A DNA stretch of 64,000 nt, taken from Flavobacterium dauae (GTDB lineage: Bacteria > Bacteroidota > Bacteroidia > Flavobacteriales > Flavobacteriaceae). This document shows positions 1 through 64,000 of this stretch, one piece after another. The position numbers and the translations under genes are program-made. The notes under the pieces were generated by a model. It was not told the origin of the DNA and did no database searches. It worked only from the letters and a program-made list of their open reading frames with translations. The stretch lies in the NCBI RefSeq assembly GCF_004151275.2, contig NZ_CP130821.1, forward strand, positions 2,728,001 to 2,792,000, written 5' to 3'. Numbering within the stretch: position 1 is the stretch's first letter; each line of letters begins with the position of its first letter.

Positions 1-1952
1 AGGTTACAGCAGGATCTCTGTTAATTACATTAGGCATTATTTACGGAGACATTGGTACATCGCCTTTATACGTAATGAAAGCCATTTTTGGCGATGCACC
101 TATTCAAAAAAATTTGGTAATTGGAGCCGTTTCTTGCGTTTTGTGGACACTAACCATACAAACAAGTTTAAAGTATGTTTGGTTAACGTTACAAGCAGAC
201 AATAATGGCGAAGGAGGAATTTTTTCGTTATATACTTTGGTAAGGAAGCTTAAAAAACGCTGGTTGATTATTCCTGCAATTATTGGAGGTAGTGCTATGT
301 TAGCCGACGGAATTATTACACCGCCCATTTCTATTTCCTCTGCAATTGAAGGTATAAAGATTTACTATCCCGATTTACAAACCATTCCTATTGTAATAGG
401 AATTATTATTTCGCTCTTCCTTTTTCAAAGCTATGGAACAAAAACCATTGGAAAGTTTTTTGGACCTATTATGTTGTTATGGTTTTTAATGCTGGCAGCC
501 GTTGGTATTTCAAAGATTATTGAAATGCCCGAAATCATTAAGGCCTTTAACCCTTATTATGCCTATTTATTACTCACGCAACATCCCGAAGGCTTTTTTG
601 TATTGGGCTTTGTATTTTTATGTACCACCGGGGCAGAGGCTTTGTATAGCGATTTAGGTCACTGCGGTATTAACAACGTGCGGGTAAGCTGGATTTTTGT
701 AAAAACCACTTTGGCTTTAAATTATTTGGGACAAGGATCGTTTTTACTTTTACACGATGATATTCAACTAAAAACGTTTGAAAACGGAGTAGAATTTATT
801 CAAAATCCGTTTTACCTGATGATGCCGCAATGGTTTATACCTATAGGCATTGTTATTGCTACAATGGCTGCTATTATAGCGGCACAAGCTTTAATTACCG
901 GATCGTTTACTATGATTAACGAAGCTATGCGACTAAATTTATGGCCGCGCGTACTGGTAAAATATCCATCAATCATTAAAGGGCAGCTTTATATACCATC
1001 AACCAACTGGTTATTATGTATTGGGTGCATTTTAATTGTTTTGCATTTTAAAGAATCAAGCAATATGGAAGCCGCTTACGGTTTAGCCATTGTAATGTGT
1101 ATGCTGGCAACCAGCATTTTGCTTACCTATTTTATGATCTTAAAACGTTTTCCGAAGCCGGCTATTATTGGTTTTGTTTTAATTTACAGCATTATAGAAA
1201 TTTCGTTTTTTATTGCGAATATAGAAAAATTTCATCACGGTGGATACGTTTCTATATTAGTTGCCGGTTTGCTGGCCTCTGTTATGACCGTTTGGCTGGT
1301 AGGGAAACAAATTCGTAAAAGCTATACCGAATTTGTAAAACTGAAAGATTATATAGATGTGATAGAAGATTTAAGTAACGATGACAGTATTCCGCAATAT
1401 TCCAATAATTTAATTTACCTGACCAATGCGCAAAATAGAAACGAAATAGAGTCAAAAGTTATTTATTCAATCCTGTACAAACGTCCTAAGCGTGCCAATA
1501 TTTATTGGATGCTTCACGTAAATGTAATTGACGAACCTTATGGTATGGAATATCAGGTTAAGAAATTTTCAGACAAAATCATTCGTGTCGATTTTTATTT
1601 AGGGTTCCGTATCGCACCAAAAATAAGTCCGTTGTTTAAAAAGGTTTTAGAAGATTTAAGTGCCTGCGGCGAATTCAACAAGTTAAGCACTTACCATTCA
1701 CTGCGTAAAAACCAAATAATGGCAGACCATAAATACATTATTATTGAAAAAGTGATTTCATACGACAACGATCTACCTTGGTACGAAAAATTTGTTTTAG
1801 ATTGTTATGCCTTCATCCGCAAACGAAGCCTTTCGGAAGAAAAAGCCTTTGGTTTAGACAACAGCTCGGTTAAAATTGAATATTATCCGCTAATTATCGA
1901 TAAAAGTGTACCTGATTTAGTGCTGAAACGAAGAAAAGATAAAACAGATTAA
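1..1952 (+). CDS. kup: Kup-family potassium uptake protein (5' end outside window)
   Basis: This is a low-affinity K+/H+ symporter of the KUP/HAK/KT family in the inner membrane. The reading frame is open from the first bases of the window and already encodes the family's N-terminal motif GDIGTSPLYV, so only a few residues are missing; the first internal ATG at 75 is not the start. About 12 hydrophobic segments fill the first two thirds, followed by a soluble C-terminal domain of roughly 190 residues, as in the family. A lipoprotein gene follows after 21 nt and may be co-transcribed. The family assignment is firm; the exact ion affinity is inferred. Confidence 0.93.
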   Translation, partial: VTAGSLLITLGIIYGDIGTSPLYVMKAIFGDAPIQKNLVIGAVSCVLWTLTIQTSLKYVWLTLQADNNGEGGIFSLYTLVRKLKKRWLIIPAIIGGSAMLADGIITPPISISSAIEGIKIYYPDLQTIPIVIGIIISLFLFQSYGTKTIGKFFGPIMLLWFLMLAAVGISKIIEMPEIIKAFNPYYAYLLLTQHPEGFFVLGFVFLCTTGAEALYSDLGHCGINNVRVSWIFVKTTLALNYLGQGSFLLLHDDIQLKTFENGVEFIQNPFYLMMPQWFIPIGIVIATMAAIIAAQALITGSFTMINEAMRLNLWPRVLVKYPSIIKGQLYIPSTNWLLCIGCILIVLHFKESSNMEAAYGLAIVMCMLATSILLTYFMILKRFPKPAIIGFVLIYSIIEISFFIANIEKFHHGGYVSILVAGLLASVMTVWLVGKQIRKSYTEFVKLKDYIDVIEDLSNDDSIPQYSNNLIYLTNAQNRNEIESKVIYSILYKRPKRANIYWMLHVNVIDEPYGMEYQVKKFSDKIIRVDFYLGFRIAPKISPLFKKVLEDLSACGEFNKLSTYHSLRKNQIMADHKYIIIEKVISYDNDLPWYEKFVLDCYAFIRKRSLSEEKAFGLDNSSVKIEYYPLIIDKSVPDLVLKRRKDKTD

Positions 1953-1973
1953 TATCTATTAAACACACTTATT

Positions 1974-2390
1974 ATGAAAAAGCTATTCACCAGTTTGTTA
2001 GGCATTATCGTTTTTAGTTCGTGCCAAGATAAGTCCTTAAAAAATACAGAACCTGAAAACGAAACCATTGAAATAACCAATACCACAACCGTAAAAAAAC
2101 AACTTTTGCGTTTTAGTGGCAATAAAATCTTAGATAAGAAAGACACGCTTTTGTTTGAAGCTGATACAAATGATATTGTAAACATTACACTTACCGTTCC
2201 TAAAGATTCAGGCAACATCCGCATTAATCAGATCATTGCACCTAACAACACAGCCAATGGTCCTTTTGGCAGAACATACAACGACACCTTACACCTTTCA
2301 GGTACTTACCGCATTATTATAGGCTCAAGCTTAATGCAGGAATCTCCTTACGCCGGACCTTATGATGTAAAAGTGTCCTTTAAAAAATAA
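1974..2390 (+). CDS. Small lipoprotein of unknown function
   Basis: The 138-residue product starts with a lysine-rich stretch and a hydrophobic segment ending in a lipobox-like FSSC, so Cys17 is the likely lipidated residue and the protein is probably exported to the periplasmic or outer-membrane face. The rest is polar and rich in beta-forming residues. I recognise no catalytic motif. It lies 21 nt after kup on the same strand. No function is claimed. Confidence 0.7.
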   Translation: MKKLFTSLLGIIVFSSCQDKSLKNTEPENETIEITNTTTVKKQLLRFSGNKILDKKDTLLFEADTNDIVNITLTVPKDSGNIRINQIIAPNNTANGPFGRTYNDTLHLSGTYRIIIGSSLMQESPYAGPYDVKVSFKK

Positions 2391-2430
2391 ATTGACTGTT
2401 ACTAACTTACAGCAAGAAATGTTTAGACTC

Positions 2431-2510
2431 GTCACTTCGATAGCACAACAGAGTGAAGCGTATCGAGAAGTTTTCTAAACTATAGGTTCTCGACTTCGCT
2501 CGAACTGACG
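2431..2510. repeat. Dispersed palindromic intergenic repeat
   Basis: A GTCACTTCGATAGC...TATCGAGAAG half faces a TTCTCGACTTCGCTCGAACTGAC half, forming an interrupted inverted repeat. Flavobacterial intergenic regions often carry palindromes of the general form GTCAGTTCGAGCGAAGTCGAGAA. It lies in the convergent space between the lipoprotein and the minus-strand phosphatase-like gene. Confidence 0.55.
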
Positions 2511-2586
2511 AAAATCTTAATTATATTTTAGTTTGGTATAAACTTCATAATAATCATTAAAAAAATGATCAACTCTTTAATAAAAA

Positions 2587-2621
2587 AAACAGTGTAAACG
2601 CTATATAGATTTACACTGTTT
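2587..2621. terminator. Convergent hairpin terminator
   Basis: Perfect 11-bp stem AAACAGTGTAA / TTACACTGTTT with a 13-nt loop, between two convergent genes. It could end transcripts from both sides. Confidence 0.65.
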
Positions 2622-2642
2622 CATAAACTAAATTTATACAGG

Positions 2643-3713
2643 CTATTTACTTTCTTTAATCAAATAAATATAAACGGGGAAATGGTCGCTAAATCCCGGT
2701 TCTCCGCTTAATTGATTTCGTAACGGATACCCTTTATACTGACCTGATTTTTGAATTAAAAACGGTTTATTAAAAATACCTGCTTTCCAGTAACGATACG
2801 ATGAATAATCTTTTTGTAAAAGAGGCTCCGTAATAATAATCTGATCAAAAATATCCCACGCATCGCGGTAAGCAATGGTTCCGTGACCGTCATTATACAA
2901 TTGGTACATCGGGTTAAAAACTCCGCCTTTTTTCACCTCTTCTTTTTTTCCTTTGGCATCAAGCACCTCTTTAACCGATTTGTTATAAGGTCCGTCGTTT
3001 AAATCACCCATTGTAAAAACCTTGGCGTTTGGATCGATTTTATATAACGAATCGATGATTTTTTTGTTCAGCGCCGCAGCTGCTTCACGATTGGGACTAC
3101 TTTTCTTTTCGCCTCCTGAACGCGATGGCCAGTGGTTTACAATAAAGTGCATTTCTTCGCCATCTAACAAACCGGTTACCAGCAGCTGATCGCGAGTGTA
3201 AATGCGTTTTCCTTTGCCGTTATTACTGTCTTTATATCGGGCATCAGATTTATCGTAAATGTACAACGGAATGTTTTTAGAACTCGTTGGTTTAAAATGC
3301 TTTGTTTGATACAACAGTGCCACATCAATTCCACGGCGATCGGGCGAATTGTAATGAACAATGCCGTAATTTGCCTTTTTTAATTTGGGCATATTGACCA
3401 AATCTTCTAAAACACCGCGGTTTTCAATTTCGCTTACTCCCAAAATAGTAGGCATATTTGCGTTTTCATCTGTCCCTATTTCTGAAATGGCACGGGAAAG
3501 ATTTTCTAATTTTTGCTGGTATTTTTTACTGCCCCAGCTTCTTTCTCCTTTAGGTGTCCATTCTTCATCATAAATCCGTTCATCCCTAATAGTATCAAAA
3601 AGATTCTCCAAATTATAAAACCCAACCGTATGAATATTATATGATTTTTTTTGAGACTGTGCAAACAGTGTACTTCCTATAAAAGTTATTAAAATTACCA
3701 AATTAAGTTTCAT
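2643..3713 (-). CDS. Secreted endonuclease/exonuclease/phosphatase family protein
   Basis: The 356-residue protein has an N-terminal signal peptide (about 18 residues ending LFAQ) and the EEP/DNase I-like fold signatures: NLENLFD near the N-terminus, GVSEIENRGVL supplying the metal-binding glutamate, VNHWPSRSGG, TMGDLNDGP, and SDHFPVYI at the C-terminus with the catalytic Asp-His. Flavobacterial members are usually exported nucleases or phosphodiesterases. The substrate cannot be told from sequence. It is transcribed alone, divergent from the TonB receptor. Confidence 0.85.
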   Translation of the reverse strand: MKLNLVILITFIGSTLFAQSQKKSYNIHTVGFYNLENLFDTIRDERIYDEEWTPKGERSWGSKKYQQKLENLSRAISEIGTDENANMPTILGVSEIENRGVLEDLVNMPKLKKANYGIVHYNSPDRRGIDVALLYQTKHFKPTSSKNIPLYIYDKSDARYKDSNNGKGKRIYTRDQLLVTGLLDGEEMHFIVNHWPSRSGGEKKSSPNREAAAALNKKIIDSLYKIDPNAKVFTMGDLNDGPYNKSVKEVLDAKGKKEEVKKGGVFNPMYQLYNDGHGTIAYRDAWDIFDQIIITEPLLQKDYSSYRYWKAGIFNKPFLIQKSGQYKGYPLRNQLSGEPGFSDHFPVYIYLIKESK

Positions 3714-3783
3714 GCTTATATTAAATTAATATGAATTTTACAATAAACCTGTTTACAAAATTAGTTAATATTTATAAAATAAT

Positions 3784-3791
3784 TAACTTTG
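3784..3791 (+). promoter_or_regulatory. -7 promoter box TAACTTTG
   Basis: Exact match to the Bacteroidota TAnnTTTG -7 consensus, about 55 nt upstream of the TonB receptor start. No TTG is present at the ideal distance upstream. Confidence 0.6.
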
Positions 3792-3844
3792 CACTATGTT
3801 AAGTTTAGTTTAAACTTACTTTTTAACAGCTAATTTTAGTCTTT

Positions 3845-6631
3845 ATGAAAAAACTACTACTCAGTATTTTTTTGGTACTAATTACCCTAACTACCTGGGC
3901 ACAAAGTACAGAGTTACGCGGAGTTGTTGTAGATTCAAAATCGCAGCTACCTTTGTTTAACGTAACCGCTAGTTTATCTAACACCAATTTATCGGCAAAC
4001 ACCAACGAACAGGGTGAGTTTGTAATTGTTAATCCGGCATCTGGTAATCAAACTTTGCTAATCAATTTTACGGGTTATATTCAAAAAAGGTTTGTGTTAG
4101 AAATAACAATCGGTCAAACCACTGATTTAGGTACCATTTATCTGGAGGAAGATGTAACCACCGAACAGCAATTGAGTTTGATTACACTTACCGAAAATGA
4201 TTTGGGAGATGACAACTCGGGATCCGAAACCACTTCTGGCTTGTTACAGGCAAGTCGCGATGCTTTTCAACAAGCTGCTGCTTTTAACTGGGGGCAAGCT
4301 CGGTTTAGGGTAAGAAGTTTAGATAATGAATACGGAAATACGTTTATTAACGGTATTTCTATGAACAAGATTTACGATGGTCGTCCACAATACTCTAACT
4401 GGGGCGGATTGAACGACGCTACTCGCAATCAAGAATTCATTAACGGATCTATGCCCAACGATTATACTTTTGGCGGTATTTTAGGTGTACAGGCAATTAA
4501 CACACGAGCCTCGTTTATCCGTACCGGCACACGTGTTTCATTATCAGGTGCCAACACAAACTATAACGGACGTGCAATGATTACACACGGTTCGGGTATG
4601 ACTAAAAACGGATGGGCTTATGCTGCATCGGCATCTTACCGTATGGCTAACGAAGGCTTTTTTGAAGGGACAGATTATGATGCAAAATCATTCTTTTTGG
4701 CTATCGAGAAAAAAATAAACAATAACCACAGCTTAAACTTATCGGCAATTTACGCACAAAACAGCCGTGGCAAAAATTCGCCAAATACGCAAGAAGTGAT
4801 CGATTTAATGGGGTACAAATACAATTCGTACTGGGGCTGGCAAAATGGTAAAAAGCGCAATTCACGCGATAAAGATGTTGAAGAGCCCTTTTTTATTTTA
4901 AGCCATTACTGGAAAATCAGCGAAAAATCGAGCTTAAACACAAATGTGGCTTATCAGTTTGGAAAAATATCAAATACCCGTTTAGAGTATAACGGAGCAA
5001 ACAATCCGGATCCAACCTATTATAAAAACTTACCAAGTTATTATTTAAATTATCACGATACATCGGGTAGCAACCCAATCTGGATGCCTGATTATACAAA
5101 TGCAGAAAAAAACAGAGTTGATTTCTTAAACAATTCGCAAATTAACTGGGATCGTTTATACCAACAAAACATTTCAAAAGGATATGCTGTAAATGCGTTG
5201 TATGCCGATGTAATGCAAGACAATCAGTTAACTGCAAACACATTATTTAACACACAAATTTCTAACGTGGTTGGATTTAATGCCGGTTTAACTTACCGCA
5301 ATTTACGTTCTGAAAGCTATCAGGAAATGATTGATTTACTAGGCGGTGGTTATTTATTAGATAACGATTTGTTTTTAAAAGATGAATATGCAGATGCTGA
5401 CCTAAACAACCCGGATCGTAAAATTTACGAAGGCGATAAATACGGATACAACTACATTATGCACGCAAACGTTGTTGATTTATTTACACAGTTTAATTTC
5501 AACTTTAACAAGATCAATTTCTATTTAGGTCAAAACGTTTCATATACCGATTATCAACGCGAAGGTTTGTATAAAAATGCACTTTATGCCGATTCGTCTT
5601 ACGGAAAAGGTCAAAAAATTTCTTTTGAAAACTACGGTTTAAAAGGTGGGGCAACTTACAAACTGACAGGTCAGCATATTTTTAACTTCAACGCAAGCTA
5701 TTACACCAAAGCACCGTCTATACGCAACAGTTATTCAAACGCACGTATCAGCGATGCCACTGTTGATGGCTTAACCGACGAAAAAGTTTTTGGTACCGAT
5801 TTAAGTTACATCATCCGTACACCTAAATTAAAAGGAAGAATTGGAGCTTATTTTAACCAGATCAAAGATGCAACAGAAATTGCTTTCTTTTATGCCGATG
5901 GTATCGACGTACAAATGGACGACGACACCAGCAGTGATTTTGTTTCTGAAGTTACCCGAAACATCTCTAAACAAAGTATGGGTATTGAATTAGGTGCTGA
6001 ATATCAAGCCACCAAAACCATTAAAGTAACTGCTGCGGCAAACTTTGGACAAGCAATCTATTCAGACAATGCAGATGTTTACTTAAATGTTGACAGCCGC
6101 CGCGAAAACGGGTTAAACCCAATGGTGAGTTACGGCACAAGTTACATTAAAAACTATCGCATTGCAGGCAGCCCGCAACAGGCTTATTCATTAGGAATTG
6201 AATACCGCGATCCAAATTACTGGTGGGTTGGTGCCAACGCCAATTTTTTAACCGATTTGTATTTAGATATTTCTCCGTTACTAAGAACAAACAATTTCTT
6301 TAACGAACCGGGTCAAGGCGGAGCGGCTTTCCCTGATGTGGATACCAATGTTGCCCAAAACCTGTTAAAACAAGAAAAATTAGACGATATCTTTTTATTG
6401 AATGTGCAAGGAGGTAAGTCGTGGAGAATTAAAGGAAAAACCTTTGGTTTCTTTGCATCGGTTAACAACGTTTTAGGATTAGAATATAAAACAGGTGGTT
6501 TTGAACAAGCCCGAAATGCCAATTACCGCGAATTATTAATGGATCACGCAAGTGGCACGCGTACTTTTGGTCCTAAATATTTCTACGGATACGGCAGAAC
6601 CTATTTCTTAAACTTATACATCAACTTTTAA
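3845..6631 (+). CDS. TonB-dependent outer-membrane receptor with carboxypeptidase-like N-terminal domain
   Basis: The 928-residue protein has a signal peptide ending TWAQ, then a carboxypeptidase-regulatory-like beta domain (about residues 22-100), a plug domain (about 130-250), and a long beta-barrel ending in aromatic residues (YINF), typical of outer-membrane insertion. It is the first gene of a tight operon: the next lipoprotein starts within about 12 nt and a DUF5689 lipoprotein follows. No SusD partner is present, so this resembles a receptor with dedicated surface lipoproteins rather than a Sus glycan system. The substrate is unknown. Confidence 0.9.
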   Translation: MKKLLLSIFLVLITLTTWAQSTELRGVVVDSKSQLPLFNVTASLSNTNLSANTNEQGEFVIVNPASGNQTLLINFTGYIQKRFVLEITIGQTTDLGTIYLEEDVTTEQQLSLITLTENDLGDDNSGSETTSGLLQASRDAFQQAAAFNWGQARFRVRSLDNEYGNTFINGISMNKIYDGRPQYSNWGGLNDATRNQEFINGSMPNDYTFGGILGVQAINTRASFIRTGTRVSLSGANTNYNGRAMITHGSGMTKNGWAYAASASYRMANEGFFEGTDYDAKSFFLAIEKKINNNHSLNLSAIYAQNSRGKNSPNTQEVIDLMGYKYNSYWGWQNGKKRNSRDKDVEEPFFILSHYWKISEKSSLNTNVAYQFGKISNTRLEYNGANNPDPTYYKNLPSYYLNYHDTSGSNPIWMPDYTNAEKNRVDFLNNSQINWDRLYQQNISKGYAVNALYADVMQDNQLTANTLFNTQISNVVGFNAGLTYRNLRSESYQEMIDLLGGGYLLDNDLFLKDEYADADLNNPDRKIYEGDKYGYNYIMHANVVDLFTQFNFNFNKINFYLGQNVSYTDYQREGLYKNALYADSSYGKGQKISFENYGLKGGATYKLTGQHIFNFNASYYTKAPSIRNSYSNARISDATVDGLTDEKVFGTDLSYIIRTPKLKGRIGAYFNQIKDATEIAFFYADGIDVQMDDDTSSDFVSEVTRNISKQSMGIELGAEYQATKTIKVTAAANFGQAIYSDNADVYLNVDSRRENGLNPMVSYGTSYIKNYRIAGSPQQAYSLGIEYRDPNYWWVGANANFLTDLYLDISPLLRTNNFFNEPGQGGAAFPDVDTNVAQNLLKQEKLDDIFLLNVQGGKSWRIKGKTFGFFASVNNVLGLEYKTGGFEQARNANYRELLMDHASGTRTFGPKYFYGYGRTYFLNLYINF

Positions 6632-6643
6632 TTTAAAGTGATT

Positions 6644-7249
6644 ATGAAAAATGTAAACTATATATTCCCAATAGCTTTATTAACCATTGCAGGTTTGTTT
6701 ATAGCTTGTTCGCCAGAAGACGATCAGGAATTACCATTATACAGTCCCACAGTTTATTTAGAAGATTTTCAAAAAGTAATCGACGGTACTTTTGACGAAA
6801 CCCCTTTTACAAACGTTGCTGAAAGCGGAACCAAAAAATGGTTTTCAAACTCGTATAACGAAAACGCATATTACGAATTCTCGCCTTTTAACAGTAATGA
6901 GCCTTTAAATGTAGCCTGGTTTGTTACACCGGCAATTAATTTAGACACAGCAGTTAAAAAGCGTTTAACTTTTCAAACCGCACAACACCACGTGGTAAAT
7001 ACCGAAAACAACTACTTACAGGTTTTTGTTTCAACCAATTTTACCGGCGATGTTACTACTGCAACCTGGAACGAACTAACGTTTAACGGACCAAAAATTG
7101 GCGGCGGGTTCAATTACGATTTCTTTAATTCAGGTGCAGTTGATTTAAGCCAATACAGCGGAAACATTCATATTGCTTTTAAAGCAACGGGCGGAACAGC
7201 AAGTGCAAATGCAGGTGCTTATATGATAGACAATATTAAAGTATTTTAA
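6644..7249 (+). CDS. Surface lipoprotein, choice-of-anchor J-like
   Basis: I chose the ATG at 6644 over the in-frame GTG two codons upstream because it gives a standard lipoprotein signal with Cys22 in LFIACSPED. The mature part, with a charged DDQE stretch, resembles the beta-sandwich choice-of-anchor J domain (a DFQKVIDGTF start, ...GAYMIDNIKVF end). It lies between the receptor and the DUF5689 gene and is probably part of the same surface complex. Confidence 0.72.
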   Translation: MKNVNYIFPIALLTIAGLFIACSPEDDQELPLYSPTVYLEDFQKVIDGTFDETPFTNVAESGTKKWFSNSYNENAYYEFSPFNSNEPLNVAWFVTPAINLDTAVKKRLTFQTAQHHVVNTENNYLQVFVSTNFTGDVTTATWNELTFNGPKIGGGFNYDFFNSGAVDLSQYSGNIHIAFKATGGTASANAGAYMIDNIKVF

Positions 7250-7260
7250 TTTTTTAAGAT

Positions 7261-8640
7261 ATGAAAGCAATAAAATATACCTTTGCGGCACTTGCAATTG
7301 CCGCAACATTACTAACAACAGGTTGTGCAAACAGCGACGATGTTTCTGCACCAACCATAACATATCATCAGGCAACAGCAACAATTACTTTAGAAGAACT
7401 ATACGCTAAGGCAAATGCCACCGTTCAACAATATACCGATGATGATATTCTGGAAGCATACGTTTCATCAAGCGATGAAGGCGGAACGTTCTATAAATCG
7501 GTATCGTTACAAAATCTGGAAGGAACAAAAGGCTTTTCTATTTCGGTAGATATGTACAATATCAACAATGATTTAGGACCGGGACGTAAAGTGTACATTT
7601 ATTTAAAAGATATATACTTTATGATTACCAATGGATCATTGGTTTTGGGCGATATTTATCAGGAAACAAGCGTAGGAAGAATGCGTCCGCAAGATTTTTA
7701 TCAAAAAGTACGTCCTTCTGCAGAAGTTGTTCCTGAAACAGAATTAATGAAAACCATTACGCTTGCCGATCTTAAAAACGACAATTACATCAACACCTTA
7801 GTAGAAATCGACGAAGTACAGTTTGACGATGATGCCGTTGGCAAAACCTATTACGATGCAACCAATGTAATTGGCGGGGCAACAAACCACAACATTGTTG
7901 ATGCAAGCGGAACTATGATTTTTAGAACCAGTGAATTTGCTAAATTTGCCAGCAGAGTTGTTCCCGAAAACAGTGGAAAAATTCGTGGGGTTCTTACAAA
8001 ATTCAACAGCGATTATCAGTTTATGGCACGCACCTTTAATGACATTCAACTAACAAATGACCGCATTGGTGAAGAACCGGGAGAAGGCGAAGAACCTACT
8101 CCGCCAACCAATTTATTATTCACGGGTGCAGATTTTGAAGATTGGACTGCTTTTACAAGTGCCATCAATAACTTCGGACTAAAACCGTATGCAGTTCAAG
8201 GTATAGGCACAGGGACTTTAGCAACAAATTCGTTACACATTAACGGTACACCAACAGCAAACGATTACGTGTTTACCATTATGGCATCGGCACAAGGAAA
8301 CATTCCTGCCGCTCCAACAAAAATTACGTTTTGGGTTAAAGGAACATCGGCTAAATCGTTGTCAATAAACATCTATCGAGCTACTTCGGGCTACGATGTA
8401 TTCAACGTGGGAGCTTTAACAGGTTCTTCAATAACCTTAGACAAAGCCGTAATTAACGATGCCGGCAACGGAACCAATTCTTATACAGGTGCCATAGATA
8501 CCAACGAACAATGGGTAAAAATAACGCTGAACATTTCCGATGTTGACATTAATAAATCAACTTCCGGAGATATTTTTGCTTTGAAAGTAGGTAGTAATGC
8601 GGCGTACGATTTACATATCGATAATATTGAGATCGAGTAA
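7261..8640 (+). CDS. DUF5689 domain lipoprotein with C-terminal sandwich domain
   Basis: The 459-residue lipoprotein has its lipobox at LLTTGC (Cys22). Residues about 40-260 match the DUF5689 pattern (TITLEELYAK, DILEAYVSSSDEGG, SVSLQNLEGT), a family that travels with TonB receptors in Bacteroidota. After a glutamate- and proline-rich linker (GEGEEPTPPT) comes a carbohydrate-binding-like sandwich domain ending LHIDNIEIE. It is the last gene of the receptor operon and is followed by a clear terminator. Its role is probably extracellular binding; the ligand is not known. Confidence 0.82.
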   Translation: MKAIKYTFAALAIAATLLTTGCANSDDVSAPTITYHQATATITLEELYAKANATVQQYTDDDILEAYVSSSDEGGTFYKSVSLQNLEGTKGFSISVDMYNINNDLGPGRKVYIYLKDIYFMITNGSLVLGDIYQETSVGRMRPQDFYQKVRPSAEVVPETELMKTITLADLKNDNYINTLVEIDEVQFDDDAVGKTYYDATNVIGGATNHNIVDASGTMIFRTSEFAKFASRVVPENSGKIRGVLTKFNSDYQFMARTFNDIQLTNDRIGEEPGEGEEPTPPTNLLFTGADFEDWTAFTSAINNFGLKPYAVQGIGTGTLATNSLHINGTPTANDYVFTIMASAQGNIPAAPTKITFWVKGTSAKSLSINIYRATSGYDVFNVGALTGSSITLDKAVINDAGNGTNSYTGAIDTNEQWVKITLNISDVDINKSTSGDIFALKVGSNAAYDLHIDNIEIE

Positions 8641-8659
8641 AACGATTTACTTATTAAAC

Positions 8660-8690
8660 AAAAACCTTCAATACTTGAAGGTTTTTGTTT
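8660..8690 (+). terminator. Rho-independent terminator of the receptor operon
   Basis: Stem AAAAACCTTCA / TGAAGGTTTTT followed by GTTTT, 20 nt after the DUF5689 stop codon. Confidence 0.8.
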
Positions 8691-8742
8691 TAAAATATCC
8701 TTGAAAAATTTGTAACTTTAAGCATTCTAATTCATTTTTAAG

Positions 8743-10965
8743 ATGCACGATGTTGCCGAAACTTCTCATCATTTATATCCGCTGATTTCCGATTTAGGCT
8801 TGATCTTAATGACCGCCGGGGTTGCTGTTTTAATCTTTAAAAAAATAAAGCAACCGTTGGTTTTAGGTTATTTAATTGCCGGATTTTTGGCTGGACCACA
8901 TTTTCCGTTGTTCCCTACTGTTCAGGAAATGGGTAACGTAGAAGTTTGGGCAGAAATAGGTGTGATTTTCTTACTTTTTAGTTTGGGACTCGAATTCAGT
9001 TTTAAAAAACTCGTTAAAGTAGGCGGATCGGCAAGTATTACAGCAGCGGTACAAATTGCACTGATGATTATTGCAGGTTTTACCACCGGAAAATTACTTG
9101 GCTGGAATTTTATCGACAGTATTTTTTTAGGTGCAATTCTCTCTATGTCGTCCACAACAATTATCCTTCGGGCATTTGATGAATTAGGCGTTAAAACCCA
9201 AAAATTTGCAGGTGTGGTTTTTGGTGCGTTAATTGTAGAAGATATCGTAGCTATTTTATTAATGGTTTTACTATCAACCATAGCCGTATCGCAACAGTTT
9301 TCGGGTGTTGAATTAATGGAATCGATCTTTAAGCTTGCCTTTTTCTTAATTTTATGGTTTTTGGCAGGTATCTTTTTTATTCCTACTTTATTAAAAAAAA
9401 CCAAAGGACTTCTTACCGAAGAAACTACGTTAATAGTATCGCTGGCATTGTGTTTAATGATGGTAATTCTGGCAACCGCAGCAGGTTTTTCGCCGGCATT
9501 GGGTGCTTTTATTATGGGGTCGATCATAGCCGAAACAACTAAAGCAGAACAGATTGAACATTTAATTAAACCGGTAAAAGATTTATTTGGAGCGGTATTT
9601 TTTGTATCGGTTGGTATGCTTATTAATTTAGAAACCTTGCAAGAGTACGCCTTTCCGGTAGTTATTATTACCATTGTAACCATTTTTGGCAAAACAATTG
9701 CTACAATGCTGGGAGCCGTAATTTCGGGGCAACCCTTAAAACAATCGGTTCAGGCAGGAATGAGTCTGGCACAAATCGGCGAGTTTTCATTTATCATTGC
9801 CACATTGGGTATGACATTGGGTGTTACAAGCGGTTTCCTCTATCCTATTGTGGTGGCAGTTTCGGCTATTACCACTTTTACCACGCCGTTTTTTATCAAA
9901 AATTCTTTAAAAGCATACAATCGATTAAAAATCATCCTTCCTAAAAAATGGGAAGATAAATTAGACAATTATTCGGTTGCCACACAAACCATTCATAAAA
10001 CAAACCACTGGAAAAAATATATCTCCGGCGTTGTATCGCACATAATCATTCATTCGGTCATTATTGCGGGTATTGTGTTTGTTAGTCTTTCTTATTTAAT
10101 TCGGTTGGCTAACGGACCTTTCACTTATTACACATACATTTTCTTAACGGTTTTGGCACTGCTGCCCTTTTTATATGCTTTGGCTTTACAACGTGTTGCA
10201 ATTACATCGTTAAACAAATTAAAAAGCGACAATAAAAACATTACGCCATTAATTTTAATTGCCTTGTTTAGAATTTTACTGAGCTTTGTCATTGTATTTA
10301 TTATGATAAACGAACTGATTAATCCATTAACAGGCATTATTGTTTTGTTGGTTTTAATTGCATTTGGTATATTGTTTCCAAAAAAAATCCAAGGTTGGTA
10401 TGGTAAAATACAGCAACAATTTATCGAAAATTTTAATGACCGGGAAAGATCCGAAGCCATTAGAAACAAAAGCGATTTAACACCTTGGGACGGACATATG
10501 ACTACCTTTGAAATTCCACAGGAATCGCTGATTGCAGGAAAAACCCTGAATGAATTAAAAGTGCGCGAAGAACTGGGTGTAAACATTGCCATTATTAAAC
10601 GAGGCGATTTAATCATCAATATTCCCGATAAAGACGAAAAAGTTTTTCCAAAGGATATTGTATATGTAATTGGAACCGACGAACAAGTGAAAGATTTTGA
10701 GTTGTTTGTTGATAAATCATTAGTAAGTTCGGTTGATTACAATACAGAAATTGTTTTAAAAGGCTTTGAACTGACCAATGAAGCTTTGAACGGAATATCG
10801 ATTCGCGAGAGTAAAATCCGCGAAAAAAGTAACAGCATTATTGCGGGAATTGAACGCAACGGCGAGCGTATTTTAAATCCGCAACCCACATTTACCTTAC
10901 AAAAAGGCGATATTTTATGGCTTGTGGGCGATAAAAAGAAAATCACGGCTTTCTTTACAAAATAA
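8743..10965 (+). CDS. CPA2-family monovalent cation:proton antiporter with RCK_C domains
   Basis: The 740-residue protein has about 12 N-terminal membrane segments of the Na+/H+ exchanger fold (GYLIAGFLAGP, LGAFIMGSIIAET), a second hydrophobic region around residues 430-550, and two soluble RCK_C (TrkA-C)-like modules at the C-terminus. It resembles KefB/KefC-type K+/H+ exchangers but lacks an obvious TrkA-N nucleotide-binding Rossmann motif, so gating may differ from E. coli KefC. A GNAT gene starts 3 nt downstream. Confidence 0.85.
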   Translation: MHDVAETSHHLYPLISDLGLILMTAGVAVLIFKKIKQPLVLGYLIAGFLAGPHFPLFPTVQEMGNVEVWAEIGVIFLLFSLGLEFSFKKLVKVGGSASITAAVQIALMIIAGFTTGKLLGWNFIDSIFLGAILSMSSTTIILRAFDELGVKTQKFAGVVFGALIVEDIVAILLMVLLSTIAVSQQFSGVELMESIFKLAFFLILWFLAGIFFIPTLLKKTKGLLTEETTLIVSLALCLMMVILATAAGFSPALGAFIMGSIIAETTKAEQIEHLIKPVKDLFGAVFFVSVGMLINLETLQEYAFPVVIITIVTIFGKTIATMLGAVISGQPLKQSVQAGMSLAQIGEFSFIIATLGMTLGVTSGFLYPIVVAVSAITTFTTPFFIKNSLKAYNRLKIILPKKWEDKLDNYSVATQTIHKTNHWKKYISGVVSHIIIHSVIIAGIVFVSLSYLIRLANGPFTYYTYIFLTVLALLPFLYALALQRVAITSLNKLKSDNKNITPLILIALFRILLSFVIVFIMINELINPLTGIIVLLVLIAFGILFPKKIQGWYGKIQQQFIENFNDRERSEAIRNKSDLTPWDGHMTTFEIPQESLIAGKTLNELKVREELGVNIAIIKRGDLIINIPDKDEKVFPKDIVYVIGTDEQVKDFELFVDKSLVSSVDYNTEIVLKGFELTNEALNGISIRESKIREKSNSIIAGIERNGERILNPQPTFTLQKGDILWLVGDKKKITAFFTK

Positions 10966-10968
10966 ATT

Positions 10969-11463
10969 ATGACGATAGAAATTGCAAAACCCGAACATTT
11001 AAAAAGTATTATGCAGGTTATTGACCATGCACGAAACATTATGCGCACCAACGGCAACCTTACCCAATGGATTAACGGATATCCGTCGGCAGAAGTTATT
11101 ATGAACGATATCAATCAAAATACAGGATATATTTGTTTGAACGATACCAAAATGGTAGGTTATTTTTCGTTTTTAAAAGGCGATAATCCGGAACCGACCT
11201 ACAACATCATCGACAATGGAAAATGGCTAAATAGCGAACCTTACGGCGTAATTCACAGACTGGCTTCAAACGGAAAAGCAAAAGGAGTTGCCAAAGCCTG
11301 TTTTGATTATTGTTTTACCCAGATTAACAACATTAAGGTTGATACCAACAACAATAACCTGCCTATGCAGAACTTTTTTAAAAAGTATGGTTTTACCTAT
11401 TGCGGCGTTATTTATGTTGCAGATGGAAGTCCTAGAGATGCTTTTCAGATGGTTTTAAAATAA
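10969..11463 (+). CDS. GNAT family N-acetyltransferase
   Basis: The 164-residue protein has a GNAT fold: a RLASNGKAKGVA acetyl-CoA-binding loop at about residues 100-111, and NNLPMQNFFKKYGF, the conserved C-terminal beta-bulge region. It starts 3 nt after the antiporter stop, so the two are co-transcribed. The acceptor substrate is unknown. Confidence 0.8.
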   Translation: MTIEIAKPEHLKSIMQVIDHARNIMRTNGNLTQWINGYPSAEVIMNDINQNTGYICLNDTKMVGYFSFLKGDNPEPTYNIIDNGKWLNSEPYGVIHRLASNGKAKGVAKACFDYCFTQINNIKVDTNNNNLPMQNFFKKYGFTYCGVIYVADGSPRDAFQMVLK

Positions 11464-11500
11464 AACAAAATGTATTATATTGAATTTAAGCAATTTAAAA

Positions 11501-11746
11501 TCAATAAATATTTTTATCAAACCCTATAATAATATCACCTAAATTATAATCTAAGTTTAAACTGTCTATAATAATGTAAGACAACGCTCCCTTCTTTTTC
11601 AATCTATTTGCAAATGTATATTGATGAAGAATTTCTTTTATAATTAAAATTTCTCTCTTTTTATCTTCTGCTTTTGTATTATCATATTCAAAATCTAATA
11701 GTTTTACCAAACCATTTTTCATTTCATCAAAAACATTTTCTTTCAT
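11501..11746 (-). CDS. Hypothetical 81-residue protein
   Basis: Small, charged, probably soluble protein with no motif I recognise. A 39-codon ORF ends 17 nt upstream. Both sit where the rest of a Bax inhibitor-1 gene would be expected, so this may be recently acquired DNA or chance coding. Confidence that it is a real gene is moderate. Confidence 0.4.
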   Translation of the reverse strand: MKENVFDEMKNGLVKLLDFEYDNTKAEDKKREILIIKEILHQYTFANRLKKKGALSYIIIDSLNLDYNLGDIIIGFDKNIY

Positions 11747-11763
11747 CTTATCGTTCTAAATTA

Positions 11764-11883
11764 TTAGTATTGCAATAAAACTCTACAAAGCAAACACAAT
11801 TGTTCTCTATTAGAGATAAATTCTGAACTCCATTCTTGTTTTTCACAAGGTTTAGGAACAGTTATTTTTAGTGAATTTTTCAT
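11764..11883 (-). CDS. Possible 39-residue cysteine-motif micro-ORF
   Basis: Translation starts MKNSLKITVPKPC and continues to a CLLC pair near the C-terminus. The layout (PKPC, then W about five residues on, then CxxC) recalls the N-terminus of flavobacterial proteins of the type IPxPCxExW...FCxxC, so this may be a remnant of one. It could be translated in tandem with the hypothetical gene downstream. No experimental or domain-level support. Confidence 0.3.
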   Translation of the reverse strand: MKNSLKITVPKPCEKQEWSSEFISNREQLCLLCRVLLQY

Positions 11884-11934
11884 ATTAAATGTTTTATATC
11901 TTTCAGATAATGAATATCATGTGCCGAGGCTAGA

Positions 11935-12234
11935 CTAATATCTAAACTCTGAAAAACAAGCAACTATGTATAAAAAGTAACCCAAGTATTGTTTTGATAA
12001 ACTTGTGTTATTGTACGCCATTTTTTGTGCAATATAAGTTCCGCCTAACAACACTAACCACAAATAACCTTGCGTTAAACTTAACATGAAACTTACTAAA
12101 GGTTCAATGCGTAAAAAAACAGCTTCTAAAACTACAAATGCTACCAAACCTAACGCCAAATTAAGATAGTTTTTTTTATAAAAAGTAGCTTGTTCTTGCT
12201 TGGTTGCCTGTGCGGCTAAGTGAAATGCTTCCAT
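11935..12234 (-). pseudogene. Truncated Bax inhibitor-1 (YccA-like) membrane protein
   Basis: The first ~90 of 99 residues match the start of flavobacterial Bax inhibitor-1 family proteins (QATFYKKNYLNLALGLVAF, EPLVSFMLSLTQG, SKQYLGYFLYIVA), which are usually about 230 residues with seven membrane segments. Here the frame stops after roughly three segments, and I see no remnant of the missing part downstream, so a deletion or replacement is more likely than a simple stop mutation. Probably non-functional. Confidence 0.65.
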
Positions 12235-12288
12235 AAAATTTTAGTTTAATTTTAAAGATAAAAAAAGATTTCTGTTTGAAGAGAAATC

Positions 12289-12879
12289 TTATTTAAAAAC
12301 TTTTTTGTTGAATAAAATTAAGAGACCTACACCTACCGAAATAGCTACATCGGCAACATTAAAAATAGCGTTGAAGAACGTAAAATAATTGCCGCCCCAA
12401 ATTGGTAACCAATCTGGCAGATATCCTTTCCAAATAGGAAAATAGAACATATCTACCACTTTGCCGTGAAACCAGCTTCCATAAGGTTGATCGCTGAATA
12501 GTGTTGCAATTTGATTATGACTGTCGTTAAAAATTACTCCGTAAAAAACAGAATCGATGATATTACCAACCGCACCTGCCAAAATCAACGCAATGGCAAC
12601 AATTAATATATTTGAACTTCGTTTTTTTACCGAATCATTCAACCAATATAAAATTCCGCCGACAGCAATGATTCTAAATGATGTCAACAACAGTTTACCA
12701 TAATCGCCCGGAAGCTCAACTCCCCAAGCCATTCCATCGTTTTCTATGAAATGAATTTGAAACCAGTTAAAAACATCAACTCCACCACCAATTGCATAGG
12801 TGGTTTTGATATATATCTTTGAAATTTGATCGACAATAATTACTACAATCGCTAAAAATAAAGCTTTGTTAAACGACAT
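12289..12879 (-). CDS. lspA: Lipoprotein signal peptidase (signal peptidase II)
   Basis: An aspartic protease of the inner membrane that removes lipoprotein signal peptides after lipidation. The start at ATG 12879 gives MSFNKALFLAIVV; the TTG three codons upstream is less likely. Four membrane segments are visible. Both catalytic Asp regions are present: GNIIDSV and FNVADVAISVG. It follows the dksA-like gene on the same strand, with a palindromic hairpin between them. Confidence 0.95.
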   Translation of the reverse strand: MSFNKALFLAIVVIIVDQISKIYIKTTYAIGGGVDVFNWFQIHFIENDGMAWGVELPGDYGKLLLTSFRIIAVGGILYWLNDSVKKRSSNILIVAIALILAGAVGNIIDSVFYGVIFNDSHNQIATLFSDQPYGSWFHGKVVDMFYFPIWKGYLPDWLPIWGGNYFTFFNAIFNVADVAISVGVGLLILFNKKVFK

Positions 12880-12921
12880 ACTATGCAAAAATTTTGCACA
12901 AATGTAAGTTATTTAAAACAA

Positions 12922-12947
12922 AAAACGCTCTTAATTAAGAGCGTTTT
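12922..12947. terminator. Hairpin between dksA-like gene and lspA
   Basis: Perfect palindrome AAAACGCTCTTAA/TTAAGAGCGTTTT just past the dksA-like stop codon. Likely a terminator or attenuator before lspA. Confidence 0.65.
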
Positions 12948-12952
12948 ATCAA

Positions 12953-13339
12953 TTATCGTTGTTGCAATTTGGCTTCCATACTCATTGTAGCATGCGGAAC
13001 CAATTTTAAACGTTCTTTTTCGATAAGCTTACCTGTTACACGGCAAATACCGTACGTTTTGTTTTCAATACGCACTAAAGCATTGCGCAAATCGCGGATA
13101 AATTTTTCCTGACGTATTGCCAATTGTGAGTTTGCTTCTTTTGAAAGCGTTTCACTACCTTCTTCAAACGCTTTGAATGTTGGCGATGTATCATCGGTTC
13201 CGTTATTCAAATCGTTCATATAAGCACTTTTAATCAATTCTAAATCGGCTTGTGCTTTTTCTATCTTCTTTAAGATTATTTCTTTGAATTCTGCTAATTC
13301 TGTGTCTGAATATCTTATTTGTAAACTCTCCTTTTCCAT
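12953..13339 (-). CDS. DksA/TraR-family protein with degenerate zinc finger
   Basis: The 128-residue protein has a helical N-terminal part and the DksA-type C-terminus (YGICRVTGKLI...VPHAT). Only one cysteine is present where classic DksA has four, the usual form in Bacteroidota, so zinc is probably not bound in the canonical way. The family acts at the RNA polymerase secondary channel in stringent-type control; the role here is inferred. It sits 11 nt downstream of ileS and upstream of lspA. Confidence 0.85.
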   Translation of the reverse strand: MEKESLQIRYSDTELAEFKEIILKKIEKAQADLELIKSAYMNDLNNGTDDTSPTFKAFEEGSETLSKEANSQLAIRQEKFIRDLRNALVRIENKTYGICRVTGKLIEKERLKLVPHATMSMEAKLQQR

Positions 13340-13350
13340 AACTAATCCTT

Positions 13351-16300
13351 TTATTTTGAAACATTAATCTTGGTTACTATATCATCAAACTCAATTTCTA
13401 TACCATTTTGCAAATCATCAACAAATTCAAGCAATTCGGTCAATGTTTCTGCTTTTATATAATCAATATTTGCTTTAACGGCTTGTTCAACTACTGCGTT
13501 TTGCAGCATTTTAATTTTTATTTTATCAGTTACTTCAAACCCCGAATCTTTACGGATATTCTGGATTCTGTTAACCAATTCTCGTGCAATTCCTTCTTTT
13601 TTCAATTCATCAGTCAGGGTAATGTCTAAAGCTACGGTAATTCCGTTTGCATTGGCAACCAACCACCCTTCAATGTCTTGTGAAGAAATTTCCACATCTT
13701 CATTTGTTAATTTAACACTATTTCCGGATACTTCCAAAGAAATTTCGTTGTTTTTCTCTATTTCACTGATTTGCTCTTGTGAGAAATTCTGAATTGCTTT
13801 TGCAATGTTACCCATTTCTTTTCCAAAACGCGGACCTAATGCCTTAAAATTCGGTTTGATCTGTTTTACTAAAACTCCCGAAGCATCGTCTAATAATTCC
13901 ACTTCTTTCACATTCACCTCAGCCTTGATTAAATCTGCAACTGCCTCGATTTCTGCTTTTTGTTTTTCATCTAAAACAGGAATCATTACTTTTTGTAGCG
14001 ACTGGCGTACTTTAATCATCTCTTTCTTACGCAATGATAACACTAAAGATGATACAATTTGCGCTTTTTCCATTTTACTTTCTAACGACTTATTAACAAT
14101 TTCGCTATTGTAAGTTGGAAAATCCGCCAAATGTACAGATTCAAATGATTCTTTTGCAGTTGTTTGTGTTAAATCTTTGTAAAGACGATCCATAAAAAAC
14201 GGTGCAATAGGTGCTGCTAACTTTGCAACCGTTACCAAACACGTATATAACGTTTGATATGCCGCAATTTTATCTTGTGCATATTCGCCTTTCCAGAATC
14301 TTCTTCTACACAAACGCACGTACCAGTTTGAAAGATTTTCTTGAACGAAATCTGAAATGGCACGAGCTGCTTTTGTTGGTTCGTAATCGGCATACGCTTC
14401 GTCAACAGTTTTTATCAAGGTGTTTAGTTCCGATAAAATCCAACGGTCAATTTCCGGGCGATCTTCCATAGGAACTTCATCTTCGCTGTAGGTAAACCCG
14501 TCGATATTTGCGTACAAGGCAAAGAACGAATAGGTGTTGTACAACGTTCCGAAGAATTTACGGCGAACCTCGGTAATTCCGTCTAAATCGAATTTTAAGT
14601 TGTCCCACGGATTGGCGTTTGAAATCATGTACCAGCGTGTTGCATCTGGTCCGTGTTCGGCTAAAGTTTCAAAAGGATCAACCGCATTTCCTAAACGCTT
14701 CGACATTTTTTGTCCGTTTTTATCCAGCACCAAACCATTCGATACAACATTTTTATAGGCTTTTTCGCCAAAAACCAAGGTTCCAATTGCGTGTAATGTG
14801 TAAAACCAACCACGAGTTTGATCGACACCTTCTGCAATAAAATCAGCCGGGAAGTTTTCGTGATTGTCGATATATTCTTTGTTTTCAAACGGATAATGCC
14901 ATTGCGCATACGGCATGGCACCAGAATCGAACCAAACATCAATTAAATCGGTTTCCCGTTTCATTGGTTTGCCCGACGGAGAAATCAACGTGATGCCATC
15001 AACTACATTTTTATGTAAGTCGATTTTATCATAGTTTTCCTCACTCATATCGTCCACCACAAAACCATCAAAAGGATTTTGAGTTTGAACGCCAGCTTTC
15101 ATTGCTTTTTCAACTTCGGTAACCAATTCTTCTACCGAACCAATCAAAATTTCTTCAGTTCCGTCTTCGGTTCTCCAGATTGGCAACGGAATTCCCCAAT
15201 AACGAGAACGTGATAAGTTCCAGTCATTTGCATTTTTCAACCAATTACCAAAACGACCTTCGCCGGTTGCTTTAGGTTTCCAGTTGATTTCTTCATTCAG
15301 TTCGAACATTTTATCTTTCACTTCGGTAACCTTGATAAACCAAGAATCCAAAGGATAATATAAGATCGGTTTATCGGTTCGCCAACAATGCGGATAACTG
15401 TGAACGTATTTTTCTACCTTAAAGGCTTTGTTTTCTTCTTTTAAACGGATGGCAATCTCCACATCGACCGATTTTTCAGGTGCTTCACCGTCATTGTAAT
15501 ATTCGTTCTTAACGTATTTACCAGCCATATCGCCCATTTGAGCAACGAAACGACCTTGTAAATCGACTAACGGAACCGGGTTTCCGTTTTCATCTAAAAC
15601 CAACATTGGCGGAACGCCAGCATCTTTTGCAACCTTGGCATCGTCTGCACCAAAAGTAGGTGCGGTGTGCACGATACCTGTACCATCTTCGGTTGTTACG
15701 AAATCGCCCGGAATTACCTGAAATGCTTTATCGGCATCTTCAAAAGGCAATGCGTAAGGCAACAATTGTTCGTAACGGATACCAACCAAATCAATTCCTT
15801 TAAATTCTTTTACAATGAAATAAGGAATTTTTTTATCGTTTTCGTTGTAATCTGCTAACTCCGTTTCGGTTTCAACAGCTACATATTTCCCAGCAAACTG
15901 TTTTGCAACTAATGGTTTCCCTAAAATTACATTGATAGGTTCATGCGTATATTGATTAAATGTTTTTACTAAAACATAATCGATCTTTGGACCAACAGTT
16001 AATGCCGTATTACTTGGCAATGTCCACGGTGTGGTTGTCCAAGCCATGATATCGATCGATCCAAAACCTTTTAAAAATTCTGGTAACGAATTTTCTATGG
16101 TTTTAAATTGTGCAACAATGGTGGTATCGGTAACATCGCGGTACGATCCCGGCTGATTTACCTCATGCGAAGATAAACCTGTTCCCGCTTTTGGCGAATA
16201 CGGCTGAATGGTGTAACCTTTGTACAGCAAATCTTTGTTGTAAATTTGCTTTAACAACCACCAAACGGTTTCCATATATTTGGGTTTGTAGGTAATGTAC

Positions 16301-16746
16301 GGATCGTTCATATCTACCCAATAACCCATTTTTTCTGTAAGATCGTTCCATAAATCGGTGTAGCGCATTACGGTACGTTTACACGCCTCGTTATACTCTT
16401 CTACCGATATTTTTGTTCCGATATCTTCTTTGGTAATACCCAGTTCTTTTTCGGTACCTAATTCAACAGGCAATCCGTGGGTGTCCCAACCAGCTTTACG
16501 CTTAACTTGAAACCCTTTTTGGGTTTTGTATCGACAGAAAATATCTTTAATAGCACGAGCCATCACATGGTGAATACCAGGTTTTCCGTTTGCAGAAGGC
16601 GGACCTTCAAAAAACACAAATGGTTGGTTACCTTCGCGAGAAGTAACCGATTTATCAAAGATAGACTGATCTTTCCAATACTGTAACATTTCGCTTGCTA
16701 CGGTTGGTAAATCTAATCCTTTATACTCTGTGAATTTAGTGCTCAT
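13351..16746 (-). CDS. ileS: Isoleucyl-tRNA synthetase
   Basis: Class I aminoacyl-tRNA synthetase charging tRNA-Ile, about 1131 residues from the chosen start at 16746 (MSTKFTEYKGLDL); an upstream in-frame start would add 19 residues with no family support. The HIGH-type motif is GKPGIHH, the KMSKS-type motif is KMSKR, and the editing domain and a C-terminal anticodon-binding region are present. The order ileS-dksA-like-lspA is common in Bacteroidota and is consistent with one transcript. Confidence 0.97.
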   Translation of the reverse strand: MSTKFTEYKGLDLPTVASEMLQYWKDQSIFDKSVTSREGNQPFVFFEGPPSANGKPGIHHVMARAIKDIFCRYKTQKGFQVKRKAGWDTHGLPVELGTEKELGITKEDIGTKISVEEYNEACKRTVMRYTDLWNDLTEKMGYWVDMNDPYITYKPKYMETVWWLLKQIYNKDLLYKGYTIQPYSPKAGTGLSSHEVNQPGSYRDVTDTTIVAQFKTIENSLPEFLKGFGSIDIMAWTTTPWTLPSNTALTVGPKIDYVLVKTFNQYTHEPINVILGKPLVAKQFAGKYVAVETETELADYNENDKKIPYFIVKEFKGIDLVGIRYEQLLPYALPFEDADKAFQVIPGDFVTTEDGTGIVHTAPTFGADDAKVAKDAGVPPMLVLDENGNPVPLVDLQGRFVAQMGDMAGKYVKNEYYNDGEAPEKSVDVEIAIRLKEENKAFKVEKYVHSYPHCWRTDKPILYYPLDSWFIKVTEVKDKMFELNEEINWKPKATGEGRFGNWLKNANDWNLSRSRYWGIPLPIWRTEDGTEEILIGSVEELVTEVEKAMKAGVQTQNPFDGFVVDDMSEENYDKIDLHKNVVDGITLISPSGKPMKRETDLIDVWFDSGAMPYAQWHYPFENKEYIDNHENFPADFIAEGVDQTRGWFYTLHAIGTLVFGEKAYKNVVSNGLVLDKNGQKMSKRLGNAVDPFETLAEHGPDATRWYMISNANPWDNLKFDLDGITEVRRKFFGTLYNTYSFFALYANIDGFTYSEDEVPMEDRPEIDRWILSELNTLIKTVDEAYADYEPTKAARAISDFVQENLSNWYVRLCRRRFWKGEYAQDKIAAYQTLYTCLVTVAKLAAPIAPFFMDRLYKDLTQTTAKESFESVHLADFPTYNSEIVNKSLESKMEKAQIVSSLVLSLRKKEMIKVRQSLQKVMIPVLDEKQKAEIEAVADLIKAEVNVKEVELLDDASGVLVKQIKPNFKALGPRFGKEMGNIAKAIQNFSQEQISEIEKNNEISLEVSGNSVKLTNEDVEISSQDIEGWLVANANGITVALDITLTDELKKEGIARELVNRIQNIRKDSGFEVTDKIKIKMLQNAVVEQAVKANIDYIKAETLTELLEFVDDLQNGIEIEFDDIVTKINVSK

Positions 16747-16832
16747 TGTACTGTTTTTTAATTCAATGTGCGAATTTACGGAATTTCGGTTAAATAGCAG
16801 CACTTAATTTAGTTACGATGTTTAGACAAAAA

Positions 16833-16865
16833 AACATTGTCAAAGTTTTGAACTTTGACAATGTT
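16833..16865 (-). terminator. Long-stem hairpin terminator
   Basis: 15-bp perfect stem AACATTGTCAAAGTT / AACTTTGACAATGTT with a 3-nt loop, just beyond the stop codon of the beta-barrel gene and upstream of ileS. Confidence 0.75.
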
Positions 16866-16900
16866 AGATGAAACAGCATTTTAATATTAAATCGGAATCG

Positions 16901-17632
16901 TTAAAACCTATACCCAAGGGCAACAGCTAATTTGGCATTTGCCCAAGGTCCTTTAACTTTAACATCAACTCCTTGTTCGTGAACATTATACGTAAAATCA
17001 ACTACGGGGAGTTCAAAATCACCGATTGCTTTGCGAACTTCGGCTTGTTCTTCGGTATTTAAATTTCGTTTCCCGCTTAATTCGCCCGACGCAAAACCAT
17101 AACTTGCCCCCACAAAAGTAACATCGAGGTACCATTGCGATGCCAATCGCCACTGTGCACCAAACGACAATCCGCCTGAAAAACCATCCACATTTCCGTT
17201 AATGGTTACATATTCTATTTGATTATTGTAAATATAATCTACCGGTATATCCATGGCAAATCGGTCATAACGTAGAAAAGGTGCAATATAAAAACCCTTC
17301 ATTCCTTCTTTACCTACATAAAAACGGACTTCGGGTGTAAACGAAAAAGCGCTCATTTTTACATCTTTTAAAATATCAATCGCACCTTTGTCTTTCACAA
17401 TATCTTTTACCGTTGCAAAAAACGGAATACTGCGTTTGGGCATAATGTTGATATTGGCAGCAATGCTGGTTTTTGGGGCGATTAATCGTTCGTATTGCAA
17501 CGAAATAGTCGATGATGTTAAACCAAGTACATTCCATTTCACCATATTTCTGTCATCGGAAAAATTGGTTGTCTCTTGCGAAAATCCCTTAAAATAAAGC
17601 AAACAAAAAAATAGGATGACTGTATTTTTCAT
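16901..17632 (-). CDS. Secreted beta-barrel protein, DUF3575-like
   Basis: The 243-residue protein has a signal peptide ending GFSQ, then alternating hydrophobic strands (MVKWNVLGLTSSTISLQYER, LSFGAQWRLASQWYLDVTF) and a terminal aromatic residue (GYRF), which suggests an outer-membrane barrel. The VKWN..(S)ISLQYER opening resembles DUF3575 proteins. Monocistronic, with its own terminator. Function unknown. Confidence 0.7.
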   Translation of the reverse strand: MKNTVILFFCLLYFKGFSQETTNFSDDRNMVKWNVLGLTSSTISLQYERLIAPKTSIAANINIMPKRSIPFFATVKDIVKDKGAIDILKDVKMSAFSFTPEVRFYVGKEGMKGFYIAPFLRYDRFAMDIPVDYIYNNQIEYVTINGNVDGFSGGLSFGAQWRLASQWYLDVTFVGASYGFASGELSGKRNLNTEEQAEVRKAIGDFELPVVDFTYNVHEQGVDVKVKGPWANAKLAVALGYRF

Positions 17633-17747
17633 AGCAGCTGAGTTTTTAAACTTTAACGTTTAATTTAGACAAAATATTTCGTTCTGTTCGTTAAATAATG
17701 AGATCACTTTTAGAAGAACAAAAAAACGAATCTTTAAGGATGCGTTT

Positions 17748-18785
17748 TTAGTTATTTTCTATAATCAGTTCGCCGCAAATGGGTGTTTGAAAGGCTTTTG
17801 AAAATTCTTCTGTAGATAAATTCTTTGGCAATAAAATCATTAGTTTTGTAATGGCGGCTTCGGTAGTAATGTCGTGCCCAGAGATGACACCTATTTGTTT
17901 TAAAGCACTTCCGGTTTCGTATTTGCCCATATCCACGCTGCCTCCCCAACATTGCGTTACGTTTACAATTTTTATGCCGCGGTCAATGGCTTTTTGCAGT
18001 GTATTAATAAACCAAAATTGCGTGGGTGCGTTACCTGCCCCAAAGGTTTCTAATACAATTCCTTTTAAATTGGGAATGTTTAAAATAGCTTCTAACACAT
18101 TTTGGGTAATGCCCGGAAAAATTTTAAGGATGAAAACGTTAGCTTCTAATTCTTTTTGAATGATTAATTGATTTGATTGGTAAAAATCATCTAACAAATG
18201 TTCGTTTATTTTTAAATGCACGCCACTTTCTGCCAAATGCGGCAAATTGGGCGATGTAAACGCATTGAAATGTTCGGCTGAAATTTTTGTAGTACGGTTG
18301 CCTCTATACAATTTATATTCAAAATACAAGCCTACTTCTTTAACTACCGGTTGGTTGTTTTCTTGTAATCCGGAAATTTGTATTGCTGTAATTAAATTTT
18401 CTTTAGCATCGGTTCGCAAATCGCCAATAGGCAACTGAGAACCTGTTAAGATAACAGGTTTTGAAAGATTCTTCAGCATAAAACTCAATGCCGATGCGGT
18501 GTACGACATAGTATCTGAACCGTGCAATACTACAAATCCGTCAAAATCATTGTAGTTTTTTTCGATAACTTCTGCAATGGTTATCCAATGTTCGGGATTC
18601 ATATCAGAAGAATCGATAGGGTCATCGAACGAATACGTATCAATGGTGCAATCTAATAACTGTAATTCGGGAATGCGTTCTAATAGCTGGTTAAAATTAA
18701 AGGCTTTTAAGGTACCGGTTGTAAAATCTTTAATCATACCAATGGTGCCGCCCGTATATATTAAAAGAATAGCCGGTTTATACAT
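17748..18785 (-). CDS. ansA: Type I L-asparaginase
   Basis: Cytoplasmic asparaginase converting L-asparagine to aspartate and ammonia. The nucleophilic threonine lies in YTGGTIGM (residues about 10-17) and the second catalytic Thr-Asp in VLHGSDTMSYTA. Length 345 fits type I enzymes, and no signal peptide is visible. The start overlaps the end of the acyltransferase gene by 8 nt, so it is translationally coupled as the third gene of a tatD-acyltransferase-ansA operon. Confidence 0.92.
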   Translation of the reverse strand: MYKPAILLIYTGGTIGMIKDFTTGTLKAFNFNQLLERIPELQLLDCTIDTYSFDDPIDSSDMNPEHWITIAEVIEKNYNDFDGFVVLHGSDTMSYTASALSFMLKNLSKPVILTGSQLPIGDLRTDAKENLITAIQISGLQENNQPVVKEVGLYFEYKLYRGNRTTKISAEHFNAFTSPNLPHLAESGVHLKINEHLLDDFYQSNQLIIQKELEANVFILKIFPGITQNVLEAILNIPNLKGIVLETFGAGNAPTQFWFINTLQKAIDRGIKIVNVTQCWGGSVDMGKYETGSALKQIGVISGHDITTEAAITKLMILLPKNLSTEEFSKAFQTPICGELIIENN

Positions 18786-19911
18786 TTTGCAGATTTAGTT
18801 TGTTAACCACAGGATTGGCATACATTTCTAAAAATGTTTCAACCACTGTTTCATTATTTTTATCTACTTTAAGTTCTAAACGGCGTAAAAACAGCTGTTT
18901 TTCTTTATCGGTATATTCTGCGTTGAAACGATCGGTATTGTTTAGTAAATCATACGCAATATAATTGGTTGGCCACAATTTGTAATTACCTACAATTTGC
19001 GTGTCGATTATTTTTGCCAACAGCTGTATCTGTTTATTAACGTTTGATGTTTCGTTTTTAATCTCATCAAGTTCTGTGTTTAAAACATCGCCAATATGCA
19101 AGTGGATATGCTTTTTTTGACCTACAATACCGCTCATTAAATTAATAAAATCTTCGTTTTTATCTTTAATATAAGCTTCTTCTGCCATTTTTGCCATTAA
19201 CTGTGGCATTTTCAATTTATCTGTTGGGTCGTATTCATAAGAAATACTAACGGGGACAATACGCAGTTTCTTGAAATAATCCATCATTGACGCTTCATCG
19301 CAAGCCATTCCAATCATTTTCAATACGCCCTGATGTGTGGCATCGTTACCATCTTTCGTACGTCCTTCACGCTGTGCAATCCAAACCGAACGATTTTCTT
19401 CTTTCAATAAATAACACATATATTCAGATAACAACTTGCTGCTATCTAACAATTCGCGAGGCGAAAGTCCGCGTTTTACAATAAAGTTACGGTTTAGCTT
19501 AGCCAAATCCATAAACAATTGTTTCTGTACCAAATTATCGCCTACTGCCGAACCTGTCATTATTTTGCCGTGTTCCATCAGCAAAACGTTTAAAAAACTG
19601 GTGTCTAATAAAATATCGCGGTGGTTTGAGATAAATAAGTAAGAGGTGTTGTTATCTAATTTATCAAATCCTGAGCTGCTTAGTCCTTCAGATGAATTTT
19701 CCAAAACACGCTGTAAGGTGTGATAAATAATTTTTGATTGAAAATCACGAATACTTTGTATGCTGTTTACAAGTTGTGCAACCTGTTCGTTGGAATATTC
19801 CGGAAATGTATAATCTATCAACGATTTTACCATTGGATGATGTGCGATATTCTGAAGTATTCCGGGCACTTCTTCGTCGTGGTAAAAACGTATCGAATCG
19901 AATTTAGACAT
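18778..19911 (-). CDS. 1-acylglycerol-3-phosphate acyltransferase-like protein
   Basis: The chosen start (MSKFDSIRFYHDEEVP) drops a 9-residue upstream extension. The acyltransferase box is SNHRDILLD (HX4D), followed by a QREGRTKDG motif that fits the family's substrate-binding region, in a protein of 377 residues, longer than PlsC. It probably transfers acyl chains to a lipid acceptor at the membrane. It lies between tatD and ansA, with overlapping or short spacing to both. Confidence 0.78.
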   Translation of the reverse strand: MSKFDSIRFYHDEEVPGILQNIAHHPMVKSLIDYTFPEYSNEQVAQLVNSIQSIRDFQSKIIYHTLQRVLENSSEGLSSSGFDKLDNNTSYLFISNHRDILLDTSFLNVLLMEHGKIMTGSAVGDNLVQKQLFMDLAKLNRNFIVKRGLSPRELLDSSKLLSEYMCYLLKEENRSVWIAQREGRTKDGNDATHQGVLKMIGMACDEASMMDYFKKLRIVPVSISYEYDPTDKLKMPQLMAKMAEEAYIKDKNEDFINLMSGIVGQKKHIHLHIGDVLNTELDEIKNETSNVNKQIQLLAKIIDTQIVGNYKLWPTNYIAYDLLNNTDRFNAEYTDKEKQLFLRRLELKVDKNNETVVETFLEMYANPVVNKLNLQNV

Positions 19912-19950
19912 AGTTTGATATTTTCGTAACTGAAACAAAGATACTCCAAT

Positions 19951-20721
19951 TTACAATTTAAAAATATTTAATGCGTTTTTTGTTGTTTGTGCTGCAATTT
20001 CGGTTACCGGCAAATTATAGATAGCTGCCAATTTCTGAGCCACCAGTGCCACATAACTGCTTTCGTTACGTTTGCCACGATACGGAACCGGTGCCAAATA
20101 AGGTGCATCGGTTTCTAAAACAATGTGGTTTAACGGAATTTGATTTAAGAACTGATCAATTTTTCCGTTTTTAAAAGTGGCTACTCCGCCAATTCCTAAT
20201 TTCATATTCAAATTTAAAGCGCGTTGTGCCTGGCTAAAATCACCCGTAAAACAGTGAAAGATCCCGAATAAATCGTCGCTTTTTTCTTGTTCTAATACTT
20301 CAAAAACCTCGTCAAAAGCATCTCTACAATGGATATTAATAGGCAATTTTAATTTTTTTGCCCACTGAATCTGTGTTTGAAATGCCTGCTGCTGAATTTT
20401 TAAGGTGGATTTATCCCAATATAAATCTACACCAATTTCTCCCACGGCAACATACGATCCTTTTGCCAATTCTTGTTCAACAAAAGCCAGTTCCTGTTCA
20501 AAAGTATCTGGTTTTACATAACACGGATGCAATCCCATCATTAAATGAACATTTTGCGGATATAGTTGTTGTATGTGCTGCATTCCTTCAAAATAAGAAG
20601 AATCAATTGCCGGAACAAAAAAATGTTCTACACCGGCTGCAAGTGCACGTTGCATCATTTCTAACCGGTCGTTTTCAAATTCTTCGCTATACAAATGGGT
20701 ATGCGTATCAATTAAAATCAT
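19951..20721 (-). CDS. TatD-family metal-dependent hydrolase
   Basis: The 256-residue TIM-barrel amidohydrolase-like protein has the metal ligands DTHTHLY at the N-terminus, GEIGVDLYWD, NIHCRDAF, GIFHCFTG and LETDAPYL. TatD proteins are 3'-5' DNA/RNA exonucleases or DNases. First gene of the tatD-acyltransferase-ansA operon. Confidence 0.92.
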   Translation of the reverse strand: MILIDTHTHLYSEEFENDRLEMMQRALAAGVEHFFVPAIDSSYFEGMQHIQQLYPQNVHLMMGLHPCYVKPDTFEQELAFVEQELAKGSYVAVGEIGVDLYWDKSTLKIQQQAFQTQIQWAKKLKLPINIHCRDAFDEVFEVLEQEKSDDLFGIFHCFTGDFSQAQRALNLNMKLGIGGVATFKNGKIDQFLNQIPLNHIVLETDAPYLAPVPYRGKRNESSYVALVAQKLAAIYNLPVTEIAAQTTKNALNIFKL

Positions 20722-20841
20722 TTTGTTTTTTAGCTTTTGTTTTTACCACAAAGAACACATAGATTTTTATTTCTTCATAGCAAAACTACAGAAACTTTAT
20801 CTTCAATGTTTTTAGACACATTCTATGTGGTTAAATTAACT

Positions 20842-20849
20842 TACTTTTG
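20842..20849 (+). promoter_or_regulatory. -7 promoter box TACTTTTG
   Basis: Exact TAnnTTTG match 24 nt before the ATG of the aspartic protease gene. This supports the ATG at 20873 over the GTG at 20852, which would leave almost no leader. Confidence 0.5.
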
Positions 20850-20872
20850 TTGTGTACTTTTTAATTATATTA

Positions 20873-21310
20873 ATGAACGATCTTGTAACTGTATTAGAAC
20901 AGCAAAATTATTTTGGCATTCCCTTTCGCATCCGCAAATCGAACCATTTGTTTGTTCAGGCAAAAATCAACCGCGTAAAAGGGTTGTTTTTGATTGATAC
21001 CGGCGCATCGAATACTTGTATTGACAGTAATGAACAAACCTTTTTCAATTTACTTTCAAAAGAACACAAAGCCAAAGCATCTGGTGCAGGCAGCAACAAT
21101 ATGCACGCCGAAATTTCTGTAAACAACAGCATTCAGTTAAACAAATGGAAAAAGAACGGCATTGATATTATTCTGCTTGACTTAACGCACGTAAATATTG
21201 CATTAAACGAATATGGCTTACCAAAAGTTCACGGAATTATTGGCAGCGATTTGTTAAAAAGTCATCATGCCATTATTCATTATCCGTTGCAATTACTTTT
21301 TATTAAGTGA
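20873..21310 (+). CDS. Retropepsin-like aspartic protease
   Basis: A single-domain clan AA protease of 145 residues. The active-site motif is FLIDTGASNT, and a later GIIGSDLL matches the retropepsin flap/second hydrophobic-Gly motif. Such proteins act as dimers, because each chain brings one Asp. No signal peptide, so cytosolic. The 3' end overlaps the 3' end of the convergent DUF3109 gene by 18 bp. Confidence 0.83.
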   Translation: MNDLVTVLEQQNYFGIPFRIRKSNHLFVQAKINRVKGLFLIDTGASNTCIDSNEQTFFNLLSKEHKAKASGAGSNNMHAEISVNNSIQLNKWKKNGIDIILLDLTHVNIALNEYGLPKVHGIIGSDLLKSHHAIIHYPLQLLFIK

Positions 21311-21877
21311 TTGCTTTTGCCATTCGGCAGCCACTGTTTCTAATTCTGTGTACCAATCTTCGCCGTATTTGCGGATTAAAGGTTCTTTTAAAAACTTATA
21401 AACAGGCACTTCTAATTCTTTTCCCAACACACAGGCATCGTCGCAAATATGCCAACGATTATAATTTACCGCCGAAAACTGCGAATATTCTTTTATGCGG
21501 ATGGGATATAAATGACACGAAACAGGTTTTTTCCACGTAATCAGTCCTTCATTATAAGCTTGTTCTATTCCGCACAAAGCCGTGTTGCCATCAAAAATAA
21601 CATAGGCACATTCTTTATTATTGATTAAAGGCGTTTCAAAATCGCCGTCCTCACCAACAACCCAAGCACCTTGCTGTTCAATGGCATCAATGCCTTCGGG
21701 GCGTAAATACGATTTAATTTTAGGATAAACTTCTTCTAAAATAGCAGTTTCGTCTTTATCTAAAGGCGCTCCGGCATCTCCGTCTATACAACATTGTCCT
21801 TTACAAGCTGTTAGGTTACAAACAAATTCTTTTTCAAGAACATCGTCTGACACAATAGTTTTTCCAATCTGAAACAT
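21293..21877 (-). CDS. DUF3109 family cysteine-rich protein
   Basis: The 194-residue protein opens with MFQIGKTIVSDDV and has the conserved CNLTACKGQCCIDGDAGAPL cluster, plus later cysteines (ECAYV, CGIEQA, CHLYPIR, CDDACVLG). This matches DUF3109, related to the YkgJ zinc/iron-cluster family. Function unknown. Convergent, with an 18-bp overlap, to the aspartic protease gene. Confidence 0.85.
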   Translation of the reverse strand: MFQIGKTIVSDDVLEKEFVCNLTACKGQCCIDGDAGAPLDKDETAILEEVYPKIKSYLRPEGIDAIEQQGAWVVGEDGDFETPLINNKECAYVIFDGNTALCGIEQAYNEGLITWKKPVSCHLYPIRIKEYSQFSAVNYNRWHICDDACVLGKELEVPVYKFLKEPLIRKYGEDWYTELETVAAEWQKQSLNKK

Positions 21878-21989
21878 ACATCAATTCATTTGCAATTGCA
21901 AAGTTACAATTATTTAGTAGTTTATGAGTAATCTTAAAAAACTAAAAAATAAACGACTGTTTTTTTCTTAATTTATATCTTATTATAAA

Positions 21990-21997
21990 TACCTTTG
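21990..21997 (+). promoter_or_regulatory. -7 promoter box TACCTTTG
   Basis: Exact TAnnTTTG match 19 nt upstream of the marC-like start codon. No good -33 TTG. Confidence 0.55.
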
Positions 21998-22015
21998 CAT
22001 AAAAATTAATAAGCG

Positions 22016-22591
22016 ATGGAAATTGATTTTAGAGAGATATTTACAGCAGGTATGATTCTTTTTGCCGTTATTGATATTTTAGGATCTATCCCGATTATTG
22101 TTGATTTACGGTCAAGAGTTGGAAAAATTCAATCAGAAAAAGCTTCCATTGTTGCCGCCTGTATTATGATTGCCTTTTTATTTGTGGGCGAAAGTATTTT
22201 AAGCTTAATTGGTATCGATGTAAATTCTTTTGCCGTTGCTGGTGCTTTTGTATTGTTTTTTATTGCATTGGAAATGATTTTAGGCATTAGCCTGTATCGT
22301 GATGAAGAACCAAAAACGGCATCTATTGTTCCTTTGGCATTTCCTTTGGTTGCTGGCCCTGGTGTTATGACTACCGTTTTGGCATTGCGGGCAGAATATC
22401 ACACAATAAATATTGCTATTGCTATTGTTCTAAATATCATAGTTGTTTATACCGTATTAAAGCTTTCGGGCACAATAGAACGATTAATTGGTTCTAACGG
22501 TTTGGGGGTTATTCGCAAGGTTTTTGGCGTGGTACTTTTAGCTATTGCTGTTAAATTATTTGCTACTAATGTTAAAGGCTTGCTTGGATAA
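22016..22591 (+). CDS. MarC-family integral membrane protein
   Basis: The 191-residue protein has six hydrophobic segments and the MarC/UPF0056 pattern (FAVIDILGSIPI, PLAFPLVAGPGVMTT). The family was once linked to multiple antibiotic resistance, but its transport substrate is unsettled. It has its own -7 box and is followed by a small membrane protein and an oxidoreductase on the same strand. Confidence 0.88.
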   Translation: MEIDFREIFTAGMILFAVIDILGSIPIIVDLRSRVGKIQSEKASIVAACIMIAFLFVGESILSLIGIDVNSFAVAGAFVLFFIALEMILGISLYRDEEPKTASIVPLAFPLVAGPGVMTTVLALRAEYHTINIAIAIVLNIIVVYTVLKLSGTIERLIGSNGLGVIRKVFGVVLLAIAVKLFATNVKGLLG

Positions 22592-22637
22592 TTAAATATT
22601 TTGTACTTTCGTTTCCTATCAACAAAATAAATCAATA

Positions 22638-22835
22638 ATGAAATACGTTACATACATAGTTATAGCCATAGCTATTGCTTTGATTGTATTAAACATTACA
22701 AAATTAGATTTCAACAATTTATTTCAGGGCGAAAGTGTTATTGCCCTAATTTGTATTATTGCTATTTTATGTGCGGTTATTTTACTGCTTATTTTTAATA
22801 CTTCTAAAGCAATAGACAACAAAAACAAAGAATAA
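22638..22835 (+). CDS. Small two-segment membrane protein
   Basis: 65 residues with two hydrophobic helices (residues about 4-20 and 34-54) and a charged tail. No family recognised. Its stop codon shares a base with the ATG of the next gene (TAATG), so the two are translationally coupled. Confidence 0.6.
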   Translation: MKYVTYIVIAIAIALIVLNITKLDFNNLFQGESVIALICIIAILCAVILLLIFNTSKAIDNKNKE

Positions 22836-23452
22836 TGTTTGATTGTTTAATAATTGGCGGTGGTGTTTCGGGCATTTCTTGTGCATTGGTGTTAGGTTCC
22901 GCTAAAGAAAAACCTTTTGTAACCAATAAAAACACCGGAATTATCCTTCATCAAAAAGCATCTATGTTACAAGATGCCCTTTTTAATAATGCGTACGGAA
23001 TTGCACCAGGAACTTTAGGTGCCGATTTACTGAACCAAACAGCAACCAATTTAAAAACACAATACCCACACATTACACAAATTGTTAATGAACGCGTACT
23101 GTCTGTTATTAAAGAGGCTGATTATTTTTTGGTAACCACTACCCAAAATATTTACGAAAGTAAAATTGTTGTAATTGCAATAAACTCTAGCAACCCGTTT
23201 ACAATTAACGGATGTTTACAGCCTTATGTAATTCCGCACAAAAAATCGTTGGCAAAGAAAAACCGTATTCAGTTACAAAACAACGACCATTTGGTTATGG
23301 AAAACGTTTATGTGGCAGGAACATTGGCAGGACACCGCAGCCAACTGGCAATTGCCGCAGGAAGTGGTGCCGCAGTAGCTACCGATATTTTAACTTTGTG
23401 GAATAACGGTATTGAAACGCACGCACACGACAGTATTCGGGTAAAGGAATAA
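22835..23452 (+). CDS. Small FAD-dependent oxidoreductase
   Basis: The 205-residue protein has an N-terminal FAD-binding Rossmann motif (IIGGGVSGISCALVL) and a C-terminal VYVAGTLAGHRSQLAIAAGSG segment like that of thioredoxin-reductase-type flavoproteins. It is shorter than a full thioredoxin reductase (about 310), and a CxxC redox pair is not visible, so it is not a standard TrxB. Coupled to the small membrane protein upstream, which may anchor it. Confidence 0.72.
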   Translation: MFDCLIIGGGVSGISCALVLGSAKEKPFVTNKNTGIILHQKASMLQDALFNNAYGIAPGTLGADLLNQTATNLKTQYPHITQIVNERVLSVIKEADYFLVTTTQNIYESKIVVIAINSSNPFTINGCLQPYVIPHKKSLAKKNRIQLQNNDHLVMENVYVAGTLAGHRSQLAIAAGSGAAVATDILTLWNNGIETHAHDSIRVKE

Positions 23453-23458
23453 AACAAG

Positions 23459-24040
23459 TTACTTTCTATAAAACAAATTATGATCTATATATTCCCAAAC
23501 TTTGGCATCTAACATAGGTTTTATGTTCTTTTGATCTTTTATGCTGTTGCGAATGAATGTGGAAGACAGTTCTATAATTGGTGCATTTACTTGATGAATG
23601 TTCGGATGATTTACGAATTCTTCAGGAACCTCATCGATTGAAATTCTTGGATACACATACAAATGATAATCGTTCAGAATCAATTCGTAATTCTTCCATT
23701 TTTTGAGCGATTTTAAATTATCCTCTCCCATTATCAATGAAAACTGATGTTGTGGAAATTTTTCTTGCAGATGTGCCAGCGTGTTTATAGTGTAATTTGG
23801 TTGCGGCAGTTTAAATTCTATATCGCTCGGGATAATTTTATCGTAATCTTCTGTAGCCAGATGCACCATTTGCAAACGATGATAATCTGCCAGCAAACCC
23901 GATTTCTTTTTTAACGGATTATGCGGCGTAACAACCATCCAAAGTTGATCTAAATCGCTGTTTTCAACAATATGGTTGGCAATAATTAAATGCCCAACGT
24001 GTATAGGATTGAAGGTACCGAAATACAAACCTACCTTCAT
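23459..24040 (-). CDS. nadD: Nicotinate-nucleotide adenylyltransferase
   Basis: Forms nicotinate adenine dinucleotide from NaMN and ATP in NAD synthesis. Motifs: GTFNPIHVGHL (nucleotidyltransferase HxGH) near the N-terminus and ELSSTFIRNSI (SxTxxR) near the C-terminus. 193 residues is normal. It starts 3 nt after the gmk stop: operon yicC-gmk-nadD. Confidence 0.95.
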   Translation of the reverse strand: MKVGLYFGTFNPIHVGHLIIANHIVENSDLDQLWMVVTPHNPLKKKSGLLADYHRLQMVHLATEDYDKIIPSDIEFKLPQPNYTINTLAHLQEKFPQHQFSLIMGEDNLKSLKKWKNYELILNDYHLYVYPRISIDEVPEEFVNHPNIHQVNAPIIELSSTFIRNSIKDQKNIKPMLDAKVWEYIDHNLFYRK

Positions 24041-24043
24041 AAC

Positions 24044-24622
24044 TTACTTATTTAAAAAGTTAGAAACCAGGTTGCAGGCCTCTTTTTTTGCAGTTTCTAA
24101 ATCGTGATTTTCCAAAATAACATCAAATTCAGGTGCACGTGCTATTTCGCGTTCTGCTTTTTCTAATCGCATCGCTATTTTTTCATCACTTTCGGTCTGG
24201 CGAAAACGCAAACGACGTTCTAATTCTTCAACAGACGGCGGGCTAACAAAAATTGACAGTGTTTGATTGGGATACTGCTGTTTAATGTTTAAACCGCCCA
24301 CTACATCTATATCAAAAATAACGTGTTTGCCTTCTGCCCAAATACGTTCAATTTCGGTTTTCAGCGTGCCGTAATAATTGTCTTTATAAACTTCTTCAAA
24401 CTCAACAAAAGCATTTTCTTCGATTTTTTTCTGAAAATCTGTCGGAGAAATAAAATAGTAATCTTTACCATTTACTTCGTTGTCACGCATATACCGTGAG
24501 GTTGCCGATATAGAAAAATCTAAATGTAATTCTGGCTGAGCAAGTAAATGCTTTACAATTGTTGTTTTACCGGAGCCCGACGGAGCCGAAAAAACAATCA
24601 ATTTTCCTTGTTGTGCTGTCAT
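24044..24622 (-). CDS. gmk: Guanylate kinase
   Basis: Phosphorylates GMP to GDP. The P-loop APSGSGKTT is at residues about 13-21, the GMP-binding region SRYMRDNEVNGKDYYF follows, and the lid is RLRFRQTESDE. 192 residues. Separated from yicC by a dispersed repeat and followed directly by nadD. Confidence 0.96.
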   Translation of the reverse strand: MTAQQGKLIVFSAPSGSGKTTIVKHLLAQPELHLDFSISATSRYMRDNEVNGKDYYFISPTDFQKKIEENAFVEFEEVYKDNYYGTLKTEIERIWAEGKHVIFDIDVVGGLNIKQQYPNQTLSIFVSPPSVEELERRLRFRQTESDEKIAMRLEKAEREIARAPEFDVILENHDLETAKKEACNLVSNFLNK

Positions 24623-24671
24623 TTATATAGTGTTGTTGATTTATAGAGATTGAATATTTAGCATCTTAATT

Positions 24672-24749
24672 TGTCATTCTGAATGAAACAAAGTGGAATG
24701 AAGAATCTCTATTATACATATTGAGATTCCTCCTTCGTCGGAATGATAT
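24672..24749. repeat. Dispersed intergenic palindrome (type GTCATTCTGAATGA...TCGGAATGA)
   Basis: TTGTCATTCTGAATGA... and GAGATTCCTCCTTCGTCGGAATGA form an imperfect inverted repeat. The same element occurs in the opposite orientation at 63835-63916, and a half copy at 28193-28222. It sits inside the yicC-gmk intergenic space. Confidence 0.65.
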
Positions 24750-24769
24750 TAAAAACAAAAATTATTCAA

Positions 24770-25630
24770 TTACAATATGTTTAAAACCTGTTCTTTAATC
24801 TTTTCTAATTCGTCTTTCATTTTTACAACCAACTTCTGCATTTCGGCGTGATTAGATTTTGATCCCATGGTATTGATCTCGCGACCCATTTCTTGTGCTA
24901 TGAAACCTAATTTACGCCCAGCATGTTCGTTAGCATTCATTGTTTCAATGAAATAATCTAAATGGTTGGTTAAACGCACTTTTTCTTCGTTAATATCCAA
25001 TTTTTCGATATAATAAACAACTTCTTGTGCGTATCGACTTTCATCGATATTAACTTCTAATTCCTTAAGGTTTTGCAGTAAACGATCTTTTACGGTTTTA
25101 ATTCGATCTTCTTCGTAACCTTCGATCTCCTTCATAGAGCTGCGAATATTCGAAATTCGATTAACAAAATCGTTCCCCAACTTTTCGCCTTCCTGCTTAC
25201 GGAATTCATTGATGTTTACAAGTGCCTGATTTAAAACTTTTACAATTTCGTTCCATTCCTGCTCATCTAATTCGCAACGTTCAACTTTTAAAGCATCGGG
25301 CATACGTACCGCCATTTTCATTAATTCGGTTGCATCGGCATCGGGAATAATGTTTTTCATTTGTGCAATATACGCCTTAACGATTGGCGCATTTAAGGTT
25401 GCCGATGTTTCTTCGCCAGTAACTTCGATAAATACAGAGCATTCTACTTTGCCGCGTTCTAACTGCTGGGCAATTACATTGCGAATTTCCAACTCTTTTT
25501 CTTTATAAGGTTGTGGTAAACGTACGCTTAAATCTAAATTTTTAGAATTTAACGATTTAATTTCTACTGTAATTTTTTTTAATGGCAACTGTACCGATGC
25601 TTTGCCAAAACCTGTCATTGAATAAATCAT
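24770..25630 (-). CDS. YicC/YloC family endoribonuclease
   Basis: The 286-residue protein has the family's N-terminal SMTGFGKA motif, the NSKNLDLSVRLP segment, and the C-terminal GRKLGFIAQEMGREINTMGSKS signature. YicC-type proteins are reported RNA endonucleases. First gene of the yicC-gmk-nadD group. Confidence 0.92.
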   Translation of the reverse strand: MIYSMTGFGKASVQLPLKKITVEIKSLNSKNLDLSVRLPQPYKEKELEIRNVIAQQLERGKVECSVFIEVTGEETSATLNAPIVKAYIAQMKNIIPDADATELMKMAVRMPDALKVERCELDEQEWNEIVKVLNQALVNINEFRKQEGEKLGNDFVNRISNIRSSMKEIEGYEEDRIKTVKDRLLQNLKELEVNIDESRYAQEVVYYIEKLDINEEKVRLTNHLDYFIETMNANEHAGRKLGFIAQEMGREINTMGSKSNHAEMQKLVVKMKDELEKIKEQVLNIL

Positions 25631-25697
25631 AAATAATGAAATGTAAGTTGCAAAGTTAATATAATTGATATAAAATCAATAAGCTATTGTAAAACAA

Positions 25698-25725
25698 AAA
25701 GCTGTCTGATGTTTCAGACAGCTTT
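25698..25725 (-). terminator. Terminator of aqpZ
   Basis: 12-bp stem AAAGCTGTCTGA / TCAGACAGCTTT with a 4-nt loop, 20 nt past the aquaporin stop codon on the minus strand. Confidence 0.75.
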
Positions 25726-25745
25726 AATTTAAAATATTGAGAAAA

Positions 25746-26450
25746 TTAAACTTCTTCTTTTTGTAATAAATACTTGTAAATTAATCCGCCTACAATGGCT
25801 CCTGCAATAGGTGCCAGCCAAAACAACCAAAGTTGCGATAACGCTTCGCCTTGTACAAAAAGTGCTTGTGAAGTAGAACGTGCCGGATTTACCGATGTGT
25901 TGGTGATTGGAATTGAAATTAAATGAATCAGTGTTAATGCCAAACCAATAGCAATACCGGCAAATTTCCCGTTTGCCCATTTATCGGTAGCTCCCATAAT
26001 AATAATCAGGAAAAACGCTGTTAGAAGAAATTCTGCCAAAAACGCCGCACCCATACTGTAGCTTCTGCCGTAATACCCTTCCATCTCATAAAAGTTGGTA
26101 GCAAAAGCTCCGGCTCCTTCTGTACTAAAAGCTCCGGCTCCGTTTAAAATTAAATACAAACAACCTGCTGCTGCAGTAGCACCCAACACCTGAGCAATAA
26201 TATAAGGTACTAAATCTTTTGCGGGAAATCTGCCCCCTGCCAATAAACCAAAGCTTACTGCCGGATTAAAATGACCACCCGAAATGTGCCCCACAGCGTA
26301 AACCATTGTTAATACAGTTAACCCAAACGCCAATGCTACACCGGCTAAACCAATTCCTATTTCGGGAACACCTGCTGCAAATACAGCGGCTCCACACCCT
26401 CCGAAAACCAACCAAAAGGTTCCAAAAAATTCTGCAAATAATTTTTTCAT
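25746..26450 (-). CDS. aqpZ: Aquaporin Z-type water channel
   Basis: The 234-residue MIP-family channel has both NPA boxes (GGHFNPAVS and SVNPARS) and six membrane segments plus the two half-helices. An arginine follows the second NPA and a His sits in the fifth helix region (LIHLISIP), which fits water-selective aquaporins. The start at ATG 26450 is preferred over the TTG one codon upstream. Monocistronic. Confidence 0.93.
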
Positions 26451-26523
26451 CAACTTTAATTTTTTATATTTATGTTAAAGTTAACAAAAAAATCAAATAA
26501 TCATTTCTTTTCGCAAAAAAAAA

Positions 26524-26874
26524 TTACTCGATAGATTCTAACATTGCTTCGATATTTTTTGGACTGTTGCCTATAAATATCTGTTCATTATAAATAATTA
26601 CCGGTCGGGCCAAAAAAGTATAATGCTCTAAAATGTATCGTTTAAAATCATTTTCGGTTAATGTATCGTCTTTTAAACCCATTTCTTTATAAAGCTTTGC
26701 CCGCTTGCTGAACAGTTTCTCATAACTACCTGTTAACTTAAACATTTCTTCCAATTGTTTTACAGTGATTTCCTGTTCTTTTATATCTTGTAACTGAAAC
26801 TGGTCAATGTTTTTAATTTGTTTTAAAATGCGTTTGCAGGTATCGCAGGTTTTTAGGTAGTATATTTTTTTCAT
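26524..26874 (-). CDS. ArsC/Spx-family thioredoxin-fold protein
   Basis: The 116-residue protein starts with KKIYYLKTCDTCKRIL, giving a CxxC redox pair at residues about 10-13 as in the Spx/ArsC/YffB group, and has the cis-Pro region LARPVIIYNEQIF. It may be an arsenate reductase-like or regulatory oxidoreductase. The start overlaps the preceding gene's stop (ATGA type). Confidence 0.8.
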   Translation of the reverse strand: MKKIYYLKTCDTCKRILKQIKNIDQFQLQDIKEQEITVKQLEEMFKLTGSYEKLFSKRAKLYKEMGLKDDTLTENDFKRYILEHYTFLARPVIIYNEQIFIGNSPKNIEAMLESIE

Positions 26875-27461
26875 AATTCATAATTTTCAATTATATAACT
26901 AAGCATTTTTTCATCTTGTTTATAGGTTTCTATTTCTCCAATATGTTCTAACACAAAAGCAATCAAAGCATTATTAGATTCTTTTAATCTGTTCTCTTTT
27001 TTTGCTTTGTAATTTCTGTAAATATACAAAGGTGTCTTTAAAAATCCCCACGGAATCGACCACCAGCCAAGAAATACGGTAAAAATCATTGCATTATTAT
27101 TTTTCTTGTCTAAACAATTAGGACAAGCAATGATTGGTTCTGCACTGGCACTAGTAAACACAATAAAACTTGTTACTGTATAACGAATTGTTCCATTTAA
27201 TTTCAGCTCTTTTCTCTTGCAAATTGGACAAGGTAGTTCTCGGAGTAGTTCTGAATAGGATTCAATTTCTTCTAACGAATATTCTTTATTTTGTGCCAAA
27301 GCTCCGTCTAAAAGGTTTGGATTTAACCTTCTCTTTTTAAGTTCTTTTTCAATAATCTCAAAAACTTCTGGGCGTATTCCACGGGCGTTTGTTGTTAAAA
27401 CCAAAATCAATTGAGAATCTGACATTCTTTCATAATGCTTTCGAATATCTTCTAAATCCAT
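26871..27461 (-). CDS. Hypothetical protein with two CxxC pairs and a hydrophobic segment
   Basis: 196 residues: a charged N-terminal half, then a CPICKRKE ... CPNCLDKK zinc-ribbon-like pair flanking a short hydrophobic stretch (SFIVFTSASAEPI), then another hydrophobic segment (FLGWWSIPWGFL). Function unknown. Coupled to the ArsC/Spx-like gene by a 4-nt overlap. Confidence 0.6.
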   Translation of the reverse strand: MDLEDIRKHYERMSDSQLILVLTTNARGIRPEVFEIIEKELKKRRLNPNLLDGALAQNKEYSLEEIESYSELLRELPCPICKRKELKLNGTIRYTVTSFIVFTSASAEPIIACPNCLDKKNNNAMIFTVFLGWWSIPWGFLKTPLYIYRNYKAKKENRLKESNNALIAFVLEHIGEIETYKQDEKMLSYIIENYEL

Positions 27462-27467
27462 GTGAAA

Positions 27468-27710
27468 TTATTTTATAGGTTCAATATAGTCCTTTTCAAT
27501 AAAATCATCCAATATTTTTTCAAATAGTGTTTTTATTTTCAACAAATCCTTGTCGTTTACATGATAACGATTTATATAAGTTGCAAGTTCATACTGATTT
27601 TCATTCGTTGCAGATTCCCAAATTCCATTATGCGAACCCACATATAATTGTTTAATATCACTTTTTTGTATTTCTTCAACAATTGATGAATTCAAAATTT
27701 TTAAAAACAT
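27468..27710 (-). CDS. Hypothetical protein, probably the C-terminal half of a split gene
   Basis: 80 codons. A +1 shift within the TTTTTAAAAATTTT homopolymer run at about 27692-27709 would join it to the upstream ORF as one protein of about 190 residues, with the sequence reading smoothly across the joint (...KENVF + KILNSSIVEE...). No family recognised with certainty. Either a real frameshift mutation, a sequencing error, or two coupled small genes. Confidence 0.45.
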   Translation of the reverse strand: MFLKILNSSIVEEIQKSDIKQLYVGSHNGIWESATNENQYELATYINRYHVNDKDLLKIKTLFEKILDDFIEKDYIEPIK

Positions 27711-28053
27711 TTTCTTTAGTAGAAGTAATGATAAACTTGGAATTTAGTTGAGAATAAGCAGTTTGAATCTTTTTAAAATTAAAGATATTCAAAAGTTTAT
27801 TAGCAAAAGTAGCTTCTTCCATTTTTAATTGAAGTTTTGTATCACATTTGAATTTACAATAAACTCTTGTTACAAAAGATTCTAAAGTTCCCTTTCTAGA
27901 AGTAACATGATGCGTATAATGATCAAAAATTATATTATAACCTTTGTAATTAAAGGTTACTTGTGCCGAATACCAAAATCTCCTTTCTTTAAAACCGGCA
28001 TTAATCAGTCGACTAAAATTTCGCCAATAGCTATTGTTTTCTTCTGTAAACAT
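27676..28053 (-). CDS. Hypothetical protein, probably the N-terminal half of a split gene
   Basis: 125 codons, basic and soluble (ERRFWYSAQVTFNYKGYNI). Its last 11 codons (KNFEFINC) lie in the homopolymer run where the downstream ORF opens in the other frame, which suggests that the end is an artefact of a one-base insertion. The phrase SKFIITSTKEN just before the joint recalls DUF3137-like proteins, but I do not claim that family. Confidence 0.45.
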   Translation of the reverse strand: MFTEENNSYWRNFSRLINAGFKERRFWYSAQVTFNYKGYNIIFDHYTHHVTSRKGTLESFVTRVYCKFKCDTKLQLKMEEATFANKLLNIFNFKKIQTAYSQLNSKFIITSTKENVFKNFEFINC

Positions 28054-28192
28054 TTATCACAATTTGCTTATTTATCACAAGTCACTCCCTACCAAACGAA
28101 TATAATATCCTAGGCTTTATTTTTAAATAAAAAAGCAGGTTAATAAATTATCAACTTGCTTTAAAATATTTTGATGAATTTGTGTGTTTTAT

Positions 28193-28222
28193 GAGATTCA
28201 TCACTTCGTTCTGAATGACAAA
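28193..28222. repeat. Half copy of the dispersed intergenic palindrome
   Basis: GAGATTCATCACTTCGTTCTG followed by AATGACAAA matches one arm of the elements at 24672 and 63835. It lies between the split hypothetical gene and trhO. Confidence 0.5.
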
Positions 28223-28245
28223 ACTGACTCTTTAAAGTTTAAAAC

Positions 28246-29610
28246 TTACGCCTTTTGAATGACATACAATTTATCAGACAAACGAATGCGGAACGGAACG
28301 GCAAACGTAATTTTATCATCGGCTTTCGCCATTTCGGCATCTTTTCCGTTTACTTTAAAAGCTTCTAAAACAAAACGCTCTTCTCCGGTTGATGGCCCTG
28401 TAATCAACACCTCGTCGCCCACTTTCACTTCACTATTTGTAATGATAAACTGTGCTACTGACGCTTTGGTAAAATAATGTTCGCCTTTACCAACCAATAG
28501 TTTACGTTCGTGCTTTTTCTTTCGGATTTCGGTTACGGTTGCAACTTTTACCGGAATAACCTCTTGGAAAACATTACGTTCTTTTTTGAACTTCAACGCA
28601 TCGGACTTTCCTTTTTTAAATATTAAATTTCCTTTTTGAATGCCTTTTCGTATCTGCTTTTGTTCCTCTTCAGGCAACTGAATAATATCTAAACATTCGT
28701 TAGAACAACAACCGTGCATTTGTTCGTGGCATTCATCGCACTGAATAAACAGTAAATGACAACCTTCGTTGGCACAGTTTACGTGAGTATCGCACGGTTT
28801 GCCACATTGGTGGCAGTTTGCAATAATATCGTCGGTAATACGTTCGCCCAAACGGTGATCGAACACAAAATTTTTACCTATAAATTTGCTTTCTAAACCT
28901 TCGGATTTTACTTGGCGTGTGTATTCTATGATTCCGCCTTCTAACTGAAAAACATTCTCGAAACCTTGATGTTTAAAGTAGGCACTTGCTTTTTCGCAAC
29001 GAATTCCGCCGGTACAGTACATCAACAATTTTTTATTTTGTTTATGATCTTGCAATTGCTCGTTTATAATGGGCAACGATTCGCGAAAAGTATCAACATC
29101 AGGCGTAATGGCTCCGGTAAAATGACCGACTTCGCTTTCGTAGTGGTTACGAAAATCGACCAAAACCACATCGGGATCGTTCAACATTTCATTAAATTCT
29201 TTCGCATTTAAATGGATTCCTTTATTGGTCACATCAAAAGTGGCGTCGTCTAATCCATCGGCAACAATTTTATGGCGCACTTTAACCGTCAGTTTCAAAA
29301 ACGATAAATCGTCTTGCTCCACAGCAACATTCAATCGAATTCCCTTCATAAAATCATATGCTTCCAAGGTTTCTCTAAATGCTTCAAAATTTTCAGCAGG
29401 AACACTCATTTGCGCATTGATCCCTTCGTGTGCAACGTAGGTTCTGCCCAAAGCATCTAACTTAGACCACGCCAAAAACAAATCGTTTCTAAATTGTTGC
29501 GGATCCTGGATTTTTGCGTATTGATAAAAAGAAAGTGTGATGCGGTTTTGACCCGCTTCTTCGATTAACTGTGCGCGTTGTTCGGCGCTTAAGGTGTTGT
29601 ACAGTTGCAT
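28246..29610 (-). CDS. trhO: tRNA uridine(34) hydroxylase, rhodanese-like (TrhO)
   Basis: Catalyses oxygen-dependent 5-hydroxylation of U34 in tRNA, by family. The start chosen is MQLYNTLSAEQRAQ, dropping 41 upstream residues that look like untranslated leader. It has an N-terminal ferredoxin-like domain, a rhodanese domain with the active-site loop CTGGIRCEKA, then a cysteine-rich zinc-binding segment (CHQCGKPCDTHVNC...CDECH) and a C-terminal basic extension typical of Bacteroidota members (about 454 residues). Confidence 0.9.
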   Translation of the reverse strand: MQLYNTLSAEQRAQLIEEAGQNRITLSFYQYAKIQDPQQFRNDLFLAWSKLDALGRTYVAHEGINAQMSVPAENFEAFRETLEAYDFMKGIRLNVAVEQDDLSFLKLTVKVRHKIVADGLDDATFDVTNKGIHLNAKEFNEMLNDPDVVLVDFRNHYESEVGHFTGAITPDVDTFRESLPIINEQLQDHKQNKKLLMYCTGGIRCEKASAYFKHQGFENVFQLEGGIIEYTRQVKSEGLESKFIGKNFVFDHRLGERITDDIIANCHQCGKPCDTHVNCANEGCHLLFIQCDECHEQMHGCCSNECLDIIQLPEEEQKQIRKGIQKGNLIFKKGKSDALKFKKERNVFQEVIPVKVATVTEIRKKKHERKLLVGKGEHYFTKASVAQFIITNSEVKVGDEVLITGPSTGEERFVLEAFKVNGKDAEMAKADDKITFAVPFRIRLSDKLYVIQKA

Positions 29611-29645
29611 GCTATAAACATTTAAGTGATAAAATTGAGTAAAAA

Positions 29646-29683
29646 AACCGGACTCTAAATGGAAGAATCCGGTTGCAAAGTTA
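29646..29683 (-). promoter_or_regulatory. -7 box followed at once by a U-tailed hairpin upstream of trhO
   Basis: On the minus strand a TAACTTTG box (29676-29683) is followed within 2 nt by AACCGGA...TCCGGTT and a run of Ts. This is either a trpS-side terminator overlapping a promoter or a leader that ends transcription very early. No TTG at -33. Confidence 0.4.
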
Positions 29684-29771
29684 TGATTTAAATTTTTAAT
29701 ATTGATAAAGAATTGGAGTATTCCAACCATCAATATTTAATAGTACTTGGTTTTGCCCTGTCCTTAGACGC

Positions 29772-29900
29772 AATTATGTGAAAAGCTTTTTAGGGCTTAA
29801 AACAAGGATACTTTCAGAAATAGTAACTCTTAACTATTATTTAAACAATAAACAGAAGTGCAATAGAAATATAAATAACTTAAAAATTAATATTGCCTAA
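29772..29900 (+). pseudogene. C-terminal remnant of an IS982-like transposase
   Basis: Forty-two codons ending in a stop translate as a YVKSFLGLKTRILSEIVTLNYY ... NINNLKINIA tail, similar in layout to the end of flavobacterial IS982-family transposases. No start, no catalytic residues, no intact ends. Recognition is by eye, so confidence is limited. It fills part of the ~310-bp gap between trhO and trpS; nothing else is visible there apart from the trhO leader hairpin. Confidence 0.35.
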
Positions 29901-29920
29901 ATGCACTACGGGACAGTGTC

Positions 29921-30889
29921 TTAATACCCCAACTTCTCTCTAACTCGGTTCAATGTCCCGTTGGCAATAACCGCGGCTTTTGCAGCACCTTCTGTCAAGA
30001 AACGATCAACCTCCTCCAGATTGTTCATATAGTAGTTGTATTTTTCGCGAATATCTTTAAACTTATCGCAAATCAATTCAAATAAGGCTTGTTTTGCGTG
30101 ACCGTAACCGTAATTTCCACCTTTGTAATTTGCACGCATTTGTTCGGTTTGTTCTGGTGTTGCTAATAACTTGTAAATTGCAAAAACGTTACAGGTATCC
30201 GGATTTTTAGGATCTTCAAGCGGAGTAGCATCGGTTACAATAGCCATAATTTGTTTGCGTAGCTTTTTATCGTCTTCAAAAATATTGATGAAGTTATTGC
30301 GAGATTTACTCATTTTTTCGCCATCGGTTCCAGGAATCGTCATAATATCGTCCGAAATTTTTGCATTTGGCAACACAAATGTTTCACCCATTTGATTGTT
30401 AAATCGGGCAGCTACATCACGTGTAATTTCCAAATGCTGCAACTGGTCTTTACCAACCGGTACAAATTCTGCATCGTACAATAAAATATCGGCAGCCATT
30501 AACATTGGGTACGTAAACAAACCGGCGTTCACGTTTTCCAGATAACTGGCTTTATCTTTAAAAGAATGTGCCAACGTTAAACGCTGAAACGGAAAAAAAC
30601 AGCTTAAGTACCAGGTAAGCTCGCAAGTTTGTGGTACACTTGATTGTTTGTAGAACGTTACACGGTTGGTATCCAATCCACAAGCAAGCCAGGTTGCAGC
30701 CACACTGTATGTATTTTCTTTTAATGTTTTAGCGTTTTTAATTTGTGTTGCCGAATGTAAATCGGCTATAAATAAAAACGTGTCATTTTCAGGATTATTT
30801 GCCATTTCAATAGCGGGCAAAATAGCTCCTAAAAGATTTCCTAAGTGTGGGGTTCCGGTACTTTGAACTCCTGTTAATACTTTTGCCAT
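29921..30889 (-). CDS. trpS: Tryptophanyl-tRNA synthetase
   Basis: Class I synthetase charging tRNA-Trp, 322 residues. HIGH-type motif TPHLGNLLGA at residues about 14-23 and KMSKS motif (GEKMSKSRNN) at about 193. Monocistronic, divergent from the acyltransferase gene. Confidence 0.96.
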   Translation of the reverse strand: MAKVLTGVQSTGTPHLGNLLGAILPAIEMANNPENDTFLFIADLHSATQIKNAKTLKENTYSVAATWLACGLDTNRVTFYKQSSVPQTCELTWYLSCFFPFQRLTLAHSFKDKASYLENVNAGLFTYPMLMAADILLYDAEFVPVGKDQLQHLEITRDVAARFNNQMGETFVLPNAKISDDIMTIPGTDGEKMSKSRNNFINIFEDDKKLRKQIMAIVTDATPLEDPKNPDTCNVFAIYKLLATPEQTEQMRANYKGGNYGYGHAKQALFELICDKFKDIREKYNYYMNNLEEVDRFLTEGAAKAAVIANGTLNRVREKLGY

Positions 30890-30984
30890 TTTATCAATTA
30901 AAAATTTTTACAAATTTAAAGCATTCCGTGGTGGTGGTAAAATTTATTTTATTTATTAATTTGCAAGGTCAAATAAAATAAGTA

Positions 30985-31734
30985 ATGCTGCTAAAAAAAA
31001 GTGCGTGGTTTCTCTGGAAAGTATGGTTTTATACGTTGATATTGATCGTAATATTGGTACTTTCGCCTTTTTTAATTATTTCGTTATCAACCGATAAATT
31101 TTACCGTTTCTTTTTTATTTTAGCAAGAATCTGGGCACATTGTATTTTTTATGGAATGGGATTTAGAAAATCAATTGTTACCAAACAGCAATTTGATCCT
31201 AACAAAAGTTATATGCTTACGGCAAATCATACGTCGATGATGGATATTATGCTGATGCTGATTCTGGTAAAAAATCCGTTTGTATTTGTAGGAAAGAAAG
31301 AGCTGGCAAAGTTGCCCATTTTTGGTTATTTCTATAAAAAAGCCTGTATTTTGGTGGACAGATCAAGTGCTGTGAGTCGACAAAAAACCATGATTGCTGC
31401 CACACAAAAGCTGGCAAGCGGTTTAAGTGTGTGTATTTTTCCCGAAGGTGGTGTACCCGACGACGAATCGGTGGTTTTAGATGATTTTAAAGACGGAGCT
31501 TTTCGTTTGGCGATTGATTTTGAAATTCCGGTGGTTCCTATGTCGTTTATCGGATTAAAAAAGATGTTTCCCTTCCGCTTTTTTGCAGGTTGTCCCGGAA
31601 AGGTGCTGATTTACCAGCATCCGTTTGTTGAAACCAAAGGATTAACCCAACGTGATAAACCGCAGTTAAAAGAGGAAGTAAGGGAGCTGATTTTAAAACC
31701 TTTGTTAAAGCATGAAAAAAATAATCATTCGTAG
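30985..31734 (+). CDS. Lysophospholipid (1-acylglycerol-3-phosphate) acyltransferase, PlsC-like
   Basis: The 249-residue membrane-bound acyltransferase has two N-terminal hydrophobic segments, the NHTSMMDIM (HX4D) catalytic box at about residues 77-85, and FPEGGVPDDE corresponding to the PEG motif. It makes phosphatidic acid from lysophosphatidic acid by family. The next gene starts inside its last codons (23-bp overlap). Confidence 0.88.
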   Translation: MLLKKSAWFLWKVWFYTLILIVILVLSPFLIISLSTDKFYRFFFILARIWAHCIFYGMGFRKSIVTKQQFDPNKSYMLTANHTSMMDIMLMLILVKNPFVFVGKKELAKLPIFGYFYKKACILVDRSSAVSRQKTMIAATQKLASGLSVCIFPEGGVPDDESVVLDDFKDGAFRLAIDFEIPVVPMSFIGLKKMFPFRFFAGCPGKVLIYQHPFVETKGLTQRDKPQLKEEVRELILKPLLKHEKNNHS

Positions 31735-32329
31735 TTTAACAGCAATTGTTTTATTGGCTGCAGTTGCTTTTTTGATACTTAAATTCGTTCGACCACAACA
31801 CGAAGTTTCAAAAGAAACAGCTGTCAGGTTTATATTAAACTCCGATAAAGCAAAAGAATTTCTAAAAGATCATCCCGATTATAATCAGGATATCGTTTTC
31901 TTGGCAGATATGGCTATTAAAAGTCGTTACAATCGCTTTTATGTGTACGATGTAAAGAACAACCATATTTTGCACGAAGGTTTGGTGGCTCACGGAAAAG
32001 GATCAAACACAGGAACGTACGGCGAATTGCAGTTTAGCAATGTAGAAGGCAGTAATATGACTTCGTTAGGAAACTATAAAGTTGGAGCGGATTATGTAGG
32101 CCGATTTGGAAAATCGTACAAACTGCATGGTTTAGATAAAACCAACAACCAAGCTTTTGCACGTTACGTGGTTTTACACACTTATATTTTTATGCCGCAC
32201 GAAGAACAATTAGTGCCCATTATTAATAGCGAAGGCTGCCCAATGGTTAGTAACGAAACCTTTAAAATTCTTGAAAACATTATTGATAACAGCAAAAAAC
32301 CTATTTTGTTAAGGATTTTTTATAAGTAA
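31712..32329 (+). CDS. Murein L,D-transpeptidase catalytic-domain family protein
   Basis: The 205-residue protein has one N-terminal membrane anchor or signal (residues about 7-26) and the catalytic cysteine motif NSEGCPMVS, preceded by LHGLDKTNNQAFARYVVLHTY, as in YkuD-like L,D-transpeptidases of Bacteroidota. It would act on peptidoglycan in the periplasm. Translationally coupled to the acyltransferase. Confidence 0.83.
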   Translation: MKKIIIRSLTAIVLLAAVAFLILKFVRPQHEVSKETAVRFILNSDKAKEFLKDHPDYNQDIVFLADMAIKSRYNRFYVYDVKNNHILHEGLVAHGKGSNTGTYGELQFSNVEGSNMTSLGNYKVGADYVGRFGKSYKLHGLDKTNNQAFARYVVLHTYIFMPHEEQLVPIINSEGCPMVSNETFKILENIIDNSKKPILLRIFYK

Positions 32330-32338
32330 CACCATTTG

Positions 32339-32430
32339 TTATCCCGAACTTGATTAAGGATCGCACAAGAAGATATAAACTGCGTAATCTTTCTATGTAG
32401 ACGCAAAGTCAGGAGACTTCGCGTATCTGG
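32339..32430. repeat. Intergenic repeat of the GTTATCCCGAACTTGATT type
   Basis: A TTATCCCGAACTTGATTAAGG arm resembles the widespread flavobacterial intergenic palindrome; the second arm is weak. It lies in the convergent gap before the polysaccharide locus. No gene is visible in that gap. Confidence 0.4.
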
Positions 32431-32562
32431 GGCTTAAAAATTATGTGTGTTTAAAACTACTTTTGTAAATTAAATGATAAATACTATGTTTCTATGTGGT
32501 TTGTTAATTTTTTTTGATTTGCAGTATCAAATAAGTTTAAACAACTTCTATGTTTTGTAAGA

Positions 32563-33642
32563 TTATTTAAAACGTAAATGCACAAAATCTAAAATATTTT
32601 TCTTGAAGTTTTCTTCCGAAAATTGTTGGGCGTGTTGGTGTATTTCTTGGTAATTCCAATGTAATTTTTCAAACTGTTCAATACAATTATTCAACGCTTT
32701 AACACTTTGTTCTGTAAAAAACAATGCCGTTTTGTTACCAATTACCGTTTCGGTTATTCCTCCTTTTTCAAAACAAAGAACCGGCGTACCGCACGATTGT
32801 GCCTCAATTGCAGCAATTCCAAAACCTTCAACCCCCATTTGAATAAAAGCTTTTGCATTTTGTAAATATTCTGATAAAATATCTGTATTTTGAAAACCTA
32901 AAAAACGGATATTCTCAGAAACAGTCATCTTTCTTAACTGATGTAGTTCTTCACCATCTCCTATTACTACCAGTTTTTTACCATTTTTATTAAAGGCTTC
33001 AACAACCAAATCAAAACGTTTTATGGTTGCTAATCGTCCAGCAATTACATAAAAATCTTGCTTTTCTGCCTTTAACGGAAATGATTTCAGATTTACGGGC
33101 GGGTAAATAACCGTTGCTTCTCGTTTATAATTTACTTTTACCCAGTTTTGCACAAATTTAGAATTGCAAATAATAAAATCGGGATTTTGTGCATCTTTAA
33201 AATCCCATTTTCTCAAGATTGGTAAAATCCACTTTATTAAAGGATACGCTTGTTTAAAATAAAGAGGTGCATCTTGCCAGATATAATTCGAATTAGGTGC
33301 CTGAAAATAGCTGATATGAACTTGTTGAGGGTTTGATTTTTGAACACCTTTTGCTACCGAATGTGAACTGGAAACAATTAACCGAACATCTTTTGATATT
33401 TTAATTTGCTTAACAGCCCTAAAAAAAAACGGATATAAAAAACGGAATTTTGTTCCAAATTTCTGTAAAAAACCAGTAGAGATTTGTTGTTTTTTGGGGA
33501 ACATTTTATCTAATTCACTCTTGTTCATTATATTAACCAAGCTATGAATTTCGGTAAACCCAATGCACGCCTCTAATGCCTGAATCACTTTTTCTGCACC
33601 GCCGTATTTATCTAACCAATCAACTACTAATGCTTTTTTCAA
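32563..33642 (-). CDS. Glycosyltransferase family 4 protein (polysaccharide locus)
   Basis: GT-B fold glycosyltransferase of 359 residues. N-terminal DWLDKYGGAEKV is the typical acceptor-side glycine motif; the C-terminal half has VIAGRLATIKRFDLVVEAF and the EX7E-type region GVEGFGIAAIEAQSCGTPV. Predicted to add a sugar to a lipid-linked glycan in the cytoplasm. It overlaps the upstream polymerase-like gene by 23 bp and is the last gene of the locus. Confidence 0.88.
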   Translation of the reverse strand: MKKALVVDWLDKYGGAEKVIQALEACIGFTEIHSLVNIMNKSELDKMFPKKQQISTGFLQKFGTKFRFLYPFFFRAVKQIKISKDVRLIVSSSHSVAKGVQKSNPQQVHISYFQAPNSNYIWQDAPLYFKQAYPLIKWILPILRKWDFKDAQNPDFIICNSKFVQNWVKVNYKREATVIYPPVNLKSFPLKAEKQDFYVIAGRLATIKRFDLVVEAFNKNGKKLVVIGDGEELHQLRKMTVSENIRFLGFQNTDILSEYLQNAKAFIQMGVEGFGIAAIEAQSCGTPVLCFEKGGITETVIGNKTALFFTEQSVKALNNCIEQFEKLHWNYQEIHQHAQQFSEENFKKNILDFVHLRFK

Positions 33643-34843
33643 CCGTATTAATTTTTAGAACTACAAAAATAGTATTTAATAAAGAAAAAAACACCACACC
33701 TATTTGACGGTCAAAAACATTTTCGCTAAGCAGGCTAATAACTGTTATAACGATAAATGTTTGATATAAAACAGACGAACCAGGATAATGATAAAGCAAA
33801 GCAACTAAAAACAGTAACAATCCTACAATTCCGAATTTCAACATCTGATCAAAATATTGGTTATGTGAATTATAGGTTACTTTTGTAAAATCTTCGTAAG
33901 ATTTATAAGTAAAATTGCCGTAACAATTGTTTAATTGCTGCTGTACCTTATCTGCACCCACACCTGTAAAAAAATGATCTGAAATTAAATTAGTCGCACA
34001 ATACCAAATGCCGTAACGGTAATTAACCTCGTGTGGTTGCTGATCTTTATGTGGCAGTACCAATTCTTTTTTTACATCTTTAATATAGCGTTCTTTTATG
34101 GGCGAAAACCAAATAAATGCTATGGCACACAAGGGTAAAACGGCAGATAAAAGCCATTTTACTTTGTTATTTTTTATAGATTTCCAGATAATGAATAGTA
34201 AACCTACTAAATAACAAATCAATGCCACACGGGCAGAATAAATATAAACCGAAAGCACTATAAACACAATTGCCGTTAGGTTTAATCCTATTTTTTTAGT
34301 CGAAAAAATTTTAAACGTAAGCCATAAAGCACCAAATACGCTTAACAAGCCTAAATAAGGTAAATGAAGCGATGTGGCTTTGAAAAACAATTCTCTAAAA
34401 ACCGGATGGTAAAAATCATTTTGATGCCAAGCTAAATTCCATCCAAAATCTAACACGTTGATCCACCCCAAGACATTGAGAACAATGATAGAAAAAATAA
34501 AAATCTTTCCAACAGTTCTTAACAGTTTTTCAGTAACAATTTCTTTATTTAGAAGAAATCCTAAGGGAAAAATTAAAAACGGAAGACTCTTAACAATGGA
34601 TTTGCTCAACTCTTTAAAATCTTCGGCAAACGGAAGATATACCACATACATCAAACAAAAGAAAGACAGAATAATGAACGAATATTTATGTGTCTTTAAA
34701 ATACCAAATGTTTTATTATGTACTGCATTCGCAATTGCCAAAACCAACCAAACCATCATTAAAACAGAAAAATAATTGAGTTTTAACAACGGAAACAATC
34801 CTAATGTACACGTAACAACATAAAAAATTTTAAACAAACGCAT
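33620..34843 (-). CDS. O-antigen ligase/polymerase-like membrane protein (Wzy_C)
   Basis: 407 residues with about 10-12 membrane segments and a large periplasmic loop carrying the Wzy_C signature: FTGVGADK ... TYNSHNQYFDQMLKFGIVGL. Either a repeat-unit polymerase or a ligase; sequence alone does not separate these. Overlaps both neighbours by a few bases, so it is part of one operon. Confidence 0.8.
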   Translation of the reverse strand: MRLFKIFYVVTCTLGLFPLLKLNYFSVLMMVWLVLAIANAVHNKTFGILKTHKYSFIILSFFCLMYVVYLPFAEDFKELSKSIVKSLPFLIFPLGFLLNKEIVTEKLLRTVGKIFIFSIIVLNVLGWINVLDFGWNLAWHQNDFYHPVFRELFFKATSLHLPYLGLLSVFGALWLTFKIFSTKKIGLNLTAIVFIVLSVYIYSARVALICYLVGLLFIIWKSIKNNKVKWLLSAVLPLCAIAFIWFSPIKERYIKDVKKELVLPHKDQQPHEVNYRYGIWYCATNLISDHFFTGVGADKVQQQLNNCYGNFTYKSYEDFTKVTYNSHNQYFDQMLKFGIVGLLLFLVALLYHYPGSSVLYQTFIVITVISLLSENVFDRQIGVVFFSLLNTIFVVLKINTVEKSISS

Positions 34844-35987
34844 TTAATTCTGCTTTTAAAATTTCAAGGTAATTATTTCTTTTCAGATAATCTTGTGCTT
34901 TCAGTGTTTTTTCAATTGCCTGCTGCTGATTTGATAAGGCTGATATCATTTGATTTTTAAAAGAAACAACCTCATCGGCGTGATAATACATATTGGTGGT
35001 TAAACCAATACCTTCGGCGCCAGTTGTTGTACTAACCAATGAAAGTCCGTTTACCAAAGCGTTTACCGATTTTACTTTTACGCCGCTTCCGTGAAACATT
35101 GGGTTGATAAACACCTTTGATTTGGCATAATATTCTTTTAAACACGAGGCGTTTACCACAAAGGTAACTTGTGGCAAATTCCGGTATTTTGTTTCAATTT
35201 CTTTATTAGATTCTTTCAGTGAGCCTACAATATAAAAATGATAATCTGCAACTTCATTTATCAACAACGGGTGAATGTTTTTTAAATACCAATCTAACCC
35301 AAAGGTGTTGTTTTGCATAAAAAGCGACCCCATAAATACCACATTGTTACCCGGTTTTTCAACCGGTGGAGTAAAAGATTCATTCACCGGAAAAGGCATA
35401 AACACACTTTTTTCGGGTCGATCAACCAAAAGCAAATCGTCTTTAGAAATAAACCACAATTTATCGGCTTTATCAAACACCATTGCAGACAACTTCTTGA
35501 TTTTTGATGTTTCTAACTTATAATATACCTTATCTTTAAAACTACGGGAACTTTTGCCCAGCATTTTAAAGTAATGGCTTTCGATGTTGTGAATACGAAC
35601 AACCAGCTTTTTATACTTTATAGATGTATTTAAAGCAACGGACCAGCAAAATTCACTTTCTAAAATAAGCAAATCGTATGACTGATTAATTTTTATAGTT
35701 GACAATGCCTTACGACTTAACAGTTGCAGCGGAAGTTTGTTAAAAAGCTGTTGCACTTTATTTTCGCGACGAACAAAGAAAAAATGACGAACATATAAAT
35801 TCATCTCATTAAGCTGTTGTTGCGTTGGGTTTTCTTTATCGGTAACTGCCAAATCAATTTCGTACCCTAAAGAGTGTAATCCTTTAATGCGTTCCCAAAC
35901 ATCAATAGCTCCCCCAAAAATAGGCGGATAGGGAATGAATCCGGATACAACCAGTATTTTTTTTGTGTTATTCACTTGGTTTGGCAT
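34830..35987 (-). CDS. Glycosyltransferase (GT-B, family 1/4-like)
   Basis: 385 residues: N-terminal VSGFIPYPPIFGGAIDVWERI, middle VVRIHNIESHYF, C-terminal VVFMGSLFMQNNTFGLDWYLKNI and FINPMFHGSGVKVKSVNALVNG, the donor-binding region. Predicted to work on the same glycan as the other glycosyltransferase. Overlaps the upstream gene by 20 bp. Confidence 0.85.
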   Translation of the reverse strand: MPNQVNNTKKILVVSGFIPYPPIFGGAIDVWERIKGLHSLGYEIDLAVTDKENPTQQQLNEMNLYVRHFFFVRRENKVQQLFNKLPLQLLSRKALSTIKINQSYDLLILESEFCWSVALNTSIKYKKLVVRIHNIESHYFKMLGKSSRSFKDKVYYKLETSKIKKLSAMVFDKADKLWFISKDDLLLVDRPEKSVFMPFPVNESFTPPVEKPGNNVVFMGSLFMQNNTFGLDWYLKNIHPLLINEVADYHFYIVGSLKESNKEIETKYRNLPQVTFVVNASCLKEYYAKSKVFINPMFHGSGVKVKSVNALVNGLSLVSTTTGAEGIGLTTNMYYHADEVVSFKNQMISALSNQQQAIEKTLKAQDYLKRNNYLEILKAELNAFV

Positions 35988-37290
35988 CTTCTTTATAATA
36001 ATATTCTTTCGTAAAATCTAAAAAGGCTAAAAACAGCCATACTTCGTATTTTATGTTATAGGTAATGTAAACGATACCCGCTAAGATAATAAACAGCAAC
36101 GGAATGCGTAGAAAATACAGTTCTTGTTTGGCTATTTTTGAAAGCTCGTTATAACGCTGTATAAAAAATTTATAAAAGAAGTAAAGATAAATAACACCTC
36201 CATAAATCAAATTATCAAACAATTCAGACTTTGTAGATAATGCTTTTGTTGTTGATAGATAAGCTTTAATTTCTTGAAGGTTGAAGGCATCAAACATTCC
36301 TGAATTCATAGCGGTTTCAATAGATTGTGGATAAAAATAAACAAATCCGCTGTAACCCACACCAATAAACGAGTGCAAAAAAACGTCTATTGCAGCATAA
36401 ATACTTGTAAACCGTGTACCAAATGTAATACTGTTATTAAACTGATCAAAAATTACGTCGCGCAGGTTAATTACCACCACTGCAAACAACGCCAGAATAA
36501 CGCCAGCAAATATAAAGCTAATATTACGCAGGTATTTGTGTTTATTGATGAACTGAAATATCAACGGCAATACACAAACCAGTACCAAGACCAAGAATCC
36601 TTTTGATTCACTAACCGCTACATAGCTTATAAAAATTACAACCGAAGCAAAAATACTCAAAGCTTTTTTCCATCTAAATAACTTAAGCTTATATAAAAAA
36701 TACACGGGAAAAAAAGTCAATAAAATCAATATGGTTCCTGTCCAGCTTTCTTCCATTGTCCATAAACGTACCCGCCAGTATTTTTCGGGCTTTGCGTGGA
36801 TGAACGATAAAAACTCGATGGGTTTCTTTAAATAATAGATTTCTAATACCAACCAGCAAATAGTGAACAGCTGCAAGAGCAACAATGCGTGAAAAACAAC
36901 ATAAACAGGGTTTTTAAATTGTTTTAAAAGCACATAAATAAATTGATAAAAGATGATTCCTACAATAGGATAAACCAACATTTTTAAGGTTTTAATCGCT
37001 AAATTTTCATAAAAAACATATATGGATCCATTAATCATTTTAACAAGATACAAACAGGCAATACTCAATACAAAAAGATACAGTATATAACTGATCCAAT
37101 ACGAAAGATATTTGCTGATTACGATTTTTTTGTGTGAAAGGATATAAACCAGCATAAAAGGTGCCACAAAAACAATAGGCGAACGAGCTATTTCGCCAAA
37201 GTTGTTTACCAATGGAAAATCTTGATATGTTGCAAAAAACAAGATCATTAAAAAAAACAAAATAGGAAAAACCTGTTTTTTTATTTCCAT
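35968..37290 (-). CDS. Polysaccharide polymerase-like membrane protein
   Basis: 440 residues, about 11 hydrophobic segments with a GVGYSGFVYFYP motif in a periplasmic loop, as in Wzy-like proteins. Family similarity is weaker than for the other membrane protein of the locus. It lies between the flippase and a glycosyltransferase with overlapping ends. Confidence 0.7.
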   Translation of the reverse strand: MEIKKQVFPILFFLMILFFATYQDFPLVNNFGEIARSPIVFVAPFMLVYILSHKKIVISKYLSYWISYILYLFVLSIACLYLVKMINGSIYVFYENLAIKTLKMLVYPIVGIIFYQFIYVLLKQFKNPVYVVFHALLLLQLFTICWLVLEIYYLKKPIEFLSFIHAKPEKYWRVRLWTMEESWTGTILILLTFFPVYFLYKLKLFRWKKALSIFASVVIFISYVAVSESKGFLVLVLVCVLPLIFQFINKHKYLRNISFIFAGVILALFAVVVINLRDVIFDQFNNSITFGTRFTSIYAAIDVFLHSFIGVGYSGFVYFYPQSIETAMNSGMFDAFNLQEIKAYLSTTKALSTKSELFDNLIYGGVIYLYFFYKFFIQRYNELSKIAKQELYFLRIPLLFIILAGIVYITYNIKYEVWLFLAFLDFTKEYYYKEDAKPSE

Positions 37291-38576
37291 AGCATTAGAT
37301 GTACTTTATCTGATTTAAAACTAAAATAAGCCACTAAAACATTCCATAACAAAACGGTAATTGCATAGCTGATAGCTGCCCCAACCATATTGAATCTTGG
37401 AATTAAAATAACATTGCAAATAATATTAACAACAACAGACAACCCCATAATTTTATGAAACAATTGCTGTTTACCCGTCATATTCATATACATAGGTACC
37501 ATTCCAAACAACGAAACAACCATTTGCGACACAATTAATATATTGTATGCCGGAAGTGCTTCGGTATAATTTTCTCCGAATATCGATAAAAAGAAGGATC
37601 CGCCTAATAACAAGATCAAACCTACGGTGAAATTAAGAAACGCAATTGTTCTGGCAGCCTCTTTTAAATTTACTTTTAAAGCAGTAATATCGTTGTTTTC
37701 ATAATTTATAGCGATTTTTGGTGCATAATTGATATTTACACCAATAATAACCATTGATAAAACAGACATTATTTTCATTGCTATTGCATAATATGCCGTG
37801 AAATGTAAGTTAAAAAACTGTGCCAGCAAAAAAACATCAATTGTCATTAACAAATACGTATAAAAACTACTTATTGCCATTGGGTAAGAGGTTTTTATAA
37901 TTTTGATTGATGTAATTTCCGAAGGTGTTTTGATAAAATGCCGTTTCATTAAAAAAAACACCACCGCAAATGATAGTATTGCCAACAGAACAAATCCGTA
38001 CAAATACCAATCTAGTAATGTATTTACAGGTGCCCTATTAAAAATAATCAAAAGTGTACCGGTAATAATGGGTATGTATTTAAAAATGTTTCTAAACCAT
38101 TCTGAAAGCAATACTTTATTATATGCCCTAATAGTTTCTGTGTTTAAAATTGTTGTTACATAAAAAGGCAGTATTAATATGCACTTTTTAAGCACAACCA
38201 ACAAACTTTCTTTAATACCGCACAAAACTAAAAATGATGTAGGCACAACTAAATAAATTAAAAGAACCACTACAGAACATACCCAAACCACCTTTAGCAT
38301 TTTAAAATAAACCAATGGTAATTGATTGATTTGTTTTTTAGCATCTAATTTACCTGCAAAATATAAAACAGATTGTTCGGTTCCTAACAGTCCAAAAGTT
38401 GCAACGGTTAACAAGGCTACACGGGCAAATTCATAAGATCCCACAAAAACCTCATCAAGGTTTCTGGTCATTAATGTAGATAGTCCAAACAAAGTTGCTA
38501 CGCCTGCCATTCGTATAACAAGTGTAAAGAAACTGTTTTGTAGTGTTTTATTATGTAATTGCTTTTTAAAATTCAA
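37281..38576 (-). CDS. Oligosaccharide flippase (Wzx-like)
   Basis: 431 residues, about 12-14 membrane segments of the polysaccharide-biosynthesis (MATE-like) superfamily; N-terminal SFFTLVIRMAGVATLFGLSTLM. Flips lipid-linked repeat units across the inner membrane by family. It sits between the chain-length protein and the polymerase-like gene. Confidence 0.85.
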   Translation of the reverse strand: MNFKKQLHNKTLQNSFFTLVIRMAGVATLFGLSTLMTRNLDEVFVGSYEFARVALLTVATFGLLGTEQSVLYFAGKLDAKKQINQLPLVYFKMLKVVWVCSVVVLLIYLVVPTSFLVLCGIKESLLVVLKKCILILPFYVTTILNTETIRAYNKVLLSEWFRNIFKYIPIITGTLLIIFNRAPVNTLLDWYLYGFVLLAILSFAVVFFLMKRHFIKTPSEITSIKIIKTSYPMAISSFYTYLLMTIDVFLLAQFFNLHFTAYYAIAMKIMSVLSMVIIGVNINYAPKIAINYENNDITALKVNLKEAARTIAFLNFTVGLILLLGGSFFLSIFGENYTEALPAYNILIVSQMVVSLFGMVPMYMNMTGKQQLFHKIMGLSVVVNIICNVILIPRFNMVGAAISYAITVLLWNVLVAYFSFKSDKVHLMLWK

Positions 38577-38587
38577 AGCTATTGTGC

Positions 38588-39538
38588 TTATTTAGTAGTA
38601 AATTTTTTGTATTTGTTTTTTAAATTTACAAAAATACTAAAGAGCAATACAAAAAGTAATGGCAAATAAATAAATGGCGGCACAAAAAAGCCAACGCTTT
38701 TATTAACTGTTCTAAAAACATCAAAAATAACTTTATCGCTTTCTAATAACTCGGCATCAATAAGATTAATTTGATCTAACAGATATTCCTTGCTCATAAA
38801 CAATTTATCCATATCAGAATAATCGTTGCTTGTTACTGTTGAACCAGAAACAGGTGTTTTCCCAAAGCTTTCAAACATTCCGTTTAACTGATCTACCGAT
38901 CGTTGCAATTGATCTCGTTTAGCACTTAAGTTCACTTTTTCAAACTGCATTCGCTGTTTAAAGTAACTGGTTTGGTTTATTTTTTCTAAAAAATTATTAA
39001 TAACCAAATCGGTACTGTCGGGTTTTATTTGTGTAACCACAGTAATTTTATGATAGCGATAACTTTTCTCTGCTATTTTACTTTTCAGGTATTTTTCTAT
39101 ATCAATTCCGCGTTCAGAAAGAATTTTAAAGGCTTCCATCCGCTGATAATTCGACAATAAAAAATCAAATGCATTGTAAACAGGTTCTACCTCTATTTTA
39201 TCAATTGCGGTTAACAAAATACTGTCTTTCGGGGTAACTGCTGCGGATTTCATTGCACTAAAATTCTTAACCGTTGAATATAGATATTCATTGCTGTTAA
39301 AATTTGATGCAACTATTATTTCGCTTTTAAACTTAGGTTTTACAAGTACTGTTTGAAGGATACCTAAAGCCACACCTATAACTATAAGTGTTAAAGTTAT
39401 CCATTTATTTCTGTAAAGAAGCTGGATAAAATTAAAAATGCCGTTTAGTACAGACTCAAAGAAGCCGGAAACACGTCCGGTAAAATGCCCTAACGCTACT
39501 TCGTTATCAGAATATTGATTTGAATATTTTTCTTGCAT
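38588..39538 (-). CDS. Chain-length determinant (Wzz/GNVR-like) protein
   Basis: 316 residues with one N-terminal membrane segment (about 45-65), a long helical periplasmic region (KRDQLQRSVDQLN) and a C-terminal membrane segment with proline-rich FVPPFIYLPLLFVLLF. This is the co-polymerase layout without a tyrosine kinase. Only 3 nt separate it from the DUF6909 gene upstream. Confidence 0.8.
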   Translation of the reverse strand: MQEKYSNQYSDNEVALGHFTGRVSGFFESVLNGIFNFIQLLYRNKWITLTLIVIGVALGILQTVLVKPKFKSEIIVASNFNSNEYLYSTVKNFSAMKSAAVTPKDSILLTAIDKIEVEPVYNAFDFLLSNYQRMEAFKILSERGIDIEKYLKSKIAEKSYRYHKITVVTQIKPDSTDLVINNFLEKINQTSYFKQRMQFEKVNLSAKRDQLQRSVDQLNGMFESFGKTPVSGSTVTSNDYSDMDKLFMSKEYLLDQINLIDAELLESDKVIFDVFRTVNKSVGFFVPPFIYLPLLFVLLFSIFVNLKNKYKKFTTK

Positions 39539-39541
39539 GTT

Positions 39542-41224
39542 TTAACTGAATATTTGTTCTAATATTTTTATGGTTATTAAATACGTTGGTTTTACGCCTG
39601 TTGTTCCCAATCCGCCCGATGCTAAGGTGCTTCCTGTTTCTAACGGATTATCTGATGCGTAATAAGCATACCGTACTTTTACGTTTGGGTTGATGCTTTT
39701 TCTGATTTTTGATGCCGATTGTATGGCTTTTTGATAATGTGCGCCTTCCATTTCCAATCCAATAACACGCCAGGTTGAATCGTGAAAAAACTTTAACAAA
39801 TCTTTGTTTTGTAATGATGTTCCTAAAACGGTAATCATTGTTCCACCATAAACCGGAATGTCGTATCCTTGAAATTGCTCAATGGTTAACTCGTTTTCAA
39901 AAGGATAATTATCTCCCGTTCCTTCATTAATATGTGCTGTTGGAATCATAATATCGCCTTTTCCGCCCACTAAAATACCAGCTTTTCCCATTACCGAAAC
40001 CGATTCTACATTTAAATGTACATCTTTATGAAATGGTTTCAACAATTCGTCTATGGTTTCATAGGCCTGTTCGCCAAAAGCATAATCCATTACAATGAGT
40101 ACTGGTTTTTCAGCATCTTTTTCGGGTGCAATATAGTTACTGAAAGCCGTATTTTCAAATTTTATTTTAGCGGTATCAAAAATCTGCACATCTATATTTG
40201 TTCCCGATATATCTGGTAAAAAAAGCATTCCTTCGTTCGTAGCACGTTTAGCAACCAAAGCACGTAAATCGCTGTTTTCTGTCTTGCTTAGTTCTTCAAA
40301 AACCTCTATGTTTTTTTTGTTTTTCAGCTTTTGTTGTAAAACATTTTCGGCAAAAATAGAATTCATTACACTGTGCATATTTGCACTAATGATGTGCAAC
40401 GGGCGGTTTAGCAATTTTAAACGCTGTAATTCGGTTTTTATTTTGTTTGCCCAAATTTCGCCATAAATATGATGCCCTAAACGTTCACGTAAAATCGGAC
40501 TAAAAGTAATGGTTCTTTTGTTGTTTTCCAAAACTTCTTCTAATGCAATTTTTCCCAGCCAGTAAATAATGCATAAAAAGCGGTCCGGATTTTCTTTGGT
40601 GCTAAAAATATCATAAACAGCGTTTATTTCGGCAAAGGTTCTTCCTAAAAATATCGATGTGTGTGCAATGGCAATTTCTCGTTCGGTTAACGTCAACGGC
40701 TCTGATTTTAAAACAGCTTCTTGCAATTTCAGCCAATCACGAGAAACATTATCATCGTCGTTAATTAAAATACGGTCTTTAATTTTGTGCGATTCGATAA
40801 AGATAAACGTTAAATGAGTTAAAACATCGTAAATGTCCGATCGTCCACGGGTAATTTCAATATTCATCTGCTCTTCATCAATCCGGTAGCAATTCCGGCG
40901 ACGTTTGGGCGGAACAATAGGTTCAAAATGCGATTGCGAATAGCCTTCATCTGATGTTAAATTAATGTATCTACATTCTTCAATTCCAATAGGCAAACGT
41001 TCAATGACATACAATAAGCCGTTTAATTCTACTTTTTCATCGGCAACAGAACCGTATATTTCCGGACGCAATTGCAATAATGCTTCGCGCAAGGTTTCGC
41101 CCGAAACGCCCATTGGTTTATAAAATCCGCGGTTAAACAAATGGCGCATGGTTATGTACATTCGCTCAACAGCAGCCGATGATTCTTGTGCACGCGTTCT
41201 TGTTATGTATTTTATTTCTGTCAT
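39542..41224 (-). CDS. DUF6909 family protein with nucleoside-phosphorylase-like C-terminal half
   Basis: The 560-residue soluble protein belongs to a Bacteroidota-specific family (I recall it as DUF6909). The C-terminal third holds VIGLEMEGAHY and ASDNPL, reminiscent of the MEG and SD motifs in the nucleoside phosphorylase (PNP/UDP) fold; the N-terminal part is predicted alpha-helical. It is the first gene of the minus-strand run leading into the polysaccharide genes, 3 nt from the chain-length gene, so it may be co-transcribed. Function unproven. Confidence 0.65.
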   Translation of the reverse strand: MTEIKYITRTRAQESSAAVERMYITMRHLFNRGFYKPMGVSGETLREALLQLRPEIYGSVADEKVELNGLLYVIERLPIGIEECRYINLTSDEGYSQSHFEPIVPPKRRRNCYRIDEEQMNIEITRGRSDIYDVLTHLTFIFIESHKIKDRILINDDDNVSRDWLKLQEAVLKSEPLTLTEREIAIAHTSIFLGRTFAEINAVYDIFSTKENPDRFLCIIYWLGKIALEEVLENNKRTITFSPILRERLGHHIYGEIWANKIKTELQRLKLLNRPLHIISANMHSVMNSIFAENVLQQKLKNKKNIEVFEELSKTENSDLRALVAKRATNEGMLFLPDISGTNIDVQIFDTAKIKFENTAFSNYIAPEKDAEKPVLIVMDYAFGEQAYETIDELLKPFHKDVHLNVESVSVMGKAGILVGGKGDIMIPTAHINEGTGDNYPFENELTIEQFQGYDIPVYGGTMITVLGTSLQNKDLLKFFHDSTWRVIGLEMEGAHYQKAIQSASKIRKSINPNVKVRYAYYASDNPLETGSTLASGGLGTTGVKPTYLITIKILEQIFS

Positions 41225-41321
41225 ATTTTTTGGTTCAAGTTTTTGTTAAATGGAAATTGTTTCTATTTAGATGCGACTTTTTACATTATACATCACTACA
41301 ATATACATTATACACCCATAT

Positions 41322-42191
41322 TTAATTTGATAAAATCAATCCGATCGCCGGATCTACTATTTCTCTTGGTGCATTGGGGTTTCTTGGCTGAAACTGATCG
41401 TTTGGAAACCATTCGCCGTGCATATATCTGAACGATGAGGTTTTTTCTACCTTATTGTTCATAACATCGGGTTGGTAACGGTAATCTTCGAACAGATTTT
41501 CGTTTTTCACAAAATTTGCAGGTCTAAACTGATTGTTTTCGGTCATTAACCATTCAACCGCTACAAAAATTCCGTCTTTGGGCAATTTTACATTATGCTG
41601 CAGAACCCTAATTACATTTTTTTTATTGCCTCTTTTTACATGTTCTACAATTGGTTCTACCAGCAAATCATCACTTGGGCAACCGTATTCATTCATTCGC
41701 ATCAATCTAATTTTTATGGTTGCATTGGCAACGGCACTTTTGGTATAAACAATTACCCGATCTACATATTGCACTTCTTTAATTTCATCGGTATTTGCAA
41801 AAAAACGACCATACATATAAGGTACATTTCCCGGTTGAAAATACATATTTTCGTAATGAGCATCGCCTATGGTGTGTTGTAAGTACTTTTCGGGCAACAC
41901 CAATAAAGCCGGTTGCGGAATTTTGTACGCTTCTAAAACAATGTTCTCTGTTTTTTCTGCTACTTCCTTTAAAATTTTATATCCCGAAGCGTTAAAAAAC
42001 AAAGTGTCTTTTGCTAAAGCCGTTTGAATACAAAAAAATCCTAATGAATCGGTTGTGGCGCCATCGCTTCCGTCTTGTACCCAAATATTTGTTAGCCGAA
42101 TGGGTTTGTTTTCGCTGTTTACGACTTTTCCGCTAATTTGTGCCGAAACGCTAACACTTGTTAATAGTAAAAAAAAGAATAATTTTTTCAT
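41322..42191 (-). CDS. Secreted protein with carboxypeptidase-like regulatory domain
   Basis: About 289 residues from the ATG at 42191 (MKKLFFFLLL): signal peptide ending SVSAQ, then a CarboxypepD_reg-like beta domain (ISGKVVNSENKPIRLTNIWV), and a second domain with VERIKMR-like charged segments. Similar proteins are often cell-surface or outer-membrane associated in Flavobacteriaceae. Function unknown. Confidence 0.7.
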   Translation of the reverse strand: MKKLFFFLLLTSVSVSAQISGKVVNSENKPIRLTNIWVQDGSDGATTDSLGFFCIQTALAKDTLFFNASGYKILKEVAEKTENIVLEAYKIPQPALLVLPEKYLQHTIGDAHYENMYFQPGNVPYMYGRFFANTDEIKEVQYVDRVIVYTKSAVANATIKIRLMRMNEYGCPSDDLLVEPIVEHVKRGNKKNVIRVLQHNVKLPKDGIFVAVEWLMTENNQFRPANFVKNENLFEDYRYQPDVMNNKVEKTSSFRYMHGEWFPNDQFQPRNPNAPREIVDPAIGLILSN

Positions 42192-42247
42192 AATCATAGC
42201 AGTTTGTTTTTCTTTTTAAACGTTCATAGTGCAGTGATTTTATGTTT

Positions 42248-43741
42248 TTATTTTAAATTATGATGTATGAAATCGGCTATCTTGCGGTCGTTAGTCAAAC
42301 GAGGCAGTTTGTTTTGTCCGCCTAATTTTCCTTGTGATTTCATATATTCGTTAAAGCCCCCAAAAGGAACTTTGGTTATTACTAAAGTACGTAAAATCGA
42401 ACCAACAATCAAATCGTCGTAATAAACATTTTGTTTTCTTAACGCATTGTCTATTTTTAACGCAAAGGTTTCCATATCTGCAGGTTCTTTTTCAAATTCT
42501 ACCAACCATTCGTGATAAGGCAATCCACTTTCGGGATTAATTTGTGGTGCAACAGTAAATTCGGTCACCATAGCATCGGTTTCTCTTAATCCCTGCTGCA
42601 TTGCCTGTTCAACCTCTTTACCAATAACGTGTTCGCCAAAAGCCGAAATATAATGCTTAATGCGACCGGTTACAATAATTCTATACGGTTTTAAACTTGT
42701 AAACATTACGGTATCGCCAATATTGTACGCCCATAAACCCGCATTGGTGCTTATTATGATTACATAATTAACGTTTAATGCTACCTCGCCTATTGTGTAT
42801 CGTTTGGGATTTTCGGTATAAAATTCATCGGCTTTAATAAATTCATAGAAAATTCCGGCGTTTAAAAGCAGCAACATTCCTTTTGCTTTTTGCGAATCCT
42901 GATAGGCAAAAAATCCTTCGGATGCCGGATACAGTTCGATACTATCTACTTTGCGACCAATTAATTGCTCAAATTTTTTACGATAAGGTTCGTAATTCAC
43001 GCCGCCATAAATAAACAGATTAAAGTTTTTGAACAGATCACCTACTTTTTGTCCCGAAGCCTGAATTAATCGATCAAAATACATCTGCACCCACGAAGGA
43101 ATACCCGAAATAACCGACATATTTTGATCTTTTGTTTCTTGTACAATGGCATCAATTTTTGTTTCCCAATCATCAATACAATTCGTTTCCCAACTTGGCA
43201 ACCGGTTTTTTTGCAGATATTTAGGAACATAATGTGCAGCGATACCTGACAACCTACCGACTTTAACTCCGTTTTTCTCATTCATTTCCGGACTTCCCTG
43301 TAAAAAAATCATTTTACCATCAACAAAATCGGCATTTCCCGTTTCTTGAATGTAAAATAAAATAGCATTTCGTGCCCCTTCTACATGATACGGCATTGAT
43401 TCTTTAGTAATAGGAATATATTTTGCTCCGGAAGTTGTACCCGAAGTTTTTGCAAAATACAAGGGTTTGCCTTTCCATAAAATATCCTTCTCGCCAGCAA
43501 CCACTTTATCCACATACGGTTTTAAAGCCTCGTAATCGCGTACGGGAACAAATTTTGTAAAATCTTCATACGATTTAATTGCCGAAAACAAATGATCTTT
43601 ACCAAACTGCGTTTGTTTTGCCTGCTGTATTAAAGAGTAAAATATATTTTGCTGTGTTTCAACAGGTTTAATCATCCATTTTTGTTGCTGCATTACAACA
43701 ATATTGGCAAAAATTTTTGCAAAAAACGATTTTACAGACAT
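42248..43741 (-). CDS. GH3 auxin-responsive promoter-family protein
   Basis: 497 residues of the acyl-adenylate-forming GH3 family: FAKTSGTTSGAKYIPI is the ATP-binding motif near residue 110, followed by ELYPASEGFFAYQ and the C-terminal VTGRIKHYISAFGEHVIGKEV. Bacterial members probably ligate an amino acid to an acyl acid; the substrate here is unknown. Monocistronic. Confidence 0.88.
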   Translation of the reverse strand: MSVKSFFAKIFANIVVMQQQKWMIKPVETQQNIFYSLIQQAKQTQFGKDHLFSAIKSYEDFTKFVPVRDYEALKPYVDKVVAGEKDILWKGKPLYFAKTSGTTSGAKYIPITKESMPYHVEGARNAILFYIQETGNADFVDGKMIFLQGSPEMNEKNGVKVGRLSGIAAHYVPKYLQKNRLPSWETNCIDDWETKIDAIVQETKDQNMSVISGIPSWVQMYFDRLIQASGQKVGDLFKNFNLFIYGGVNYEPYRKKFEQLIGRKVDSIELYPASEGFFAYQDSQKAKGMLLLLNAGIFYEFIKADEFYTENPKRYTIGEVALNVNYVIIISTNAGLWAYNIGDTVMFTSLKPYRIIVTGRIKHYISAFGEHVIGKEVEQAMQQGLRETDAMVTEFTVAPQINPESGLPYHEWLVEFEKEPADMETFALKIDNALRKQNVYYDDLIVGSILRTLVITKVPFGGFNEYMKSQGKLGGQNKLPRLTNDRKIADFIHHNLK

Positions 43742-43884
43742 AATTTCTTTTTTAATTTATACAAAAATCGGACATCTAATTTTAATAAAACAAAAAAGCT
43801 TTAAAAACTTTGCTTATTTTACCATTAACATTTTTGTGTGTTAAAAATTACAAAATAAAGAAATAAGTTAGGCGTAAAATGTTA

Positions 43885-43892
43885 TATCTTTG
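43885..43892 (+). promoter_or_regulatory. -7 promoter box TATCTTTG
   Basis: Exact TAnnTTTG match 38 nt upstream of tatA. Confidence 0.6.
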
Positions 43893-43930
43893 TTGATTAT
43901 AAATGTGTTTCTAATTAAAAAATAAATACA

Positions 43931-44122
43931 ATGGGTAAGTTTGGTGCAACCGAAATAATTTTAATTGTAGCCGTGATACTTTTATTATTTGGCGGAAAAA
44001 AGATACCGGAATTAATGAAAGGATTGGGTTCGGGTATTAAAGAATTTAAAGACGCTTCTAAAGACAATAGCGGAGCAACTTCAAATCCTAATAAAAACAA
44101 TACGGATTCTAAAACCGAATAA
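43931..44122 (+). CDS. tatA: Sec-independent protein translocase TatA/E component
   Basis: 63 residues: one N-terminal membrane helix ([15 protein letters not shown]), the [14 protein letters not shown] hinge and amphipathic helix, and a charged tail. TatA forms the pore-like part of the twin-arginine export system. Own promoter box and own terminator; no tatC nearby. Confidence 0.93.
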
Positions 44123-44128
44123 TTTAAA

Positions 44129-44153
44129 AAGATGCTATGTGCATCTTTTTTTT
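44129..44153 (+). terminator. tatA terminator
   Basis: Stem AAGATGC / GCATCTT followed by eight or more Ts, just after the tatA stop. Confidence 0.88.
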
Positions 44154-44190
44154 TACAACTTAATTTAAGTTTTGAATAGGTATAATAAAA

Positions 44191-44216
44191 TACCCGCCCG
44201 AATAAATCGAGCGGGC
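44191..44216. repeat. GC-rich inverted repeat, possible bidirectional terminator
   Basis: CCCGCCCG...CGAGCGGG inverted repeat with one mismatch. It lies in the convergent gap between tatA and tex. From here to 44523 (about 300 bases) I see no gene, RNA or repeat; the stretch is AT-rich. Confidence 0.4.
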
Positions 44217-44523
44217 ATCCCTTATAAAACATAATAAAAACACTACTTTCTTTTTTTGACAATCGCTTATAAACGATTTTTCTTTCTCATAACAATTTTT
44301 TGCTTATAAGGTTATTTCCTTTTTCACAGATTATAATGCAAATGAGATACCACAAATATAAAACTTTTTAAGTAAAAAACAAAACAAATATATATTGTTG
44401 ATTATTAGATAGTTATAAATAATTTTATTTTATTACTCTTTTATTTAAGAACTTTACAACCTGTGGCAAATTGCCCGATATGTGTATTATTTCCTCTATT
44501 AAACTGTGTAAAAGTACCAAATT

Positions 44524-46650
44524 TCACAAAATCATTGATAACTGTAATCGTTTTTTTGCCAAATCAACTTCTAATACTTTTACTTCTACGTGTTGATGCA
44601 GTTTTACGATTTCATTTACATCAGCCACAAAACCTGCCTTCAACTGCGAAATATGCACCAATCCACTTTCTTTAATGCCGATATCAACAAAACAGCCAAA
44701 ATTAGTAATGTTGTTTATGATGCCGTTGTAAACTCTACCCACCTCAACATCATTGATTGATTTTAATGCCGCATCAAATTCCAACACTTTTGCTTTTTTA
44801 CGCGGATCTAATCCCGGTTTTTCTAATTCTTTCAACAAATCGGTTATATAATGCATTCCAAATTGTTCTGAAATGTATTTAGAAGGATCTATTTTTTCGA
44901 TTGCTGATTTATTTCCAATTAATTCATTGGTACTGATTTTTAGATCTTTCGCCATTTTTTCGACCAAAACATAAGCTTCCGGATGCACCGCAGAATTATC
45001 CAGCACAAAATCGCCATTTACAATTCTAACAAAAGCTGCCGCCTGTTGATAGGCTTTTTCGCCCAAACGCGGTACGTTTTTCAGTTCTTTTCTATTCGTG
45101 AACGCTCCGTTTTCTGCTCGATAATCCACAATTTTCTCTGCCAGCTTTTCGCCAATGCCCGAAACATAACTCAACAACGATTTGCTTGCCGTGTTTAAGT
45201 TGATACCGATTTTATTTACGCTGCGAATGACCACCTGATCCAATTCTTCTTTCAATAATGTTTGATCCACATCGTGCTGATACTGCCCTACTCCAATTGA
45301 TTTTGGATCGATTTTAACCAATTCTGCCAACGGATCTTGCAATCTTCGACCAATTGAAACAGCACCGCGAACGGTAACATCGTAAGTAGGAAATTCGTCG
45401 CGGGCAATTTTAGACGCCGAATAAACCGATGCACCTGCTTCGCTTACCACAAAAACCTGCAAAGGTTTATCAAACGCTACTTTTTTTATGAAGAATTCGG
45501 TTTCACGACTTGCCGTTCCGTTACCAATGGCAATGGCATCAATTTTATACGAATTCGCCATAGAGCGGACTTTTTTAGTAGCCATAGCAATATCTTTTTG
45601 AGGTGCGTGCGGAAAAATGGTTTCGTTGTATAACAAATTTCCATTTTCATCGATACACACAACCTTACAACCGGTTTTAAAGCCGGGATCGATTCCCATC
45701 ACGCGTTTTTCACCCAATGGAGCCGACAATAACAACTGCGATAAATTCTCTGAAAAAACGCCGATCGACTGTAAATCGGCTTTTAATTTGTATTCCTGCA
45801 ACACTTCGTTAGACAATGCTGGTTCTAATAATCGTTTATAAGAATCGGCAACTGCTTTGGAAATTTCGGCAGCTGTTTCGTGGTTTTTATTTTTAATTAC
45901 AGTGTCTTCTATAAATGTAACGGCTTCGGTTTTATCAATGCTTACATCTAATTTTACGAAACCTTCGTTATTAGCGCGCAACATTGCTAATAATCGGTGT
46001 GCGGGTGCTTTAAACAATGGTTCGTTCCAATCAAAATACTGTTCGAATTTCTTTGCTGCATCTTCATCTTTCTTCGTTTTTACAACTTTAGTTGAAATTT
46101 CGGCATTGCGCTGAAACTTGCGTCTCAATGTTTTTCTAACAAAAATATTTTCGTTAATCCATTCGGCAATAATGTCGCGTGCACCTTGAAGAGCATCTTC
46201 AGCCGAAAAAACTTTACTGTTTAAATATCTTTCGGCAGTGTATTCCAGATCATCTACATTTTGCGACATGATCATTTTTGCCAAAGGTTCTAATCCGGCT
46301 TCGCGAGCGGTATCGGCTTTGGTTTTTCTTTTCTTTTTAAAGGGAAGATACAAATCTTCAATTTCGACCAAATCAAAAGAATTCTGAATTTTATCTTTCA
46401 AAAAATCGGTCAATAATCCTTGTTCATCTATCGATGCCAAAACAGATTCCTTTCTTTTAACTAATGTTTCAAACTGATTGAAAAGTTTAGCAATTTGTTC
46501 GATTTGAACTTCATCTAAATTCCCAGTAGCATCTTTTCTGTATCGCGCAATAAACGGAATAGTACAGTCTTGAGCTAATAATTCTAATGTACTTTGTATG
46601 GATTTATCGGAAACGGCAACCTTTTCCTTTATATATTGAATCGTGTTCAT
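44524..46650 (-). CDS. Tex-family RNA-binding transcription accessory protein
   Basis: 708 residues from ATG 46650 (MNTIQYIKEKVAVS), dropping a 7-residue upstream extension. Order: Tex N-terminal helical domain with IPFIARYRKDATGNLDE, a YqgF/RNase H-like domain (VMGIDPGFKTGCKVV), helix-hairpin-helix motifs (TASKSLLSYVSGIGEKLAEKI), and a C-terminal S1 domain (IINNITNFGCFVDIG). Binds nucleic acid, affects transcription. Confidence 0.94.
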   Translation of the reverse strand: MNTIQYIKEKVAVSDKSIQSTLELLAQDCTIPFIARYRKDATGNLDEVQIEQIAKLFNQFETLVKRKESVLASIDEQGLLTDFLKDKIQNSFDLVEIEDLYLPFKKKRKTKADTAREAGLEPLAKMIMSQNVDDLEYTAERYLNSKVFSAEDALQGARDIIAEWINENIFVRKTLRRKFQRNAEISTKVVKTKKDEDAAKKFEQYFDWNEPLFKAPAHRLLAMLRANNEGFVKLDVSIDKTEAVTFIEDTVIKNKNHETAAEISKAVADSYKRLLEPALSNEVLQEYKLKADLQSIGVFSENLSQLLLSAPLGEKRVMGIDPGFKTGCKVVCIDENGNLLYNETIFPHAPQKDIAMATKKVRSMANSYKIDAIAIGNGTASRETEFFIKKVAFDKPLQVFVVSEAGASVYSASKIARDEFPTYDVTVRGAVSIGRRLQDPLAELVKIDPKSIGVGQYQHDVDQTLLKEELDQVVIRSVNKIGINLNTASKSLLSYVSGIGEKLAEKIVDYRAENGAFTNRKELKNVPRLGEKAYQQAAAFVRIVNGDFVLDNSAVHPEAYVLVEKMAKDLKISTNELIGNKSAIEKIDPSKYISEQFGMHYITDLLKELEKPGLDPRKKAKVLEFDAALKSINDVEVGRVYNGIINNITNFGCFVDIGIKESGLVHISQLKAGFVADVNEIVKLHQHVEVKVLEVDLAKKRLQLSMIL

Positions 46651-46677
46651 AGCATGAATTTTGAACTGCAAAAATAC

Positions 46678-46685
46678 TACCTTTG
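46678..46685 (+). promoter_or_regulatory. -7 promoter box TACCTTTG
   Basis: Exact TAnnTTTG match 16 nt before the DUF1294 start; it supports the ATG at 46702 over upstream in-frame starts. Confidence 0.6.
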
Positions 46686-46701
46686 CACCAATTACTACCG
46701 T

Positions 46702-46977
46702 ATGAAATTTGTATTTATATACTTAATTATTGTTAATTACATTGCCTTTAGCCTGTACCATTTAGATAAACAACGGGCAATTAAGGGCAAACAGCGTATT
46801 TCTGAAAAAAACCTGTTAACTATTGCTGCTTTTGGTGGAACTTTGGGTGCTTATATTGGTATGCAAAAGTATCGACATAAAACCAAGAAACTGTCTTTTA
46901 AACTGTGGTTTTACGGTATTTTAATTTTACAGATCTTATTCTTTTTTGCGATCTATAAGCGGAAATTTTTTATTTGA
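46702..46977 (+). CDS. DUF1294 family small membrane protein
   Basis: 91 residues: two hydrophobic segments flanking the family's conserved middle (YHLDKQRAIKGKQRISEKNL, FGGTLGAYIGMQKYRHKTKK). Unknown function. Divergent from tex, with its own -7 box. Confidence 0.85.
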   Translation: MKFVFIYLIIVNYIAFSLYHLDKQRAIKGKQRISEKNLLTIAAFGGTLGAYIGMQKYRHKTKKLSFKLWFYGILILQILFFFAIYKRKFFI

Positions 46978-47033
46978 TTTTACCACAGATTCACAGATGT
47001 CATCGGTTAATACTAATTTCAGTATTGCTGTGT

Positions 47034-47606
47034 TTATCTAATAAAACGAATAATTGTTGGATAGAAATTTTTAACTGTCCCTTTTGATATTCTAACGGCA
47101 TTGATAATTGGCAGAAAAAAGTTAATCATTCCACAAACAAATAAAATAACCACAATTGTTTCAAAATTGACATAGAGGCTTTTATGTGTTATCTTACCAA
47201 AAATACCTATAAACATTACTGTAAACGTAAATACAGAATATAGAATTTGAAAGTTTAAAATATTTTTTCCTTGTTCATTTACGTAATCAATCTTATTTTT
47301 ATTAGATAACCACAAAATTAATGGTAAAATAATATTTCCTAATGGTAAAACATAACCTAACATTACAGATAAATGTAACCAAATTAAAAAGGTATTGTCT
47401 TGAAACTTTTCAAAATTTACAATTTCATCCGGAGTAACTTCTAACGCATCACAAATTAATTTTAATGTAGCTCCGCGCGGAGTTGTTTCATTATTTTCAA
47501 TTCGTTGAATAGTGCGTACATTTACTTTAGATAATTCTGCTAAATTTTCTTGAGAAAGTGCTTTTTGTTTTCTCAACTGTGTAATTTTTGTTCCAATGGT
47601 TTCCAT
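47034..47606 (-). CDS. XRE-type helix-turn-helix regulator with membrane domain
   Basis: 190 residues: an N-terminal XRE HTH (KITQLRKQKALSQENLAELSK, VNVRTIQRIENNETTPRGATL) at residues 6-65, then four hydrophobic segments resembling DUF4870 (LWLSNKNKIDYVNEQGKNILNFQ). A membrane-anchored one-component regulator is inferred; targets unknown. Confidence 0.85.
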   Translation of the reverse strand: METIGTKITQLRKQKALSQENLAELSKVNVRTIQRIENNETTPRGATLKLICDALEVTPDEIVNFEKFQDNTFLIWLHLSVMLGYVLPLGNIILPLILWLSNKNKIDYVNEQGKNILNFQILYSVFTFTVMFIGIFGKITHKSLYVNFETIVVILFVCGMINFFLPIINAVRISKGTVKNFYPTIIRFIR

Positions 47607-48065
47607 TCTAAACTTGTTTAAATTTTATGATACAAAATTACATTTACTCATACAAAATCCTTACGACGATAAGCTGACATTTACCCGACATTTATGTCAA
47701 GTTCAATAAAATCAAGTTTTTTTAAGGTTATTTTTATTTTTAACGACTTGAATTTTTTTAGAATTTCCTTTCCCTGCAAGTCCCAATAACTATCGGGATT
47801 TTAGGTCTGTTTATTACCACGAATGAAATATCTTGGCAAGCTCCAGACTTTAACCATCATATTCTTGTGAGAAGCTGAACTAAATTCAGCTTGACTACAT
47901 TATGCAAAACCTTAAGCTAAATTTACAAACTACGAATAAAGGATTACTAAGATTGTGCTTTTTTAAATATAAAACCTACAAGGTTTTTGAGACCTTGCAG
48001 GTTTACCTGTTTTTTATTCTGTTATTCAGAATGTGTAAGCTCCCCTGACGCAAAACCCTTGTGCT
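47607..48065. other. Gene-free stretch with a hairpin and an IS-like end
   Basis: No ORF of note. It holds a 13-bp hairpin, AAACCTACAAGGT / ACCTTGCAGGTTT (47972-48004), and the string TGTAAGCTCCCC at about 48034, which matches the terminal 12 bases of the IS3-family element at 52553-53819. The left end of the IS1182-family element follows. Confidence 0.5.
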
Positions 48066-49768
48066 TGTTGCACAACTCAAATATAATTAAAATTTCGTAT
48101 CTTGTTGTATGCAAGGACGTAAAGATTTCACCCCACAACTTTTCTATGAACTAAGCCTCGATCGGTTAGTTCCAGTCGATAACTTTTATCGCCGCGTAAA
48201 TCAAGAGCTCGATTTACATTTTCTGTATAAATCTACTCGCAACTATTACGGTACCCAGGGTCAAGAAAGCATTGATCCCGTGGTGTTTTTCAAGATTTTA
48301 TTGGTTGGCTATTTAAACAACATCAATAGCGACAGAGCCTTGATTCGATATTGCAGTAATTGTTTAGATGTTCGCTTGTTTTTAGGTTACGATTTAAATG
48401 AAGATTTGCCTTGGCATTCGACGATAAGCCGAACGCGCGCACTTTTTGGCGAAGAAGTTTTCTTGCAGCTTTTTCAAATGATATTAGGTTTGTGCGTACA
48501 CAAAGGTATGGTTCGAGGCAAACGTCAATGTGTAGACAGCGCTTTTATCAAAGCCAACGCGAGTATGGATAGTTTGGTGGAAAAAGAAATTATCGATGAT
48601 GTACAAACTTATGCAGAAGAATTGAAAGCGAACTCTGAGTACCAAGTTAGCACTCAAAAGAAAAAGGAAGTAGAACAACATCATGCGTGGAAAACCGAAG
48701 CATTTAAAGACATGCCAGGCCATAGAAAGACCGTTCAAATTGATGAAGATGGCGAAGAAATTCGTCCTAAATTTTTAAGCAATCACACCCATTATTCACC
48801 TACCGATCCTGATGCGAAAATATCGCCCAAACCTGGTAAGCCACGCCAACTGAACTATGCAGGACAGTTAGCAGTAGACGATAAACACCACGTGATTACA
48901 GGAGCTTGTGCGAGCACAGCAGGGAGTAAAGACTCGGCAATCTTTAGCGACATTATAGATCAGACAATAGCTAACTTGGCTCAAAATGATATTCAAATCA
49001 ATGAAGTGATAGCCGATGCAGGTTACAGCAGCGGTACAAGTTTGCAATATTGTGAAGACCATAATCTAAACGCTTGGATCCCAATTTTGGACAATACAAA
49101 CCTAACCGCGAAGGCTTTATTTTTAATAAAGAAGAAAACCGATACGAATGTATTCAAGAAGGCGGAAACAAAGCTTTTTTACCTTATAAAAAAACATCAA
49201 AAGACAGCAAAGGCTACGAAAAGAAAAGTTACCGAAGCAGTGAAAAAGCCTGTGGACAATGTCCGTTACGAGCAAGTTGTTGTGGTAAAGTAACCAAGTT
49301 TAAAAAACTGGAAGAAAGCATTCATAAACCTTTGTACGATAAAATGCACGAAAAACTCACCCAAAATAAAGCGTATCATCGCAGGTTGGTAAAGCGTAGA
49401 AGTGCAACAGTAGAACCCGTTTTAGGTACGCTGATTAACTTTTTTAACATGAAGCGTATCAACAGTCGGGGAATGGCGCAGGCAAACAAACATGTATTGA
49501 TGTCAAGTTTATCGTACAACTTGAAGAAATACCTGCGTTTTATTCTTAAAATTCCCAAAGCTTTAGCCCAAGTTTTGTTCTTACATCAAGGAAAGAACTT
49601 GTTTTTTATAAATTTATCTAATACAACATCAAATACTTCATTTTAAGCAATACAAATTTTAGAATTTAGTAGTGAAACTAAAAAACCAACCTCTCTAAAA
49701 TCTCTTTAAAAGTGGTTGGTTTTTGTGTTATTTTACCTTTATATCCTTAAAATTGGAGTTGTGCAACA
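48066..49768 (+). mobile_element. IS1182-family insertion sequence with frameshifted transposase
   Basis: 13-bp perfect terminal inverted repeats TGTTGCACAACTC (48066-48078) and GAGTTGTGCAACA (49756-49768) enclose a transposase gene. No clear target duplication can be seen. The right end sits directly against a cassette box (GTTGTGTGC), so the element has inserted in, or brought a deletion into, the last recombination site of the cassette array. Confidence 0.8.
48109..49646 (+). pseudogene. IS1182-family transposase, frameshifted
   Basis: The N-terminal part (FTPQLFYELSLDRLVPVDN...) and DDE regions are intact up to ADAGYSSGTSLQYCEDHNLNAWIP, where a missing A in a CCAATTTT run (about 49081-49088) shifts the frame. 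The second part continues in the next frame as NFGQYKPNREGF to the IS1182 C-terminus, including a CGQCPLRASCCGK cysteine cluster. Probably inactive unless frameshifting rescues it. Confidence 0.8.
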
Positions 49769-49787
49769 GTTACCGCTGTTGTGTGCT
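49769..49787 (-). other. Half recombination site of the last cassette, cut by the IS
   Basis: GTTACCGCT followed by GTTGTGTGC (49778-49786). The box is the exact complement of GCACACAAC at 51262-51270, the start of the AraC/monooxygenase cassette, so this is that cassette's own far-end box. The other arm of the palindrome is missing, replaced by the IS1182-family right end. Confidence 0.7.
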
Positions 49788-49841
49788 GGGTTTCTCCGTT
49801 AGTCTAAGCTTAATTTATTATCAAGCTGTTTTGTAAACAAA

Positions 49842-49884
49842 GGCAGCCTGTCAAAATTCATTTACAGAACTTTGACAGGCTGCC
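49842..49884 (-). terminator. Hairpin terminator after the monooxygenase gene
   Basis: 14-bp perfect stem GGCAGCCTGTCAAA / TTTGACAGGCTGCC with a 15-nt loop, just past the stop codon of the minus-strand gene. Confidence 0.75.
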
Positions 49885-49907
49885 ATTTTATAATAATTGT
49901 GGTATGT

Positions 49908-50201
49908 TTATTTAGCCGCTAAAACGTCTATTTTCTCTATAGATGGTGCAGTAGCCAACAATTCAGGTGCATTTTCCATTAACGCCTTTGCAATCTTACC
50001 ACCAAGATGTGCTTCTCTGCCTTCTTCATCTGAAAAAGTGTCAAAAATGCCAAATGTAGAAGCGTCAATACGGAACGCATACCATGTAATAGTACCCGCT
50101 TCTTCATTAGCAAGTGGCAATGCACTTGTAATAAACTCTTCAACATTTTTTTCTTTTCCAGCTTTTGCTTCTAGTCGAACTAATAATCCTAATTTTTTCA
50201 T
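49908..50201 (-). CDS. Antibiotic biosynthesis monooxygenase (ABM)-domain protein
   Basis: 97 residues with the ABM/YgiN ferredoxin-like fold pattern: LVRLEAKAGKEKNVEEFI, then EEAGTITWYAFRID and FGIFDTFSDEEGREAHLGGKI. Such proteins act as small quinol monooxygenases or dimeric enzymes. Together with an AraC regulator it fills the last cassette of the array, and it has its own terminator. Confidence 0.82.
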   Translation of the reverse strand: MKKLGLLVRLEAKAGKEKNVEEFITSALPLANEEAGTITWYAFRIDASTFGIFDTFSDEEGREAHLGGKIAKALMENAPELLATAPSIEKIDVLAAK

Positions 50202-50301
50202 GTCTTTTTATTTTTTAATTAAACCAATTTTGTTTTAACAAATTTAGCTCATTGAAGCTTGTGAGGCTTTTTTATTTAGTTCAAAAACTTATGAAAAAAG
50301 G

Positions 50302-51162
50302 TCAAGTTTTCATAATGTTTTTTGGACTGTAACCAAATTCATTTTTAAAGGCTGTGCTAAAATTTGATAAGCTATCATAACCAAAGTCCATATAGATTTC
50401 TGATGGTGTCACTTCATTATTAAGCAATAACTTTTTGGCTTTGTTGAGCCGTTTTAGTTGAAACCATTTTCCTGGAGACTCTTGATATAATTGTATGAAT
50501 TTTCGCTTAAAAGTAGACAGGCTCATATTGCATAGAAAAGCGACCTCATCAATATTCAAACTCGTGTACAGATTTTTTTCAATAACCATTTTAAAAGATA
50601 ATTCTCTTTCGTTGATTAACAAAGAATGTAGATAAACAAAAAAACTTTGCCCATACTTATCAGCCAGATACAGCATAATTTCTTCAAATTTCAATTCCAG
50701 AATCTTTTGAGAGATTGTTTGATTCAAGCCATAAATTTGTTGAATAGAATTAATAAAATGGATAATAAAATTGTCTTTTTGCATAAGGAAATAAGGACTA
50801 CTGGTAGCTGCTTTGTTAAAGTCATTTGGGTTAAATAAATGCCCATATTTCAATAAAAAATCATTAATGTTTTTTTGAGAAAAGAAAAAGAGTAGGCAAC
50901 TATAACTATTTGCCCCAACAATTTCTGTTGTTAAAAAATTCCCCGACGCAAGGAGCAAGGATTGTGTATGATCTATTGAAACGATGTCATTAGAAAAGTG
51001 AATGTCCTTTTGTCCGTCCAACAAAAAACTGAATACATTTTTGTTTAGGTTAATCTTATTTTTGGAAACATGTTTATACACCTCGTAATTAGCAATTTGC
51101 AGGTCTGATGTGTCCGTGTAGTTACTTTCAAATAAATGTTCGGGAAGATTTGTAATGTCCAT
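50302..51162 (-). CDS. AraC-family transcriptional regulator
   Basis: About 286 residues from ATG 51162 (MDITNLPEHLF); an upstream ATG would add 10. The C-terminal double HTH is clear: DEVAFLCNMSLSTFKRKFIQL and PSEIYMDFGYDSLSNFSTAFKNEFGYSP. The N-terminal part is a sensor-like domain. It precedes the monooxygenase gene on the same strand inside one cassette and probably controls it. Confidence 0.88.
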   Translation of the reverse strand: MDITNLPEHLFESNYTDTSDLQIANYEVYKHVSKNKINLNKNVFSFLLDGQKDIHFSNDIVSIDHTQSLLLASGNFLTTEIVGANSYSCLLFFFSQKNINDFLLKYGHLFNPNDFNKAATSSPYFLMQKDNFIIHFINSIQQIYGLNQTISQKILELKFEEIMLYLADKYGQSFFVYLHSLLINERELSFKMVIEKNLYTSLNIDEVAFLCNMSLSTFKRKFIQLYQESPGKWFQLKRLNKAKKLLLNNEVTPSEIYMDFGYDSLSNFSTAFKNEFGYSPKNIMKT

Positions 51163-51261
51163 AATAGGTTGTTTTAAAAAACATTTTTGCATTGTAAATA
51201 TATTAAATTTCTATTTGAAAAATCGTTTGCTCAAGTTTGGATGAAGAGGTCGTTTAGCCTT

Positions 51262-51398
51262 GCACACAACGTGGTGGCGGCTTGACGCAGGCAGGGTATT
51301 TTAGCACTACCGTTGATGCGAGAACCGAATCCAAATTTAGCACAAAAGTTCAAACGGTACAATGCACCTCTGCTTGCGTTCAAACCGCTTGTTACAGG
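51262..51398 (-). other. Cassette recombination site A (attC-like)
   Basis: Left box GCACACAAC, right box GTTACAGG. Arms GCGGCTTGACGCAGGCAGGG (51277-51296) and CCTCTGCTTGCGTTCAAACCGC (51367-51388) pair with small bulges. The loop contains the AGCACAAAAGTTCAAACG motif seen in other sites of the array. It separates the AraC cassette from the TonB-receptor remnant. Confidence 0.75.
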
Positions 51399-51452
51399 CT
51401 GGCGTTCTTTCGGTAAAGTTGTTTTTGTTTTATTTTTATGTGCGGAATGGAG

Positions 51453-51515
51453 GACATACTCTTTGGCAAGCTTTGCTTTGAGCGGTGCCTTGTGTGGCTT
51501 GCCAAAGTGTATGTC
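51453..51515. terminator. Long hairpin after TonB-receptor remnant
   Basis: 19-bp stem with one mismatch, GACATACTCTTTGGCAAGC / GCTTGCCAAAGTGTATGTC. It follows the receptor stop and is probably its terminator. Confidence 0.6.
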
Positions 51516-51529
51516 TGTTATATTATTCC

Positions 51530-52552
51530 TTAAAACTCAAATATAAATCCAATTGAAGGTACAATGGTTGCCGACCGCTGATTTAGAATCAAAGGAATGG
51601 CATTGCTGCCGTCTGCTTTTATCGGTTGTCCATCTGTTGTTTTAAAACCAGTACCATCTTCATTCCTTTCAAAAGTAAATTTGGGTAAATAAGGAGTTTT
51701 ATAAAACAGAATATTTTGAAAATCAACAAATACATCTAAACTTACTTTTTGAAGTTGAATTTTTTATCTATTCTCAAATCCAATTGATTGAAAATAGAAA
51801 GTCGCTTGCTATTGAGTTGTGCATAGTCGTAAACTCCTGTTCCAGTAGTAAAATACATAGCTGTTGATGCGTTCATATCAAAAGGTGTGTAAGGTTGTCC
51901 TCCGGCAATGCGGTATTTCAAGCCGATGTCCCAATTCTTTTTGAATTTGTAACCAAAAGTAGCCGAAACAATAAACCCATAATCCCAAGTGGAAGGTCTG
52001 AATTGATTGTCTATGCCTGAAAATTCCGACTTGTACAATGTGGCACTGGCTACATAGAAAAGGTTTTTAATTAGTTTTTGTTGAATGTATGCTTCAATTC
52101 CGTACACACGCCCTCGTCCTATTGATGTGTATTTGTCGCTACCAACTGCCGAATAATCCGTGCCGATATTGGCATAAGAAATTCCGTTGGTTAAGGAAGT
52201 TGGATAATTTCTGTAATCTTTGTAAAATGCTTCAAAAGTAACCCTCAAATCGTTTTTCGGTACAAACTTCGTTCCGATGGTATAGTGTATAGAATTGGTA
52301 TATTTCAACTCTTTATTGGCAAGTATGCCATTATTGTCTTTATAGCCAAGCATGGTGTAAACAGGCAGTTTGTAGTAACTTCCAACGGATGCAGAAATAT
52401 TCCATTGATTGTTGAATGCATAAGAAAATGAAACCCTTGGAGAAATCGTTCTCAATGGATTTAATCCGTTTTTTGTATAGGTATTAATGTCTGCACGAAG
52501 ACCTCCCGACACTAAGAATTTATCGTCAAAAAATCATTTTGCAACTTGACCA
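51530..52552 (-). pseudogene. C-terminal remnant of a TonB-dependent receptor, with frameshifts
   Basis: Beta-barrel part of a receptor (SPRVSFSYAFNNQWNISASVG, VYGIEAYIQQKLIKNLFYVAS, GLKYRIAGGQPYTPF). One missing A near 51740 breaks the last ~70 codons, which are readable in another frame and end IVPSIGFIFEF. A second missing T near 52525 separates KLQNDFF from DDKFLVSGGLR. The N-terminal half is absent: the IS3-family element starts at the break. Non-functional. Confidence 0.8.
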
Positions 52553-52608
52553 TGTAGGCTTCCCCTTTTTAGTACAGGTTATAATTATACAATATAATAC
52601 ATAGTTTA

Positions 52609-53448
52609 TCACAGTTGAAGGACTGCGTGAGGCGAAGGCGTAGCCGTAGCGGAACGCAGTCCTTCAACTGTTTTTTCTTTCTTTATTTTATAGTTCACCG
52701 GGCTAATTCCTCCTAAGGCATCGTGTGGTCTGTGGTAATTATAATCTTCTATCCATTGGTCGCTTATTTCTCTGACTTGGTCAATGCTATCGAACAAATA
52801 TGCATCGAGTACGTTTTCACGATAACTTTTATTAAAACGTTCTATTAAAGCGTTTTGTGTTGGTTTACCTGGTTGGGTGTATTTAAATTCAATTTCCATA
52901 ACCTGGCTCCAATCCTGTGCTAATTTAGCAATAAATTCAGGTCCATTATCCATTCGTATTCGTTTTGGCTTTCCGTGTTTATTTACAAGGTGTTTTAAAA
53001 CCCAAATAACTCTGCTGCTTTTAAGTGAATAATCGGTTTCTATAAATAATACTTCTCTATTAAAATCATCAATAACATTAAAGCTTCTGAACTTTCTTCC
53101 GTTGGTTAAACTATCGCTCATAAAATCAATACTCCAAGTATGGGTAAAACTTTCAGGAATTTCAATAGTTTCTTTAACTCGCTGCGGTAAGTGTTTTTTA
53201 GTCTTTCTACGATGAGGAAGACCAATCTGTTTATAAACCCTATGCAATCGCTTATGATTTACTTTGTCTCCATCATTACGAAGGCGATAATAACATTTCC
53301 AAAAACCTTCTCTTGGATGGTCTTGAGCAAATTTCTCTAATCGCTGGATTAAATCAGAATCATTTTTGATGGATTGATACTCCAAGCTACTTCGACTAGT
53401 CTGTAAAATACGGCAAGCCTTGCTTTTGCCTTTTGGATATTTGGTCAA
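52609..53448 (-). CDS. IS3-family transposase OrfB (DDE integrase core)
   Basis: 279 residues, retroviral-integrase-like core: WSIDFMSD (first Asp), RMDNGPEF (second Asp), ALIERFNKSYRENV (Glu), followed by the IS3 end motif EDYNYHRPHDALGGISP. Its real start is probably made by -1 frameshifting from orfA, because the -1 frame is open back to the slippery A-run, and the first in-frame start here is a TTG. Confidence 0.92.
   Translation of the reverse strand: MTKYPKGKSKACRILQTSRSSLEYQSIKNDSDLIQRLEKFAQDHPREGFWKCYYRLRNDGDKVNHKRLHRVYKQIGLPHRRKTKKHLPQRVKETIEIPESFTHTWSIDFMSDSLTNGRKFRSFNVIDDFNREVLFIETDYSLKSSRVIWVLKHLVNKHGKPKRIRMDNGPEFIAKLAQDWSQVMEIEFKYTQPGKPTQNALIERFNKSYRENVLDAYLFDSIDQVREISDQWIEDYNYHRPHDALGGISPVNYKIKKEKTVEGLRSATATPSPHAVLQL
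52611..52671. terminator. Perfect 18-bp inverted repeat at the 3' end of orfB
   Basis: ACAGTTGAAGGACTGCGT / ACGCAGTCCTTCAACTGT, followed on the plus strand by a T-run. It overlaps the end of orfB and may block transcription into the element. Confidence 0.65.
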
Positions 53449-53483
53449 AATATCTTTTATGATAGCTCTTTTATGGCAAGGCT

Positions 53484-53750
53484 TTAAAGCTTTTTTTCAA
53501 TGATGTACTTAGCCATATCTAATTCTAAAGCCAAATCAGCATACATCCGTTTGAGTTTGGCGTTTTCTTCTTCAAGAGCTTTTATTTTCTTTAATTCACT
53601 TGCTTCCATGCCGCCGTAGCGTTGACGCCACTTATAAAACGTAGCTTTGCTAACTCCATGTTCTCTAACAATTGTATTAATATCTTTTCCAGATTCAAAT
53701 TCTTGAAGGATCTTCGAGATTTGAGTGGGACTAAATTTACTACTCTTCAT
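53484..53750 (-). CDS. IS3-family transposase OrfA (helix-turn-helix)
   Basis: 88 residues with an HTH of the transposase-8 type ([23 protein letters not shown]) and a coiled-coil C-terminus ([21 protein letters not shown]). It ends just after AAAAAAAG (53490-53497), a likely -1 slippage site giving the OrfAB fusion. Confidence 0.9.
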
Positions 53751-53871
53751 AATTACAGTTTAGTTTAAAATTAATAATTTTTCTCGTTTTAAACTGTACT
53801 TTTTTTGGGGGAGCTTACAACAGTTGTCGGTTATGGTTAGATGTTTGTCTGTCTGTGATAATCTTTCTAAA

Positions 53872-53971
53872 AGTCAGCGAAGGACTGTCCCACCGCAAAA
53901 GTTGAGAAAAGAACAACTGTTGATTTTTGGCACAAAGTTCGATAGAAGTCCGTCAGCGGACAGTCCACCGA
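53872..53971. other. Degenerate palindrome resembling a cassette site
   Basis: GGACTGTCC (53881-53889) and GGACAGTCC (53957-53965) are inverted, and the loop has GGCACAAAGTTCGATAGAAG like the loops of real sites, but AACG and GTT boxes are missing. Likely an inactive site. No gene is visible from 53820 to 54013. Confidence 0.4.
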
Positions 53972-54013
53972 TGACTTTAAAACTGTCGGGATTGTGCAGT
54001 CGTCTAACATTGC

Positions 54014-54114
54014 TGGCAACGGTTCTCGGCTTGGCGTATATGCCGCCTTTTAATAACAAAATTATCAATCCTGGCAGTTACTGCGGCATTACGCCAAACC
54101 GCTTGTTATGTGCC
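54014..54114 (-). other. Cassette recombination site B (attC-like)
   Basis: Left box TGGCAAC, right box GTTATGTGCC. Arms CGGCTTGGCGTATATGCCGCC (54027-54047) and TGCGGCATTACGCCAAACCG pair almost fully; the left arm has one extra T that would be extrahelical. It ends the small zinc-ribbon cassette. Right box versus that cassette's start (GGCACCTAAC): one mismatch. Confidence 0.78.
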
Positions 54115-54129
54115 TTTATTTTTAATATT

Positions 54130-54342
54130 ATGATAGGATTACAAATAAAAAATGGCTTTATTGATTTTGCAAAAACGGACTTTGAATGTCCAAATTGTAA
54201 AAAGAAATACAATGATATAGATGATAAATACTTTGAAAGATGTCAAAGAAACAAGAAGGGGATAACCAAAATAAAATGTGAGTGCGGTAATCCATTTTTT
54301 ATTACCTACGATTATAAAGGTGAGGCTGTGTCGTTTGTATAA
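54130..54342 (+). CDS. Small zinc-ribbon protein in a cassette (reverse orientation)
   Basis: 70 residues with FECPNCKKKY and IKCECGNPFF, four cysteines of a likely zinc ribbon. It runs on the plus strand, toward the integrase, so it is inverted relative to most cassette genes. The whole cassette is only about 333 bp. Family unknown. Confidence 0.6.
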   Translation: MIGLQIKNGFIDFAKTDFECPNCKKKYNDIDDKYFERCQRNKKGITKIKCECGNPFFITYDYKGEAVSFV

Positions 54343-54343
54343 T

Positions 54344-54478
54344 GGCACCTAACGGTTTGCAAATTGGCGATGGAGCCGTTTTTAGCACAAATGTTGAATA
54401 GAAGACAACTCTTCAATCTTGCACAAAAGTTCAATCGAAGCACTTCATCGGCTCTATTGCCAATTTGTTTGTTGTGCG
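54344..54478 (-). other. Cassette recombination site C (attC-like)
   Basis: Left box GGCACCTAAC, right box GTTGTGCG. Arms GCAAATTGGCGATGGAGCCG (54359-54378) and CGGCTCTATTGCCAATTTG (54449-54467) form a long stem in which the plus strand has two G-T wobbles. The loop has two copies of the GCACAAAxGTTCAATxGAAG motif. The right box is complementary to the start of the MarR/SnoaL cassette (CGCACAAC). Confidence 0.83.
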
Positions 54479-54513
54479 TTCGGCTTTATTACTTGTTCGT
54501 TTTAATTGTTTAG

Positions 54514-55068
54514 TTAACCCTTAATTGCTCCAATCAATACATCAAAAAATGAAAGTCTTTGAATCCTTGTATTCTGAAATGAGCTAAATTTCCATTCATC
54601 ATTATACTTTGTAGCTGTAAGTGTTTGAATTGATTTTCTGCTATCAGAGGCTTCCTTTGTAGGCTTAGGGTTAATTACTCCTGTTAAATGAATCAAAGCA
54701 CTGTTTTCCGATAAAAAACGAATTCTTTTTATACTTAACTGTTGCATTTTAGACCCTTTTAATACATCCTCAAAAAGTTTTTGGTGAGCAAGGGCAATTT
54801 GTTCACTGCCGATTAATCGGTCTCCTAAAAAAGTGATATATTCTGCTTTTTTGTCAAACAAATCACCATAAGCCATAAAATCTCCTTTGTCCCAATTTTC
54901 ACGAAGTTTTGAAATCAAACCTTCAATCGCTTTTGTGTCATCCATCCTATCTTTATCAGGTGGAACCACTTCCCCTTCGATAGGCTTGGGGGTTAAATAA
55001 ATAAAGTTCGTTGCTAAAATCAGCAGTAGTAATACTGTTATTACACCAAAAAGAATACTCATTTTCAT
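54514..55068 (-). CDS. SnoaL-like (nuclear transport factor 2 fold) membrane-anchored protein
   Basis: 184 residues: an N-terminal membrane anchor (residues about 4-26), then an NTF2-like domain (KAIEGLISKLRENWDKGDFMAYGDLFDKKAEY) like SgcJ/EcaC and YybH proteins, which often bind small molecules. Divergent from a MarR regulator in the same cassette, with overlapping promoters, so it is the likely target of that regulator. Confidence 0.75.
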   Translation of the reverse strand: MKMSILFGVITVLLLLILATNFIYLTPKPIEGEVVPPDKDRMDDTKAIEGLISKLRENWDKGDFMAYGDLFDKKAEYITFLGDRLIGSEQIALAHQKLFEDVLKGSKMQQLSIKRIRFLSENSALIHLTGVINPKPTKEASDSRKSIQTLTATKYNDEWKFSSFQNTRIQRLSFFDVLIGAIKG

Positions 55069-55093
55069 CCTGTTTTAAAATTTGATTTGGATG

Positions 55094-55123
55094 CAAATGT
55101 AGACATAAAATTTAAAATGTCAA
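55094..55123 (-). promoter_or_regulatory. Consensus promoter for the SnoaL-like gene
   Basis: Minus-strand TTG (55121-55123), exactly 19 nt, then TACATTTG (55094-55101): a full Bacteroidota-type promoter. Its -33 box overlaps the operator-like palindrome. Confidence 0.75.
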
Positions 55124-55147
55124 AATGATTGTAATTTACATCATTTT
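55122..55147. promoter_or_regulatory. Likely MarR operator
   Basis: 8-bp perfect inverted repeat AAAATGAT (55122-55129) / ATCATTTT (55140-55147) between the two divergent promoters, covering both -33 boxes. Confidence 0.55.
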
Positions 55148-55158
55148 CGATATATTTG
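55129..55158 (+). promoter_or_regulatory. Consensus promoter for the MarR gene
   Basis: TTG (55129-55131), 19 nt, TATATTTG (55151-55158): full match to the Bacteroidota consensus, 26 nt before the ATG. Confidence 0.78.
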
Positions 55159-55184
55159 CACCTCCATTTTAGCAAAATGAAATT

Positions 55185-55796
55185 ATGAATACATTAGTTA
55201 GCCTTGTAAATGAATGGGATGAGTTTAATCAACAATACCCTGAATCGGAAATTGATGATTTCTGTAGATATTTTTTAATGAAAGAAGAAAAGGTACTTTC
55301 ACCTGAGGAATGTGCAAAGGACTTTGGGAACTTACTCAAATTGACTTCAAACCTTATGTTTATTTTTGATGTGCTATTTAAAAAGGCTATGAGTAATACT
55401 AATCTACCATTTCCGTCTGCTTATTTTTTCTTAACCCGAATAAAAGCTAAAGGTCAAATTCGAAAAACAGAATTAATTCGAGATATGAGGGCAGAATACT
55501 CTACCGGAATGGAACAAATAACCAAGTTATTAAAAGCAAAGCTTATCAAAGAACACTCTGATTCAAAGGATAAGAGGGTTCGACTTTTGAGCATTACAAA
55601 GGCTGGTTCAAAACTTTTAGACGATTGCTTTCCATATATGGATAAAGTTGGCACATTGATGTTTGGCAATGCAAATCCAGTAAATATGAAAATTTGTATT
55701 ACTTTTTTGAATAATATAATTAGCTTTAGTGAATCAATAGCCCTTGATGAAAAAAGTAAAGATTTTGACCTGCTGTTTGAATTACACAAAAAATAG
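55185..55796 (+). CDS. MarR-family transcriptional regulator
   Basis: 203 residues with a winged-helix core: KAKGQIRKTELIRDMRAEYSTGMEQITKLLKAKLI and the wing HSDSKDKRVRLLSITKAG. It is on the plus strand, opposite to most cassette genes, and divergent from a SnoaL-like gene; a palindrome between the promoters suggests autoregulation and control of the neighbour. A regulated, self-contained cassette. Confidence 0.85.
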   Translation: MNTLVSLVNEWDEFNQQYPESEIDDFCRYFLMKEEKVLSPEECAKDFGNLLKLTSNLMFIFDVLFKKAMSNTNLPFPSAYFFLTRIKAKGQIRKTELIRDMRAEYSTGMEQITKLLKAKLIKEHSDSKDKRVRLLSITKAGSKLLDDCFPYMDKVGTLMFGNANPVNMKICITFLNNIISFSESIALDEKSKDFDLLFELHKK

Positions 55797-55884
55797 TTGA
55801 CCGAAGGGTTTTTGGTCAGTTTATGAAGAATAAATTAACTTTCTCATAAATTCTTGTTGTTTAGAAACTGCTTTTTTAAGCTGA

Positions 55885-56016
55885 CGCACAACGGTCTCGG
55901 CTATGAGTAGTTGCGTGGTTTAGCGGTTAACTTTGCAGGTATACACCAAATTGAAAATCCGCAAGGATTTTCAGAAGTAAGCGAGAACAAGCAATTACTT
56001 ATAGCCATTGTTGTGG
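55885..56016 (-). other. Cassette recombination site D (attC-like)
   Basis: Left box CGCACAAC, right box GTTGTGG. Arms GGCTATGAGTAGTTGC and GCAATTACTTATAGCC pair fully with two G-T positions on the plus strand. The loop holds an extra small hairpin GAAAATCC / GGATTTTC. It closes the CDF transporter cassette (own start CCACAAC). Confidence 0.8.
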
Positions 56017-56031
56017 TTAGTGTTTTTTTAT

Positions 56032-56826
56032 TTATTTACTCAATTTTAAAATTCTAAAAGCCCCTTGAATTACTAAAACAAAAACTATTGTTCCGATAAT
56101 CAAATCAGGTTTGCTTGAACTCAACCAATTTACCAAAAGTCCCGCAATAATAACTCCCAAATTGATAATCACATCATTTGAAGTGAAAATCATACTTGCT
56201 TTCATATGAGCCTCTTCTTTACTTTTTGACTTTTGTAAAATATAAAGGCAAATTCCGTTTGCAATAAGGGCGAAAATCGAAACGATAATCATTGTCGAAA
56301 AGTTGGGTAGTTTCTCGTCTCCGAAAAATCTTCTTAAAACTTCTACAAATCCGATAATTGCAAGTGTTATTTGAAAATATCCAGCAAGTTTGGCAATCCG
56401 TTTTTTCTTTATTACTGTTCCGCCAACCGCAAACAAGCTAATTCCGTAAACGAAACTATCCGCAAGCATATCTAAACTGTCGGCAACCAATCCCATTGAT
56501 TTTGAGATTATTCCTGTTGTCATTTCAATTATGAAAAAAGAAAAATTTATGGCAAGTACAGACCAAAGTAGCTTTTTTTGGTTTGCATTTTCGTTAAATT
56601 CAGTTTGGTCGGTTTGTTCAGTCGAGATTTTCTTTCCTCCTAAATTCAGTTCGATAACTGATTTTTCAATTTGGTCAGTTTCTCCGCTGTGAAAAACGGT
56701 CAGTTTTCGGTTGGGAATGTCAAAGTCCAAATTCGCAATACTTGAAATTCCGTCCAATTTCATTCGAATTAGATTTTCCTCTGAAGGACAGTCCATTTTG
56801 GTAATCTCAAATATTGTTTTATTCAT
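56032..56826 (-). CDS. Cation diffusion facilitator with N-terminal HMA-like domain
   Basis: 264 residues: N-terminal heavy-metal-associated-like region (ITKMDCPSEENLIRMKL, Cys12) then about six membrane segments of the CDF fold with ADSLDMLADSFVYGI (metal-site aspartates) and SNDVIINLGVI. Predicted efflux of a divalent or soft metal. Its cassette leader is only about 30 nt with no promoter; the mer-like cassette upstream has one, so read-through would co-express them. Confidence 0.83.
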   Translation of the reverse strand: MNKTIFEITKMDCPSEENLIRMKLDGISSIANLDFDIPNRKLTVFHSGETDQIEKSVIELNLGGKKISTEQTDQTEFNENANQKKLLWSVLAINFSFFIIEMTTGIISKSMGLVADSLDMLADSFVYGISLFAVGGTVIKKKRIAKLAGYFQITLAIIGFVEVLRRFFGDEKLPNFSTMIIVSIFALIANGICLYILQKSKSKEEAHMKASMIFTSNDVIINLGVIIAGLLVNWLSSSKPDLIIGTIVFVLVIQGAFRILKLSK

Positions 56827-56852
56827 TTAGTTTCTTGGTTTTTCAACATTAA

Positions 56853-56985
56853 CCACAACGGTTTGCGGCTTGGCGAAGGTGGCGATTTAACCACAAATGT
56901 TCATACGAAGCACACACTTCAAATTTACGAAAAACTGTCATACGAAGCACTGAACCGCCACTTTTGCCAAACCGCTGTTAGTGGC
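56853..56985 (-). other. Cassette recombination site E (attC-like)
   Basis: Left box CCACAAC, right box GTTAGTGGC. Arms GCGGCTTGGCGAAGGTGGCG (56865-56884) and CGCCACTTTTGCCAAACCGC (56956-56975); GAAG faces TTTT, giving two G-T wobbles on the plus strand. The loop has CACAAATGTTCATACGAAG-type repeats. The right box is the exact complement of the mer cassette start, GCCACTAAC at 58287. Confidence 0.88.
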
Positions 56986-57008
56986 TGGGCTTCTTTGTTT
57001 TCCGTCTG

Positions 57009-57215
57009 TCAGCAACATTTTTTGTCCTGCTGAATTGGTGGACAAGCAACACTTCCGTAGCTACAATAAACACAGCAGTCGCCTTGTTTTGGTTTTAGAA
57101 CTTGTTTGCATTTTTCACATTCGTAAAAATATTGGCAAGCGTCTGTCGGCATTGTTTCTTCTTTCTTATGTCCGCAGTTGGGGCAAGTTATTGTTGATTG
57201 TAATTTGATTTCCAT
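57009..57215 (-). CDS. GDCCVxC-domain metal-related small protein
   Basis: 68 residues, nine cysteines, including CPNCGHKKEE, YECEKCKQVL and QGDCCVYCSYGS, which is the GDCCVxC motif of small proteins found in mercury/arsenic operons. Likely a metal-binding accessory protein. Third gene of the ArsR-MerTP-GDCCVxC operon, 1 nt after MerTP. Confidence 0.85.
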   Translation of the reverse strand: MEIKLQSTITCPNCGHKKEETMPTDACQYFYECEKCKQVLKPKQGDCCVYCSYGSVACPPIQQDKKCC

Positions 57216-57216
57216 T

Positions 57217-57816
57217 TTAATTTTCTTTTTTGTCGGTTACAGAATATCCTGTTGAGTTTATTGCTTTTTCGATTTCAGAAATATTTGTTTTTGAGTTGTC
57301 AAATTCTATGATTGCATTTCCATTTTCATATGAAGCGTTTGAACTTATTATTCCTGTCAATTTATTTACTTCGTGATTTACGTGTTCTTCGCAACTCGCA
57401 CAAGTCATTCCGCTAATCGTAAATTTTACTTTTTGAATATTGGATTTGTCCACTACTATGATTTGCTTTTCTTTCTTTGGGTAGAAAATGCTTGAATAGT
57501 ATGGAAAGGCAAGCATAACGATTGCAAATGCTGTTACAATTCCTAAAAACATTTTTGACTGAATGAATTTTGGTTTTTCTTCTGTCTCACAGTTGCAGTC
57601 AATTTGCTTTTTAGGTTTCAACTTTTGATACCAAGCAAAACCAAGAACCAAAATTGTCAAACCGATAAAATACGGTCTGAAAGGTTCGAGCCAAGAAAAA
57701 GTAGAAGCAAGTCCGCTTGTTCCTGCAATGAGAGCCAAGACAGGTGTAATGCAACACAATGAAGCTGCAATTGCTGTTAAAAGTCCTGCTCCGATTAGTT
57801 TGTTGTCTGTTTTCAT
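57217..57816 (-). CDS. Mercuric transport protein MerTP fusion
   Basis: 199 residues. The N-terminal MerT-like part has three membrane segments with ASLCCITPVL (adjacent cysteines) and CNCETEE in the loop; the C-terminal MerP-like HMA domain has GMTCASCEEHV. The fusion form is common in Bacteroidota. It imports Hg(II) for reduction by MerA in full mer systems, but no merA is present here, so its role in this cassette is unclear. Overlaps the ArsR gene by 4 nt. Confidence 0.88.
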   Translation of the reverse strand: MKTDNKLIGAGLLTAIAASLCCITPVLALIAGTSGLASTFSWLEPFRPYFIGLTILVLGFAWYQKLKPKKQIDCNCETEEKPKFIQSKMFLGIVTAFAIVMLAFPYYSSIFYPKKEKQIIVVDKSNIQKVKFTISGMTCASCEEHVNHEVNKLTGIISSNASYENGNAIIEFDNSKTNISEIEKAINSTGYSVTDKKEN

Positions 57817-58187
57817 AATGTTTCTAATATTTTGTTTTCGTCAAGTATTTTGAAAAACGGTTTCAGCATTTTTTCATACTCTTTTGTCAACGAGTAAAAA
57901 ATGGTTTGTGCTTCTCGTTCGGTTTCAATAAGTTTTCTGTCTTTGAGTTTTCTCAAGTGTTGTGAAACTGCTGAAATTGTCATACCGAGAATGTCGCTTA
58001 TATCACAAACACAAAGTCGTTTTTCTTCATAGAGCAGAAATAGAATTTTCAGTCTTACGTTGTTTCCTGCCAATTCAAGTCCGTTCGATAAATAGTCAAA
58101 CGAGCCGTTGAGTTCTGAAACTCGGTCTTTACAGCGGTTTATTTGTTTAATGTCCGCTTGTTGTCTTATACAAGAATTGTTGTCCAT
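57813..58187 (-). CDS. ArsR/SmtB-family metalloregulator
   Basis: 124 residues from ATG 58187 (MDNNSCIRQQADIK), which sits right behind a consensus promoter; the longer frame upstream crosses the recombination site and is not coding. Winged helix with the metal-site motif CVCDISDILGM and AVSQHLRKLKDRKLI. It probably represses the mer-like operon until metal binds. Confidence 0.9.
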   Translation of the reverse strand: MDNNSCIRQQADIKQINRCKDRVSELNGSFDYLSNGLELAGNNVRLKILFLLYEEKRLCVCDISDILGMTISAVSQHLRKLKDRKLIETEREAQTIFYSLTKEYEKMLKPFFKILDENKILETL

Positions 58188-58191
58188 AGCA

Positions 58192-58221
58192 CAAAGGTAG
58201 TCAATTTGTTTATTTAAGCAA
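58192..58221 (-). promoter_or_regulatory. Consensus promoter inside the mer-like cassette
   Basis: Minus-strand TTG (58219-58221), exactly 19 nt, TACCTTTG (58192-58199), 5 nt before the ArsR start codon. This cassette carries its own promoter. Confidence 0.8.
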
Positions 58222-58286
58222 CTGCTAAAATATAAAATGTCAAAAAGAACCCGATTTTGTCTGACGGGTTGTGTCGTCATAGCCTT

Positions 58287-58421
58287 GCCACTAACGTTTT
58301 GGGTATTGCCGAAGGCGGGGATTTTTAGCACAAAAGTTCAAACGAAGAACGAATGTTGAACCTTGCACAAATGTCCAATCGAAGCCGTTCAGCCCCGCTT
58401 TTGGCAATACCTTGTTAGCGG
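58287..58421 (-). other. Cassette recombination site F (attC-like)
   Basis: Left box GCCACTAAC, right box GTTAGCGG. Arms GGTATTGCCGAAGGCGGGG and CCCCGCTTTTGGCAATACC, GAAG facing TTTT as in site E. The loop has two copies of GCACAAA(A/T)GT(T/C)CAA(A/T)CGAAG. From the AAC of the left box onward it is identical to site J. Confidence 0.9.
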
Positions 58422-58448
58422 TTCGGGCTTCTTTTGTCAGTTTTGTTT

Positions 58449-58904
58449 TCAGTGCTGTTTGTATTCCATATTGTACATATCAAATCCATCTGCCCAATAA
58501 TCTTTTTTAATTTCAAATAGTTCAAAACCTTGCTTTTCATAAAATTTGTAAGCAACCTGTGAAGTTCTAACAGTAATTTTTTGAATACCGTCAATTGAGT
58601 TAAGTTTGTCAATTCTGTGCTTCAATAGTTTTGTTCCCAAAGATTTTCCTTGATAGTCAGGATGAAATATGTCCCAACTAATTTTGCCTATTGTTTTGTC
58701 GCCTGAAAAGTTAATTCCGCCACAACCAACGATTTTTTCGTCATACAGTAATACATAATAGAGCTCTCTTTCGGTCTCTAAATATTTTTTTAAGTCTTCT
58801 TCTTCGTCAGTTGCGAAAAATTCTGGTGTATTCAATTTAATCAAATTAATTACATCATTTTTGTCGCTTGGTTCATATTCTCTTATCGTAATTAAACTTG
58901 TCAT
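58449..58904 (-). CDS. GNAT acetyltransferase (distal copy)
   Basis: 151 residues, GNAT fold: DIFHPDYQGKSLGTKLLKHRI is the acetyl-CoA-binding motif, VAYKFYEKQGFELF the C-terminal beta-bulge. The cassette carrying it appears identical to the first cassette next to the integrase. No promoter of its own is evident. Substrate unknown. Confidence 0.88.
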   Translation of the reverse strand: MTSLITIREYEPSDKNDVINLIKLNTPEFFATDEEEDLKKYLETERELYYVLLYDEKIVGCGGINFSGDKTIGKISWDIFHPDYQGKSLGTKLLKHRIDKLNSIDGIQKITVRTSQVAYKFYEKQGFELFEIKKDYWADGFDMYNMEYKQH

Positions 58905-58960
58905 TTTTCTATACTCAATTGTTGAATGTTTTTATTCTGTGTCGTGTCTTTTTAGCCTGA

Positions 58961-59097
58961 CCGCTAACGTTTCGCGGCTATGCGTCCGGGCGGGGCTTTT
59001 ACCCGGAATTGTTCTTTTGAAAACGCTCATTTCTCGTATCCGTAATTTATCAACCGAAGACGAAAATCCCGCCTGGCGCATAGCCGTTGTTGGTGGC
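58961..59097 (-). other. Cassette recombination site G (attC-like)
   Basis: Left box CCGCTAAC, right box GTTGGTGGC. Arms CGGCTATGCGTCCGGGCGGG and CCCGCCTGGCGCATAGCCG. The loop (GGAATTGTTCTTTTGAAAACGC) differs from sites C, E, F and J but nearly equals site H. It closes the DinB cassette; the stop codon lies 6 nt before the right box. Confidence 0.86.
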
Positions 59098-59102
59098 TGG
59101 CT

Positions 59103-59666
59103 TTATTTGGGCATTATTTTTAATACTTCTTTCGCTTGTTCTAAATGTCTCTGTTCGTGTGTTACGATTATATCAAATGCAGTTTCCAATTTATAAACAA
59201 TATTTTTATTGGCTGGGGATGAAACAACTGTTTCTTTCTTTAATAAATCTTCTGAATTCTCAATCTGCAATTTCAAATCTTCTTGGTGCTTTTCAAACTC
59301 ATTTAAAATGTCAGTTAGTTCTGTGTTTTGGGTCGGTTCCCAAATAGGAAATGTTTTTGTTTTCTTTTTCGTACTTGGCTGTACGGCTTTTAATAAGGAT
59401 TTGCCCAAAAAATTTGTTATGAAATTAAATTTTCCGATGAACGGTATTTTATAATTTCCTTGTCGGATTGAATTTAGGATTGGAAAGTAACTTTTATTAA
59501 TTACAATTAGATGGTCAATATTTTGCGCAATACTCCAAGTTTGTTTGTTAGGTTTCCAATTCATTTGGTCATCTGTTAATGATTCAAATGTTTTCTTGAA
59601 GTCATTTGTAGTTTTGTTTATTTGTTCTATCCAATTTTCTTTTTCCATAGTATTTTTAGACGTCAT
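59103..59666 (-). CDS. DinB-family protein
   Basis: 187 residues, four-helix DinB/YfiT-like fold: WSIAQNIDHLIVINKSYF gives the first metal histidine and VTHEQRHLEQAKEVL the other two. Members bind divalent metal and include thiol-transferases; the activity here is unknown. About 200 bp of leader separates it from the recombination box, and this leader resembles the repeats of the ORF-less cassette upstream. Confidence 0.82.
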   Translation of the reverse strand: MTSKNTMEKENWIEQINKTTNDFKKTFESLTDDQMNWKPNKQTWSIAQNIDHLIVINKSYFPILNSIRQGNYKIPFIGKFNFITNFLGKSLLKAVQPSTKKKTKTFPIWEPTQNTELTDILNEFEKHQEDLKLQIENSEDLLKKETVVSSPANKNIVYKLETAFDIIVTHEQRHLEQAKEVLKIMPK

Positions 59667-59862
59667 TATTAGTTTTAAGTCTATTTATTCCAAGTCTGCG
59701 TTAAAATCCGACGTCTATTTCTTAGTCTAAATGTTCAATTTTTTTGTTATTTTTTTCGACTCGTCTTTATTCTATTTCGTGTTAATTCCGCTCTTGTTGT
59801 TTTTATTTTCAAGTTAATTTAAATCGGAATATTTCTGCTTACCATAATCGTTCTTCAAGCTT

Positions 59863-59999
59863 GCCACCAACGTTCCGCGGCTATGCGCCGGGCGGGGCTT
59901 TTTCCCGGAATTGTCCTTTTGAAAACGCTCATTTCTCGTATCCGTAATCTGTCAACCGAAGACGGATTTCCCGCCTGGCGCATAGCCGCTGTTGGTGGC
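59863..59999 (-). other. Cassette recombination site H (attC-like)
   Basis: Left box GCCACCAAC, right box GTTGGTGGC. Arms GCGGCTATGCGCCGGGCGGG and CCCGCCTGGCGCATAGCCGC. Near-twin of site G. It closes the ORF-less cassette. Confidence 0.86.
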
Positions 60000-60557
60000 T
60001 GGCCTTCTCGGTTGTTTTATAATCCGTTGTTGCTTTTCCGTTCTGCGTTTAAGTCGACCGTAGCAGATGAGCAATAATTTTCGGATTAAAAAACTCAGTT
60101 TGCAAAATTGCGTTTAAGTCAACCGTTATTTTTTTGTTCAATATTTTTCTCAGTTTTTTAAAATTTATTACGATACGTTTTTCACGCTCAGCTTTTATTC
60201 GCCGTAGATTTTTAAATGTTCAATTTAACGAATTATTTTTAAAAATCGAATTCATTTTTTTCCATTCTGCTTTTAAGTCGACCGTTGCAGAAAAACAAAA
60301 ATTTTTGGTTTAAAAAGTTTGTTCGCAAGTTTACGTTTTAATCCGCAGTGATTTTTTCAATTTCTAAGTCTAATTTCCTTTTTGTGTTTTTAAGTTCTGT
60401 TCCACTTTTCAGTCTGCTTTTCAGTTCGCTTTTTCCGTGCTGTTTTTAATTCGACCGTTGCAAAAAAGCAAAAATTTTCGGATTAGAAATTCTGTTTGCA
60501 AATCTGCGTTTAAGTCAACCGTAATTTTTCTTTCAATCGAAAATGTTGTTTAGGCTT
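60000..60557. other. ORF-less cassette body with three ~100-bp repeats
   Basis: No credible ORF in either strand. Three diverged copies at about 60041-60141, 60265-60364 and 60434-60536 share GCGTTTAAGTCGACCG-like strings at both ends and an A-rich centre (AAAATTTTCGGATTA). A weaker copy lies in the DinB cassette leader at about 59690-59745. Might encode RNA or act as a control region; this is inference. Confidence 0.6.
60041..60536. repeat. Three diverged direct repeats of ~100 bp
   Basis: Copies start TTCTGCGTTTAAGTCGACCG, TTCTGCTTTTAAGTCGACCG and GCTGTTTTTAATTCGACCG, and end in AAGTCAACCG, AATCCGCAG and AAGTCAACCG respectively. Spacing between copies is irregular. Confidence 0.65.
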
Positions 60558-60655
60558 GCCACCAACGTTCGGCATATTGGCGAAGTTGCGAGAAAATATA
60601 GATAACAGTTGCGTTTAGTTATGCTCGCAATTTTGCCAATATGCTTGTTGGGTGC
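60558..60655 (-). other. Cassette recombination site I (attC-like)
   Basis: Left box GCCACCAAC, right box GTTGGGTGC. Arms GCATATTGGCGAAGTTGCGAG and CTCGCAATTTTGCCAATATGC, GAAG facing TTTT. Shortest site, with a 31-nt loop lacking the common loop motif. The right box exactly complements GCACCCAAC at 61356, the start of the ankyrin cassette. Confidence 0.9.
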
Positions 60656-60663
60656 ATACTCTT

Positions 60664-61317
60664 TTAGTCAAGCCGTTTTAATAAGTCGTTAAGTTCGCTG
60701 TCGGTTTCGCCAATTGAATGTAAATATTTATTGTGGTCTTCACTAAGTTTGTTGATGTCCGCACCCGCTTGCAGAAGCAGTTTAATACAAGTTTCTTGGT
60801 TGTGTCTGTTCCCCTTGTCGTTTGACATTAAACAATGAATAGCCCAAGCAAGTGGTGTACATTGATAGGTTTTGTCCGGATTGTCCAATGAGGCTTTTGA
60901 CTTTATCAGTCTGTCCACCAATTTATCCCGTCCACAAAAAGCAGCCCAATGCAAAGCAGAAGCGTTATCATTTTCGTCTGTGAAATCTATGTCTGCGCCA
61001 TTGTCAATATAAAAAATACCCAACTTTTCTGCGTGAAGGCTTGCTGCCGCTAAAAGTGGTGTCCCACCAAGTCTGTCTCCGTTAATGTTTGCACCGTTTT
61101 TTAGAAGCGTTTCTGCAAGAGTTATAGCTTCTTCGTCTGTCATTTTACCTGCAAAAACAGCATCGCAGAGTCTGTGTAATGGGTGAGCCTTCGTATGGCA
61201 AAAGAAATCATAAGGAATTGTAATGCCTTCATTGGCAAGGCTGGGTTTGTCCGCAAGTAATTCTTGCAGTCCGTTGTTGTCTTTTTGTTCAATAAGTTTT
61301 TTTATTGTCGGTTTCAT
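60664..61317 (-). CDS. Ankyrin-repeat protein
   Basis: 217 residues with about four ankyrin repeats (LLKNGANINGDRLGGTPLLAA, IDNGADIDFTDENDNASALHW, LLLQAGADINKLSEDHNK). No signal peptide, so a cytoplasmic interaction protein. Second cassette from the integrase; leader about 45 nt without a promoter, stop codon 8 nt from the recombination box. Confidence 0.85.
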   Translation of the reverse strand: MKPTIKKLIEQKDNNGLQELLADKPSLANEGITIPYDFFCHTKAHPLHRLCDAVFAGKMTDEEAITLAETLLKNGANINGDRLGGTPLLAAASLHAEKLGIFYIDNGADIDFTDENDNASALHWAAFCGRDKLVDRLIKSKASLDNPDKTYQCTPLAWAIHCLMSNDKGNRHNQETCIKLLLQAGADINKLSEDHNKYLHSIGETDSELNDLLKRLD

Positions 61318-61355
61318 AAGTCCAATTGCTTAAAGCGTAACGGTCTGTTAGAGTT

Positions 61356-61490
61356 GCACCCAACGTTTTGGGTATTGCCGAAGGCGGGGATTTTTAGCAC
61401 AAAAGTTCAAACGAAGAACGAATGTTGAACCTTGCACAAATGTCCAATCGAAGCCGTTCAGCCCCGCTTTTGGCAATACCTTGTTAGCGG
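61356..61490 (-). other. Cassette recombination site J (attC-like)
   Basis: Left box GCACCCAAC, right box GTTAGCGG. Same arms and loop as site F. It closes the first cassette (GNAT). Confidence 0.9.
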
Positions 61491-61517
61491 TTCGGGCTTC
61501 TTTTGTCAGTTTTGTTT

Positions 61518-61973
61518 TCAGTGCTGTTTGTATTCCATATTGTACATATCAAATCCATCTGCCCAATAATCTTTTTTAATTTCAAATAGTTCAAAACCTT
61601 GCTTTTCATAAAATTTGTAAGCAACCTGTGAAGTTCTAACAGTAATTTTTTGAATACCGTCAATTGAGTTAAGTTTGTCAATTCTGTGCTTCAATAGTTT
61701 TGTTCCCAAAGATTTTCCTTGATAGTCAGGATGAAATATGTCCCAACTAATTTTGCCTATTGTTTTGTCGCCTGAAAAGTTAATTCCGCCACAACCAACG
61801 ATTTTTTCGTCATACAGTAATACATAATAGAGCTCTCTTTCGGTCTCTAAATATTTTTTTAAGTCTTCTTCTTCGTCAGTTGCGAAAAATTCTGGTGTAT
61901 TCAATTTAATCAAATTAATTACATCATTTTTGTCGCTTGGTTCATATTCTCTTATCGTAATTAAACTTGTCAT
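61518..61973 (-). CDS. GNAT acetyltransferase (integrase-proximal copy)
   Basis: 151 residues, protein identical to the copy at 58449-58904. It is the first gene behind the attachment site, the position where new cassettes arrive in integrons. Leader of about 60 nt without a consensus promoter. Confidence 0.88.
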   Translation of the reverse strand: MTSLITIREYEPSDKNDVINLIKLNTPEFFATDEEEDLKKYLETERELYYVLLYDEKIVGCGGINFSGDKTIGKISWDIFHPDYQGKSLGTKLLKHRIDKLNSIDGIQKITVRTSQVAYKFYEKQGFELFEIKKDYWADGFDMYNMEYKQH

Positions 61974-62029
61974 TTTTCTATACTCAATTGTTGAATGTTT
62001 TTATTCTGTGTCGTGTCTTTTTAGCCTGA

Positions 62030-62080
62030 CCGCTAACTTGTTTATACACGCAATATACTATCTTTTTTTTAATGTTAAAT
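62030..62080 (-). other. Putative primary attachment site (attI-like)
   Basis: CCGCTAAC (62030-62037) is the start box of the first cassette; it is followed by TTGTTTATACACGC instead of an attC arm. The sequence changes from cassette to non-cassette exactly at the predicted crossover. The 130 bp to the recombinase start are AT-rich; I see no exact TAnnTTTG promoter in either direction. Confidence 0.7.
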
Positions 62081-62171
62081 AAAAAGTGTAAAAAATAAAG
62101 TATCAATACGTTATATTTAATTTTAATTACGTATTTTTAATCTGTTAAAATTAACCTTTAGTACGTGTTTT

Positions 62172-63254
62172 ATGAATGAGGAATGGTTAAATTATCTTAC
62201 GTTTAAAGAAACGGTTCATAGAAACCAAAAGGTAATTCTATGTCATTTTCAATACAATCCGCAAATTCTAAGTGCTTTTAAAAAAGAATTCCCCTCGGTT
62301 AAATGGTCGCGTACTCATAAAACGTGGTACGTACCAAATACAACTCTTTTTCGTAAACGGCTAAATTTACCGCTGCCCGGGTTAGGCGATAACTGGTTGC
62401 CTAAAATCTACGAATACAATAAAGTAGAATTTATAAAATTTAGAAATGTACTTGTTCAAAAAATGTATTCGCAAAATACTATTAACACATATCTTTCAGA
62501 GTTTGCGCAATTGCTTATCTTACTTAAAAACAAGCCTGTTAGCGAACTTACTTATGAACGCTTAAATGCGTATTTTCTTTATTGTATTAAAACCTTAAAA
62601 CATTCCGAAGCTCAAGTTTATTCTAGAATGAATGCCATTAAGGCTTACTTTAAATATGTGCTTAATGAAGATGCTGTATTTGATAAAGTAATTAGACCAA
62701 AACCAACCAAACAACTACCTAAAGTTTTTAGTAAACAAGAAGTTTTAAAGCTTTTTGCAGTTACTCAAAATTTAAAACATTTGCTTATCTTAAAAATGGC
62801 GTACGGTATGGGGTTAAGGGTAAGCGAACTTATTGTTCTAAAAATAAATCATATCGATTTAGACCGGATGCAAGTGCATATAATTTCGTCTAAAGGTAAA
62901 AAAGACCGCTATGTAAATTTTCCCGAAAGTCTTGTGTCGCTTTATTTAGATTATTTAAAAGCGTATCAGCCAACATCTTATTTATTTCAAGGACAATATT
63001 CAGAGCAATACGCCATCCGTAGTGCACAAGCGGTTTTTAGAAACGCAATAAACAAAGCACAAATAAATAAAAAAGTGGGTATTCACGGTTTAAGGCATTC
63101 TTACGCAACCCATTTGTTAGAAGCGGGTACCGATATGATTTTTATTCAAAAACTATTGGGACACAACCATATAAAAACAACCGAAGTGTATGCCAAAGTG
63201 TCCAACAAAATACTGTCTAAAGTTAAAAGTCCCTTAGACGATCTAAAAGATTAA
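62172..63254 (+). CDS. Tyrosine recombinase, putative cassette integrase
   Basis: 360 residues. Catalytic set complete: Arg216 (GMGLRVSEL), Lys241 (SSKGKKDR), His305 and Arg308 (HGLRHSYATH), His331 (LLGHNHIKTT), Tyr340 (VYAKV). It ends VKSPLDDL, like the SPLD tail of IntI. The Arg216-His305 distance is 89 residues, near XerD (96) and far from IntI1 (131), so the IntI insertion is absent. Residues 1-75 form an extra domain (FPSVKWSRTHKTWYVPN) before the SAM-like core-binding domain (about 84-165). Points away from the cassettes, as in integrons. Confidence 0.88.
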   Translation: MNEEWLNYLTFKETVHRNQKVILCHFQYNPQILSAFKKEFPSVKWSRTHKTWYVPNTTLFRKRLNLPLPGLGDNWLPKIYEYNKVEFIKFRNVLVQKMYSQNTINTYLSEFAQLLILLKNKPVSELTYERLNAYFLYCIKTLKHSEAQVYSRMNAIKAYFKYVLNEDAVFDKVIRPKPTKQLPKVFSKQEVLKLFAVTQNLKHLLILKMAYGMGLRVSELIVLKINHIDLDRMQVHIISSKGKKDRYVNFPESLVSLYLDYLKAYQPTSYLFQGQYSEQYAIRSAQAVFRNAINKAQINKKVGIHGLRHSYATHLLEAGTDMIFIQKLLGHNHIKTTEVYAKVSNKILSKVKSPLDDLKD

Positions 63255-63397
63255 AATTCATAAGTCACTAAAAAACAAATGAATAATCGACAACAAACGC
63301 TTACAATCGACTATAAATGATTAACAACCGAATAAAATTTGTAACTTATAGCAACTTTGTACCAGATAATTATTTAATCATTTAAAATTTAAACGCC

Positions 63398-63721
63398 ATG
63401 AGTACATTAAGAAACAGTGTTCGTCTTGTAGGAAGAGTAGGTAACACACCGGAAACAAAAACTTTTGACAACGGTACAAAAGTATCTTTATCGTTAGCAA
63501 CCAGCGATTTTTATTACAACGATAAAAAAGAAAAAATAGAAACCACCCAATGGCACAATATTATTGCGTGGGGCAAAACCGCAGAGCTGATTCAGAAATA
63601 CGTAGAAAAAGGGAAGGAAATTGCCGTTGAAGGTAAATTAACTTATCGCACCTATGAAGACAAAGAAGGTGTAAAACGCAGCATTACCGAAATTGTGATT
63701 AACGAAGTGTTATTCTTTTAA
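63398..63721 (+). CDS. ssb: Single-stranded DNA-binding protein
   Basis: 107 residues, OB-fold SSB: NSVRLVGRVGNTPETKTFDNG, TQWHNIIAWGKTAELIQKYV and GKLTYRTYEDKEGVKRSITEI. No acidic C-terminal tail, so shorter than replicative SSB; possibly a paralogue. It lies 143 bp after the integrase; a link to cassette recombination through single strands is possible but only inferred. Confidence 0.93.
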   Translation: MSTLRNSVRLVGRVGNTPETKTFDNGTKVSLSLATSDFYYNDKKEKIETTQWHNIIAWGKTAELIQKYVEKGKEIAVEGKLTYRTYEDKEGVKRSITEIVINEVLFF

Positions 63722-63726
63722 CCACC

Positions 63727-63765
63727 AAAACAGATGCACAAATTAAATAACTGTGCATCTGTTTT
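63727..63765 (+). terminator. ssb terminator
   Basis: 14-bp stem AAAACAGATGCACA / TGTGCATCTGTTTT, just after the ssb stop. Confidence 0.82.
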
Positions 63766-63834
63766 AAATTTTTAGAGGTCATTAATTAACTAAATAGAAT
63801 AAAACTTTTTTAAAATGAGTTTTAGTAAACACTT

Positions 63835-63916
63835 TGTCATTCCGACGTAGGAGGAATCTTTTACAGTAAGTAGATGAGATTCTTCACTACATTTCATTTC
63901 GTTCAGAATGACAAAC
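63835..63916. repeat. Dispersed intergenic palindrome, second full copy
   Basis: GTCATTCCGACGTAGGAGGAA ... GAGATTCTTCAC ... TTCGTTCAGAATGACAAA: the element of 24672-24749 in opposite orientation. No gene is visible from 63766 to the end of the window. Confidence 0.65.
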
Positions 63917-64000
63917 TACCTCTTTGTGATCTTGAGTATGTAAATATCTAATGACCTATATAAATTTAATAAAATAAGTCTTTAGCAACTTTAAACGTGT

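What the first reader, a model, noticed from the sequence alone, without database searches (positions are those of the whole stretch)
49769..63254. Integron-like cassette system in a flavobacterial chromosome
Seen: a tyrosine recombinase, a junction where cassette sequence stops, and about 12 cassettes separated by ten same-direction palindromic sites plus one half-site, with most genes reading away from the recombinase. Known: this is the intI-attI-cassette layout. Inference: a working or recently working integron whose recombinase is outside the standard IntI group. I know of no described flavobacterial system with this recombinase type, but cannot search.
Basis: partly seen in the sequence, partly recalled or inferred. 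Interest (0 to 1): 0.95.

Follow-up and report, generated by a model that had tools for sequence, protein, structure and literature searches.

The report
Integron without IntI in Flavobacterium
This bacterial chromosome carries a row of gene units separated by hairpin-forming sites, and the same units occur duplicated or nearly identical in distant relatives with edges at or near those sites; they are likely captured and shuffled by the recombinase next door, which lacks the extra domain that defines integron integrases, so integron-style gene capture may have evolved more than once.

Summary
Ten complete hairpin sites, all on one strand, separate 10 cassettes plus a truncated distal one, beside a 360-aa tyrosine recombinase (62172-63254). 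Simulated sequence gives 0-1 such sites per window. Across 120 fetched recombinase loci, 273 of 278 sites point away from the recombinase. A sequence-only alignment of 150 sites pairs in 91% of cells, covariation 0.69 against 0.16 in shuffles. Cassettes move as units: one is duplicated without mismatch from core to core, others recur at 89-99% identity in other genomes with edges at or near cores, and two genomes with an identical recombinase gene diverge abruptly at attI. The recombinase is not IntI: 172 bits against a cut-off of 265, about 41 residues of the IntI domain missing. IntI occurs in 1 of 390 genomes of the class searched. Best reading: an integron-like cassette-capture system run by an Xer-type recombinase without the IntI domain, predicted to recombine folded single-stranded sites. 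Ten searches of the PMC library listed no description; preprints were not searchable. Recombination itself is untested.

The parts
62172..63254 (+). Tyrosine recombinase (integrase), 360 aa; N-terminal bb-a-bb-a domain (about residues 10-63), SAM-like core-binding domain (89-167), catalytic domain (185-344)
   Evidence: motifs GLRVSE 214, KGKKDR 241, HGLRHS 305, LLGH 328, Y340
62033..62060 (-). attI-like site: TATATTGCGTGTATAAACAAG|TTA read away from the recombinase (cut point G|TT inferred by analogy); the first cassette begins here
   Evidence: a pattern written after looking at the rows matches upstream of the recombinase in 19 of 28 rows of the 5' clade; similar sequence seen by eye downstream of the stop codon in several loci with 3' arrays
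61352..61496 (-). attC-like site J (right core 61362)
60554..60660 (-). attC-like site I
59859..60004 (-). attC-like site H
58956..59099 (-). attC-like site G
58283..58427 (-). attC-like site F, same sequence type as J
56847..56990 (-). attC-like site E
   Evidence: similar sites on three Bacteroidota plasmids
55880..56023 (-). attC-like site D
   Evidence: score 21, just below the stricter threshold
54341..54484 (-). attC-like site C
54008..54118 (-). attC-like site B
51258..51404 (-). attC-like site A
49769..49800 (-). truncated distal site (left half only); array end
   Evidence: sequence; 95% homology to L176 stops at 49777
61364..62036 (-). cassette 1: GNAT acetyltransferase (61518-61973)
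   Evidence: no mismatch to cassette 5 over 58293-58968 at offset 3069
60566..61363 (-). cassette 2: ankyrin-repeat protein (60664-61317)
59871..60565 (-). cassette 3: no clear gene; imperfect internal repeats 60033-60529
58968..59870 (-). cassette 4: DinB-superfamily protein (59103-59666)
58295..58967 (-). cassette 5: GNAT acetyltransferase (58449-58904), duplicate of cassette 1
56859..58294 (-). cassette 6: ArsR-type regulator, MerTP-type mercuric transport protein, small cysteine-rich ORF
   Evidence: 98.7% identical in the F. enshiense array, 95.5% in L161
55892..56858 (-). cassette 7: cation-efflux (CDF) transporter (56032-56826)
   Evidence: 95.5% in Algibacter onchidii L030, 89% in L174 with both edges at cores
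54353..55891 (-). cassette 8: SgcJ/EcaC-family protein (54514-55068, -) and MarR-like regulator (55185-55796, +)
   Evidence: the MarR-like name rests on weak sub-cut-off hits
54020..54352 (-). cassette 9: short; a small ORF on the plus strand (54130-54342) that reads like a zinc-ribbon protein by eye
51270..54019 (-). cassette 10: TonB-receptor-like remnant (51742-52512) and a two-ORF IS3-like insertion (52609-53750)
   Evidence: names from reading the sequence, no family search run
49777..51269 (-). distal cassette with truncated site: AraC-type regulator (50302-51192) and monooxygenase-like ORF (49908-50201)
   Evidence: 94.8% over 1495 nt on an Adhaeribacter radiodurans plasmid, whose annotation names both ORFs

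Best explanation
An integron-like platform: gene cassettes, each ending in a hairpin-forming site, are likely inserted one by one at an attI site by the adjacent Xer-type tyrosine recombinase, which lacks the IntI-specific domain. Shown by sequence: an attI-like sequence beside the recombinase, sites of fixed polarity, conserved base pairing of the sites, cassette-exact duplication and sharing between genomes, and unit boundaries at one core only (CGTTR, the R' core). Inferred: the recombinase itself does the moving, cutting at G|TT. Predicted: it acts on one folded strand of the site, the strand being chosen by the uneven unpaired spacer (commonly 1 nt on the R'' side, 4 nt on the R' side), as in integrons; and its N-terminal domain may help to hold the hairpin, which is the most speculative step because some array-linked recombinases lack that domain.
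For: Polarity and linkage: 273 of 278 sites in 120 recombinase loci point away from the recombinase, 241 on its 3' side and 32 on its 5' side. Pairing: 91.2% of cells paired and covariation 0.692 on an alignment made from sequence alone, against 0.162 in shuffles and 0.04-0.13 when slid. Cassette exactness: zero mismatches from 58293 to 58968 against the copy 3069 nt away, with mismatches at 58292 and 58969; homology ends lie within 10 nt of an R' core in 23 of 105 cases and of an R'' core in 4, with 1.7 and 1.8 expected. Turnover at attI: L147 and L148, identical recombinase gene, are identical for 164 nt upstream of its start up to GTTA and then unrelated (27% ungapped identity over 2 kb). 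Sharing across taxa. Genus-wide association: at least 3 sites in 113 of 137 recombinase-positive and 42 of 112 negative genomes, Fisher p 4e-13. ORF direction: in 209 of 231 cassettes the longest ORF reads in array direction.
Against: No recombination was observed. 21 of 81 well-flanked loci have no site by the strict rule, 62 of 80 more widely drawn named loci have none, and 11 of 137 recombinase-positive genomes have no modelled site. 23 of 112 genomes without a close recombinase match have at least 5 sites. Of 22 of these rechecked, 7 have a match better than 1e-35; in 5 of those 7 it lies on a stretch with sites (G799, G642, G740, G717, and a broken copy in G734), in G643 the fetched locus has no site, and G794 was not fetched. 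Another 12 match only at 1e-26 to 1e-29, a level that 10 of 15 site-free genomes reach too, and 3 (G639, G654, G714) match nothing at 1e-25. In the tree the array-linked rows are not one clade: L299 (three modelled sites nearby) groups with IntI and proteobacterial recombinases on an unstarred branch. At least 78 of 105 homology ends lie at neither core. Hairpin conservation alone does not separate single-stranded DNA from RNA function.
Confidence: 0.86

Rival explanations
1. The cassettes are real and moved by the recombinase, but through double-stranded sites, as in Xer or phage integration; the hairpins serve another purpose such as transcription termination or RNA stability.
For: Relatives by fold and sequence are archaeal XerA/XerC-like enzymes, and Xer proteins lack the I2 domain used by IntI for single-stranded substrates (PMC7790495, section 21 read).
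Against: Most stem positions change while pairing is kept; unit boundaries lie at one core of a nearly symmetric site, which needs strand or side choice.
Confidence: 0.2
2. A true but divergent IntI integron whose integrase has lost or changed its additional domain.
For: The site logic and the GTT junction resemble integrons; IntI4 is among the best structural matches; rows L298 and L299 sit nearer to IntI, on an unstarred branch.
Against: None of the array-linked rows measured shows the extra length (91-92 residues between two motifs where both were found, against 133 in two IntI rows); the four IntI rows form their own clade; canonical boxes RYYYAAC and GTTRRRY occur together in 0 of 297 sites.
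Confidence: 0.06
3. The palindromes are MITE-like or REP-like repeats that insert between genes, with a recombinase nearby by chance.
For: The sites are repeated palindromes, and five single ones lie elsewhere in the genome.
Against: Duplicated and shared units contain gene plus one site and end at R' cores; polarity relative to the recombinase is nearly perfect.
Confidence: 0.03
4. A relic: cassette movement happened in the past by another enzyme, and the present recombinase does not take part.
For: In G734 an array sits beside a broken recombinase copy.
Against: Zero divergence between duplicated cassettes, an intact recombinase with conserved catalytic motifs, and an attI-like sequence beside the recombinase in both layouts.
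Confidence: 0.08

Closest known systems
Integrons (IntI, attI, attC), sedentary chromosomal type
   Same: attI beside the integrase gene, GTT junction, cassettes that mostly carry one gene or few and one hairpin site, fixed polarity, very large arrays (59 modelled sites in 94.9 kb of a Persicobacter plasmid), sites 84-97% alike throughout two related arrays
   Different: the recombinase lacks the additional domain and is not in the IntI clade; site boxes are NNNYAAC/GTTRNNN with GCAA following, not RYYYAAC/GTTRRRY; median site length 135 nt, at the long end of the canonical range (range recalled); the host class almost lacks IntI
Archaeal XerA / XerC-like recombinases (4a8e, 5hxy; NCBIfam NF040815)
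   Same: closest by sequence and predicted fold
   Different: known function, recalled, is chromosome dimer resolution at dif; here an N-terminal domain is added and a cassette array attached
Salinibacter ruber integron (the Bacteroidetes example named in the IntegronFinder 2.0 passages)
   Same: integron in the phylum in the broad sense
   Different: found by IntI models; another class (recalled); passages read in PMC9024848

Membership tests
Integron in the strict sense (IntI-based) | integrase scoring as IntI (TIGR02249 cut-off 265 bits) | tested here: not met
   171.6 bits; a true IntI in a like test scored 465.8 (L097)
Integron in the strict sense (IntI-based) | IntI-specific additional domain between the catalytic motifs | tested here: not met
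   22 profile positions where IntI4 has 65 residues; motif spacing 91 in the window's enzyme against 133 in two IntI rows
Integron in the strict sense (IntI-based) | recombinase inside the IntI clade | tested here: not met
   IntI a separate clade at 100/100, but only 4 of 16 intended IntI rows reached the tree
Integron in the strict sense (IntI-based) | attC boxes RYYYAAC and GTTRRRY | tested here: not met
   16 of 297 sites fit the first, 18 of 297 the second, 0 of 297 both
Integron (functional layout) | attI beside the integrase as insertion point of cassettes | tested here: met
   attI-like sequence and array divergence exactly there in one pair of loci
Integron (functional layout) | cassettes as units of gene plus one imperfect palindrome in fixed orientation | tested here: met
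Integron (functional layout) | recombination of the folded bottom strand of attC | not testable with these tools
   conserved pairing and an uneven spacer only
Integron (functional layout) | match to the attC covariance model of IntegronFinder | not tested
   that model is not held; Rfam has no significant match in 44000-64000
XerA (NF040815 equivalog) | score over the curated cut-off of 220 bits | tested here: not met
   191.2 bits; array-linked relatives L039 and L031 reach 220.8 and 235.0

The most novel reading that the evidence does not exclude
Bacteroidia evolved their own integrons: an Xer-type recombinase without the IntI I2 domain captures gene cassettes through folded single-stranded hairpin sites, a second origin of integron-style gene capture that is common in Flavobacterium and reaches plasmid arrays of about 100 kb.
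Probability: 0.6. Interest if true: 0.96.

Novelty: new variant of a known kind. Interest (0 to 1): 0.9.

Why it matters
Integrons are thought to have gained single-strand recombination when an Xer-like ancestor acquired the I2 helix (PMC7790495, abstract and section 21 read). A second, widespread cassette system without that domain would show that the helix is not the only route, and gives a comparison in which what hairpin recombination really needs can be tested. It also points to a gene-exchange pool that searches keyed to IntI may miss: 195 of 249 genomes of this genus carry at least one such site at E<=1e-4, while IntI was found in 1 of 390 genomes of the class.

Tried and rejected
MITE or REP repeats and plain terminators were considered and rejected because shared units end at R' cores and contain gene plus one site. 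An RNA-family explanation gave nothing: one sub-threshold snoRNA-like match in 44000-64000. The N-terminal domain was modelled alone (pLDDT about 90 for residues 10-63) but has no convincing match among solved structures by fold (best E 0.43) or by sequence (best 0.0011, a chain named a-iTHR-201, with no single stretch passing), nor in Pfam; a resemblance to HARP-type DNA-binding domains is recalled only and found no support. The idea that this domain is required was weakened by short array-linked recombinases without it. The IntI tree parser kept 4 of 16 rows. Array labels in the first tree rest on one outward site or more, so single-site labels (for example in proteobacterial rows) may be chance.
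Full report
What is there. The window lies in a single-contig genome of 2.94 Mb. Its genus is inferred as Flavobacterium: a same-genus genome (G806) has a contig of the same length (272,457) and an identical recombinase gene as Flavobacterium enshiense DK69; the class name Bacteroidia follows from that. At 62172-63254 lies a 360-aa tyrosine recombinase, followed by an ORF that reads like a single-stranded-DNA-binding protein (63398-63721; by eye, not searched). On its 5' side, from 62037 down to about 49772, lies an array of ten complete palindromic sites and one truncated site. All ten are on the minus strand. A covariance model of them finds those ten and nothing comparable in the window, and 15 places in the whole genome at E<1e-3, ten of them here. 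A rule based on structure and two short cores finds the same ten, and 0 or 1 in each of five first-order simulations.

The sites. Read away from the recombinase, a site is NNNYAACA, a stem with small interruptions, a variable loop region, the returning stem, and CGTTRNNNGCAA. Among 296 sites found by the rule the median length is 135 nt, and the stem most often (199 of 296) starts 1 nt after the left core and 4 nt before the right core, so the folded strand has an uneven unpaired spacer. The rule itself imposes the cores, so core conservation in that set is not evidence; in the ten window sites CGTT is invariant. To test pairing without structural bias, a sequence-only model was searched over 75 chosen sources, giving 284 matches at E<=0.001, of which the best 150 were aligned. 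On that alignment 91.2% of 2547 cells pair, 642 cells carry a change on both sides, and the covariation score is 0.692, against 0.162 in shuffles and 0.038-0.133 when the partners are slid. The rows are related, which the tool warns can inflate such scores against shuffles, but the slid versions keep relatedness. The hairpin appears to be under selection.

Linkage and polarity. Recombinase relatives are found in 137 of 249 genomes of the genus at E<=1e-50, 14 of 199 of the family at 1e-60 and 19 of 395 of the class at 1e-90. In 120 fetched recombinase loci, 273 of 278 rule sites point away from the recombinase and 5 toward it; 241 lie outward on its 3' side and 32 outward on its 5' side; no locus has outward sites on both sides. 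Of 81 loci with at least 2 kb on both sides, 60 have at least one site; 21 do not. In 80 named loci drawn more widely, from Bacteroidota and other phyla, 18 have rule sites (34 sites, 33 outward) and 62 have none. The window's recombinase belongs to a supported clade of 35 rows in which 18 have 5' arrays, 16 have no array found and 1 has a 3' array; outside it, 68 of 70 labelled rows have 3' arrays. In both layouts a similar attI sequence, roughly TGCGTATATTnnnGAG|TTR, lies between recombinase and array (the pattern was written after looking and matched 19 of 28 rows of the 5' clade; the 3' rows were compared by eye and not all show it). Genome-wide, at least 3 modelled sites occur in 113 of 137 recombinase-positive and 42 of 112 negative genomes (at most 12 candidates were scored per genome). 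Of the 23 negative genomes with at least 5 sites, 22 were rechecked: 7 have a match better than 1e-35, on a stretch with sites in 5 of them (one a broken copy); 12 match only at 1e-26 to 1e-29, as do 10 of 15 site-free genomes; 3 have no match at 1e-25.

Cassettes move as units. The GNAT cassette occurs twice in the window with no mismatch from 58293 to 58968 against the copy 3069 nt away; the adjoining bases on both sides differ. The ArsR/MerTP cassette (56859-58294) is 98.7% identical in the F. enshiense array (match 56838-58326, some 20-30 nt past the cores at each end) and 95.5% in a genome of another family (L161; match runs on through the next, similar site). The CDF cassette (55892-56858) is 95.5% identical in Algibacter onchidii, where one end is at the core and the other 35 nt beyond, and 89% in L174, both ends at cores; the distal cassette is 95% identical in L176 and 94.8% over 1495 nt on a plasmid of Adhaeribacter radiodurans, a cytophagal, ending at the core, with a modelled site adjoining. 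Over 61 homology blocks between fetched loci (6 pairs with long total alignment dropped first), 23 of 105 block ends fall within 10 nt of an R' core, 4 within 10 nt of an R'' core, with 1.7 and 1.8 expected; at least 78 fall at neither. Five blocks have both ends at an R' core; two of these are the same pair seen through two copies of the F. enshiense locus. This one-sided pattern is that of integron cassettes, whose boundary is the R' core. L147 and L148, placed in different families, have a 100% identical recombinase gene and 98.8% identity over 6384 nt around it; going upstream they stay identical for 164 nt, up to GTTA of attI, and then show 27% ungapped identity over 2 kb. That is array turnover at attI, or transfer of the platform between hosts; contamination of one assembly cannot be excluded. 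L175 and L176 (recombinase genes 92% identical) share a 3812-nt identical block at different offsets.

Scale. A Persicobacter psychrovividus plasmid carries 59 modelled sites at E<=0.05, all on one strand, in 94.9 kb searched, with one more rule site nearer the record end; recombinase-like sequence lies across the start of the circular record, at the end the sites point away from. Of 231 cassettes examined across chosen loci, 209 have their longest ORF in array direction; in the window 5 of 7.

The recombinase. By sequence it is nearest to XerA-type enzymes, below the curated cut-off (191 of 220 bits), and far below the IntI cut-off (172 of 265); a true IntI scored 466 in a like test. Where solved IntI4 has 65 residues the family profile has 22 positions. 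The spacing between two catalytic motifs is 91-92 residues in the array-linked rows where both motifs were found, and 133 in the two IntI rows where it could be measured. In the tree four IntI rows form a separate clade (100/100); 12 of 16 intended IntI rows were lost by the parser. The array-linked rows themselves are not one clade there: L298 and L299 fall with IntI and proteobacterial recombinases on an unstarred branch, and of these L299 has three modelled sites nearby and L298 none. IntI above cut-off occurs in 57 of 198 genomes of the phylum but 1 of 390 of the class, and the site model finds nothing at E<=0.01 in 20 IntI loci of about 4 kb or in two Xer loci of the home genome. The N-terminal domain of the window's enzyme is confidently modelled but unlike any solved structure found. 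It is present in the relatives aligned but not in the 279-aa array-linked ones.

How it likely works. By analogy with integrons, the recombinase would join a folded single strand of a cassette's site to double-stranded attI, cutting at G|TT in R', so that each new cassette lands next to attI and points outward. Shown here: cassette units, boundary, polarity, attI-like sequence, pairing. Inferred: that this enzyme does it. Predicted and untested: single-strand use and the role of the uneven spacer. In known integrons the unpaired central spacer and extrahelical bases direct strand choice (PMC2727003, passages read). The published view is that Xer proteins lack the I2 element used to recognise single-stranded substrates and to avoid a second strand exchange (PMC7790495, abstract and section 21 read). 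If the prediction is right, this family solved the problem differently.

Literature. Ten searches of the PMC open library listed no paper whose title or abstract start describes such a system. Passages read: PMC9024848 names one complete integron in a Bacteroidetes species, Salinibacter ruber; PMC8618304 lists Bacteroidota among integron-bearing phyla without detail; PMC9668308, PMC2426708, PMC9892861 and PMC7923331 describe no such system in the passages shown. Preprints and most subscription papers were not searchable, so a prior description is possible.

Verdict. It works like an integron but fails the tests for the IntI family, so it is filed as a new variant of a known kind, with an independent origin of integron-type gene capture as the boldest reading still open.

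Noticed in passing
own genome, G000:C1 171024, 1454611, 2875507, 2886417, 2889596: Five single sites outside the array, three of them within 15 kb of each other; possibly cassettes inserted off-site.
   Followed up: no
L200, L201, L203 and similar genus hits: A class of array-linked recombinases in open frames of mostly 590-620 codons; the long upstream part was not examined, and the true start is unknown.
   Followed up: partly
L293-L296: Short 279-aa array-linked recombinases without the N-terminal domain; G799 has two copies, each with an array on its 5' side.
   Followed up: partly
L297: An array of about a dozen sites beside a broken recombinase copy (matches in two frames), like a cluster of sites that lost its integrase.
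   Followed up: partly
L268 3613-5355, L266 12246-12531: Group II intron matches in two plasmid arrays: about 100 nt behind a site in L268, and behind the shared distal cassette in L266; group II introns are known in integron arrays (PMC7923331, passages read).
   Followed up: partly
L267 10805-13724: On a Flagellimonas plasmid two sites, a dihydrofolate-reductase-family gene, an annotated erm(F) and a xerA-named recombinase lie together.
   Followed up: no
window 52609-53750: Two-ORF transposase unit beside a TonB-receptor-like remnant inside cassette 10; the sequence reads like an IS3-type element (by eye).
   Followed up: no
window 60033-60529: Gene-poor cassette with three imperfect copies of a 100-nt repeat.
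   Followed up: no
L186, L187: Sites of the two arrays are 84-97% alike although the recombinase genes are only 69% identical, like species-group site families in large integrons.
   Followed up: no
NCBIfam NF040815: The family is named 'site-specific tyrosine recombinase/integron integrase', so database labels call such proteins integron integrases although they do not score as IntI.
   Followed up: no
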